NCBI RefSeq assembly: GCF_019649055.1
Contig: NW_026570248.1
Coordinates: 310,001-374,000, forward strand
Length of the DNA stretch: 64,000 bases
Reading direction: 5' to 3'
DNA from: Paramacrobiotus metropolitanus
Lineage: Eukaryota > Tardigrada > Eutardigrada > Parachela > Macrobiotidae
Positions 1 through 64,000 of this stretch are shown one piece after another; position 1 is the stretch's first letter, and each line of letters opens with the position of its first letter. Under the pieces are notes generated by a model. The model saw only the letters and a list, made by a program, of their open reading frames with translations. It ran no database searches and was not told where the DNA came from. A program made the position numbers and the translations under genes.

Positions 1-1631
1 AGTACATATTTGTGCCACGCTCTGTATTTTCGGATACCGTTTTGCGTTTTGAAATTGAGCCATACAGAGATACAGGAGGAACACTGCATGTTGCACTGAA
101 TTTAACTGACAACGAAATGGAAGATTTGGAGAATCTTACCATTGTGGCATGTCTACATCTGGGTACAAATTCTCGATTCGATGTAAGCCGTGGAACATGT
201 TTTGTGCGGTAGATGATCAGTGCATATATTATCGACAGCTCCAAGCTTAGGCAGTTGAGAATATTTTGTTTTAATGTATTTAATTTTTTCAGATTGTTAA
301 AACTTGCCAAGGACCTTTGTTGATCGTTAATGCAACGCATCTTTACTCGGAAGTCCTAATCCCTTATCCGGAAGTGGGAACATGGCACTTGAACATTCAA
401 GGCCGGCCGCTGGTCACCATTGAATCAAATATCGTCGAGTATTTACCAGTTGAATTAACTGTGAAGACGGATCAGTGCAATCAGGGCTCTTGTGGCCTTC
501 ACGGCAACTGCAGAGTATCGCTTAGTAGTGGTGTATTAATCACCAGTGCCTGCGTGTGTACTGCAGGATGGCAGGGATGGGATTGTACTGACTCTTCGAC
601 GGCCGACACCACAACTGATCTCTTGCTCTCCCTGTTTTTCCTGACTATCAGCAACGTGTTTTTCATCCCTGCAACGGTTGTGGCTGTTCGACGGCGCTAC
701 GTTACCGAGTCAGTTGTTTATGGAGCAACATGTTTCTTCAGCTCGTTTTACCATGCTTGTGATCAACCGTCCAAATACTTGAAGCTTTGCATTATGGATT
801 TTAATGTGTTGCAATTTTGTGATTTCTACGTGTCCATTCTGTCCTTCTGGATGACAATTGTCGCAATGGCTGATTTACCACCACAGTTGAAATCGGTGTG
901 CCATATGGTCGGATGCATTGGGATCGCACTGGGCGTCGAGTACGAAAAAACTGGTTTATGGGTATTTGCTGTTCCCGCATTGACCGCTGTGATTATTCTG
1001 GCTGTATCTTGGGGATTTCGGTAAGTTTAATTCATTGATAGAGCTGTTAAATAGGTTGACGCCGTATACTGAATAAACCTAGAGTTACATTCAACAGAAC
1101 TTGCTTAATTAACTGCAGCCCTGGGATTATAGAACTTGCGGTAGGATTCGAGTTGTATTAGAATCGAGTCGAATTTCGCGTAAAATAATTTTTAAACGTT
1201 TAAATGGAGAAATTTTTGCACGTATGATTGTCCGTTTCGTAACTACTTAGGTACATTTTTTTGTATCTGTCTTCTTCGATGACTAAATTTTTAACCTTAT
1301 TTCCTTTTGCAGGTCTTACCGCATGAAAAAAATCGCCCCTCAGAAAATGTACTGGCTAAGGCACTTTCTGCCCGGATTCGCATTTGCTGCATTGGGATTG
1401 ATTTTGTTTGCCTTCGTGGAAACCAAGACAAACTACAAATTCGTACATAGCGTCTGGCATATTGCAATGGCAATGGCTGTGATATGCTTTTTGCCACCGC
1501 TACACCATCGGTCTCATGGCAAATATCCCAAATTTCGTATTATTTCGACAGATTCTGATCTCAGCGTAAGCACAGGGAGTGGTTCCAGCCAAGATTTTTT
1601 GAGACCGGCACAAGGAGAAGTGGTAGCGTAA
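1..1631 (+). CDS. TMEM8/PGAP6-like multipass membrane protein (3' part)
   Basis: The N-terminus lies off the left edge. Three exons chain in phase: 1-182, 293-1020 and 1313-1631 (TAA stop). The extracellular part carries an EGF-like module around 475-595 with six cysteines (CNQGSCGLHGNC and CVCTAGWQGWDC). It is followed by about seven hydrophobic helices. The helices contain SSFYHACD, LQFCDFY and, in the last exon, FVETKTNY and HSVWH. These Ser/His/Asp and HxxxH positions fit the CREST superfamily of putative membrane hydrolases, to which TMEM8A (PGAP6, a GPI-cleaving phospholipase A2) belongs. The order EGF then CREST domain is that of TMEM8A/B. Substrate is inferred from the family only. 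A short hydrophilic C-terminal tail ends in GEVVA. I cannot tell TMEM8A from TMEM8B orthology. Confidence 0.85.
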
Positions 1632-3525
1632 CGGCTGGCCGTCAAAGATGCATGGAATACTGCATTTTTTATTTTTGAACTCTTAATTTTGGAACAGAAC
1701 TGAGAAACAATTTCATGTATCAATTTGTTAACAGTTTTACCTCGCAAGATTTCCGGTTTGGGTGAGTTGTGGGGATCTGTTAGTTAACTCAAGTTTGTTT
1801 CCGGTTGAGAGTTCTATATTTGTTTGCTAATTAGCATGCAGAATTGTATAGGGTGTTTTTTAATTTGTTTTTACGGAGTTATAATGCTGGTTTAGTTCGG
1901 TTTTAATATCTGCATCGGAAAATTTTCCCTTGTGAGGCAGTATTAATTACGATATGCATAATTTTGCTTATCCAATCCCCGTGGGCATGGATTAACGTTT
2001 TTTTGTGTGGATCGATAGAATTGCTGCTTGTTACTTGTAATTGTATGTATTACAAATGCGAACGCTGAAAGTAGATATAATGCAATTAGTTTTGTGCATT
2101 CCTGTGCATATATTGATTGTTCTTCGCAGCATGTCAAAATACTTGTTAATTAATTAAATTATTGTGCGGTCAGTCTGGTGTGCCCACTGCTAATTGTAAG
2201 GATTTCGGGGACCATCGTGGTATGTAGCGTACATCAATAACGCATCTAGTCTGTAGAGTTAACTTTTATTAGTTTTATCTCAGTGTACTTGTGTTTTGTG
2301 TGTGAAGTGTGAACGTCGTCCACATTTGTGTGATACGAGAAAACTATTTTGATTCCCTTAAAATTTTTCGGACGTTATTTCTGTTTCAGTGCTTTTGTAA
2401 CTCTCAGTTGAAGGTTAGCAAACCTTTCTTTTGCTTGAAAAACAAGAAACAACTTTTACAAGGGATACATACAGCTGATCGCCACACTATTTGATGTATA
2501 CGTAGCATCGTACGCTGCTTTACGCGCACGCCCAGTTTTTGCTTGTGAAGTGAAACCCAGATGATTATGCTTGAGCGTCATCCGTTTATACAAGGAAACC
2601 GCAGTCTTGATGATGTCCAAATTTGGATACCTATAGACAGCTGTAGCACATCGGAACTTACAGTCAAGCTCGGCGCTTTTAATTTTCATACCCGGCACAC
2701 TTGCGTAATGGTCGGCAAAATAAAGTAGAAAGCATTCTTTTTTTATCCATATGCACTTAAAATCGCGGCAGCTTACGGTACCTTGCGAACAACAATCAAC
2801 AGATTTGCTACAAATATTCAGACTTGTTTGTGGCGCTAAGTGTACACCACTTAACCGATTTTGAATGTCTGAACCGAGAGACACCTAAACAAGCTTAAAA
2901 CTGTGACTCCCGGTGAAATACTCGCACTGCACCACGGACGGTCGGCATAATGCATAAACGTTGCACGGCGTATCTTGAATGCTTGCTTGAACGAAGGACG
3001 CCGTAAAAATTTGGTGGCATCTTCCTGCGCGCGAGCTGCAGGTTCAAGTTGAAGTTTGTTAACATGTAGGCCGTATAATACTTACTGCTGCTGCGCCTGC
3101 CACAAATACGTCTGCTTACGTCATCGGGCTACATAGCAAATTTGTATTACGTTAAACACTGTGAGCCAATTTTACACCGGAACATACATATGCGTATTTT
3201 GAGAAAGTAATCCACATCGCGACGTGCATATCAGCAAGTGTTGCGATTTGTTGTTTGTGGATGCAAACAAGCGCTTGCTGTCCTATCCATAACTAAATTT
3301 GCTTGCGCTTAACGGTCAGTAGACTGCGCTTAGCGGCAAACATCGCCGGGATCTATGGAAATGTCTTTTCAATGCGGAAACTGAAGCGGCGCATGGGAAA
3401 TATTGCATACACTGTTTTTCCGATATCCAGATTATGGATTAAATACATTTTTTGTCTGAAAAAAGTTCACACCGGTGCGCTGCGGAACTAGTACTGCGTG
3501 TATCTGGAAATCTGTGGCGGCAATC
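1632..3525. other. Intergenic gap between TMEM8-like and giant Ig gene
   Basis: About 1.9 kb without a supported gene. It should hold the 3' UTR of the TMEM8-like gene and the promoter and 5' UTR of the giant gene, whose first ATG is at 3526. I saw no AATAAA in the first kilobase. A 142-codon open frame on the minus strand (2884-2456) has no recognisable domain and a cysteine-rich, low-complexity look typical of chance frames, so I did not call it. Confidence 0.5.
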
Positions 3526-6500
3526 ATGACGGATGCGTTGGCAACAAATCTGACGGCAACAACTATCAGCACAATTGCCGTACAAACAGGACGTACACGG
3601 ATTGTGCTTGCTGTGCTGAAGGTAAACTCTTTTTCAAACTGGCATTGCTATCTGTAAACAAATTTACTGTCCGTGAAATCAAAGCCAGATCATGATCTAT
3701 GAGAAAAATTACTATATATAGTTCTCATGGTTATACTAGTCATTAAAATGCATAAAACTGATAAACGTCTGCCGGTAATTATAACAGCAGAACTAGAATT
3801 TTAACTTTTATCATTTATAAAACCATGCAAGGACGTTTCTTTCAAACTGCAAATTTTCCATTGCTCGCTAGATTAATAAAGCCAGTAGTTATGTAAAGCA
3901 ACTGTATAACATTTACCTACATATTTACGCTGTTATCAGTTCCTTCAAACCTATTCGGCTAGTTCAAACCTGGTGCATTCACAGGAAGAACCAAAAGAAA
4001 GTACTGTATTTTCATCCATACACTATTACGCAGTACATAAAAAACCGCCGATTTCAATGGTACCGCAATCGACTGGATTGAGAATAGTTTTTTCGCTGCT
4101 CTCCAATTCGAGAGTAGTGCTACTGGCACAATTTAGAAAAAAACTATCGACGTTAGTGCTCGACATTTTCTTCACCCTTGGCAAGTGTCCAACCATTAAG
4201 CAGGGCACTGCCGACAAGCAGCAACACCAAACTTACTCTACAGTAATTATGCCGTCTGGAAAACGGGAAGCATAAGCCCCAACGCAGAATTTTTGTTGTA
4301 AAAAATCTTTGTCATTAATTTTGCAAAAGTATTATTATAGACCACCTAGATATTAATCATATTGAGTCACCGCCACCATAGGCACATGATACCAAATCAA
4401 TCTTATTTGCCCACTCTTTATATGTGCGTTATGACCAATACAAATTAATTGTCTTTCATAAATATTTACCGTCCAGCTTTGATAACTTCTGCTTTGTCGT
4501 AGTACGTGCTATCGGTAAGACCACAGTTTCTCAATATAGAAAAATTATTACGATAAAACACAAGTATATTAAAACTTAAATTCGTTTGATATGAGCAGCA
4601 CAAGGATGAGTTACACCTGCGGGTTCAAGAAATGGAGCCGGGGATTGCCGACATTGGAAAATCGCTGGAGGAGGCAATATCTTTGGCCAAAGAGCATAAC
4701 GAATGCTTGGCCAAACTTGCGGTACGTCTCATAGTAAACAAACCCAGCAAAGTTGATAATAAAGTTCACGATCAAGAGCATGGCAATATGTTTAGGGCAG
4801 TTTATAGCCAAAGCTTATATTAGCGTAGAAGCATGCAAAAGGTATTACGTACTCGTACTTCAAATTTAATTGGATAAGTCCTTTAATTAAGATTCGCAAA
4901 TTATTATGAGTGTGCAAATTATTATGAGTGCAAATTATTAAGAGGTCATGAGTTAAAAAGATACTTCATTTTTTTAAAAATGATAATTTTCTTGCAAATG
5001 CTTATTCTTTTAGTTTAATTTTAACCAACTGTTTCGTTATGTTCGTAAAACTAATGACTAGGATATGTACAGTACAACACATTCCTCTTTGTCCAGCTGG
5101 ACAAAGAGGAATGTGCAAGAAGCTGCATTTGCAAAATAATAGATACTGCAGTATCTATTATTTGCAAATGCAGCTTCTTGCTACTGTGAGGATATTTTCT
5201 CATTATGCATATTGATCACAGGGAACAAATAAGAACAAAATTAAAGCAACTTATCACTCTGACGACTGCACGCGCTTCTAATTAATTAATTGTAAGTTCT
5301 ACAGACTTCTTTAAGTTAGTTCTTAAAAAGGTATCCATCCTGTTTGCGGGCAAAATCACTCGCTCACGGTTATAAAGATCCCTAAATAACCATCTGACTT
5401 CCATGTGCTCACATGTACCGACCCAGTTGGAGCCGTATGATTAATGTTTTCGATTGTAAATGTAAACAAAAGATGGCTGAAGAGCAGTATTATTTGAAAA
5501 TTGTATATCCTATTGATATCGCTAGCACCCTGCAGTACAGAATTTTTTAAAATGGGCCCTTTTAGTCTGTTAGCAAGGCGTAGCTCAGTCACGGAATGGT
5601 AAAATAATTTAACATGATAAAGATGCCGATTATTTCAAGTGCAATACTGACCACTTCACCCAAAGGTTTGTGGATGCAACACCCTTTCCCTATTTCGTGC
5701 TTTATGTTTGAAAGAATGTTGCCCTTTCCGCAGATGCGTATACGTAATCAATTATTCCTGTGCTAGACATACCATTAAGTACTTATATGTGTGACTGCTG
5801 ATCATGAGCGATACTTCTATCGCACTTATCATCAAACATTTCCGAATGGATTTTTATTTCTCAATAACTCATCTTTGCCAACCTTTTTATTGCCGTAAAA
5901 CTATCACCTTTTCTACACGCAACTTTTCTTGACGCATCTGGTCAAAAGAAAATTTTATGCGCCCTCATGCAGTGTTGTGATCGCGGCTGGTTGTGGGCGA
6001 AGCGGGTTTTCTTTTCGGTTTTTGACGGTTGGCAGATGTATTACTGTATGTTAACATGCGCCGTTTAATTGTTTTCAGCCGATAATTTGTCAGTAGCCAT
6101 GTGGTCAGCGTGTAATGCACCGTTTAAGTTTGTTGGATAAGGCGCGCGACATAATACAAATTTATGCAGACTGACAATAAAATCTTTTATTATAAAATTT
6201 TTTTTGCGACCAGGCTAAACAACCAAACGTGGAGGAATTGCTGGCTCAAGCGGATGACTTGATAATCACCCAACAACCCAAACGGGAAGTTTACGGCGCA
6301 ATGGCCGATAGTCTGGGTCAGGCTTGGCGTGATTTGAATGATCTTCTGGAATATCGGAGACTTCTTTTAGAACGAGCTATTGCGTTCCACCAGAAGGTTG
6401 AAGAGGTATGATGGCGAATTAATCAAACACTGTTTATTATTTAATCAAAGGCCGATAATGGTTACATGGGAACAAACGTTCCCATGTAACCACTATTCCC

Positions 6501-9500
6501 ACGTTCCCATGTACGTTCCCATTTCGTCACTAAATATGCAATGCTTCTCTTGTGTTGCCGGAACTGTCTTCTCACGTCCTATTTTTTAAACCAAAGTACT
6601 TACTGTAAACACCGCTACCATGGTTTTTTTAAAGGGTTTTCTTAAAGTTTCGTATTGCTTGCGTTGATTAGGAATTCTCAAGTCATTTCCGTTTTCTCAA
6701 ACCTGGTTATCAGGACATAGCTGCAAAGTGCAGATGCATATGCCCGAGTAGTTTTTCGAAAATTATACCCAGCGAAACATTGTAATTAATCATGTATTTT
6801 ATATCCTGATTTGTGAATGGATGGATGGCTACTGATTTTTCCATGTTGCACTTCGTGCAGTGAATCAATGTTTGCCTGCTTGATATAACTTAATTGAACG
6901 TACATATAGTACGCAAATACGAAAAATTAGTTGCAGAAGTTAACTTTGCGGTAGTGGTGACGTAAAATGCATTTCCTCAATGTTATTTCAGTCATAGTTG
7001 CAACATCCCAGGTAGGTAATACTCTGTATTATTACTTTCAGTGCAACCAAAAAATTACTGAAACTCAAAAAGAAATGGAGAAAGTTATGGATAGCTACAC
7101 CGGTAGCGCAAAAGATTGGCTACAGGAAAACACGATGATTCGTAAAGGTGAGTAACGACTGTTAATGAATGTAGTACGACATACAGGTGTCATTTCGCCT
7201 TTTTCTTTTCTTTCTTTAAATAGCCGGCACTGTATAAACTGTACTTCGATGTCTTTTCGGTTTCTTTGTGCTTCAAGTTACTAACTGGCAAAGTAAATCA
7301 TACCTTATAGTTTATAGAAAAGGTTGCGACAACGGTTAGCGCACATAGACGTTGACTATGTGAGTAATTAGGAAATAAAGGTTAATAAAATAAATAATAA
7401 TGGTATGTATACCGTTGTTTCCGGTACTCGACGTTTAATATCAAATGCCAAACAGCATTTAAACAATTGTTAAGAATAATTTCGTCGCTCGAAGGACCAG
7501 CTGTTCGCAAAACGCGCGGTCCACCTATGTAGTAACACGCATATATCTATATAGTATACAGAGTACAGTACATACAATACACAGTTCACGTCTACTGTAA
7601 ATGTTGCAGACATTTTGGAGTCGTCGATGCGGCTGCTTGGCGAAGCTCAAGCTCTGGTGGAGTTCATTAATGATTTACGGCGCATACCAGCCGCCGACTC
7701 GCGAGGTTACGACCATGCAACCACAGCTGCATGCCACATTGTAGAGGAATTGCTGGAAAAAGTACATGACCGGCGGAAACGATTGGAAGAACTGTGGCAG
7801 CGACGCCGGCAACAACTGTTATCGCACCAAAATTTCCTCTCATTACAGCAAAGCATGGAGAAATTACGGAAATTGTTTGAAATTCTCCTAGCGGCGGATA
7901 AAAAAAATTCACAACCATTGGAAGTAACCTTCCAGAATCCAAAACGATCTGGACAGCTCATCAACAACATGAAACCAGCGCCAAAGTAATGAAAATTTAT
8001 TAACTGCGGAAATTGAATGTTTATACAAACTTTACATTTTGCAGGAATGTTCAAATCTTAAATTTTGCAGTTTAAATGAATGTGAATGTTTTAAATTTTG
8101 CAGGAAATTTACGATAGCTCGTTACAACTGCGCCGCCTTCACGCACAAATTTCGCCTTGTCCACCGGAAGTGGATCGGGAATTTCAGCAACTTGTTGATC
8201 AAATTGAAAAAACTTATCTGCGCATTGACCGGCGCCGCTTTGTGTTGAGCCTTACCGTGGAATTTTATGAAAAATACCAGAGCACTCTGACGATAATTTC
8301 CCAGACGGATCAAGCGTTGAACCAAATGGATACACAGAAGGAGCAAATTAAGCCGCAAGATTTGGTGGCACGGCAGAAGGAACTGTTGGACAGCGCGAAA
8401 TTTGCTGCTGCTCCAGTTTTCCATGAGGGCCAAATGTTACTGGAGCGCGTAGAGACACTTGACGCCGGCGGAGTTGAGCACGCCCTACGTGATCTGCAAA
8501 ACGCATTAAATGCTCTGACCGCGAAATGTGCCGCTTTGCAAAGTTCGCTGGCCAAGAGAGGCGAGGTCTTTCGGAAATTTACGGAAATTTATACTTCGTT
8601 GTATGAATGGACAGTTCACGTGGTCGAAGTTTTGCTCAAGGTAAAAGAATGGATTATGTATCATACAATACTCCTATGAAAGAAAAACGAAAAATTAATC
8701 CTTCTGGAAACGATTAATTCGTTTCAGAATCGTCGATGTCCTATATGCAGGCAGTAATGTAGCAAATAAACCAGTAGGGTACAATTTCTGTCATTCGCTA
8801 AAACATTAACTTAACTAACTGAACGTATCTTTGGAACGTAAGTATGGTTTCTCCATAAAAACATTGAAATGAAAATGGAAAAAAATTCTTTATTGTTCTT
8901 CAGCGCATGTTTAAAAGTTGAAAACTTTCTCCTGAGTAAAATGTAGTAAAAGATTCGAGAAAATTTTGGAGGGTGTTCATAAATTTTCATAATAACGGCA
9001 ACGCCTACTGTACCGTACGGTAGGTAATTAGCCTAAAGTTAATTTTTGTACAATAATTAGCTCGTAATTGATGACACTCATATCACAGGTTTTTCTTAAA
9101 TTTTGCTGTAACAGCCTCTCTCGAATTGATTTCAGGCTCATCGAATTTTACCTCCATCTTTAAATGGTGCAAAGGATTTTCTGGATCTGCATGAACAATT
9201 ATACGACGAAATGAGGACACGTGATTCGGACTTTGAAGCGTTGATGACCCTGGTTGCTCAAATTACCAAACAGCCGGCTGGTCTTGATCCGGCTGAATTA
9301 AAGGAAGTCGCGGAGAAATCGGCCGAAATGAAAACCCGCTGGAGTGACCTAGAAAGCATGCTCAAATCCCGGCTGGATATCGTCTTGCCGTATGCAGAAT
9401 TCCAGAAGGTGGCATCTCGGGTTTCCGCTGAAGTGGATGTCTTGCGCAGCATATCCAATTTGTACAATGAAGATCCGTCCTCGGAACTGCACGCCAGCAA

Positions 9501-12500
9501 CTTCGAACACCGATTGACCATATTACACGATTTGATCAGCGCCTTACAACAAAAAGCCGGTGATTTCTTCACAACCACCCCCAAGGTTTGTTGTGACATA
9601 TATTGAGCTACTGCAATGAGTCATGTGCAAAAAGAAGCTGATTTGTTTTGTCACGCAGGCTCCTGCGGCACAAGTCGACGTCAGTCAAGCGGCGGCAGCC
9701 GTCAATTCCACTCTGGAGCGGTTGCAGGAAGATTTGAAGAATTTCGCTAACATTACGAAAGCTTCGCAGAGTATGCGTCAGAAACGAACAGTTTGGCGGG
9801 AAATTGTGGAAGAAGTCCATCAGACCATAACTTGGATCATCAAAACGGAGCGGGAAGCCTTCCAGGGACTGCAGCTGGGATATCTCGGTGCAAACCAGGA
9901 GGAAACGGATCAACTCCGATCCAAATTATCGGCTTTCGAGCCGACGCTTAATGTATGTACATTAATTCTACTGCGTTTCTGCTGTGCAAAAAATTTATCA
10001 GTTCATTGGGTTATTAGGAGGTTCGTAGCAAGGTGGATCGATTGGTCCAGACAGCCAAAGCCCCGCCTGTCGATGCCGAAACGGCTTCGGAAAGGGACAT
10101 GGTCGTTAATGACCTTACCAAAGCATACGAACGATTTGTCCAACGTATCGAAGAATACAAAGTTCTGCTCAAGATGGCCAGTGAATTTTATGGTCGTGTT
10201 AACGAGGTATTTGCCTTAACGATCTTTGCAGCCGCATGCTCGGCTGCTGTAGTTTTTCGGATGGTCCATGTAGAAAAACGAGATTTTGCCGTTTTGATTT
10301 CACAATCAGCTTACAATATGTACCGAGAAGTATTGTGCAGGATTAAATCGTTTTATGGTTTTCAGCTAGAAAAACTGATGTTTTCGTATGAGAATATGAT
10401 CAACACTTCGCTGCCGGGTGGTGTGGAAGCCACAGAACAGTTCATCCACCGCCACAGCGAACAGCGTGAACATATTACGCGGGTATACGAAGACGTCGTC
10501 CACATGGGCGATGTCATAATCAACAGGATCCGGCAAAATTATCCACAGTCCATTGATCTGGACACCTTCCACAAAAGTGTCAAGGACAAACGCGCCACGT
10601 GGGATCGGATCTGGAATCAACAAAATCTCCTGTTGCAGAACCACCTTAACGTAATGAAACTGCGGAAAGACGGCGAAGAAGTAATAAAACAATGAATCGT
10701 ATTACACTACCCAAAATCAAAAGTGTATCCGCACACTATAAAATGTTATTTTAGCTTCGCCAAAGAATCACTGATTTGACCGATCAACTTAATCGACGTA
10801 AAGAGGAAATGGGCGAAAGCTTGCAAGGAGCAAAAAGGATACAGGAAATTCAAACCAGTTTTACCCAAAGCGTTGAAGTACGGTAATAAATAATACCCCT
10901 TTTCAGCTGCCTTGATTTTATTACCATTTTAGACGATTTCGACACAAGTCAAAAATTATGTGTCGACTGTGACCACTTTCGTTTCTGCACCCCCGAGGCC
11001 GCTAAACAATTTCCCGATATCCGTCCAGCGAAAGACGAGGTGGAAAAATTGTGGTCTACATTCTACCGTGACGTGGGTGCCATGACAAAGAGGACAGAAC
11101 TAGCCGTAAACTTCTACGAAAAACTCGAGGAGGTTCGTAAAACGAGAAATCATGGACCACGTTGGTGTTTTGGCGGCAAGAATTGTGAGTGGTGCTTTGT
11201 TGTCTTGTAGGCGGAGCAATGGTACAAAGAAGCCACTCAGGCACTTGTGACAATCGGGCGGAAGACAACCGAGTGCAAAGGTCCGGAAGACGCTAACAAT
11301 GTTTTGAGTCAAATGGAACATTTTTTGGGTCCGGGGGAAAAGAGACAAGAAGAACGGGTCAAATCATTAATGGAAATTAGTCTGCAAGTTTTCGGTATGT
11401 GACTCGAGGTGTCGACGTAGAAGCAAGTTCAATTAACCGTTGTTATGAAAAATTAGCATCACAGCTGTTTAAATTTAAACAGGCCAAAAAGGTCCCAGTC
11501 GAGTGGAATATCTGATTAAGAAGAACCGCGATGTTATGGAGTCATTCTCAGTCATCAGTAATGAGCTCTTCAGTATAGCGGAGAATCTTCACTCAAAAAC
11601 TGTAAAGTTAACACGATCGAAGTCGAACGAAGAACTCGAAGCCGGCCAGCCGCCGACAAAGACACAAAAACTGGACGAGCACACCATTCCCGTTGTACAT
11701 GAGAAACCGGTAGCGGCTCCAGCTGTCCCCGTGGCTCAAAAAGCTCAGCTACAGCCGGCCAGATTTGAAGAGCAATTGCACCAGGTAGACGTGCCTGCTG
11801 GAAAACCAGCCGAATTTCGGTGCCGTGTGGTTGGCTTGCCGGTGCCGGTTGTCAGATGGTTCCGTGATGGGATGCCGATTTCCAATAATCCTGATTACCG
11901 AATCACCTTCGATTCACAAACCGGAGAATGTGCGCTAAAAATCGAGGAAACTTTCCCGGAGGATACGGGATTGTTTAGTTGTTCAGCGGAGAACTCCGGT
12001 GGTTTAGCGGTTTCCGAAGCGCGCCTGAATGTTCTGGACGAAGAAATGCCGACTGCTGAAATGACGCCCCCGGTGTTCTTAAAGACACCGCAGGATGCCA
12101 CCGCCGTTGAGGGATCCGGTTTGCAGTTCGAATGTCAGGTGATCGGCAACCCTCGGCCGACCGTGACCTGGTACAAAAACGGTATAGCTATTGTGCCTGG
12201 AAAAACAAAGTTACGGGTCTTACCACCCAACGAAGAAGGAACCACACAACTGATTATCCCCGCAGCCAGTGTTGAAGATCAGGGCGTGTACGAATGTAAA
12301 GCTTTGAATCCACGAGGTGTTGCCACGTGCTCCATTACGTTTACGGCTCCTAGTAAGTTTGTATTTGTAGAAACAGCATGCTTTGTTTTTGCAAGCTCCG
12401 TTTTGTATCAAGCAGATTAAAATTTTTATGTTGGCTATTTTTATTTGTTTTAGCGGAAAGCGGCGAGCAGTCTCCTTTCTTTACCAAACTGCTGACTAAT

Positions 12501-15500
12501 CAGATCGGTGAACTGGGCGAGCTGGTCAAGCTGGAATGTCACGTTAGCGGCGTGCCGGCTCCGGATATTGAATGGTTACAAAACGGCGCTGTGTTGCACG
12601 ATAGCCGAAATCGTGTAATAAAATTCGACGGCAAAATCGCAACCTGTGTTATCTTTGAATATTCACCTCCGAATGCCGGGACGTATGTATGTAAAGCTAG
12701 AAATAAATTAGGCGAAGCAGTTACCACTTGCATTGTGGATGCTCAGCTCCCATCGACGCCGGTTGTTCCTCGTACACCGGAACATACCCCTGAAAGGGCA
12801 GACCTTCCGGAGGTCAAACCGGAGTTCCAAATGCCGCTTTTGGCGCAAACGGAAACGCAGCCCGGACAACAGGTGCGCTTAGAAGCAATAATCAAATCCC
12901 AACCGGAGGCAACTGTGACTTGGACGAAAAACAACAATGTCGTTATTGTTAATGCTAATACCACAGTGGGAAAGGAAGCCATCCCTTCTCAACCATTCAC
13001 TCATCGGCATTTTATCCTGATAGACAAAGTCACAGCTTCAGATGTGGGCCCATATGCATGTGTGGCAAAGAATTCAGCTGGCGAATCACGATCTCACACT
13101 GTCGTTCTCTTGCCTCCGTCACCACCCCAAATTCCTGAAGCGGCGCCTCCTCCACCACAGAAGACCAGTCAGGTGACGCTGATACCGTCATTTCCGCAAA
13201 TCCTTCCGGAAAGTCTGGAATTCAGCGAAGGGCAACTCATTAAACTGGAAACGACAGTAATCTCGCAGCCGGCGGCCGAGGTGCAGTGGTTCAAGAATGG
13301 AGTGCTACTTACTCCGAGTGCTCAGCTGGTGGTGGGCAGAGAAAAACTGCAACAAAATCCAGAAACTGACCGTCTTTTCATCGTTATCAACAGCCCGACG
13401 GTAGACGATCAAGGTGAATATGTTTGTTTGGCGCGGAATAGTGCTGGTGAAGCGAAAGCGCAGTGCACCGTGTCCGTGAAAGAGAAACCAAAAGGACCGG
13501 AAGTGCCACCGAAACCGTCCGTCCTCCCTTTCAAACCGGAATTCGCGCGGCCCCTACCAAACCATGTTGAGGTTTCTGACACTGAACCACTTCGACTTGA
13601 AGCAATAATCGAAGCGCAGCCGGAATCCGCCGTGCAGTGGTACCGAAACGGAAACGTTGTTGTGGCTGACGTGGACATTTCGCTAGGAAAGGAACCACTG
13701 AGCACTAATCCACAAGTCGACCGGCATTATCTGATAATATCCAATCCGCTACCAGTTCATTCTGGACAGTACGTGTGTGTGGCAAAAAATCCCGAGGGCG
13801 AAACAAAAACCACCTGCAACGTGAAAATCCACACAAAAGTACCGCCGCCAGTGCCGCCTAAACCGCCCAAGCCGGAATTTAGAAAAAACTTGCCACAAAA
13901 CGTGGATGTCCAGCCGGGTAACCCTCTACGTCTGGAAGCAATCGTGTCCAGCGTAGGAGAGCCGCAAGTGCAATGGAGAAAAAATGGTAATGTGGTCCTG
14001 GCCAGTGTCGATATTTTGATGGGAGAAGAGCCAGCCAAAGTCAGCACTTTTCATCATGATTTGACCCAGCCGAAAGAGAGCCGCTGCTTTCTGGAAATCA
14101 AGAACCCCAAACCGGAACATTCGGGAGAATATGTATGCACGGCCAAGAATGACGAGGGGGAGACCACGACAAGATGCGTTGTGGTGGTCAACGAAGCCGA
14201 TGTAGCTTCCGTAGCACGGACGGAGACGCACGTTAAACCCGCTCCACCAACTCTTCCTAAACCACTCCACGACGCTACTGTAACGGAAACTACTGTCCAG
14301 AACATGCCACCCGGCGATGAGGGCTACTATAAAAATACAACTGTTACGAGAATCGAGGAGACCAACGTTGTTCGATACGAAGGTGCGCCGCCCGATATGG
14401 AAGCTCCGAGGTTCACTGAGTTGTCGGTTGACCATACGGTAGAAGAAGGTCATTCTCTGCAACTAAAATGCAGCGTATCAGGTGGGTCTTGATCTTGAGA
14501 ATTTTCAGTAGTGCGTGAAAAATTCTGTTATTTTTGTGCGAACACGACCAACACTGTCTGCAGGAACTACACCCTTGGAAATTAAATGGTTCAAAGACGA
14601 TGTTGAAATTCCCAAGCATGCGGATTATCTGACTCGATATAATCAAGCTACCGGCGAATGCGTATTGGAGATTCCGGAGGTTTTTGCAGAAGATGCCGGT
14701 GTTTTTATGATCCAGGCGGTTAACCAGGCCGGTATCGGAAAGTGCTACTGCAATCTTAAGGTACTAGGAAAGTGCACTCGCTTTTTGCGGGCACTGCAAG
14801 ACCGAAGCGTAGCAGGACTATGTACAGAGTGATTGGCACCCCTTTTTCTGTAGGCAATCCTCCTCGATTACTTAGTGCTCTAATCCCGGTTGGTAGAATT
14901 TGTAGTACAGTGACAAGTGAAATCTCGGCCTCTGGCCCCCGGTACGCATTTACGTAAAATTTTGCAGATAAGTGAATGTTTCGAATACATGTTTTGAAAT
15001 TACAAAAAATCTTAATTTCTTCAGCTCTTGTGGAATAATTTATGCCGGTTCATGCAGAGCTATGGGAGGTCACCACCACCACAATATGTACATATGCAAA
15101 GTAGTCAATGGTAGAATTATCTGCTGAATACGGTGTAATGCCCTCATGGACGCTTTTGTAGCGTTCTATTGCCATTTTTACCTAAAGGGAAAAGCAATCA
15201 GTAATCTTTTGATCATATCGGCGAGATGACCACCGACCAATGCATACGGTTAACGTGTATATTTGCGCATCCGGGCTGCAAACATCACCATGCATATTTG
15301 CCTTTCGCGGTGCCGCGTTGGTGACCGACCCACAGACACCATGAATTACATTTGGCTTGAGTATTAAGTACAAGATCTATACTACGCGCGGCGCCCCATA
15401 GTTTTGAGATCTCTATAACCATAAAACTTCTGGAAAAACGGACAACGCCATTAGATCCGGGATAGTTCAGAAGTGGCCGGCATGTGTTTTTTTTTATGAA

Positions 15501-18500
15501 AATATTGAGCCGGCATCAAGACCAGATTGATCCAACCCATCTTAAAGGTCACCTTGAAACTTAGAAATATTTGCCTAGATACAATACAAAATACCAATTG
15601 ACATAATTATCACACTAATTCAACCGAAAAATAAATAAATTATTGTACTTATTCAAACACTCGCGTTATTCAAATATTGCTGCCGGTGTTGCCGAGCTCG
15701 AAACACGTTTAAAATCAACCGATATAAAATGTAAAAATATCAAATATAAAATCAATACGAAAAATCACTGGACGAGTGAGTGATCGAAACACTATCACCG
15801 ACCACTGAGCGGAATCTCTAGATGAGTGGGTGACCGAGCTACCACCACTGACCAGTAAGAAAAATCACTAGACAAGTGAGTGACCGAAACACCATTACTG
15901 CCCACTGAGCGAAATTTCTAGGTGAGTGAGTCATCGAGCGGGCTTTGCTCTTGCTCACCTAACGGGCTGTGCACTGGACAGTAGTTGTAGCAGGGTCACA
16001 TCCTCACCTAGCGATTTTTCTCCTTACCTAGCGATATTTCTTACTGGACAGGTTGAGCTCGGTCAGTCACTCACCTAGTGATTGAGTGCGTCAAAAAATC
16101 GCTAATTGAGTAAGTGACCGAGCTACCACCACTGTCCAGTGCCCAGAACCCGTTAGGTGAAAGAGTACCGAGATACCACTACTGTCCAGTGCACAAACTC
16201 CGTTAAGTGATCTAGTGACCGAGCTACCACTACTGTCCAGTGCATAGATCCCGTTAGGAAGATGGCTGACCGAGCTACCAATACTGCCCAGCACACAGAG
16301 CCCGTTAGGTTAACGCGTGACCGAGCTAACACTACTGTCCAGTGCACGAACTCCGTTAAGTGATCTAGTGACCGAGCTACCACTACTGTCTAGTGCATAG
16401 ATCCCGTTAGGTAGATGGGTGACCGAGCTACCAATACTGTCCAATGCATAGATCTCGTTAGGTAGATGGGTGACCGAGCTGCCGATACTGTCCAGTGCAT
16501 AGATCCCGTTAGGTAGATGGGTGACCGAGCTACCAATACTGTCCAGTGCATAGATCCCGTTAGGTAGATGGGTGACCGAGCTACCAATATTGTCCAGTGC
16601 ACAGAGCACGTTAGGTGAACGCGTGACCAAGGCTCAAGCTAACACTACTGTCTAGTGCATAGATCCCGTTAGGTAGATGGGTGACCGAGCTACCAGTACT
16701 GTCCAATGCATAGATCCCGTTAGGTAGATGGGTGACCAAGCCAATACTGTCCAGTGCACAGAGTCCGTTAGGTGAACGCGTGCCCGAGCTACCACTACTG
16801 TCCAGTGCACGAACTCCGTTAAGTGATCTAGTGACCGAGCTACCACTATTGTCTAGTGCATAGATCCCGTTAGGTAGATGGGTGACCGAGCTACCAATGC
16901 TGTCCAATGCATAGATCTCGTTGGGTAGATGGGTGACCGAGCTGCCGATACTGTCCAGGGCATAGATCCCGTTAGGTAGATGGATGACCGAGCTACCAAT
17001 ACTGTCCAGTGCAATGAGCCCGTTAGGTAGATGGGTGACCGAGCTACCAATACTGTCCAGTGCAATGAGCCCGTTAGGTGAACGCGGGACCGAGCTACCA
17101 CTACTGTCCAGTGCACGAACTCCGTTAAGTGATCTAATGAGCGAGCTAGCACTACTGTCCAGCGCATAAACTCCGTTAAGTGATCTAATGACCGAGTTTA
17201 CCAGTACTGTCCTTTGCATAGATCCCGTTAGGTAGGTGGGTGACCGAGCTACCAAAGCTATCCAGTGCACAGAGCCCGTTAGGTGAACGTATGACCAAAC
17301 TGCAATATTACTGAGCAAAATAGAGCAGGGCCTGCTAAGTTCTTAATGGGTTACCTATCTAGCACCACTGTCCAGTCTTAGCGTCCTTTTAGTTTGTAAT
17401 GTGATACTCTCGTGGGTGATTAGATTCGGATGGTTTTTCGCTAAGAAAATTTAACAAAAAATGATCTGTAAAGCCAAAGTAATTGCGTTCGACTGCACGA
17501 AACCAAAACATCCATTTTTTTATAAAATTGTTGTTATCGGGCTCTTCAGATTTATCCGTTCTAAGTTAACAATCCGTAAACCGGCCAAGGAGTTTAGAAC
17601 CCAAGAAACGCGGAGGCGAAGCCGAGGCTGTTTCTTGTACTGTATATGGCCAGCGTGCATATGTGCATCAGGTAACAAATACCACCGCGCATATGTGCAT
17701 TTGGTGGCGGTGACCGACGCACAGACACCATGAATTACATTTGGCTTGAGCATATACGGCCAGCGTGCATATGTGCATCAGGTAACAAATGCCACCGCGC
17801 ATATGTGCATTTGGTGGCGGTGACCGACGCACAGACACCACGAATTACATTTGGCTTGAGTATATACGGCCAGCGTGCATATGTGCATCAGGTAACAAAT
17901 GCAACCGCGCATATGTGCATTTGGTGGCGGTGACCGACGCACAGACACCATGAATTACATTTGGCTTGAGTATATACGGCCAGCGTGCTTATGTGCATCA
18001 GGTAACCAATGCCACCGCGCATATGTGGATTTGGTGGCGGTGACCAACGCACAGACACCACATTTTTCATTATCCTTGAACATAGAAGACCTTCGCTACG
18101 CTTCGGTCGATAAACTGATGTTTAAAAAAAATGGCACGTTAAGCTTGTGCGGACAACTTGAATACCCCCATAATAATATCCAACTCAGCGGCTGTGTTAC
18201 CCATTTCCGATTAATAGGTGGCAGATTTGATAGCCCAGCCAAGTATGCCTGCAGCACCGCGAGTGGCGGAAAAGCCTGTTTTACCTCCGCCACAATTTCT
18301 GCAGTTGTTCCATGACACTGCGGTGGAAGAAGGAGGTCCCGTTCGACTAGAATGCACCATATCGGGTCCACAGTGCCACGTCCAGTGGCTAAAAGATGGT
18401 GTAGTGCTCAACAGCATTGAGTACGACATTCGTAATGTCGGTCAGAAACACAGTCTCACGATTCCGTACTCCAGACAACATGACAGCGGAAGATACGTCT

Positions 18501-21500
18501 GCCAAGCCGACAACAGCCAGGGCAAAGCTACTTGTTCCGCTCAGATAAACGTTAAACCAGTCGAAAAACAGCCAGAACCCCGTCCACCCCACTTTCCCCC
18601 GTTTGAAAAGACGTTTGTTCGGGAAACTCCTGAGATCAGTTTACCCCCTCCGGTGGAGGTGACCGATGTGGTGGAGGAGCGTGAAAAGGTCACCGAGACA
18701 TATGCCCGGCCCTTTATGCCGCCTTCACCACCCCAAGTGATGCCCAAGCCGGTTACTGTACCGGTGACACCAAAGAAATGGGTGCCACCTTCACTAGAAC
18801 AAGAAAAGACCTTTGCTCGAGTGGAGCAGGCGTTTAATTTAACCCCAACCGTACCAGACTACAGACCGGTACCTCTGGAGAAACCGCATGCGACACAGTT
18901 TACTACAATACCTCAAGAGCCAGTCCGCGAGCAGCCGGTGCGACCGATTATCTGGTCACCTCATGCAGCTCCGGCTAAAAACTTAACGGAATTCGTTCCT
19001 AGTGCTCCAGGTAAATAAAATAACAACTGGAAACCGATCCGTTGAAAATTACGATCTGTTACGATGACTTAAATTTACGAAACAGTTTATTTAAAGTACA
19101 GGCCGCAAACAACTCCGTAAATATGAAATTATAATTGCGTATTAGGGATAGGTATATCGGCATACTGTAGCTTCCCGTGAGCTCTGGAAAAATGCCAGGG
19201 TTATATACGTATGTATACAGAGTACATTCAAACCTACCCAGTACCATCTAAACTTAAATATAAACAACTTAGCTATGTTTGCAGTCATATTCAGTTTGTC
19301 ATTGTTGTGCGCTAACGTTATTAAACTGAAAATATGACGGGTGTGTTATGCTATCGTCCCGCGTGTTGCGCTATTTTTTGAAAATACTGGGCAAGGTCAA
19401 ATCAAAAATTTCGAGAACATCAATTATGCGATGTCTACCTAGTGGCTTATACGTTGACAACAAATCGACGGAATGCTACGGCTGCTGTGCACAATTACTG
19501 CAGTCTGCTACACGGATTGCACTTGTGAAAGATAACCATCTATTACGGCAGTGAGCGTTAAGGTGTAAAAAACCGCACAAGTATGCTCATCTTCTCCATT
19601 TTCGGGCGCATGGCTTTTGTTTGTATTTCACTTGAATGCAATGGCCTTTAATGTCTTGATCGGCAGAAATGCCGAATCGGCTTCTTACCCTTCACTGCAC
19701 GTGTAATCTTCATCGTATTTAGGTAGACTTTATTGTGCCCTCAAGGCGCCAGCGATTATAGATTTGCATTATTTGTACTTTGCTGCACTAAAACCTGTTG
19801 CCGACACATTTATTGTGCTCAGAAGCTGAATGCATTCATCACTTTCAGTGATGTAAAAGTGATGGTGCGGAAGTTGTTGTTTTGCTAAAATTATTTACCA
19901 CATTGTGTATCTAAAGAACTTTTATTTACGTCTGAATTTTTACATTATTTGACCAATTTTACCGCCTAGCTGTTTGCTGTGTGGTTGCAGTCTTAAGGAA
20001 TAGCGGATTAATAATTTTATTACCGCATCTGGTGAGTTTTTGTCAGGTTTAAAAACCATAGGCCGCAACCAAACATTTATATAAAGAAAAAGACGGTGTA
20101 CTTGCGATGACAGGCTGATAAAGGAAATAAAGAAAAAATTACTATAAAGGTTTTTCTCATTAGTCAAGAAATGTTATGAACGCAATTGCGTTCAATTATG
20201 ATACCGAGACAGAATGTGTGAAATGGAGTTTTATCGCTGTCTGAAGCACCGGCTTACGTATGTCGTTACCAAAGAAGGAGTCGACAAAGCAGCAGTAGCT
20301 GACGTGGATGAATCATTTTTTGAACACTGTATTTGCATTTTGGAATAGTGATACGTACAGTCATTAATCCCGGCTTGAACGAAAGTTGTTTTTAGTGCCG
20401 TTTGTGCCGCCAACCGAGCTAACACCGCCCACGTACACACTGAAGCTGCTGTCTCGCGGTGTCAAGCCCGGCGAAAAAGTTGTCTTCGAAGCCCGCGTTG
20501 TTGGCAGCCCCACCCCCGAAGTGACGTGGTTCCGAGAAAACGTTCCCATAAAGAACTCCACTGATTTCCGCATAACCCACCACGGTGATCTGCATCAGCT
20601 GACCATCCCGGAAGCCTTTCCGGCCGATGCCGGACACTACAAAATTCGGGCTGTTAACCCGGCCGGCGAGAGTATCTGCATTGCGGAATTAGTAATTCTC
20701 CAGCCCGGACAAATTCTCCGCGACACCGACGACTTTACTACATTTACCGCCACTCGACCAGTGCCTGTGTCGCATACGCCGACAGCTGGGGCGCCTCACT
20801 TTGTGCGGACACTCTATCCACAACACATCACTGAACGCAACCGAGTTGTGTTAGAGTGCGAATTATCCGGTGCACCCGGTGAGCCGGTGACCGTACAGTG
20901 GTTCCGCAATAGTGTAGAAATCCAGCCCAGCACCGACTACCAACAGAAATTCAAAAACGGAATCTGCACATTGGTAGCTACCATCTATAATACGAAAACC
21001 GGCGTGCACGTTGTGATTGTTTATCTTAATGGCATTAGGTGATCCCGGAGGCGTATCCAGAAGATTCAGGCGAATATACGTGTCGCGCTACCAACAGTCT
21101 AGGCAGTCGCTCCTCAACCGGCTTTCTAACCGTTGAGCGTGAGTCTTTCGTTTCCCCTTCTGATTTATATACAGTTTTCCATCTGGTGTTTGCAGTAGCT
21201 TGATGTTGTGTAAATTGTAATTAGCATCCCTGCCAACGGCTGGTCCGAAAATAGCGCCAGCTGTCCTGCCCAAGCAGCAGCCAGTTTCACAGTTTCATAC
21301 CGTACAGCCTCTTCAGTCAGCAGCCGCTGCACCGCATTACGACGTCGTTAAGCCAAAAAAACCCAACATCCAATCATCCAACGTCTCATACCGGAATGCT
21401 GTGTCGGATCACAGCGATGTGGATATGGGCGACGCCGGTCTTGGCATCTATTCACCGTTATCCAATCGTCAGCAGGCGCTAAAGCGTCCTGCCTTGGGTC

Positions 21501-24500
21501 AGGCGCATACCTCGTCGGGTTCGGATTTCGTTCCGGATGCTTTTGAGAAGCGCTTGCTAACCGAAAGTCAGTATCGGGAGTCTAGTTTTCTGAGCAGTAC
21601 GGAGCTGCGGCCCGAATCCCGTGGCGACATGAATGGCTACGGCAGCGGCGGCATGGAACCGCCGCGATTTATCCAGGTGATCGCACCGGTGCGCGTGGCC
21701 GAGGGAGCCGAAGTACAGCTGTATGGACGAGTCAGCGGAAATCCTCGGCCCATTGTAAGTGCGAAGTACATCACCATTATCGCTTAAATGCTCGAAATTT
21801 CCTGCGGTTTAGGTGTCATGGCTGAAAAACGGCCAGCGACTGCCAGCATACTCCGCTCGGCATGTTTACCATCAGGACGGCGATTATGTCGGCCTTACCG
21901 TTCGCATGGCGCTAAAGGAAGACGCTGGAAATTATACGGCAATCGCAGAAAATCCTGTCGGACAGGATGCGTGTTCAGCGACCGTCACCATTGACCATAG
22001 GCAGCAACCAGTACTGCAAAGAGTGTACGGATTTATTGCGTTACTAACTAGGTGATTCCACCATAAATGATTATTTCTCACGTTTGGATAACAGGAATTC
22101 CCAACCGGATCTGCATCGCCAACAATCTGCGAGCGGAATACGACATCGAGATTCATCGCTCGGTCCCAGACAGCACGCGGACGAAGGAACATACGACAAA
22201 AGTATGGCACCGCGGTTTGTCTCCGTGCCACCGGAAGCTCACATCAAGGAAGGTCAAATGTTTCGACTGGACTGTCGGGTCAGTGGCCGACCCTACCCAG
22301 ATGTTATTTGGTTCAGAAATGGAGTGGAAGTGCTGGATGATTGGACACACAAGGTATAGAATTAGTTGAATATTAGCGTGGCGGTGGCAGTATTATTATT
22401 GTATGTCATATTTCGAAGCCCGGAAAATTTCAAACATTATTTTGACAACGCCTCTCCATTAGCTCATAGTCAATGAAAGTGGAGCCCATTCCTTAATGAT
22501 CACTCATGCCATGTTAGACGATGGCGGACAGTACCGTTGTGTTGCCCGCAATATTTCTGGCGAAACGCAGTTTGTCGTGAATGTAACCGTGGAAGAATCA
22601 GACAAATTAACTGCACCGAGCTTTGTGCAAAAGCTAATTAATCAACAAGTAAAGGAAGGCGAACCGGTGACATTACAAGCGCGTGCCATTGGTATGCCGG
22701 CTCCTACCATCACTTGGCACAAGGGAGCAGTCGAGATCTTCTCCGGACCCGAATATCGCATTGATACTAGAAATGGTGTATCCACACTTGTTATGGATAA
22801 TGCCACACTGGGTGATTCAGATTGGTACCAGTGTCATGCTAGGAATTCTGTTGGGACTAGTTCGACAAAAGCCAAAGTTACAGTTGAGGGTGAGTGCAGA
22901 TCAAAACTCTTCGGATTACCAATAACGTCGGATGCCAGTTTTTCTATCAATATATTTTTTCGCTGTTTTTTTATGTGTAATATGATTGCCGTGATGGATT
23001 ACATTATCATGGCCGACGGCATAATAAAATATACATTGCCTCTCTGTAGCAAGTCGTTAATTGCTATTCCGCAACACTGCCAATTATGCGTCACGGCGTC
23101 ACCTTTCAAACTTGCTTGACCGATCTTCCATTTGTAAACAGTTTAAAAAGTAAACAAGTATTTGTTATGCCCGTAGTCTACCATTGGTTGCTAATGCCTA
23201 TAAATTCCAATTAACTTATTGCGTAATAACATAAATAGGTAAGCCATCGGGTTTGATTTCATAATTATCCGTACATGGTAATGTTAAAATTTTATCAGTA
23301 CTTCAACTCGTAGTCTCGCATAAGAGAATGAGTGAGAGCTGTTTACTAAATTGTATTAAAAGAATTATTTTATTACAATCAGAACACCTTTTTTATCACA
23401 ATCAGAACACCTTTTCCTTGAAACTGAATAAACCAGTAGTTCGAGTAGTCGGCATTCATCAGCAGTATCTCCTATCCCAAAACGTTCAGTTTATAGTGAC
23501 TGGTGACCCCTTGGACTCTACTGTCTACTTCATTTTATAACGCTGCTCGAAATAGTTTTAAATCACAAATAATTGCATATAATTTGATTACCCGCGTAAT
23601 TTTTCTGTTCTTCGTTCAGTGTAAAAACATTTTACAAAACCAGTCTTTTTGATCGCACTGTAGCGGAAGCACAATACGAGTACTTGATATCTTCTTCGCC
23701 AGCATTATTCTCTGCTTGCTTTAACATGTCTAAATAGTATTAAAATTAAAATAAATGGATTAAGGTCTTGATAAAGAATGCATATACATTTTTTATAAGC
23801 CGGCATTGAAATGGATGTCAACTAAACCACTTGGTGTGAATTGATTTAGCTTTGCCCAGAGACCTTATTATCCCTGGTGGTTTTTACGTTCCTCGTGTTC
23901 CACGACGCGAAGAGCAGCCTCCACAGCAACCGGAAACGTATCGTTTACGGCCTTCCCGACAGCCACCATCCTACATGGGAGCGGCTTCTGCGCACGGTGG
24001 TCCCGGTGGAGAGAAACCGTCATTCACTTCTTTGCTGAACGATCTGGAGTTGTACGAAGGCGATCGGGCGCACTTTGAGACCTGTCTGATTCCGATCGGT
24101 GACCAAACATTGCGCGTCGAGTGGTATCACAACGGCCAGCTCATCCCATCAGGTAAACATACAATCATCAGTGTTCGTTTACAGTACACTCATTAGTATA
24201 ACCACACAGTCTAACTTCGGCATTTTAAGATTCGCGGCATATTTTTGGCAACAATTTTGGCTTCGTCAGTCTGGATATTCTTAACTTAACCACGTCAGAT
24301 GCTGGGGTGTACACATGCCGGGCAATAAATGCCGCCGGTGAGGCCCAGCAGACCGCTACTTTGCGATGTTATCCACGGCAGAATCCGGCTTATAACCAGC
24401 AGTTCAGCGGCTCGGGAGCACCAGTCTATCAGCAGCCCATCAGCGGCGGTGGCGCCATGCCGCCCTTTAAGCAGAAAGGCCCAGCGCTAGCGCCGAAACC

Positions 24501-27500
24501 CAAGTTTGCCAAGCAACTGAAAAACCTGGATGGACTTCCGGAAGGCAGTGTAGCGGTTTTCGAAGCGCAGATTGAGCCGGCTGATGATCAGCTCATGAAA
24601 GTGGAATGGTTCCGTAATGGACAGACCATCCAAATGAGTAAGTCAATAAAAACTTCCACATGTACCGTAGTGAACAAACCGCTTCTTTCCTAGGGTTGAG
24701 TGTGACTGTTGCGTTACAGGCGAACGATTTGATATGAAGTACATGTTTGGTCGCGCCGTGCTAACTATCAAACAGCTCCGTCCGGAAGACAGCGGGATGT
24801 ACATGGTCAAAGCTCACAATGGAGCCGGTGACGTCCGCAGTAGTGCCACGTTGAGGGTTGAACCAGAGCAAAGCGGCCGGGCAGTGGGAACGCACCATTC
24901 ATCAACCAACATCAAGCAAACCTACAATACGTCAAGCAGCATCGTGCCTCAGTATGACGGATATAACGGTTACAATCAAGTATCATCCACACACAATACG
25001 AGCGGCTACGATGGATACGATAAGGTCACCCGAACGACTACGACCAAGACGGTCTACAATTCGTCGCTTTCGGTGCAGCCGGCTGCTCCCACCTTTATGA
25101 GACATCTGGAGCCAGATTACAACGTTCTTGAAGGTTCTCGACTACATATGGAAGTTAGAGCTACAGGACAAGGCGACGATTTGGTGTTTACTTGGCTTAA
25201 AAATGGCCAGCCGGTGCATTCAGGTAACTTTAAAACGCTTTTGAGCGACCCTGTTCGTCAAATTTTTGAAAATTATAGCCAGAATTTTTTAGATAATCGC
25301 GTCAGGACTTCCTTCGCTGAGGGCTATGCGGCCATTGATATTCTGACTGTTTATCCGGAGGATGCCGGAGTATATACCCTGAGAGTGGCAAATGCTGCTG
25401 GAGAAGTACATTAACCTGTCAATGGTATCAAGTTCGTGTATTCCGTTATACTACAACTTTTTAGGCGTTTACGTCGACAACGTTGCACTGTATCCCAGCT
25501 CCTCAACCGTATCCACAACCGCGACCAGCTCCGCAGCCTCAACCACAACCTCCTATACAGCGCCATGTCAGCCAGCAGGAAACTCGCACCCAGACAACAA
25601 CTAATTTTGATCGACAAGTGTCTTCGTCCAAAACGGCATCCAGTGCCGCTCAGGTGCAACCGACTGCGCCCGGCCAGGCACCCGTGTTCACGCAGCCGTT
25701 GCACAATGCTACGGCTAAGCAAGGAGCACCAATCCATCTAGAATCGAGACTGATCCCAGTGGGAGACTCCACATTAACGGTACTATGGTATAAGGACGGG
25801 CAGCCACTGCAGGCTGGTGCTCGTTTCAAAACCACAAACGACTGGGGTCATGTTGCTTTGGACATTATTCACAGCTATCCAGAAGATACTGGTACATCAT
25901 GTTTCTGACTAATAGAACTGCGTATTTGGTTAGCCGGAATTAAGAATTCTGAAAATGTATTGCTAGGTGTCTATACGTGCCGAGCCATTAATGCCTTTGG
26001 CGAAGCGGCAGTTAACTGCAAAATCTCTGTTGCTGGAGAAAAGTCAATTTCTTATGAGTCTTCGACAGCTGCTAATCTGGAAAATATTCAGCATCTGGAA
26101 GACTGGAGCAGCCGCGACATTCGTCCGCGGGAAGTGACCACTGTAGTGTTGCCGCCCAAGCTGTTGAAGCCGCTGCGTCCGGAACAAACAATGCCGGAAG
26201 GGAAGTCTGCTCATTTTGAATGTCAAATTCAGCCTACCGAAGGCATTCAGGTAATGCAGCTATGTATTTCGTATTTGCAATAGTGGTATTCATGAAATGT
26301 TGTCTAGGACAATGGTGCTTTGACAGATAGAAGTATATAAAAGAAGTCTGAAAAGCGCGGTCACAATTGCAACAGTATATTAAACGCGCGTATTATGGTA
26401 CCGGCAGGTTGAATGGTACAAGAATGGACAACCAGTTACGGCAAGTTCTCGCATTCGTACCGTATGTGATTTCGGCTTTATCGCCCTGGACATCATTGGT
26501 GTCCGTCCAGACGATGCAGGCGACTGGGTCTGCGTGATCAAAAACAAAGCAGGACAAGTGGAAACCCGAACACGTTTGAACGTATTGAACGAAGCGTCCA
26601 TGCTGTTAGGAACAGATAATCCCGATCGACTGGTGCAGTTACAGCACTTGGAGGAAAAGCGAGTGTATTCCCAAAAGGAGCTGTCATCGCATGTGGAGCG
26701 CCCACAGTTCCGGACCCCATTACACAATCACACTAACCTAGTCGAGGGCACTTCCGTCCATCTGGAAACGCGTTTGACGCCCATTAACGAACCAACTCAG
26801 AAAGTGGAATGGTTTCACAATGGTCGTCCACTGCTCGATGGGTCCAGAATAAAGACCGTGAACGATTTTGGATTTGTGGCGTTGGACATTTCGAATTTGC
26901 ATCCCGGGGATAGCGGGTTGTACATGGTCAAGGCGACTAATGCGGCCGGCGAGGCAGCACAAACGTGTCAAATTCAAGTGCTTAGTGAGTCATACTTTCG
27001 TATATCCAAAACCTGCATTAAATGCTTCGCTAAATTTTAAATACTACAAAATTACTAAATAATTCGCTTTAAAAACCTGTTATTATTGATTTATCATGCT
27101 TTAAAATTAAATATTATCCACAGCATTTTCATATCTTCCGTTATTTTGGTAAGCGCACTAAACTTTGATTTTTTATACATTTTACTGATTTTAGTCTATG
27201 TTTCATTTGTTAGCAAAGTCAGTTGTTTCCAATAATTCGAAACACTATTCACTGAATATTGTTTTAACAGGCGAAAAAAGCATTCTCACGCAGCCAATCA
27301 ATGCCCAGAGCCTTAGCCAAATTCAGCGCTTTGAAGATGTTGACAGGACCTATCACGTTGCTGACCAGGTGACCCCTTCCCACGCTCCTCGATTCTTGAG
27401 TCAAATCAAAAGTCAAGACATCCCAGAGGACCAGCATGCCCACTTTGAATGCCGCTTGGAACCTATTAACGACTCTAAGCTGAAGGTGGAATGGTACAAA

Positions 27501-30500
27501 GATGGACAACCACTGCAGGCCAGCCATCGCTTCAAAACCACTCATGATTTTGGTTATGTCGCTTTACATATCGTTGGAGCCACCGCAGAAGATACCGGAC
27601 GCTACACCGTAGTTGCTCATAATCAGCTGGGTCGTATTGACCAATCTGCTGACCTACTTGTGCGCGGTAAGTGCCTCTGTTCTTAAACAAACCACGAGTC
27701 AATTGCAATCTGTTTTCATTGCCCAGTGTTGCTTACCACTCATACTATTCTAGGCAAGAAAACAATATCTTTCGAAACCCAAAACCCGGAAGGTCTGCAC
27801 AAAATCCAACAACTGGAGGCATGGCGCAGTTCCACCCATCGCGAACCTATTGCGCAAGATGCTCCGTCACTTGCACCGCGTTTTGTTCAGCCACTCCGCA
27901 CGCAGCGATCGGATTTATCTGAAGGCCAGCAAGCACATTTTGAGGCCCGACTGGAGAATGTCGACTCCAACACCCGAGTGGAGTGGTTCCATAACGGCCG
28001 ACCGGTGCCTCAAGGCAGCCGCTACCGATTCATTAATGACTTTGGTTACGTGGCCTTGACCATTGGCGATCTGCGTGCGGATGATGCCGGCGAGTATGTA
28101 GTACGTGCGTACAACGATAAAGGCGAGGACGTTACCGCAGCGCGAATTACAGTGTTGGGTAAGCACGTCTAGCACACACCGGCGTGCATAGTGATTAGTT
28201 TTCCATCAAATTTTTCCGTTACAGCTAAAAAATCCTTACTCACGGATACACTACATGCGAACAGTCTGGGCAAAATTCAGCAATTGGAAAGCTACGATGC
28301 CGCTCCTCTGAAGGGGCCCGATGAACGACCCAACATCCAGCGACCAGTTTTCACGGTGCCATTTCGCAACCTCGAACTAACCGAAGGTGACAAGCTCCAC
28401 CTGGAAAGTCGATTGATCCCAGTTGGATGCAAAGTGGAATGGTTCCATAATGAACGACCTATTGATGTCGGCTCGCGATTCGGCGTGACGAACGATTTCG
28501 GATTCGTGGCACTGGACATCGCCGATATTCGGCCGGAAGACGCCGGGACATACACTTGCCGTGCCACCAACGAGCTGGGCCAGGCCGTCGCCACGTGCAG
28601 CGTGCTTGTGAGGGGTACGTACATGCCCACTGCCTTTCAGGTTCTGCAGAGGAATGATGTGCGAGTGTAGTGCGACGGAATAATACTCCCACGTGCACCT
28701 TGCACAGCATCAGAGAGCATATTATTACTATGCGTGTTTTACCGAATTAACCGTTCTAGCTCTAACCCCCGTTATCCTCATCGTTAAAATCTCTCGATGT
28801 TTCCTCTTGTACACCCACTCTGTCCCCCGTCCGGCGTGCATCCACTAACATGCATCCATACATTCATCCCACATCTGTTTCTCTTTGCGAACGATAGTGT
28901 TTCGATTACGGATACCTGCTGGCACTTGCATCTTCTCTGTCATGTTTCGCCATTCTCATTTGTCCCGTGTCTATTCTATGGAATGTATACCTTTTTTCAC
29001 GTCATTGCATTAAAGCTACCAGCATATACATCATCTCCTTGTGCAAGTGCTAGCAGAAATCCAATTGAAATCGAAATCACTTTAAGCGTACGCGACTGCC
29101 TTTACGTTATTCTTCTGTACTAAACCTCCAAAGCGCATCGTTCATTGACTTCCGTAATCCGAATTCACGATCTACAAGGTCGGATGCAGAATGCACCCGG
29201 AAAAAGACACACTGATTTGTTGCACAATAGTGTAGCGAGTGCAGTAATCACTACCACCCGGCATTCGTTCGGCATTCGGCCAGACGGATCGTAAAAATGA
29301 TTGTCGAAGATTTTATTAATGTAAGCAAAAGAGCTGACACAAAATGCACCAAAGTATGAATGCGTCGCTTACCAGGTTAGACATGATACCGCATTTCCAC
29401 TATGCCTTTGTGTGTTCTCATACATATTCCCCTTGCGCATTCTTTGCTATATTATTTACGACACATAAAGGGACACAATCCTCTACGGCTGTTATAGGGA
29501 ATCGTGCGTAAAATGTAAACAGTGAACGTTTGCGAATTGACCATGAACTTTTAATACGTACAATGTCAAACAGCGGAATCGGTTGGATAACCGACTTGTT
29601 ATGCGCTCCATCGGATAGCGACTGTTTTTCAGGCACGAAGTCAATGTATTTGGAAACTGCACATCCGGAAGCCTTACAGAAATTGCAAGCTCTTGAATCT
29701 TATGCTCCTGAGAAACGTGAGGAAGCCGAGACTAAGCACGGCAAACCAGTGTTTACGATTCCTCTACAGGCAAACGTCGAAATCGGAGAAGGGGAACCGT
29801 TGCGCCTGCACTGCCAGCTGGTTCCTGTTGGTGATCCTACTCTTCAGGTAAGCTGGTAAAACCAAAAAAATTTACTCGTACCTTTACGGTGAATAATTCA
29901 AAAAAGTACGCCAATGGGCTGGTTCGTTTACACTAACTGAACGTCATATGAACTTCTTGAAACTATTCATTTTTCCAAACAGTACATATTATTAGTACCG
30001 GTAACTGCGTTATGCACCCTTACAGAATTTGTTTATATCTATATTATCATATTTTCCTTACGTTACATACTATTTACTTTTGCATTTGTTTTATTATTAT
30101 GATTGTTATAAATTATTTCGCTTATACTTTATGTAGCGCTTGTATTGTAATATAAACAACTGTGAGTTTTTACTTGTAACGGAGATTGCACGCATACTTA
30201 TTACGGTGTTGTATTACAGATTGCATGGTTTTTCAATGGGGTGCCCTTGAGGACCGGTTCGCGTTTCCTGCATGTAAACGAGTTTGGTCATATTGGACTG
30301 GATCTTTCTGCTGCGTATCCGGAAGATTCTGGCTTGTACACCGTTCGCGCTACGAATGCCGCTGGAGAAGCCGTAACCAGCACCAGTGTCCGCTGCTTGA
30401 GCAAAGCCTCACTCCTTACCGGCACACTACACCCGGAAAGTCTGCCTCGTATACAGCAACTAGAAGAACATCCTCCGCTTAAACCAGAACAAATGGAGCT

Positions 30501-33500
30501 TGAATATGGACCTCCTCGTTTTGTTACGACGCTGCAGAATGTGGACAATTCCAAGGAACACTCGAGTGCTCATTTCGAATGCCGACTAGAGCCGAGTCGT
30601 GATCCAACAATGAAAGTAGAATGGTTTCATAATGGACTTCCTCTGCCGGCCGGTAATCCGATTTTTTTTACATTCCAATACGAATCATCAAAATGTTATA
30701 TTTTCAGCTAATCGAAACCGGCTAACGCAGGACTTTGGTTTTGTCGCACTGGATATTAATCAGCTTACCGAAGCAGACTCCGGCGTTTATATGGCAAGAG
30801 CATTCAATAAACACGGCGAAGCGTTCACCAGTGCTCGATTAATCTGCCAAGGTATTTTAAAAATAAATTGAAACGCAGCAATAAACTGCAGCGCTACTAA
30901 AACAGTTTTCCGCGTATTAGGGTCTAAAGGTGTCCAGTCGGCCGCACAGACTTCCGACATGGCTTTGCAACGCATTGCCGTACTGGAAGATGCTAACCGT
31001 GCAACATTTACCAGTGAATCCAAAATGTTCCAACCGGAAGAGGGTGGTATGGCACCCCGGTTCACATCTACACCGAAGGATTTACTGTTAAAGGAAAATG
31101 ATATGGCTCATATCCACTGTAATGTCACTCCAACCAACGATTCCAGTCTGGAAATTATGTGGTTCAGAAATGGACAACCGCTCCATGCCAGTATGCGACT
31201 GACACATCGCCCACAAGAGAAACTATAAAATGACCGTCAATTAAATATTTCAGGTTCAAGAATAAAAACGCTAAACGATTTTGGATTTGTTGTACTGGAG
31301 ATCAGTGGTATTCAGACGGAGGACTCTGGACAGTATGTGTGCATGGCTCGCAACAGATATGGCCAAGATAGGGTATCGTGCACCATCCAGTGCAGCGGTA
31401 AGACTAAAACTTATTCCTACATTTTACAAAACCTTGTAAAACCTTTTTGTAAATTAAGACCTGCAACTAAAAACTATTTTGGCTATAGGTCAGCATGGTG
31501 TCCAGCTGGCGACTTTGCACCCTGAAAGTCTCCCGCGTATCCAGCAATTAGAGGAACTTCCGCCTCTTGCTGCCCCTGAAGCTGAACTTGATTTCGGTCC
31601 TCCACGATTTGTCACGACATTGAACAATGTGGATGATGCCGTCGAAGGCGCAACGGCACACTTTGAATGCCGCTTGGAGCCCAGCCGTGATCCAACGATG
31701 AAAGTAGACTGGTTCCTCAACGGTCGTCCGCTGCCGGCCGGTAAATTAGTGTAGTGGCTTTGGTTTTTAGAAAATATCTGTAATTTTTTTGGTTATCTTG
31801 TGCAGCCAATCGCAATAGATTGACACAAGACTTTGGGTTCGTTGCGCTGGATATCAACCAAGTTACTGAAGACGATTCCGGGGTCTATATGGCTCGTGCT
31901 TATAACAAACACGGCGAAGCTTTTACCAGTTCCCGACTCACATGCAGAGGTACACAGATGCTACGTATTCCGTTCAAGCTGATGTTTGTCGAACATTTTT
32001 GAAAACAGATTTAGGAGATCTGTACCAGATGGGAATTTTTTTTTGCATTTACCGGGATTTTTCGAAAACAGCCACTTATTTACAGGCACTAAAGGGGTGT
32101 ATTCAGCCGCGCAAACGTCGGAGATGGCTCTTCAACGGATCGCCCAGTTGGAAGACGCCAACCGTGCAACTTTCACCAGCGAATCCAAATTGTACCAACC
32201 GGATGAGTTTGGTCAAGCCCCTCGATTCACCACAACGCCCAAGGATCTGTCGCTGAAGGAAGGCGACGTTGCTCATGTTCACTGCAATGTGACACCGACA
32301 AATGATTCGACATTGGAAATAATGTGGTTTAAAAACGGTCAACCCTTGCATGCTAGTACGTAGTGCGCACCGCTGTAAGTATTTGTGAACTGTTCTAGCA
32401 AATTTTACATGTCCCAGGTTCACGGATGAAAACCCTTAGCGATTTTGGATTTATTGTTTTGGAAATTAACGGCATACAAACAGAAGATTCCGGACAGTAC
32501 GTCTGCATTGCGCGGAATAAATTTGGAGAAGACCGGGTGACCTTTACGATTCAGTGCAGCGGTAAGGCCGGTATTCACATCCAAATCGAATATTCAACCT
32601 AATCATGTTTAACGCGACTCCATTGTAAACAGGAAAGCGTGGCGTCATGATGGATACTCAACATCCCGAAAGTTTAGAGAAGATCCGCCGACTGGAAGAG
32701 CCGGAAGGTCGTGATGTTCCACAAGTTCCTGACAAGCCCAAAGTGCAGCCAAAAATCCTTAATCCCCTTCAGCCACAAGCTGTTTTGGAAGGCTCACCTG
32801 TCCATTTCGAAACTCGCATCACGCCGACAGATGACGTGGACATGGTGATCGAATGGTTCATTAACGGCCGTCCACTACGAGCCGGACACCGTGTTCGCAC
32901 CATTAACGATTTTGGCTACATTGCTTTGGACATTCTTTATGTCCGCCGCGAAGATTTTGGAAAGGTTACGTGCCGGGTGCATAACAGCTTGGGGGTGGAT
33001 GAAGCATCAACTACTTTGTCACCATTAGGTAAATACCCGTAGCAATTACGTCAAAATGCCCAAACGTTAACAGCCATAAGCACATGGGCTACACATGGGC
33101 TGGTTGAATTATTAAAATGATTATACGACCAAGGTTTTGACTTTTCATCCAGGCACTGGACCACAGCCAGCGCCACAGTTTACCACTCCACTGCAGAATA
33201 TTTCCAATGTTCAAGAAGGCGAGAACATCCATTTGCAAGCAACACTGGAACCAGCCAAGGATCCCAAACTGTCAGTAGAGTGGTACTGGAACGGAAAGCC
33301 GATTATTCATGGTATCGCTTCATTATTATTCATCACTTCTATAATGCGCGATTAATTACTGATTCGTATTCTTATTTAAGGCTCGCGAGTAAAAACCATC
33401 CATGATTTCGGTTTCGTCGTACTGGAAATCTCCCCGGTTTACGGAGAAGATTCCGGAACGTACACCGCAGTAGCGCGGAACGAAGCGGGAGAGGCTGTGA

Positions 33501-36500
33501 CCAGCTCCAGTGTCACTGTGGAAAGCAAGAAAGGTCTAATTTTGGATTCACAATTGCCCAGCGACATGCGTGACAGTTCCATCCAAAAGATTCAGCAGAT
33601 CGAAAGTGCATCAATGCACACGTATATCCCGGAAACGGGACCAGTCGGACCCACTCAACCGCCACGTTTCGTTTCTTCCGCGCATGATGTTGACGCCAAA
33701 GAGGGCGGAATGGCGCATTTTGAACTGCGCTTTGAGCCGGCCAATGACAACACGGTGACCATCGAGTGGTTCCATAACGGTCGACCAGTGGATGTAGGCT
33801 CTCGGTTCCGGACCATCAATGACTTCGGATTCATTATTCTGGAAATTAAGGACCTTCAGGCGCGAGATGCCGGTGTGTACACCTGTGTTGCTCGCAATCC
33901 TTTGGGCGAAGCCCGCTCCGAAGTCAATCTACGAGTGCAAACATTCAAGAGCGTGGTGCTGGAGTCGTCACAGCCGGCGAGTTTGCAAAAAGTGCAGGAG
34001 CTGGAACAGCAGATGCAGAGTGCACACATTCCGGCGTTTGTGCCGGAACAGCCGGATGTACCACCGCGATTTATTAGCCAGCTGGATCGACAGGTAGAAC
34101 TGCAAGAGGGCGACATGGCTCATTTCGAAGCGAAAATCGAACCGACCAACGCGTTGGTCGAGTGGTACCGCAATGGGCGACCCATCGTAACAGGTATTTT
34201 TTCAGCGGCATTATCCTGCATGTAGCATTAGCTAGTATTCGGCTTTAGTAAAATTATTTTGTCATCAAAAATATTACAATTCGAAATTTAACGTGAAAAG
34301 CACTTCTTCTCTGTAGGTTCTCGAATCCGAAGTATCAATGATTTTGGATTTGTGGTTCTGGAGATCAACGGCGTGACCGCTGAGGACAGCGGACAATACA
34401 CATGCCGCGCTAAAACATCGGTCGGAGCAGCGGAAACCAGCACCGATCTCAAGGTCCAGAGCAAGAAATCTGTCATTCTGGAATCACAAATGCCGGGAGG
34501 TGTTAACATGGCCAAACTCCGCGAACTGGAAACTCCTAATGCTCCACTACCGGAAGAGAAACCAGTTGTTCGAATGCCCCCGAAATTCATAACGCAGTTG
34601 AATCCTCACGTGCCAGGAGAAGAAGGCGACTGCATTCATATTGATTGTCGGGTGGAACCGATGGATTGTCAGATCGAGTGGTATTTCAACGGCCATCCGC
34701 TAAGATCTGGTACGCAACCCAGTATATATTATTAATCTGCCAATAAATTATTAATCAGTCAATAGTGCAAAGGAGGCGCCCAGTAGTAATTAGCTTTTTT
34801 GTTGCATTCGTACAATAAGAACGGTTTTGTGGAAATGATACTCTTAGCTTGCTTGCTCTTGGTACTGAAGCGCTTAATAACCTATGCAACGCTGAATTTT
34901 ACATAACAATCTGATACAGTAGAAAGGCAGCGTTTAAGTCGCTTAATCAACAACTTATTTGCGCATTAAATGCTAGTTTTTTTCGATAGGGATACTTTCT
35001 CACATTTTCCTCTCTCATTTCTCGCTCATTTTACAGGTCACCGGTTTAAGCTGATAAACGACTTCGGCTACGTTTCGTTGGACATTTTATCCGTGTATGC
35101 CGAAGACAGCGGTGAATATGTCGCGCGCGCCGTTAACGAACTGGGTCAGGATATCACGCGTTGTACTATAACCATTACGGCGAAAGAAAACGTAGTGACG
35201 CGCACGCAGTTGCCAGCCGGAATGGAAAAGGGAGTGGAACGACTCGAAGAAATTGAGCGGGAATTATTAACGAAGTAACCGTGAATTTGGCTGTACTGTT
35301 GGTAATATATTTTAACAAAATTTGTTGCAGGGGACCAATACCGTACGAAGTTGCTGATCAGTCGAAGCAGCGATCCAAACCGGAATTCACAGTTAAGCCG
35401 CGACCAGTAACTATTGAAGAGGGCGAAACCGCCAAGTTTGAGTGCAAGGTTGCCGGATACCCACGGCCAAGGGTGTCGTGGATGCTCAACGGACAGCTAA
35501 TTATTTCGGTACGTCTTTTTGTGCAATTTCCATTCGCATTCTAAATTGACGCCGCTTTTACAGGGCTCATCAAGATTCAAAATTAGTTTCGACGGTTATA
35601 TGAATGTTTTGGAAATTCCCAAAGCGCGCCAGTACGATGGCGGAGAGATCGCGGTCATCGCACAAAATCCCGAGGGAACAGCGCAGTGTGTCACCACACT
35701 GACCATTACGACAAAGAGCGATTACCGGTCTGTGCTGAAACAAAGCACTTCCGCTCGCAGCAAAGTCCCCGTACCTGATGCCTTCCAGTCGCATTTAGAG
35801 AAATCGCAGACTGACCAGCAGCAGGGTACATTCTACCAAGTGGATCTGCAGTCGGTCCGTCGGCCGGGTGGAGCGCCGCCTCAGCAACCCCAGCGACAAA
35901 CCTCGACGGACATAACCATTGATTTCAAGCAACAGCAGCAAACCCAATGGCAGCAGCAACAGCCTCCGAAGCCGCCGACACCCCAAACTCCAACTACACC
36001 CCAAGTCGCCCCTAAACCATTTGGACAGTTCAATCAGAATGTGAATATCACTTCGAACCAAACTTCCCAGTTTGTTCCGCCATCAACTCCGCCGGTTGCT
36101 CCTAAGCCTCAGCAACCGCCACCGCAATTTACCTCACAGACCTCGACAACTCAAAACTTCCAGCAACAACAACAAATTAACCTCCAGCAACGGCCACTGG
36201 CTCAACCGGCTCCAGTGCAACAAAATCAGTTTGTCAGTCAGAGCACGCAGCAACAGCAGCAACAGCAGACCACGCAACAACAGCAATTCAATCAACAAAT
36301 CACAGTACAACAACAGCAACAACCGCCTGTTGTTCCACCAAAGCAGCCGGCGACGCCTCCGCCCAAAACAGCCGGGCCACCGTGGATGCGTCAGGGGTCC
36401 GTCAAACAGGAAACCGAACAGCCGGCATGGGTGAAGAAACAGCAAACGCAACAGCAAACTAGTACTGTTGCTGCCCAGTCACTGCCGCCCCGTGCAATTC

Positions 36501-38516
36501 AAACCACGTCAGTTTCTAATCAGCACCAGCATGGCCAAATGGTGGAAAGCATCCAGCAGGAAGATATTGATATTACTCGAAAGAGGTACTTACTGATAAT
36601 CGAATAACATGTTCCTTTATTTATATATTCAGGCAAAAGCGGTTTATCAGAATCCGAACTTTTTTAGCCATAAGATATAATATGTCAAAACAAAGGAAAC
36701 TATGCATAAGCGGTATTTGCAGATACGATGAAAGTCAACAGCGTCCACCGCAGCGCCCAATCCCGACCGCCTCAGAAGACAAAGAAATGTCCGCATCCGA
36801 GATGGAGTACACGCAGCGCTTGCAAAAAGGAAACCTAACGGAAATCCGCTACGTGCAGCAGCGCGAGCGCTCGGAAAGCTCACGCCGGAGCGTGCAGAAG
36901 ATGGTCGCACCTGGACAAGGCCCGCCACCGGCTGATATGCAAGCACCAAAGTTCACCCAACGCTTGGAGCCGTGTCGCGTGTCGGAAGGCAAATCCGGTC
37001 ACTTCACTTGCAAATTTATCGGTAAACCGGTACCAAGAATAGAATGGTACAGAGAAAATTTCCAAATTAATCCGTCGCAAGATTTCCAAATCACCACAAC
37101 CAACGATACCTCGACATTATTTATGCCAGAAGTCTATCTGGAAGACAGCGGAAACTTCACGGTGAAGGCGCTGAATGAAGGTGGCATGTCGCAGAGCACT
37201 GCAAATTTGATTGTTGAAGGTAATTTATTCCATTTACTAGATTGCTAGATTGTTTTTATGACGTTTCGTCAATGCCTGTAATTTTGCAGAAGCATATTCC
37301 GGTGAATCAAGTGGTCCGACTCCTCCCAGCTTCAGTGACACCATTCATGACACGAAGGTTAAACTCAGCGACGTGGTTCGTTTGGAAGTTCGTGTCCACG
37401 GCTCAGCACCCATCAGTATCAGCTGGTTCAAGAATGGTCAGAAGCTGCAGCCTTCACCTCGTCTGAAGCACGTCAGGGATAATGATCTCCATCAGCTACT
37501 GATTCTGGATGCCTTAGCGGAAGATTCAGGGTGGTACGATTGTGTGGCGGTTAATGAAGGCGGTGAAGCCAGGTGTTCAGCCCAAGTGACCGTTGAAGGT
37601 AAGGTATTCAGTAATTTTCGTTGTTTGCTATGTTGACGCAGTTATGGGCTAAGTACAATTTTTATTATGTAGTTGTAGCAGGAGCGGCACCGCCACGGCC
37701 GCAACCACAGCAGCAGCAGCAAGTTTTTAACCCCGTTCCCACGCCTCCAAAGCCGACATCAGCCAATCCAGCGGCTCCTCAAGTGGTACAATCACCGGAA
37801 AATGTCACCGTCTACGAAGGCGAATCCGCAACTTTCCGTGCCAGTATTGTTGGAACACCTCGTAAGCATAAGGCTTTTATTTATTTTGAAAGCGAATTCC
37901 TTAGTAAAACGGAAAAACACAGAAAAAAATTAACGATTTATGCAAGAACGGTTATGTTGAAAAATATCTTTATAATAGTAAAACTACAGTTAATTTTGTT
38001 AACTGTCGTATAATAACAGTTGGATATGTTTGGATTTTTTTGTTTAGAGCCGGAAGTGAGATGGTTTAAAGGTCACAACGTGATAAAGAACTCCAAGTAC
38101 TTCCGCACTTTTGTATCCGGCAATGTCTGCACACTTGTGATAACCGAGGCCTTCCATGAAGATGAAGGCGAATATCGATGTGTGGCCCGAAGTCCAGCCG
38201 GTGAAACCACATGCTCTGCGTTCCTTAAAGTACTCGGTGAGCATCGGTGAAGCGTGACGGCTGTCACGGGGGAGTGTGTACGTTGGTGACGGGAATCTAT
38301 TTTATGTCGTTGTGATTGTTACTGCTAATAATTGTGGTTTGTCGGTCTCTGTTCGTTTCAAAATTTGAAGCTGTTTCTACACTATTGTCTTATCCGGTAT
38401 TTCATTGAACAGGCGATGCATCGAGCAGATTTACCACCGTAACATACCAAAGTGCAACCGCAAGTTCCCAGCTAACCAGCACGATGACCATGCAACTTCG
38501 TGGTACTAACAGTTAG
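3526..38516 (+). CDS. Giant CCDC141-like spectrin region fused to kettin/sallimus-type Ig chain
   Basis: About 54 exons chain with matching splice phases from ATG 3526 to TAG 38514-38516, giving about 6,450-6,470 residues. Order: a short N-terminal strand, spectrin-like helices (residues ~30-1,100), Ig1-Ig14 (to ~3,040), tandem Ig15-Ig34 with kettin-style linkers containing IQQLE-type motifs, a Pro/Gln-rich stretch (~5,770-6,050), Ig35-Ig37, and a 33-residue Ser/Thr-rich tail. Kettin/sallimus spans from the Z-disc along actin in invertebrate muscle, which is the inferred job. I see no PEVK segment, fibronectin III domain or kinase. Kettin in flies has about 35 Ig domains (from memory), so the Ig part is near normal length; the helical N-terminus is the oddity. 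One exon (10933-11132) has a frame question, described separately. Exon coordinates are given in the regional entries. Confidence 0.85.
5078..5115. repeat. Perfect 38-bp palindrome
   Basis: Read outwards from the centre at 5096/5097, every base pairs over 19 positions with no loop (core GTCCAGCTGGAC). It directly abuts a second, longer palindrome. Located in an intron. Confidence 0.9.
5115..5181. repeat. Near-perfect 67-bp palindrome
   Basis: The centre is CTGCAG at about 5146-5151. Arms of 33-34 nt pair fully except for one extra A on the left arm. Transcribed, it would form a long hairpin. It shares its boundary base with the preceding palindrome, so the two make a 104-bp double fold-back block. 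Confidence 0.88.
6459..6492. repeat. Inverted repeat, 15-bp arms
   Basis: Arms of the form TGGTTACATGGGAAC and its complement flank a 4-nt loop. Partial direct copies of the right arm (ACGTTCCCATGTAC) follow to about 6522. It lies in an intron of the giant gene. Confidence 0.8.
15285..15365. repeat. Dispersed relative of the 110-bp repeat
   Basis: The stretch around GTGACCGACCCACAGACACC and the following ATGAATTACATTTGGCTTGA matches the second half of the 110-bp unit repeated at 17641-18060 in the same intron. The match starts weakly near 15285 and is near-identical from about 15325 to 15362. Confidence 0.75.
15770..16089. repeat. Degenerate ~50-bp tandem repeats
   Basis: Alternating units carry GAGTGAGTGA-type and GTGACCGAGCTACC-type segments with CACTGACCA cores, at a spacing of about 50 bp. 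They look like decayed or ancestral relatives of the 51-bp array that starts immediately to the right. The part around 15940-16080 contains rearranged or inverted pieces of the same words. Confidence 0.65.
16090..17310. repeat. 51-bp minisatellite, about 23 units
   Basis: The unit is typified by GACCGAGCTACCAATACTGT, then CCAGTGCATAGATCCCGTTA, then GGTAGATGGGT, and recurs every 51 bp. Three variants can be told apart by the segment before GACCGAG: A (TAGATGGGT), B (GATCTAGT) and C (GAACGCGT). They recur in the order C-B-A-A-A-A more than once, a higher-order arrangement. As 51 is 17 codons, the minus strand stays open in long frames with a 17-residue period. These frames are repeat by-products. 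Confidence 0.9.
17641..18060. repeat. 110-bp tandem repeat, four copies
   Basis: CAGCGTGCATATGTGCATCA recurs at 17651, 17761, 17871 and (with one change) 17981, an exact 110-bp period. Each unit contains two GCGCATATG/GTGCATATG-type words and a GGTGACCGACGCACAGACAC block. The last copy is truncated just before the exon at 18218. Confidence 0.92.
19011..20395 (+). other. 1.4-kb intron of the giant gene
   Basis: AT-rich, with no coding frame I can support and no clear repeat. It joins phase 1 exons 18218-19010 and 20396-20973. A similar plain intron lies at 22890-23849, where a short direct duplication of ACAATCAGAACACCTTTT occurs around 23375-23415. Confidence 0.5.
23850..35508 (+). other. 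Kettin-type tandem Ig15-Ig34 with conserved linkers
   Basis: Exons: 23850-24152, 24230-24637, 24720-25223, 25293-25405, 25465-25891, 25967-26250, 26408-26984, 27271-27666, 27754-28158, 28225-28614, 29633-29847, 30220-30652, 30708-30851, 30921-31190, 31254-31397, 31489-31740, 31806-31949, 32086-32355, 32418-32561, 32633-33028, 33153-33311, 33381-34193, 34317-34709, 35037-35274, 35331-35508. Each Ig has an F(E/T)(A/C)R or similar strand B, VEWFHNG(R/Q)P, (N/H)DFG(F/Y)V(A/V)L(D/E)I and a DxGxY motif. Domains are separated by linkers of about 35 residues with the pattern K(S/K)xLxxxxxPESLxxIQQLE. This repeated Ig-plus-linker layout is the hallmark of kettin, which binds along thin filaments. Most introns are phase 1. 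Introns longer than 300 bp (28615-29632, 29848-30219, 34710-35036) hold nothing recognisable. Confidence 0.9.
30400..32561 (+). repeat. Duplicated two-Ig module inside the kettin region
   Basis: Segment A (30400-31397) and segment B (31489-32561) encode the same two Ig domains and linkers in the same order. The last three exons of each copy have identical lengths: 144, 270 and 144 nt (30708-30851, 30921-31190, 31254-31397 against 31806-31949, 32086-32355, 32418-32561). Shared peptides include ANRNRLTQDFGFVALDIN and HFECRLEPSRDPTMKV. The DNA has diverged more than the protein, so the duplication is not very recent. Confidence 0.9.
35564..38516 (+). other. C-terminal end of the giant gene: Pro/Gln-rich segment, Ig35-Ig37, tail
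   Basis: Exons: 35564-36585, 36723-37219, 37290-37598, 37682-37861, 38048-38236, 38413-38516. The first exon ends Ig34 and then encodes roughly 270 residues rich in Gln and Pro (runs of up to five Gln, PPKPPTPQTP-like stretches), probably disordered. Three I-set domains follow: Ig35 (~36940-37219), Ig36 (~37330-37598) and Ig37 (37770-37861 plus 38048-38236), with a second short poly-Gln linker at about 37700. The last exon adds a Ser/Thr-rich tail ending in LRGTNS. Confidence 0.85.
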
Positions 38517-39557
38517 AGTGAGTTAATTGTTACCTAATACAAAATTTTGAATTATGGCGTGAGCCTTCTCAAGCTGTTTCGAGTGTAACTGGGATAATTA
38601 ATTGTGGACATTGACTGATGTGAAACTAATGTACTGCTTCCTTTTTTACTGGGTAGCTGCTCTAGTAAGTGCCTAATAATGGTCTTGCTCACATTACATT
38701 GTGAATCGCCAGACACTGCTTGTTGTATTGATGACTGCCGCATTAGTGACAACAGTATGTTTGAAATTTGGTAACTAAATAGCTAGCAAATGTTGATGGT
38801 ATATTACAGTGAATAAAGTCTTTGTACCGAACCGTTTCAGCTTTCTGGGTGACTTCGGTCATGCATTTTCAAAAGAAAGTAATAAGCACATGCATTTTTG
38901 CAATGAATGCAATCATAAATAGTGTAGAGTACTAAGGCTGCCTGTATCCAAATTTTCGAGTCTTTCGATTTTTCGAGTTCGTTAGTTTCAAGTAAGCCTT
39001 TTCAAGCGATATTTTTAGCAGTTCCTAAATGTAACATTACCAGTTTGAGTACACCAACAAGTTTTGGCCAGAAAGTTTCGCACCTCTCCAAAAGTTTCTG
39101 GCTGAAATGTGTAGGGTAGATTATTTTTTGCTGACCAGGGTGGATGGTGCAAAATTAATGCAAAGATCTTGAATGGATGACAATATTTGATATCAGCCAA
39201 CCTAAGTATGTAAGTAAACAAAAAGCCGATCATATTTGTTTATGTCAAGCGCAGACGTCTCCTCAAAACCGAAACAGCGCACACCTGCAGAATATTCTAC
39301 TGGATTCGCAAATGTCACACCAAAGTCCGCTGTAATCTTACTAATCTGCATCATCATGCTGAGATATTTAGTTTTGTTAAAAGCGCACAAAATGTAATTA
39401 CATATGGCACCGTGGTATCGGTATAGAAACACTTTCCACTAGACATTCGATACAGGAATCCGCTGACCTTTGGCTGGTGTTTGGACTGAGGTAGTCTTGG
39501 TCCAACTAGAGTTTTCGTTTTTTTTATATCCATTTACGTTTACATAATAACGACATA
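38517..39557. other. 3' UTR and intergenic gap
   Basis: About 1 kb. The left part is the likely 3' UTR of the giant gene, ending after the AATAAA at 38812-38817. The rest should contain the promoter of the carboxylesterase gene. No coding frame there is convincing. Confidence 0.55.
38812..38817 (+). terminator. Candidate polyadenylation signal (AATAAA)
   Basis: The canonical hexamer lies about 300 bp past the TAG stop of the giant gene, with a T-rich stretch just after it. The position fits a normal 3' end. It is assigned by position only. Confidence 0.55.
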
Positions 39558-42433
39558 ATGCAAATTTTTTGCCAGTTTACGTTTCTACTGGCTGTTATCA
39601 AGGTTACGCCGTCTTATTCACAAAATCAAGAAGGCCGTGTTAATCTTTCTCCTGGTGTGCAAATTTCTGGAGATCGTTTTACGTCGGCAAAGCAGCGCGG
39701 ACGTGTCGGTTACGTGTATTATGGGATTCGCTATGGAACGGCCAGACGATTTGAGGTATTGTACATTGAACGATATCTATATAACTAGCTATACGGAATA
39801 TGGATATAACATTACACAGTCTTGTACAATATTCATACGTTTAACATATCTGTATATACAGGTGTCAAACATGCAGCGGGTTGATAATTGCCTGAATTAC
39901 ATTAAGAACACAGTTAAAAGCGAACAAATAATATTATATTACAGAATTCGGTGGAAAACCAAGATTTCTCTTACCTTCGCAATAATTCTCGGGTAAAAGC
40001 TGGTCCAGTTTGTCCTCAGCGTACTGTTCCGTCAATAGAAACTGGGATTACCGCAGTAAATCAGATCCAGGATGAAGACTGTTTGTACCTGGATGTTTAT
40101 GTACCCCCCATGAAAAGTAACACAAGCCCGACATCGGCGCTGCCAGTTATGGTGTGGATTTACGGTGGTGGATTTCAAAGTGAGATGGCCATTGCATAAT
40201 TGTGACCTTTCTCATTGGTCTGAACATTTTGCATATTGCAGTCGGCGACAAGGACGTCTACAATTCAACAGCGTTAGCAGACGACATCGAAGCCATTGTC
40301 GTCACCATTAATTACCGAGTATCCATTTTTGGTAAGCAGACGTATTTATGTTACGTGTAAGCTGCCAGATTGTCTAACGAAAGTGGGAATCGCGCGAGTT
40401 ATTGCTTAAACTGACGTAGCTGCTCATCATTCGCATCTGATCAACATTTCATCTGTCTGCAATAGGATTTTTCAGTACTGGCGACAGTATTGCCAGAGGA
40501 AACTACGGGATAGGCGACATCAAATTGGCATTACAATGGGTCAAGAAAAACATTGGAAAATTCGGAGGCGATCCACAGAAGATTGCCATTTTCGGAGAAA
40601 GCGCCGGTGCCGTTGCCACTTCTATTCTTCTTCTTGACCAGACCGTCAGAAGTATGACCATGAACCCTTTATGTACGATAATTACAATTATGGCTTTTGC
40701 ACTGCTGCTATTCTATTACTCTTTCACTTTGAAATGTGCAAAAGAAGTAATCAATTACCACTTATTTTACAGAATTAAATGCAAAAATTGCAGTGGTATT
40801 CCTTTATTAGCGACCCAAATGAGCAAACTATATTTATACGTATATACTCGTATGTATTCGTAGTTTTATGTAAATATGAGATTGGAAAAGTCATTCGTTG
40901 TTCTGTTATTCGGCGACCGTCCTATGATACAATTGCCATTCGTAGATTCTGTTCGAGCTGTGCTCTCCTTGAGCGGCAGTGTCCTAATGGATCTGGTCTA
41001 CACCCGCGATCCCAAACGGGAGACCGAAGAGCTTGCTTCTAAAGCCGGTTGCCCGGTTGCCTCATCCAGTCAACTGGTGGCCTGTTTGAAACGAATACCG
41101 ACGCAAACACTTCTTGCAGCAGCCAAAGGATTCGCGGAACCACCCGCTAAGGTATGCTTGTTCAAGAACCGTCGCCGTTCGACAATCGCACAATTTCTCC
41201 TTTTAGAACCTCTGTCCCTATGGAATTGTAAAGGATGGTGTCCACTTGAAGGATGCTCCACTTCGCGCCCTGGAGGCGGTTGCCCGTACGTCGGGAGGTG
41301 GACCAAACCATGTGACCGGCTATCTGCGGGAAGACTACTCGCTGCTTTTGTCCAGTAAACGCACTTTTGAAAATAAAATTACTGTAATGTCGTTTCTTTT
41401 CAGCATGTCTCAGGCTACACGTATTGTATGTAATTATTTTATTAGGAACATTTATTAGGCACTTATTAGGAAATTTTATTAGGCACTTCTTTCTGTAGTT
41501 ACCAATCCGGAGTTCCTTGACCCAAGAACACCACTCACACTAAATGTGATCAGGGATCTCGTTGCTAATCAGTTTATCTTGAACCAAGGAGGTCCTAAAT
41601 GTGCCGAACCGAATTATGCTCTGGCTCAGGATATCATGAATTATTACAATTTTTCCGCCACGGACAGTCGAGCGGTAACGCTTAACAAGTTATTCCATGT
41701 AAGCCTGTTTGAAGAGCCAATTTTATTTCCGTCAATGATTTCAATAACCGGCTTTACGTAGTTGACGACGGATTCCGTCTTCGCTTATCCAGCTGCTAAG
41801 GAATCGCTGTTATATGCGAATGCGGCACGAACACGTCCAACCGGTTCCCCTTCTAACCAGCTCTACATGATAAGCTACAATCCCAACTTCAACGGGCTGG
41901 GTAAATAAATTTACTTTTCTCCGTTCCTGTTTGCAGAAAAACGTAACAGCTAACAACCCTTCTATTTACTTGCTTTCATACAGGTGCCTATCACGGATTC
42001 GACCTTCCAAATGTTTTCTTTCCGGCACTGCAGACACCAGGCCTCCCAATGAATCCACGGCTGATCACCAGCATGCGACAGCTGTTGCGCCAAATTGCAT
42101 ACAACGGGTAACTCGATCATGAAAATGGCAGTGATTAATTTGCCGTTTTATCCGGATTTTCGATAACTGTGCAACTAATCTTTTGCAACAAGACAACAAC
42201 AGTTCAGTCCTATCAGACGCTATATGCTGCCCACGGCTGTTGTAAATCTGTAATTCCGACTTTCTAGACGAATGAACGCTCCCGATTTCGGCCAGAACGG
42301 ACAGTACATGGAGCTGGGGCAATCTGCACAATGGCAACCCGGCACGTACAACCATTTCCCGATGATCCAGTTTTGGGACGCTGTATCCAAAACTCCATGC
42401 TCAATGTCAATGACGAATGCGCAACAGGCTTGA
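39558..42433 (+). CDS. Secreted carboxylesterase (alpha/beta hydrolase, type B)
   Basis: Ten exons chain in phase to 563 residues: 39558-39755, 39945-40179, 40242-40331, 40466-40651, 40946-41151, 41207-41354, 41499-41698, 41762-41900, 41984-42107, 42268-42433 (TGA). A hydrophobic N-terminus ([16 protein letters not shown]) is a likely signal peptide. Family marks in order: [27 protein letters not shown] (oxyanion hole), FGGDP, and the nucleophile elbow GESAG (Ser ~220). GAYHGFD holds the catalytic His (~471). The acid should be Glu ~347 or Asp ~348 in GYLREDYS. The C-terminus has [12 protein letters not shown]. Length matches the cholinesterase/carboxylesterase family. The Trp-Asn-Pro choline-site segment ahead of EDCLYL is missing, so acetylcholinesterase is unlikely. 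Natural substrate unknown. The exon 4/5 junction (40651/40946) is the least certain. Confidence 0.88.
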
Positions 42434-42860
42434 CCTTCAAGCAAGCTTTAATGTACTGCCATTTCCCATGTATGATAGTCACGCTTGTCACGGTTTTGAC
42501 AAGCCGAACACAATTTCTTTATCGAATTCCACTTTTTCCGGCCGTGTTAGTTTTGCTACTGCATCCATAAAATCCGGTTTTAAATTCATGCGCAGCAGCC
42601 GCACAGGTTAGTTAACACTGAATTAAATAGTCGCCGACATAATACCCTTTATTTAAGCACAATGGACTCGCGAAATACTATCTGTAGACCGTAAGTTCAG
42701 TAATACTGTAACAGAAAAGGAAAACCAAATCAAAACTCTGGCAAAGGAGTCTAATGCTTCCTCCACAATTTTCCTCGCAACCGGCATTTGAGTTTCCAGC
42801 TTTGTGCAGTTTTATATTTAATTTTGGTACCATTGTGTACGTGCAGGTACTTACCTTTTC

Positions 42861-42866
42861 TTTATT
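42861..42866 (-). terminator. Candidate poly(A) signal for PSTK
   Basis: TTTATT on the plus strand reads AATAAA on the minus strand, about 95 nt past the PSTK stop at 42962. Confidence 0.5.
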
Positions 42867-42910
42867 ACTGTAGGCCTACAAGAGCACATATAGTTGTAGC
42901 TATTAGAGCT

Positions 42911-42916
42911 AATAAA
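42911..42916 (+). terminator. Candidate poly(A) signal for the carboxylesterase
   Basis: AATAAA about 480 nt past the esterase stop. It is the first canonical hexamer I found downstream of it. Confidence 0.4.
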
Positions 42917-42961
42917 TATCAGGCAAAAGTGAACAAGAATAAAAAACCATTTTTGCTCTTA

Positions 42962-43951
42962 CTAAAATTGTTCATGCGCTTTATTGAAGGATTGCACCAA
43001 GAAATCTTCCAACTCACACATATGCAAAGCAAAGTAATCCAATTCTGATTTTTCGAGACTTTTTAAAATCGATTTTCTACAAGAATTAGCGAAAGCAATC
43101 AGTTTCGCATTATTTTCTCCTTTTGCGCCATTAATCACATTACATTTTTCGCTAACCCGTTTACGTAAAATACAGTCTGCTTGGTGCAGAACGGACTTTT
43201 TTGTAACTTCACGTGCGAGAGTTGTTTCCCGTTCAATGCAATCCCTTTCGTGCCGGTTTATGCGAACAGGAGGATCTCTCCACAAACCTTCAATGAACTG
43301 TACAATATCGGTTAAATCTTCGACTGACCAAGGCGATATAATACTGGTGAAATTCTTTTCGAAAAACTTGTCGGCTGAATTTGGCATCTCAAATTCACGG
43401 AGCATTCGAGTAATTGTGCTTTCGGTGACCGAAGTCGAGCGCATCACATTGCGTGCCAGAGCTGTTTCCGTAGACGCTGTGCTAACAAAAACTTCTCCGA
43501 ACCTCGCTTGCAGATCCGCGGCCAGCTTGTAGATATCGTATCGCATGCTGCGGTAATAAAAATTATCGTCGAGAAGGAAAACTACCGATAACCGCTCTCG
43601 CCCAGTATCGCTTAAATGTGTAACTGCATGTGTAACTGCTGTGTCAGTTTCTTCCATGATCTTCAGTGCGAGCGGAGAAAGCGCACAGGTCGATACGGAC
43701 GAATTATCGGAGCTCGATACTTTCAAAAACTGGCACACGTCCACAATAGCGCGAGCAACACTGTCGCGTTGACTTTTCCATTGCAGTGGCTGGATGACAG
43801 GAATTAGCCTGTCGTACTCTATATGATAAGCATGCACGGGAAGAACGGATGTTTTTCCGCACTGTCCAGAAAGTTTTGTCAAGATATCCTTCGCCAATGT
43901 CGATTTCCCAACTGCGGGAGGCCCACACAGAAGTACAAGGACGATATCCAT
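42962..43951 (-). CDS. PSTK: L-seryl-tRNA(Sec) kinase
   Basis: An intronless minus-strand frame of 329 residues when started at 43951. The start gives MDIVLVLLCGPPAVGKST, putting the P-loop at residues 9-18 as in PSTK. The frame is open upstream to 44146 with two more in-frame ATGs, so a longer N-terminus is possible. Supporting motifs are the Walker A loop, VIQPLQWKSQRDSV and, most tellingly, LLDDNFYYRSMRY (residues ~126-138), close to the conserved PSTK block. ILRKRV and other helices follow in the C-terminal tRNA-binding half. PSTK phosphorylates Ser-tRNA(Sec) with ATP, giving the substrate that SepSecS turns into Sec-tRNA(Sec). Its presence implies a working selenocysteine pathway. Generic P-loop or zeta-toxin-like annotations would be the likely automatic mislabel. 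Confidence 0.88.
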   Translation of the reverse strand: MDIVLVLLCGPPAVGKSTLAKDILTKLSGQCGKTSVLPVHAYHIEYDRLIPVIQPLQWKSQRDSVARAIVDVCQFLKVSSSDNSSVSTCALSPLALKIMEETDTAVTHAVTHLSDTGRERLSVVFLLDDNFYYRSMRYDIYKLAADLQARFGEVFVSTASTETALARNVMRSTSVTESTITRMLREFEMPNSADKFFEKNFTSIISPWSVEDLTDIVQFIEGLWRDPPVRINRHERDCIERETTLAREVTKKSVLHQADCILRKRVSEKCNVINGAKGENNAKLIAFANSCRKSILKSLEKSELDYFALHMCELEDFLVQSFNKAHEQF

Positions 43952-44836
43952 TTTCGCCAACTGGCCCAGAACACGAAACACCGCTGATGCAGTTTCTACT
44001 TTTGCGATCATGCACAAATGGCAAACCGCAAATGCTACATTAGAGTAGACCATAGGCATAAGCAATTCTGTTTGCAATATTAAACGTGACTTACGGTCAC
44101 TTACCGTTTTGTAAAATGAAAGAGCTAAATTATGCAAACTATTCAATCAAACAAAATTGTTTATGTTTATTAGTTTATGGTTAGCAGTCAATCTGCAGAA
44201 ACGTACCTAAAAGCTAAAAGTTAAAAGTAAAACTTGAAAATTTTTGGACTTTTTGAATGAATTCAATTTTTTTGTAACCCCCTCAGTTCCAGGTTACCCT
44301 AGTTGCTGCCCGTTTTGCGTCCCCAGTGGTGGTTGCCATTTACGTTGAAAACCCAGGGTAAGCGTCCCCTCTCAATTGCTCTACGCTCGGCGATGATACA
44401 CACAATCAGGTCGAAAGAAATCGTAGAGCACGACGACTGACGAGCAATCAGCAGAGCACTATCACAACGAGCCTTTCTAGTCATTCTAGCGATTACTGCG
44501 TGCGTATTATTTACCTTCGTAGATTTGTAAATGTTTGTGTGGCATTGTTTGCTTTAAAAATGCGGATGAACTTGTTTGGTACGTTAGAGTCGTAGAGACA
44601 ACATCTTTATGGTGTGCATAGCATGTGCGACATCGCTGCTTGTAACAGTAACACTGCACGTCTGTTCTGAATTCGGAAGCTCTGACCAGCAGCCATGTGT
44701 GGATGATAATACATACAGTACCATAACTTTCAAATCGGCTCCTGCTGACCGCTTTGCCACTCAAGTGTTTGTTGCCAGTACAGAGCACGGAAAACTGCAG
44801 ATTCTGTAGAAATTTAGTTTTACTCGGTTGTTTGAA
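43952..44836. other. Divergent upstream region of PSTK and the SOWAH gene
   Basis: The space between two divergent genes, likely carrying both promoters and 5' UTRs. A 66-codon plus-strand frame at 44609-44809 starts with a hydrophobic stretch but has no other support. It could be an upstream ORF of the next gene. Confidence 0.5.
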
Positions 44837-47129
44837 ATGGAATCAGTTGTGAATAATCCAGATTTCGAATCTCCTCGAAAACTTTCTGTCCCGCGAAAGT
44901 TTAGTGGACCGCCACTTGTCCTGCAAAATCCCAACAAAGACGAATTCAGCAATAAAGTGGAAGCTGTTCCGGAGGGGATTGTGAAAGGGTTCGGGGGAGC
45001 TTTTGAAAAAACTATCGCGGGTAAATATTTTTTCTGGCTTATCTGGGTTGCTTAGTGTAATCCTGGAGTGTAATCAGTGAAATTAATTATTAATATGTTA
45101 TATTAACTTTACTACGTATAATTTTTTGTAACGATAATTGCGAACTTTATGCGTAATAAATGAATTCGAAATTAGCAGTAGCCTTTTTTTAAGGAATTTG
45201 ATCGTGTTTTCATAATTTTTAAAAATATGTCACAAATTTTACGGCTGCGGCCCTGTTTAAGTCGACAATAAGGTAGATACAACTAATACAAGCGAGTGTA
45301 AGGGCTTTTTAAACGTTTTTGCCAGATATGGATATGGTGCTTATGGTTCACTTGGTTGCCTTCATAAATGGTTTTAAAATTTAGTCGTAGTTACTGCGGC
45401 AATGCCATACTGAGTCTTAAATAAAAACACTACTTCTCCTTCGCCATATTGATTAAAAATTCTTTACAGCTTTGGCGCTGGATGCTGGCCGGTCACGTGG
45501 CAGCACACCCTTGAAAACGCCAACAAATGGTCTGTCCACTCCAGAAAAGAACGCGAATCCCATAAGCGAAAAGGCAGTAAACCCGGCGGCTGGAGCTGCA
45601 CTGCAGGAGGTAATTGTGGACAGTGCGCTGACGCGAAAGTGGTTTGTGATGGCAGCCAAAGACGATACGTGCAGTATCAAGCGCATGGCCAGAGAAGAGC
45701 CGCGGCTGGTTTTTCTTCGTGATATCGGAAATGGTAAGTAAGTAAAGTAGTCGGTGACTTCATTTTTGTTAGTGATTGCATAATTAGCGTCATGATTGGC
45801 GTAGCAGCCGGTTCGCTTGTGGTATGTTCATTTCCAGCCAGTAGGCAAGAGCAGGCGAAACTGACAGCGCATTTTCTGGGACACCAGTCATCTCAATCGG
45901 TCGCGATCTGTGAAACGTGACGAATAGCTAATTTTTTTAGCTGCATATTTTGCAAATTTGTGAGACCAACCGTTTGTAATTTATTCGATGGCCGCAACAT
46001 ATAGAACGCCGTCCGTGTTGTTGTTAATTATCAGCTATGATTTATGAGTCGGAGGATTACCGAAAATTATTTTCAGGTTATACGGCTTTGCACTGGGCTG
46101 CTCACCACGGGAACGTTGAAATTGTTCGATTCCTTGTGGACGCGTATCACGCGAACGTAGGAGCGAAATCTCGCGCTGGTTACACTCCTCTGCATATTGC
46201 TTACATGCGGCAGCACAAGGATCTCGTTAAAGCGCTTTTGGAGCACTGCAAAGCGGATCCGGGAGAATTCGACTACAGCGGAAAAATACCAGAACAGTAC
46301 GCAGACCGCAACCGGCACCGCGCGCAGAAGGCACAGGCGCGCCCGGTCGTTACCAGAAAAGCAACAACACTTTCCACGGTAATACTCACACGTAATTGAA
46401 ATCTGTGGCAATGAAGTCGATCTGGCACTAGAATACGGCTGTGCAGTGGTTTTTCGATTTATAATTTTCGAATTTAGTTTTTCGAAAATTAAAAAAATGA
46501 GTTCGTAAAAAAATTCGAAAATTTGCGTCAGAAGTATTTGCACATTTTGCGTGGGTTTCTACTTCGTACTTTTGTCAACAGGCACCAACGAATGGGCGGA
46601 TGAACTACGCATGTACGAAATAATTTTTTTTTCTTGTATTTTGCAGGCCATCTCATCCAGCATGCGACGTGTTGGATCCTTTAACGCGAAGATTCGCAGC
46701 TCGGTGATGCGCCGTATGGGAAAAGGACATCTTTCTCATAGCAGCATTCGTCCCAGTGCAAGCTTTCCTGACCGGGTCGTGGAGGATCAGGAAGCCGGTT
46801 TCGATCCGGATTTCGCTTTAATGCCGCCACCGAGTACCGTTCGAGGCTTGAAACATAAGAAACGACCAGGATCTGATCTGATGCGGCGCGGATCGGTGAA
46901 TTCCGATGTTTCTCGGTCTGATTCGGTGATCTCCATAGACGAAGGTAGTGGAACTACGGGGAAACCCTTCGATTCGGGCAGTGACAGCGTCAGTTTCCAT
47001 GAATCGGAATCGTATGACTCGTTTGTATCGGGAAACGATAGCGCGGCCACCACCCCTGTTGGCAAGCATTCCAGTCCGCTGGTATACACGAAATCGCTGA
47101 ATAGCCCGGATGGGGGATCTCAGGTGTGA
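44837..47129 (+). CDS. SOWAH-family ankyrin-repeat protein
   Basis: Four exons chain in phase: 44837-45020, 45470-45733, 46077-46378, 46647-47129 (TGA), 410 residues. A disordered Pro/Lys/Ser-rich N-terminus leads to a helix with TRKWFVMAAKDD and MAREEPRLVFLRD. Ankyrin repeats follow: GYTALHWAAHHGNVEIVRFL (from ~residue 150), GYTPLHIAYMRQHKDLVKALL and DYSGKIPEQYA. That order, including the Trp-containing helix before TALHWAA and the D(Y/H)SG ending, is diagnostic of the Sosondowah (SOWAH A-D) family. The Ser-rich C-terminal ~150 residues (RRGSVNSD, DSVISIDEGSG) look disordered and phosphorylatable. The N-terminal SOWAH winged-helix domain is not seen, either absent as in shorter family members or encoded upstream. 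Molecular function is poorly known. Long introns 45021-45469 and 45734-46076 hold nothing notable. Confidence 0.82.
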
Positions 47130-47957
47130 TACGTCAAAGGAATCTGGCCATTTCACTTTTATCGAAGATATTTTTGAGTTGTATTAGCTTGAGGGTATGC
47201 TTTCCGGTTTAAAGTTCCATTTTGTGACTGACTTTTTGTTCCCAACTGTGCCGTTTTGATAATGGGTGTTACAATTATTTTTGCCTTGCTTTCTGAAGTT
47301 ACTGATAAGGTTTTATCCTTACTGCTGTGTTTTCTGCAGCTCAGGGAGATTGAGTTTTGTAAAATAGTTTTTACCGAATTACTAAGAGCGATAAGCAATG
47401 GTTCGTTGTCTATCTCCAGTCTTCCGCCTTGAAACAACTGAAGCTACCGCAGCTGGAAGCAAAGCCAGCGAACTTTACATACTGTTACTGGCAACTTACT
47501 GCAGATGCTGACTGCATGTAAATCTTGACTTTCGTAAAAGAGGAAGGTAATGCGGAAAGTGAGAATAGATACCAAGTTAACACAACATAATGCTTTTGCT
47601 AATGTAGCGAAGAACTTAGAAAATATTCCACAAGACAAGTTTTTTATCCTAGAAATGTATCTCTGATATCGAACATCATAACAACAACAAATCATCGAAA
47701 AAGTGCACGTTTCTGCACACCATCCCTGATTCCGTAATAACAAAAGCGAGAACGATATCGTGAAGTTCGTACTAAGTGACTACTAAGTACTAACTGAAAA
47801 CAAATTGCAGATCAAACAGCGAAAAGTGAACATCCATACGCACTTTGCGCATCCTGGGAAATTAAATACAACAAAAAATGGTAAACCAAGAACACTGCTG
47901 CAAATCCATGTACAGCCTGCAGTAAGGCCCATCAGGAATGTTCCTCCATCACCACCC
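47130..47957. other. Convergent intergenic gap
   Basis: About 830 bp between the stops of the SOWAH-like gene (+) and the next gene (-). Probably both 3' UTRs. I found no gene or repeat. Confidence 0.5.
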
Positions 47958-49090
47958 CTACTCGGGCTTCTTCAGGCGTCGCGTGGGGCGGTTGTTCTGC
48001 GTCGCAGCTACAGCCGCTTCTTTGGGTGCTGCGGAAGGCGCAGCCGCTTCGGGATCTTTGCGTTTTCGTCCCTTTTGCGGCTTCGGTAGTGCTCCGGTGG
48101 ACTCGCCGTTGGGTTCCACTTTGATGGACATGGCCGCCTCGTTGCTCGGCTTCGACGCGTTGCTGGAGGCTGACGAGGCGCTGGCGTTCGTTGTCGTGCG
48201 GCGGCGCTGTCCTTCTTTGTCGTCCGTGAAAAGGATCTTGGCGACCTGTTCCACTTTGTCCGATTTGCGCAGGCGATCCTTATCCGGCAGCCATTCCCAG
48301 CGATTGGGAGACACCGGAGTTTCGTAGGCTAACAGCTGCTCCGTCGCGGCTTTGCACTCGTCCTTCTCCTTCACCACGCTGATCACTGGTTTAACCATAT
48401 TGAGTGTGTCGAAACCAGCCATGTATTTGTCGTACTCCTACACATTCAAAAGTATTTAAGGAACTAACTCAAAAACAAATTTAATTTCGTTAAATTAATT
48501 AAAAAATCAATCAATTTAATTTACTGATCAAATAATATTAAAACAAATCAAGTGTGGCCAACTTGTATTTTCAGAAAATAAACTGTGAAAACATCATTAC
48601 TGAAGTAACCAACCTGTCTCAGTTTGCTGGTTTTGTTATCTTTTTTTCGGCTCTCTAAAATGCGTGCAGCTTCGCGCACAACAGTCACATCGGCCCCGAT
48701 GTCGGCGAAGATCCGCGTGCCCAAAATCCCATTAGCAGGAGTGGTGTAGCCTTTGGTGGGCTTCTCGTCCTTCACGGAAACTTCCAAAGCGCGGATTTCG
48801 TCGCGTTGCTGCTGTTTTTTGACTTGCTCAATATTCCAGTATTTTTTCATAATTTTATCCACATCATCGGCTGAAGGAAGGGGAAACTTTTTTTCGTCTT
48901 CTTCGCGCACCAAGCGATTCATCAGCAGCCATTTCAGAGTCTCCCCGTTGATTCCCCACGGTCGGACGTCTTTGAGTACTTCGAACACTCGCCGCTCCAA
49001 ATAACGTTCATAGTCACTTTTTAGACGCTCTGGAATACGGAAAGCCGAAGCGTGGTTACTGTTGGTTGAGAGAGAGACCGTAGAATCCAT
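47958..49090 (-). CDS. Unrecognised two-exon protein with basic, nuclear-looking C-terminus
   Basis: Minus-strand exons 49090-48614 and 48437-47958 join in phase 0, giving 318 residues. The frame is open upstream of 49090, but an acceptor-like TTCGCAG lies about 20 nt before the ATG, suggesting a 5' UTR intron and supporting this start. The N-terminal half is helical and charged (YLERRVFEVLKDVRPWGING, LLMNRLVREEDEKKF). The middle has conserved-looking RIFADIGADVTVVREAARIL and SPNRWEWLPDKDRLRK. The C-terminus is low-complexity Ala/Ser with basic clusters (KGRKRKDPE, RPTRRLKK), likely nuclear localisation signals, and a textbook SUMO site IKVEP. I do not recognise the family and assign no function. 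Codon periodicity and the clean splice join make a real gene likely. Confidence 0.65.
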
Positions 49091-52005
49091 GTAGAAAGAC
49101 AGAATCCTGCGAATCACCAAAAAAATCTGCAAGAAAAAGATGAGTGCTAATCCAGTAACGATGAGCACTGCACAAGCTGACAAAAAACTGCAATTTAAAA
49201 AAATAAACAAATCGAACAAATAACGATTCAGCACCAAAATCAGCAAAATGTCCCATGAAGTACGACAGTTAAGTGTTATTTCACAACAGTACTGTACTTT
49301 TACGGTTTTACCTTCCTTTTGGTTCAATTCAAAATGCAGTTCGATGACAATGGATAATAACTACTTACCTAAAGCGCTTTCTAAAAGATACTCGTGAACA
49401 GATGCTTTCTTTTAAAAAGCAAAGTGAAATCAGAAAATTAATTTGAAACTTCTAGATCTGTTTATTCACGACTGGAAAAAAGCGGCACTCTATGTGCAGA
49501 GTCACTGCAGACTGCAGAGCTGACAGCGCCATTAGGAATGCTCACTTGTCAGAAGGATCAAACGCGCTTCGTACCTCCTAATGGTACGCAGCTGCCTGAG
49601 TTTGCCTTTTTTCTCTTTAGTATTTCTCCGGCATTTCCGGGCGCGAGCGTATTGACGTGACCTTATTGCATAACCAGGCATACCTAACCATAAACGGCTT
49701 ACGGCAGCAACAAAAATTTGTTTCACATATTACAGTTGGATCTTTTCGTCTTTGGAATTACCTAAATTCTCGATTATTCAAAAGCGAACAGGTTCGTAGT
49801 ACATTTCGCCTTTAATTTAACATAATACCCATAACAACAGACCCCTGACCCCATAATTATGCGTTTACCGTTTGATTCCGGAAATTCGGACCTCCGTTGA
49901 TCCAAGTCCAGCAGGGAAACTTTTTCAATTTACAAAACAAACCCAGTGGAAGCACTGGAGTAGCTATCTATTTCTCCTGAAGCGAACTGAGGACACCATT
50001 CCAGATTTTCCCATATCATGATCAGTGTTGGCGGATGTACCGAGGACCGAGACGTACAGAGTAGTTGCACGAAACTCTAATTTGCAGTATAGCCTTCCAT
50101 TTACTTTTAATTAACAACGGAGGATATATTATAGAGCAGAGCGGCATGGAAGCCGCGTAATTCAATCCGAAGTCCGACGATATCCAGTGATTATCGTCCA
50201 TATACTCTTGCAGCATAGTAGCATCAAACTGTCAACCCTTGTTTTGTTAATATCGGAATAAAAGGCGCACATGACTTCAATCTGTCCGGATTAATTAATA
50301 AGCGACATCCGATACAGCCTTATCTTGAATAAATTTTTTTTGTTTATCGTATCTACTTGCATCATATAGTCGATGCTCGCAATTTATTGTTATTCTGGAA
50401 CGTAGCGTAACGCGCGTACGGAACGTTGGTAACGTTTGTGAATATTTTAATATTAATGACGTACGAGTAGTCAAGTAAACGCGTTCATGCAGCCGGCAGT
50501 GTTAACAATAAGTTTTAGCCCTATAGGTACTGCTTTATGTTATCTCAAATTCGATTAAAATAAGTTATGTAACTTCCAGTTAAGTATCGGCGTATCGCTA
50601 TCAAATACAAAAAGAAGCAGAAGCTCATACAAATTCCGGTTTTGCAAACAATATTGGGCTATATCCCGTGCATTAGCATACATATTGCCCCAGTGTGTGT
50701 GACATGCTCGTATGTTTGAAATCGTATCTGAAGTTCGTCGCGGTACTACTTGAGCTTTGAGATGCTTGCGGCGCAATCCCCAATCCTGCCCGAAAACGAT
50801 CCCATGACGGCGCTAATACGAGGGCTGTTAATCTCGAAATGGTAAACGCAGCTTTTCCTTTTCCTTCGCCATTGTTGAGCCACCCTGCAGCACATCTTAA
50901 CCCGGTAGTTAAATTGTGACCGTACTCAGTTAACGGAAAATTAAGTTTATCCCGTACGAAGAAATTCCACTCTGTACATTTCCGCTGGTACGTCTAGTAA
51001 TCATCATGATCAACAGTTTTACGGTGGCAACAGGGACGTTACGGCCGCGTACGCCCAACTGCAACGGGACGTTTCATAAGATTTTATCACAATCACTATC
51101 GAAGAATTAACCACTTTTTATGGACGCAGCTGTCCACTTGTCTTCCTTGTCAGCCGAGCACATAATTTCCGACATAGACCGATGAAGAACTTTGAACATT
51201 GCCGGATGAAGCTGTGTACGCCGTGCGCGCCGTTTCGCCGGCTTTAATCAGACGCGCACACGCCCTGAAAATACTGCATGAGTTGATCCTGATCGCCTCT
51301 TCTTATGGCCATAGCTTACTGGGATGACAAACCGTCATACAGTGGAATTGTTGTAATCTTTCCGTGTCAGGGAAACGGCAGTACAGATGCCGCCAGTGCG
51401 TGTAGTGGCGTACGAGGCCTAGGAAGATGCGGCGCGCAGGACTAACGACACTTGTACACTGCTGCTATTGCACCATCGCATCTATACACACACATGCACA
51501 CACACACGACTGTGTACGACTGGCTGCGTTTATCCCTGATTTCCTAATATTTTGTTATCAACTTCGCCACCGTGCACGGACGTTTTCGGCAAAATGAGCA
51601 CTAACGGATGCGGAATACACAGAAGATTTCAATATTGTTCTAGTATTACATTTCCTTCCAGTCGGCTGGTCTTTATAAGGGAGTTTGCTTTATATGCGGG
51701 ATCCCATTGTCGGAACACATAAAGATAAATACATCCGCGCCAAGCAGCGAAAAGTGCAAACGCCAGGCTAACCGGTAATTTTCGTTTTTGTCATATCAGC
51801 CAAAAACTTCATTGAAGTCTATCGATTACTTTCGACAGCCGTAAGGAATGCGGTAGTTTTTGCGGAAATCACTATTTTATCCTCGATGTGCTTTTGGATG
51901 GAAGATCCATTCGTGCCTCTTCAGAAATGTTTAACATATGATGTGAATTTTCTGTGTTCGGCCATTTGTTGCCTGACATAGCGTCGTTATATTAGCGCTA
52001 TTTGG
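49091..52005. other. 2.9-kb gap between divergent genes
   Basis: It presumably contains the upstream regions of the minus-strand gene and of the PALS1-like gene. A short CA-rich microsatellite (alternating CACACA words) lies at about 51484-51508. None of the short open frames has a recognisable domain or splice partners. Confidence 0.5.
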
Positions 52006-55000
52006 ATGGTCAAGTACGTAGTGCTCCAGCTAAAAATCCCCAGGATGACGCGCAAGGTGCCGGCGAAGACGACCAAAGTGTTATCGGGTTACTGTGTGGT
52101 GGTGGCTGAAAATAACGAAGGGAAAATCAAGTTATTCGGTAAGGACTCTTACGAGTAATTTGTACAAATCCGTGTAGAATGCTGTGGTGATTTGTTTACG
52201 TGATTCGGCGTCGTCGGCATGCAGTGGCTGCTTGCATGTACAGTACATGTTGCCTAATTAATCAACATGTTTTGGGAAATGGTACGAATATACTTATCAC
52301 GGCGCAGCTAATGATCACTATGTGCCAACACGTCCATCGCTTCTCGCTAATTAGCTGTAGAGCTATCGCGGACAGCTTATATAATTAACTTCACCAAGGG
52401 ACAAAACGGCTGTTGAAAGGAGTGGCGTACTATTCAGCTCGGTAATTTTATGTAAATTAATTTTCTGCACGACAATTTAATTGACGTTCTCGTCGTCCCC
52501 TATTTTTCTGGAATTTTATGCGCCAGCCACAATAAGCATACAGTGCCCTGGCGGAACTGACTGGCAGAGCAGGAAACTTTTACAGCTTGTGGACTTCGTT
52601 AGTAGACCCGTTTCGCATGTCCTAAACGTTCTAAATCGATTTCCGATAAATGGTTGACTTTGCACTTCCCTTCGGTAGTGCTTATAGCTACTCTCCAAGC
52701 TCACATTCACTCCTGGTTGAAAAACCTTTACCTTTCTGTAAACCAAACAAAACGAATATTAATGCATCTTCACGACTGAAAAAGGTTGATTTATCATAAC
52801 ATATCGGCATTCAATGACACTAACGAGAACTAGCCAGTTAACCCAGCCTGGTAAACTGTTATGCAGCGGCGGTATTCGACTATTCATACGCGTTATACAC
52901 TTCGCTGTAAAAAGTACACGTTAAACTGATTTAAAGCCGGGAGCGAAAATATTGTGGTTCTTTATTCCCTCATCCGCTCGGAAATCCTGCTGTTTTATGA
53001 AGCTGCTAAATGAGGCATGCTGAATGCAAAAGAGGATTTATGAATAGAAGACGCGACAACTGATGAGAATTAGTGGGAAACCCATCATTTCCGCACGGCA
53101 AAACTAAGAGTCCTTGTGCCAGCACAGTTTGACGTCCATAGCATGCTGCAGTGTATAGCAGAACTGATACAAGTATTCCGGCCACAATACGCATGTGCGG
53201 CAGTTAGAAACAAAAGCACCACTATCTCATCCCGAATCCCCAACTCAATATACAGCTGTTTCCGTCATAGCACATGTAAATCAATTTTTGTGACTACGTA
53301 AGGAAGGGATATGTTACGTAAACGATGCAATATATACTGGGATGTGTCCACACTCGGGAATTACTAGTGTATGTTTGGCGTAGGAATATTTTATTATATA
53401 TACTAGCAGCAAATTACTGAACACCGGCTAATTACGAGTAGTTCTAAACACTAGTTGCAGCGTATACTGTGATATTACGTAATACGTCAGCTGCACCTAC
53501 ATCAGGCTATTGTACATGTACCTACTAAATGCTGATTATTTATTTTGTACGCAAACCACAATAAATTGTTGTAATTTTGTTTTGTGTCATTAAGGCCACT
53601 ACTTAATTTTCGAGACATCTCTGATATAAAATCTAAAAACAATACTAATAAAGCAACTGCACTGCTGGAGTTATTAGTTTAATTTCGAAATAAAAATACA
53701 ATATTGTCGTATGTTTTCATTTGCAGTCCAACTCTGATTCAGTCCTTTTCATTAAGACACCTATTTACATCAAATTACTTGTGCTGAGAAATTAGTTGTG
53801 GCCTTATTAAAATTAATTCTGCGTGTTCAAAACTGCGCGTGCAAAATTTCAGCCGCGCTTTAACTGCTGTCAGTTCAGAAGCAGATAAAATTTTTATCTG
53901 AGAACGTTTTAAAATCAGGCTGCATGGACTGGCTTCTATACCAAGCATTTTTGGTAAAAAAAAGTCAAAAAAAGTATGTAATTACCTTTCGTTATAGAAG
54001 CCTGTAATTAAGTTTCCAGAAAGAAAAAATTATTACCAAATCACTTCCCTAACGCTTAAGATTCTGATATGTAATGTAGAGTGCGTAGAGCAGTGCAGTT
54101 CCGATACGCTACGTAACATTTTAACAGGACCGCGCTGGAACAATTATAGATTTTCTACAATTGCAAAGGCTGTAGACATTAACTTTGCATGGAAAAAAGG
54201 CCTAGAACTGCTGGTGTATGACTTATACAATTAAAAATTAGAATCTTGCTGTTCATTTCTTACAATTCAGTACGGAAATGATTTTTTAAAGTTGCATGTG
54301 ATTAATCAATATTAATGGCAGACGTATATACGTCTACGGTAGTGTCCTATAATATGCTGCGCATAATTGAAAATTGTGACTAGTAAAAAATGCTCTACCG
54401 CTCTTGGCTTAACCGCACGCTGAACAGTAGAAAAAAATTAAAAAATATGGCAAAAGGGATGAAACGTCGTATTCAGTAATTAGAATGATGGAAACTTTCG
54501 GTTTGGGTGCCTCAGCTAGATACGCTAACTATATATGCTACTTGCCCCGGAGACTTTTATGTACGTACTTTAATCGATACGCAAAGGTCACGGATTATGA
54601 GGTCCATTTCCCTCTTATAATAATAAAGATTCCATTGTTTGGTATAGAGTTACTTATAGGCGAGGGAATCACGCAGATTTTATATATTACTCAAGACTGA
54701 TTTAGTTACTGCAGTAGTGGTGAAACTGCGAGAAGTACTGTAATGTTAGCAGTTGACAACAAAAATATCATTTCCTGTTAGTTATTCCAGAAATAAAATT
54801 CATTAGCTCTCAGGTATAATATGTTGGGTAATAAGTAATAATTACATTTGAAATCATGGCTAATGGGAACTGGGATCGAACGTTTCGAATCTCACGTCAG
54901 CCACATTCGTACTTGTACTGTACCGGGTGGCCGATCAAAATGTCACCTTTTGCGTTTGTTTTGCCCTGCGCGAACCACGTAACGTAACTTAAACCGGATA

Positions 55001-58000
55001 GACTCATTTGATAGACAATTTCGTAAGCTACTAAAAACAATCAAAATTTTTTTTCAAAAACTGAGACTCTTCGTTGACGATGGCGCCAAGTGAAATCGTG
55101 TAGAAATTTTTAGTGTCCCAGCTCGCAAAGTTCAAAACTGCGCCTCACGTTTTGTCCTTGCACATTATTTTCAGTTTTTTAATTGTTTTATCTAGAGTAG
55201 CACTTTCTCTTTTAGTCAGGAAAAAATTGTTGGGATGGTGCATGCGCTGGATGAGCTATGCACTACGCAACCTTTATGACTGTTCGAAAAAATTACGATT
55301 TTTTTCATCTGTTTTTTTTAAGTATTTTCGTTACAATTTTATTGTTCAGCACAGGGTGCAACGAAGAGCGCTGCTTCAACTGCCAATTGTAGGTGGATGA
55401 TTACCCTTCCAAACACGGGTATGATCCAGGTCTGCTTTCGAAGCGATGATCTGCAAATTGTTTTCAAAAAGCCTGCTACCCCGTTTCATGAGGATCAAAT
55501 GTAATGAGTATCAAATCTTTCGCTTCTTGGCCAGTCAGGGTCACTAGAATGTCGCTATTTTATACATTGAAAAAACCAGGAACAATCTCTCTTTCCGAAA
55601 CAGTAGCGTCATAAACAACAACTTACTTTGCTGAATATCTACAATTTAAATTTAGAAACAGGGAAAATCGAATTTTTGTTTCCAGGATATCACTCAACTC
55701 CACCCATTTTTCAAAATAATTCAGGAAAAAAGGAGACCCTTTTAAATTTGTTCATTTGACTTAACGTCTTTCTGTAACGGAAATTGCTCTTTCGAATAAA
55801 ACTAAAATCAAGCCAATCAAGCACTCGAGAGGCCCAGTGCACCTTAGTAAATCAGGGTGACATTTTGTTCGGCCACCCGGTATTTGTTAGGTCTGCTCTA
55901 GTCAGAACATGTTAAAAAAATTAATCACGTAGCGACTGATTATTGAGCATACATTTATCGGTGCATGCGCAGTCACTGCAGTGTGTAAACTCGGCCTCTT
56001 CTTAATTTTGTTTTACAGAAGGCTTAGTAGGCATAAAAGAAGTGCATTCAGTTTGCATGATACCATTATTTTCTTTCTGCAGGATCCCCGGCAGATCATC
56101 CCAGTTTGGAAATGGGCGACGAAATTCTGGAAGTGAATGGGAAAAAACTAGAAGATGCTTCTCACAGCGATGTTATTAATCACATTCACGAAGTAAGCAT
56201 AGAAGTACGGATAGAACCCATCACCAGCTGCAGCTAGTAAAGCTCTGTACGTGCGTGTACGTAATGCCAAAGCGCATAACTCATTAATCATCGTAACCTT
56301 TCATGGAACCTTAAATTTTCTTCTCGTTGTCAACGTTTTAAGTTTTAATAAGTTTCCCTTACGTATATTGGAGTGAGCACATAGGTTTTAATTATGGCGT
56401 TGGTGAAGTGCCAATGACTTCAGTTTTTGGGGTCATCAGAAAGTACGAGGTACTTACCTTCTAATCGTACTGTAAGTGTCATACAGTGTACAGTATTGAA
56501 CAGCTATTATAAAGTATCTTACCATACTTTACAAATGAGTATTAGTATTTAATAATAATAGTGCATTTGGCGAATTGGTAGGGTTCGTGTTCTTGAGGAA
56601 CATTCCATATCGCTATATAGTAATTAATAGCACCAAGCCATACGTACATATCTATATTACACTATGGAAGTAAGTATCTGGTTGCACCGTCATCGATACC
56701 GGTTAGGTGGGGTTGGCAAGAAAATATTCTTGCCACCTACTTTGAATAATTTAAGATAAAAATCATAAAACCTCATTTGAAACTGAACTTACAGTTAGGT
56801 TAAGATGTCGTATACAGATATGTGATAATTATAAGATACTAGTGTATGCAGACATAGCTTAATCAGTATGTTTGAAAACAGCATTGCTGATGGAGAAAAC
56901 TATACGGATGACGGAATGACATACCAAAAAACAGTGTATCATTATTGACGGAAAAGAAGAGTTTTGCTCTGCGGCGTTGAACTTCTTTGTGCCCAGTTGT
57001 TCGTTAAAAAGGAGTTCTCCTTTGAACACGAAAGAAGCCTAACGGCAAGATTGAAAACTATACTGGAGTCTGCACAAGCTCTACGAGGTTTTAACTACAG
57101 CACAACCATCTCGAAATAAGCTTTAAATGCATGGAAAAATAACTCACCCGAGTCAGATTAAAATGCAGGGAAAAATAAAAAGCCTGCAGAGAAACCGAGG
57201 AACGTGCAAATCCGTATTATTGTTGGTACTTGGTAGGTGGTACATAATTATGTAGTCTGTACTGTACTCTGTAACAATTATCACATCTTTACTTTGAAAA
57301 GTTTAACGATAATACTATGTACTGTACTCCTAAGAATACAGAAACAGAGTCCCGTATAGCCGGCGGTTGAAAATGAAACTGTGGAACTTGTCTTTGACGC
57401 CGGTAATCTTTTGAAATAAGATAAAATACACCCGTCGATTAGCAATAAGTTGCGAAATATATGATATTATTATAAGAATAATATTGTATGGTAAAAATTT
57501 TAACTCACTGGTCACTGTATCCCGGTCCGACGTACGGAGTACGGACGTAGTACGGACTGGTGAGCCGAGCCGTTCAGTAAATAATTTTTGTCATTGGTGG
57601 AACCGGTAGGGCGGGTCTCGCACTGGTATGCATTGAATTACTTATTGCATTCACCAGTCAGCAAAACGGTACACATATGTATGTATTGTACTACGACGGT
57701 ACCTTCATTTTCGGCTTCGTCTTGGAATGCATTCATGCTTGAATTATTTGTGTCCCTTTAACAGTTTAACTACAACCATTTCAGCGAAGCTGTATTTTCG
57801 AAATGTCGTGGTTTTTCTTCGTTTTAAGCTTTTTATAAACACAAAATTAGAAACGAAATTCAGTTTCTTTGCATAAACAGATTTTTTGGTTCGGATACAG
57901 TAACGAAAATCTCCTATGCTGAATAGTATTGATGTGCCGAGTCCATCGTGCATTTTGGGCTCTTTTATTATTATTTATTATGTTTTTATGCTATTCATAA

Positions 58001-61000
58001 ATCAAATCAGGGCTGTTCAGTCAGTAATCTGTAAAGGCCCCATTTTTAATCCATTGGCATTGCATCAGTTATTCCTAACTGTTTATACTAGTGTGGATAT
58101 TATCAATCATAAAGCACTAAGTTACATTTACGGGAAACGGTGAGAGTGCAAGATAAGGATTTACTATTTAGGTAAGCACGTATTAGACTCATCATGTTGT
58201 GTGTTCACTGTTGCACTGGACAAATTGGATGTGTTGACAAATTTAAAACTTAAAAATTTAAACGTCAACGTGTTTATGGATACCTATCAGTTATTAAACA
58301 AGTGCAGTTTAATTTACGAAATTTGTGACGAGTTATGTTAACTGTAGTTTGTTGCGGACACAAGCATTTCTCGTTTTATCGTGTGAGATCTAAAAAAAGG
58401 AAGGTGCGAAATGACGTAGGGTAAATACAGGACTCTGGTGCATAGTTTGCTTGGTTTGTTGCAGAGCATAAAATCCCGACGAGTGAGCCTGAAGGTTCGG
58501 AGGAGGAAAGGCAGACGGCTGGGTAAGTAGAGAGGCTTATGACGCTCCGTAATTATGGTACTTTGAAGTTTTCAGGGCTTTTATCGCAGCTTGTAAGCTG
58601 CTTTGCGAATGATCGTAAATTGATGTTGATGCAGTGAATAAGTTTTCACTCATAGACCGCATAGTGGATGCACTGTACGCCAGCACAGCCGCAGAGAGCG
58701 ACGACGCTGGGAGAGTTTGTTTAGTTACGCGGGGATGATGGTCAAAAGCGGAAATCGATTTAGTTTTTGGTGAAATGGAGATATGTTTGCGGTGCAGCGC
58801 GATAGGAGCTGTTGTGCGTTATAGAGCATCATATTAACTCTGACGTTTACCACGACCTTGCACAATGATGCAATTTAAGAGTGCTTTGGTTTGTCTGATT
58901 AAAACTCTTCTCTCATCGCATATTCATTCGTCTTGCCATTAGTCGGTTTGGCAGAATATTTTCCGTGATCTGCAGTCCTGCATTTGTTTGGATTTCTTTG
59001 AAAACGTTTTATTACACATTGCTTCTGGATTGTATGCTTTCTTTGAGTAATCGGAAGGTATGAAAGCTGCATATGACGAAAATTGACTTCAGTTTTGATT
59101 ATGTGAAGAACTGGAACGAACCGTCTTAAAACTGTACGGTTTTTCTTTCAAAAATTTGCTCAAGTTTAGGTTCGTGGCGGACATCAGGATGTTAAGGTTC
59201 TAATAATATCTAAGACTGTCTACAATTTATATATGATAATACTAAATTTCTCCGAGATATGGGCTTACTCCTTCGTTGACAATGAATATTAGTGTAAATA
59301 TTTGGTACATCCTACCTAACATTTCATTTTCTGCACGCGGTGTAATAAGAAGCAGCAAGCTGCAAGTTATAACTTTTTTCCAGTTTTTTGTTTTACTCAC
59401 AGTCATGCTTTATATTGCCAAGCTAAATGAAAATTCTATTTTGGTGATAGATAACTTCTACATATTTACAAGTAAATAAAATTTACCAGTTGTATTGTAC
59501 ACCGAAATTGCTTAATTAATTTTCCTTACCACGGTACCCTCCATCAGGCCCCGTGTGAATCAGCTGATTTAAGGATGAAATTTACCGTTGTGATCATTTT
59601 CAAATGGAAGCTTCTTCCTTATGTTATGGAGAAACACAGAAGAGTGCTAATTGTTAACAATCAAGATATTTAAATATACTTACCAGTTACCATTAGTGCT
59701 GAAAATCGGTGCTGTCGTAGATAAATATATTAGCGACTTTAGCGTTTATGCGCACCGATTTTCACTAGTATTTTGTTGACTTATTCCGATCCGATTCCGA
59801 TCACTGACGCAGATTATCTTGTATATTAATGTAGAGCATTAATTTATTTCGTTGATGCTTACAATGGTGACACTGACACGTGTTTCATCATATAACACGC
59901 ACCGACAGGTGCAGCGCTCTATTAGGCATGTGCTTTTAATTTTTTTATAGTTTTATATCAAAACTTCTGCATTTATTTTGCCCTTTACCTTATCGGCACT
60001 TGACTGTGGTACGGTATGGCATTTGCGTTAGCTGTGTCCTTTCCGTCTGTTTTTCCCTCTCATGTATTTCTCATAGACCAGCGCTCTTCTTTGTTGAGTT
60101 TCATTTGCTTCCGCTTGTGCAAATTAACTGAATTTTCATGTTGAAGCTGATAGTTTGCAAGTGAAGCGTATCTGATTTATGGTGGTAGGAAACGACGTTA
60201 TCAGCAAGTGCGCTGCTGATTTCTGTTTTCAGCTAGTTGTTTCCATGTGCTGTTCGACCACGGCTCCAGTTTTTGCTGGAGATGGCTGTATAGAGTAAAG
60301 AAAAGAGCTCTCTTGGTGTAGTTTGAATTGTTTTTCATTCCTCTCATGCGCTGCGGATCATCAAGTGTGGGGAATGCTGTTTCCGTTATAGATTATCGCT
60401 GTGCTCCCGTACCGCTGCTTTCTATACGGTGACATTCTAATTTACGGATGTGGTAGTGGTATTACTTGTACACGACGCAAGACAGACCAGACCGTAAAAG
60501 CAGCTGATTATAGTTTGTTAACGGTGGCGTTTTTTAGTTGATGAGTTTCCGACTTATTCAATCCAGAACGCATACATCGTTTCCTCCGATGATGAAACTC
60601 GAGAGAATTTCGATCGTCTGCATAAAAATGATGGAGTTGTGCCCCCTTGATATGACCAACCTTTTAACGGATGGCAGAGCCGAAGATTTAACCATTCCTA
60701 ATGCTAAACTTGACGCTGGCATTTCCGTTGTGCAACCTGCCGCATCTCCATTAGAGACTGTACCCGAGTCTGATTTCCAACCGTCGCCAACCGAAAATAA
60801 TCAAGCCGTTCCTGAGACAGTATTTCCAGATATACCAGAACCGCCTCGCTCCAAAGAGGATTTATTACAACGAACTTTGCGAAACATCGAGACGTGTATT
60901 CAGTTATCGAAGAAACAGGAAGGTGTTAGATTCTGCATAGCGCCTGACGAGGAGGAATTTCCTGTAAGAGTCTTACCGGAAGTCCAATTCGCAGCAGCCA

Positions 61001-64000
61001 ACCGGATTGTGCCAGTTTACACCAGCGTGTCCAACTTATTACACACGCATCAGCCGACAAACAGTGCAATCGAGACCACATTAGGCGCATCCCCTGTGGA
61101 GGAAATGGCCGCGCAAATCCAGTTTAGTAATCACCGGGAAATGGCCATAGATGTGCCGGAATCTTTCGTTGGCAGCATTAAGCGACCGCCTCGCTATCCC
61201 TCATCGCACAAAGACCATCCATTTGAACCTGCTGCGGCAGCCGCTACACCCGTACTTCCGTCTCCGGCTATGCAGGATGCCGAGAGAATTAAATCCTACC
61301 AAGCGGACTTTCGCAAACGAAATGAGGAAGAGCAATCAAGGGCTAGAAAGGATGAATTTCTACGGTATCGAACATGCGTAGTAACAACATGCTTTGGTTT
61401 GAATTCAGGGCAACTGAACTAATGCGCTCTCCTCTTCCAGCAATTCCCTCAGGGAATCGAAAAAATTACAAGCTTTGGAAAAGAATGCCAAACCGCCTTC
61501 TCCACCAGGATTTCTCAATCCAGCCTTTGAAGAAGAAATGCACGCTCACGGGCACCGTGGACACGATGCGTCGGCTTCACACAACGGTAATCGTTTACGC
61601 ATTTACTGTCAGGTTTTTCATGATTAATGTGATGCCGTGAACTGTAGTTGACATTCGTCCAACTAGTGTGGTTTACTGGCTATGATCGATGGGCCTGCGG
61701 TTTATTAAATTAATTTTAAAATATCAAACGATGTTATATTCATTGCAGTTTAAATTATTCGAATTATTAAAATTTTTTGGTGTGACTATTGATTCGATGA
61801 ACGATAGAGCGTGTAAGCAGTTTATTACAGCAGTACATTACAGTCATACATTGCAAAAAGTTTTGGTGCTGGAGAAATGTTAGTGAGCGGCGAAGTTTGA
61901 TTGCGATTTACATTCCACATTGTTGTCTGTCATAATGTTTGTTCAAGCTTGTGATGATTTAACACGTTTTGTGTGCTGTTCTTGCAGTGCCGGACGCGCA
62001 ATCGATGAAACTGGCATTGGACCAGATATCGAACGCCCTGCGTCGTGAGAATGGGGAATTCGCCGAGGAGCTCAGTTTCTTGCACGCACTATTCGATACT
62101 CCGGAATTTCAGAACGCAGCTGATTTGCATCATTTGCTGGAATCTCGACAAATCGGCCTTTCGGATCCGGTGACAATGAAGCCCGAAACAGCGGAAACCC
62201 TGATGGAAACCGTTAAACGCATACTTCCTGGGTGTTCCAACCAAGAAGCCCAAGAGCTGCAGGCCATTTTGTCCACACCCCAGTTTGAAAACTTACTCTT
62301 AACTCACGATAAACTAGCGGCCTATCGCGATGAACTGGCACAAGTGCAGCCGCGGTTTAGTGACGCTCTCGCTGTTAATGGAAATTTTCGCACATCTGTG
62401 GAGGGACATACTGGTGACGGTGTGAGTGGTGATGCGGTAAGCATGCCGTTCGATGAGAACGGCCACGGTCTGCTACCTCCGACATCCACATCTCCTAGTC
62501 AGTCCAATTACGTTGGAGTGGATATGCGCGTCGTGAAGATCGAAAAGACTGGAGGAAATCCCCTGGGTGCCACCATTAAAATTGATCCTCAGACCGGTGG
62601 AGTAATGGTGGCACGGATCGTGCATGGAGGAGCGGCGCAGAAAAGTGGTAAGTGCAGAAAAAGCAGTGTTACGTGCCTGAGTTGTTGTGCTGCCCGCCAG
62701 TTACACAATGGCCTGCTGGACCAATTGTTGCATTTTTCTCCTTTGTCACAGGCCTTCTGCACGAAAATGACGAATTACTAGATGTGAATGGGTTTGACTT
62801 GCGGGGCAAATCGCTCGATGAAGTCTGTGAAATGTTGGTAAGTTTCGATGCGATGTCAAGTGGTATTGTCTGTCGTACAGGTTGCTGACATCTTTCCACA
62901 CACTCAAAAGGCGCGTTGAGATTAGCGTTTGCTTTGACGATTGCCTCTGTAGGTGGTAATGCGGTTTCCAAGGCCGTATGGCTCTTGCGTAATTAGGGTT
63001 CGATAAATAAATGTTTGTGCTGCATCATAAACGAGTAATTAATAGTTACCAATGTTTGAGAAGCGTCGGCGCCATTTCTGGTTATTATCATTCAAAATTT
63101 GGCTCGTTACTAAATTACAAATTAAATACAATGACGATACACCAGACAGACTTTTAGAACAAGGTTGCCGTGTTATATACCGGTCATGCCGGTATATAAC
63201 ACGGTACAGAATACCATCTGTTGTCAGGAAAGATGAGAGTTTCTGGTTTCGGGCACCCACTTTTGCGGCAGGTGCTGTTTTAACTGCTGACCAGTATTGC
63301 CAATAGTTGTTGCAGAATAATCATACAGTTTCTTATTGTGCGCACGGTGTGTTTGCAGAATAAGATGACGGGGACATTGACATTTGTGATTATACCGGCC
63401 CAAGCGACTCTGGCGGACGTGCAGCCGAAACGCGACTATATCATGCACGTCAAAGCGCACTTCGATTTTAATCCGGGTGATGATACATACCCCGAGGAGG
63501 TGCGTTGTCCCTGCAGCGATCTGGGATTAGCATTCCGTAAAGGCGACATTTTGCATGTGCGCAATCATGACGACCGTAACTGGTGGCAAGCCTACCGGGA
63601 AGGAGAGGAAATCGGTTCCACTTTAGCCGGTTTGATACCTAGTAAAGATTTTCAACAGCAACGTGAAGACCATCGCTTACGGAAAATGGGCGATGGACTT
63701 TACATGAACGGTGGAAAGGGGACTGGCAAGCGACATGGGAGTAAACACTTTGGAATCAAAAAGCCTAAGGCTAAGAAACGCAAGAAGGTCGTTGCAGGAT
63801 CTCCATTAGGTTGGTTTGCTTCTACAAATTGAATTACGAAGTGATGGAATAAATTTCAGAATATGTCAAAATGTGATTTGATAACATCACAATATTTTCG
63901 CATTTCTTTAACAGTATCTGTTTTTCTTAGATGTGGATGCCGGTGAAACGCCATGGTATGAAGAAGTGGGTGTGTATTATCCGAAACAAAACCAGAAACG
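52006..64000 (+). CDS. PALS1/Stardust MAGUK with additional N-terminal PDZ domain (3' incomplete)
   Basis: Phase-matched exons: 52006-52138, 56083-56192, 58465-58522, 60538-61364, 61441-61586, 61988-62647, 62752-62837, 63359-63809, 63931 to the edge. The first three encode one PDZ domain ([48 protein letters not shown]). Exons 4-5 encode PALS1 ECR1 ([10 protein letters not shown] and a Glu/Arg-rich helix) and ECR2 ([10 protein letters not shown] then [10 protein letters not shown]). Exon 6 has L27N ([18 protein letters not shown]) and L27C ([18 protein letters not shown]) and starts the central PDZ ([16 protein letters not shown]). Exon 7 gives [15 protein letters not shown]. Exon 8 gives [11 protein letters not shown] and the SH3 domain ([23 protein letters not shown]). 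The guanylate-kinase-like domain lies beyond the edge. PALS1 links Crumbs to PATJ and Lin7 at apical junctions. A frame break lies in exon 4 at 60642-60650. Without it, the PALS1 core alone could start at ATG 60652. Confidence 0.82.
52139..56082 (+). other. First intron of the PALS1-like gene
   Basis: A 3.9-kb AT-rich intron, far longer than most in the window. It contains the inverted-repeat element at 54923-55880. Otherwise I see only short chance frames. The next two introns (56193-58464 and 58523-60537, each about 2 kb) are similarly plain. The first of these has a weak hairpin near 56703-56745 (GGCAAGAA with its complement around a 4-nt loop). Confidence 0.5.
54923..55880. mobile_element. 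Non-autonomous DNA transposon with TA-flanked terminal inverted repeats
   Basis: The left end CCGGGTGGCCGATCAAAATG, continuing TCACC, is matched by its reverse complement at the right end (GGTGACATTTTG, then TTCGGCCACCCGG), with only about one mismatch over ~25 bp. A TA dinucleotide lies immediately outside each end (54921-54922 and 55881-55882), as expected for a TA target-site duplication in the IS630/Tc1/mariner group. The 958-bp interior has no intact transposase frame. A 95-codon frame at 55113-55400 has no transposase motif I can recognise. The copy is therefore either decayed or non-autonomous. It sits in an intron of the PALS1-like gene. Confidence 0.75.
63168..63204. repeat. Hairpin, 16-bp perfect arms
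   Basis: CCGTGTTATATACCGG and its exact complement flank a 5-nt loop (TCATG). It is located in the intron between the central PDZ exon and the SH3 exon (62838-63358). Confidence 0.85.

Follow-up and report, generated by a model that had tools for sequence, protein, structure and literature searches.

The window analyzed here is a stretch of 64,000 nucleotides from the tardigrade Paramacrobiotus metropolitanus (contig NW_026570248.1, positions 310,001 to 374,000). Its plus strand carries, at positions 3526-38516, what appears to be one gene in which a spectrin-type N-terminus is joined to a chain of 37 Ig domains. This is a true, well-placed gene of a known kind and not an artefact. We consider it likely to be of the zormin-kettin type, corresponding to the 5' half of sallimus, with a rod orthologous to CCDC141 and zormin, zormin-like Igs, a kettin array, and three C-terminal Igs, and with the joined state being ancestral. 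The original prediction, made from the letters of this DNA, held that a CCDC141-like protein and a kettin/titin-type Ig chain form one gene here; the observation is confirmed, and its interpretation is partly supported overall.

The locus bears on an open question in muscle evolution, namely how a single giant titin gene is related to the titin genes that are split in insects and worms, and why CCDC141 adjoins TTN. With the CCDC141-kettin gene of the window and a second locus on contig C101, the scenario of a single ancestral gene becomes testable. The two loci also suggest an origin of CCDC141 as the head of the titin filament rather than as a partner that was recruited later.

Gene model

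The database model of the gene, P0004, is annotated as 'LOW QUALITY PROTEIN: titin-like [Paramacrobiotus metropolitanus]' and comprises 6494 aa. It was the sole match among 4074 candidates, with 96% identity to the N-terminal part used in the search. A tblastn comparison of P0004 with the window gave coverage from 3526 to 38513, followed by a stop codon at 38514-38516, so that the single gene was predicted with both of its coordinates exact. P0004 is itself a predicted model flagged as low quality and derives from the same assembly, so that the bases cannot be verified independently with it. The label is probably due to two frame breaks, both of which fall inside the CCDC141-like part of the gene and near homopolymer runs, and which may represent either assembly errors or a real defect. 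The features of the gene and of the related loci are collected in Table 1.

Table 1. Features of the window gene and of related loci. Positions are those of the window unless a contig is named.
Feature	Position	Strand	Source or remark
Exon 1: start codon and N-terminal motif ATTISTIAVQTGRTRIVLAVLK	3526..3621	+	hand model, P0004
Exons 2-12: CCDC141-like spectrin-repeat module	4599..11132	+	Pfam Spectrin, DUF7799, Spectrin_7
A8 run, frame break nearby inside exon 5	7900..7907	+	bridged in P0004
C5 run, frame break nearby inside exon 12	10990..10994	+	bridged in P0004
Exon 13: penultimate CCDC141-like helices (EQWYKEATQALVTIGRKTTECKG...)	11211..11394	+
Exon 14, physical join: last CCDC141-like helices, then Ig1-Ig2	11483..12352	+	end from dynamic programme
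Exons 15-16: zormin-like part, Ig3-Ig8	12454..14760	+
3,457-base intron, phase 0, between zormin-like and later parts	14761..18217	+	dynamic programme and P0004
Ig9-Ig17, irregular linkers	18218..25490	+	3' limit approximate
Kettin-type array, Ig18-Ig34	25681..35717	+	limits approximate
Q/P-rich stretch, then C-terminal Ig35-37	35718..38229	+
Last exon and stop	38412..38516	+	P0004
Window gene on its contig	C28 313.5-348.5 kb	+
Obscurin/UNC-89-like gene: RhoGEF (138.3-139.2 kb), Igs, at least 28 fn3, kinase, Ig, second kinase	C28 138-170.6 kb	+
TRIO: spectrin repeats and two RhoGEFs	C28 about 465-488 kb	+	~117 kb downstream of window gene
Ig matches, at least 11 listed	C101 137 to 119 kb	minus
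P/E/V/T/K-rich open frames of 1226 and 1881 residues	C101 119-109 kb	minus
Frames of 1257 and 1994 residues, 52-53% P+E+V+K	C101 94-84 kb	minus
Frame with 62% P+E+V+K	C101 72-70 kb	minus
Frame in which such PEVK-rich sequence passes into Ig domains	C101 70.1-68.5 kb	minus
Ig/fn3 array	C101 down to 52 kb	minus	matches listed
Kinase in one 1050-residue frame with Igs	C101 51.5-50.7 kb	minus

The N-terminal exons were placed by hand at GT/AG sites, with 14 starts (the first being the ATG at 3526) and 13 ends. A second model was computed with a dynamic programme that used splice sites and codon usage, with the same window as its training set. An earlier run, in which introns were penalized only lightly, was discarded for its doubtful mini-exons. 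The dynamic programme recovers every hand-placed N-terminal exon but exon 12, which is missed because the frame is broken there. Its other disagreements with P0004 are that some small kettin exons are dropped and that the 3' end overruns into an esterase gene, and P0004 was therefore taken for the 3' part.

Two junctions connect the parts of the gene. In exon 14, the last CCDC141-like helices and Ig1-Ig2 share one frame and therefore join there without any inference of splicing. Further downstream, exon 16 is spliced to exon 17 in phase 0 in the dynamic-programme model (donor 14760, acceptor 18218, site scores 5.0 and 4.9). The same junction is present in P0004, and the zormin-like and kettin parts are thus joined in phase in both predicted models. 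The in-phase run from the CCDC141-like head into the kettin array, which had been proposed from the letters, is borne out by our own model and P0004 alike. The intron between these exons is the longest in the dynamic-programme model, and tandem-repeat arrays lie within it at window 15759-18061 (units of ~50/153 and 110 bases).

Identity of the N-terminal head

A 1208-aa N-terminal query gave three matches among 7998 scored candidates. The leading match was P0001, a CCDC141-like protein (isoform X3) from the snail Pomacea canaliculata, with an E value of 1.3e-149 over 94% of the query; apart from it, only an Ig/fn3 protein and a netrin receptor were matched. The CCDC141 module and first Ig of P0001 are colinear with the window protein at 29% identity. 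The snail protein differs in that it is a 1376-aa isoform which ends in the third Ig and lacks the N-terminal motif. That motif (ATTISTIAVQTGRTRIVLAVLK in the window gene) recurs in P0005 and at the C101 locus, the second in this tardigrade with a CCDC141-like module. P0005 is an unnamed protein of 2858 aa in which the motif reads STTTISTIAVQSGSTRIIIAIL and seven Igs are present, and we infer it to be an arthropod zormin.

Profile searches were carried out in addition to the single-sequence query. A three-row profile, in which one row is P0001 itself and another is a provisional human CCDC141 sequence, gave 44 matches among 7998 scored candidates. After P0001, the ranking was P0005 (E 2e-211, 100% coverage), TRIO (9e-62), an Ig/fn3 protein (6e-33), and the best spectrin beta (5e-22). 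When the tardigrade row was removed from the profile, the tardigrade N-terminus scored 539 bits, as compared to 160 bits for TRIO and 85 bits for the best spectrin. The order of family, TRIO, and spectrin was the same in four of four profile runs. A phmmer comparison of the tardigrade N-terminus with 46 sequences gave 469 bits for the snail protein, 213 for P0005, 37 for TRIO, and 21 for the best spectrin, and neither a reversed nor a shuffled N-terminus (one of each) matched any of the 46 sequences up to an E value of 10. The margin is narrow when the snail protein alone is the query, with P0005 at 263 bits and TRIO within 42 bits of it at 221.5.

Vertebrate CCDC141 was absent from the returns of both the 1208-aa query and the three-row profile (7998 scored candidates each), and also from the search that gave P0004, whose limits on protein size would leave it out. 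The provisional human CCDC141 sequence gives 78-383 bits in comparisons with the family. These comparisons serve as a lead only, since its letters do not come from a retrieved record. A PDB search with the head gave one match, to alpha-spectrin at an E value of 0.078, and the Pfam assignments of the head (Table 1) do not include the name CCDC141. Judged by its sequence, the N-terminus is CCDC141-like and closer to members of the CCDC141-like family, represented by the snail protein and P0005, than to spectrin or TRIO. The original prediction of a CCDC141-like head in place of a generic spectrin holds up, with the snail CCDC141-like protein as the best independent match and TRIO and spectrin well below it.

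Identity of the Ig chain

The 37 Igs of P0004 were counted with a profile built from the Igs of the window gene and its relatives. Igs 1-17 are irregularly spaced, whereas the gaps within Ig18-34 are 39-49 residues long in 15 of 16 cases, the remaining gap being 9 residues. Kettin has an Ig array with regular linkers of ~35-40 residues. By the spacing of its Igs, Ig18-34 is taken to be a kettin-type array. The predicted kettin-type Ig chain is therefore found in the regular array of Ig18-34 and does not extend to Igs 1-17. Among the matches listed, no fn3, RhoGEF, or kinase domain lies at 3526-38516, and no fn3 domain lies just downstream. One-to-one matching of the Igs of P0005 and P0001 to those of P0004 was mostly non-colinear and was left out of the argument.

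A second CCDC141-like locus

When the N-terminus was compared with the entire genome, 16 matches were obtained, of which 14 are the window exons and two lie on C101. The minus strand of C101 was modeled from 147.0 to 137.0 kb and encodes 914-944 residues free of stops, which begin with MEQELQVIQ...STISVIAAQVGRTRIVVAVL and have an Ig at their C-terminal end. A three-species profile aligned with this model in one colinear stretch (profile 21-571 to model 14-564, 171 bits). When the C101 model was the query, the scores were 138 bits for P0004, 76 for P0005, 72 for the provisional human sequence, and 25.5 for P0001, and neither TRIO nor spectrin was matched. Of 10 C101 introns, eight share their phase with a window intron and differ from it in position by no more than one alignment column; the last of these matches fall where the alignment is weak, as kinship is undetected beyond profile position 571. 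Other scores place TRIO level with this locus or above it. The total profile score was 172 bits for C101 and 174.5 bits for TRIO, the latter being made up of five stretches that overlap and individually reach no more than 53 bits, and with the snail protein as query TRIO reached 221.5 bits versus 28.3 bits for C101.

Downstream of this model, Ig matches give way to long PEVK-rich frames, after which an Ig/fn3 array leads up to a kinase (Table 1). The C101 sequence was read directly at 147.0-137.0, 119-109, 94-84, and 72-68.5 kb. By these sequence features, C101 from 143.4 to 49 kb appears to be a candidate titin with a divergent CCDC141 head, and an apparently new one. The chances seem evenly balanced that the genome holds two CCDC141-headed giant muscle genes from one duplicated ancestor, namely the CCDC141-kettin gene of the window and a complete titin on C101 (~143.4 to 49 kb, minus strand). 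In that reading, the C101 titin would carry in one gene a CCDC141 module at the head, then I-band Igs and a giant PEVK spring, and after these an Ig/fn3 array of the A-band, a kinase, and a last set of Igs. If true, a protostome would keep the single-gene layout of CCDC141 plus full titin that is hypothetical for ancient animals in Hanashima 2025 (PMC12198301), and the split of insect titin into Sls and projectin would be secondary.

Comparison with known systems

Several systems resemble the tardigrade gene. Human CCDC141 and TTN lie in the same orientation, and the vertebrate neighbors follow the block order found in the window. The vertebrates differ in having two genes, and in the window gene it is kettin rather than titin that comes after the CCDC141 block. 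At the C101 locus, what comes after the head is of the titin type, with PEVK-rich frames, Ig/fn3 domains, and a kinase. Fly sls carries a PEVK/fn3 tail. The Drosophila zormin-kettin arrangement is unlike the tardigrade one in that a single 6494-aa model spans both parts in the tardigrade, with no listed fn3 match in or just after the gene. The two are alike in that zormin, with spectrin repeats and Igs, has sls, which codes for kettin, as its immediate 3' neighbor and has been called an Sls isoform (PMC12198301; PMC5521747).

In Hanashima 2025 (PMC12198301), human TTN is preceded by SESTD1 and CCDC141, this row of genes is regarded as the counterpart of CG15822-zormin-sls in fly, and zormin is put forward as the CCDC141 ortholog. 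The paper also describes connectitin, in which the parts are joined in one gene in cnidarians and placozoans, cites transcripts that span neighboring genes in human and fly, and offers three scenarios for the split between I-band and A-band, with the single ancestral gene termed hypothetical. Connectitin and the tardigrade gene both combine a module of the CCDC141 type with an Ig chain of the titin type. The tardigrade model differs in having no SEC14 head and no listed RhoGEF or kinase match, and the obscurin-like and TRIO genes are separate from it on the same contig.

The original prediction named no described kettin with such an N-terminus. That none has been described is not supported, as zormin is in print as the smallest Sls isoform (PMC5521747) and has been put forward as the CCDC141 ortholog (PMC12198301). 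The central idea and the closest gene have thus been published, and within the literature covered the locus in the tardigrade adds a new case to them. The main text of Hanashima 2025 (PMC12198301) contains no word beginning with 'tardigrad', and the literature covered, outside which most subscription papers lie, points to no description of the tardigrade locus.

Alternative explanations

Gene predictors can merge neighbors, and the window gene could consist of two transcription units, a zormin/CCDC141 unit at about 3526-14.8 kb and a kettin unit from ~18.2 kb. The separate zormin and kettin products of flies (PMC5521747) fit this arrangement, as does the 3,457-base intron, which is the longest of the model and contains tandem-repeat arrays. 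Moreover, the frame of exon 16 reads through to a stop at 14830, and exon 17 has an in-frame ATG shortly past its acceptor. However, the splice sites on both sides are in phase and of ordinary strength, and they were picked by our own model and by P0004, and we regard two merged units as unlikely. The two frame breaks, both within the CCDC141-like part, could also suggest that this part is a decaying relic or an artefact of assembly. Both breaks lie near homopolymer runs, the remaining exons are open, and residues of the family are kept, which leaves such an explanation barely credible.

A single gene of the zormin-kettin type may also have arisen by a new fusion of neighboring CCDC141/zormin and kettin genes in the tardigrade lineage. 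The genes are apart in vertebrates, and fly zormin and sls are treated as separate neighbors (PMC12198301). The joined gene of cnidarians and placozoans and the spanning transcripts cited for human and fly (PMC12198301) argue against a recent origin, as does the fact that the same genome has a further CCDC141-like module, on C101, at a locus of the titin type, and we think a fusion of this kind very improbable. Between the two origins that had been put forward for the joined gene, an ancestral gene is accordingly favored over a local fusion by the published joined gene, by the position of fly zormin beside sls, and by the module on C101. The origin of the N-terminus as a generic spectrin or TRIO-type rod, and not as CCDC141, was also considered. 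The Pfam names are those of spectrin repeats and of DUF7799, TRIO is the next best family, and the snail query brings TRIO near to P0005. Against this, the tardigrade N-terminus far outscores TRIO and spectrin with a profile from which it was left out, the snail match is colinear over 94%, and the N-terminal motif recurs in P0005 and on C101. Apart from the TRIO results just noted, the scores speak for rejecting such an origin, to which we give practically no credence.

Proposed layout and function

The ancestral zormin-kettin reading leads to a layout that would begin with an N-terminal spectrin-repeat rod, putatively orthologous to CCDC141/zormin. Behind the rod would come the zormin-like Igs, then the kettin array, in which the linkers measure ~40 residues, and finally three C-terminal Igs. 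By comparison with insects, the kettin array would lie along actin near the Z-disc; both actin and alpha-actinin are bound by kettin (PMC5660141). From vertebrates and insects, the spectrin-type head may be expected at the Z-disc end, where it could dock other cytoskeletal partners. The Z-disc end is uncertain for the head because CCDC141 binds A-band titin, as well as nesprin-1 (PMC13031707, a review), and because fly zormin sits at the M-line as well as the Z-disc (PMC5521747). By analogy with flies, shorter isoforms with only the zormin or only the kettin part are possible. The joined state would have given rise to the separate neighbors CCDC141 and TTN in vertebrates and would have been kept as one gene in the tardigrade lineage, with a second copy of the head apparently kept on C101 as part of a putative full titin.

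Genomic neighborhood

Two further genes of the same superfamily lie on the contig of the window (Table 1). The gene at C28 138-170.6 kb lies ~143 kb upstream of the window gene and is presumably obscurin/UNC-89-like, a name given from the order of its domains. Its fn3 matches, at least 28, are many for the obscurin/UNC-89 family, and a T/E/K-rich stretch lies inside it. The second RhoGEF of the TRIO gene has TRIO (6d8z) as its best PDB match, with an E value of 4.5e-39, and its SEC14 part was assigned by eye, as the Pfam search did not find it. A spectrin match at C28:470 kb, which was at first taken for SESTD1, belongs to this TRIO gene. In a genome of 170 Mb, three members of one superfamily, namely the obscurin-like gene, the window gene, and TRIO, fall within 350 kb of each other, which is unlikely to be due to chance, although the grouping was noticed post hoc. 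The cluster fits the published proposal that the family arose by duplication on one chromosome.

No SEC14/SESTD1 gene was seen beside the window gene in searches that are insensitive, and both models start at the CCDC141 motif. A search of the genome with PF13716 (SEC14) gave two matches, both on other contigs. As candidates for SESTD1 these were rejected, since by eye their open frames are NF1-like (C48) and RhoGAP-like (C15). The PF13716 search is insensitive because the TRIO locus was missed as well. Genome searches with PF24915 and PF25101 gave zero matches, but PF25101 missed the window's own copy and the control genomes gave no match either, so that absence is not implied.

Other genes were observed nearby. 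On C11, an Ig/fn3 array with a kinase fragment at 54-88 kb (minus strand) is probably twitchin/projectin, and no match of the CCDC141 query is listed there. Directly upstream of the window gene lies a gene with the Pfam domain DUF3522 (window 284-1631, plus strand), which we take to be TMEM8-like. A carboxylesterase-like gene is next downstream of the kettin end (39945-42433, plus strand), followed by a KTI12-like ATPase (42965-44146, minus strand). At 61963-63829 on the plus strand, L27, PDZ, and SH3 domains are found in what is probably a MAGUK gene, with a guanylate-kinase-like frame seen by eye just past the window. Also beyond the window, a dystroglycan-like open frame was seen by eye on the minus strand (L012 7933-8922).
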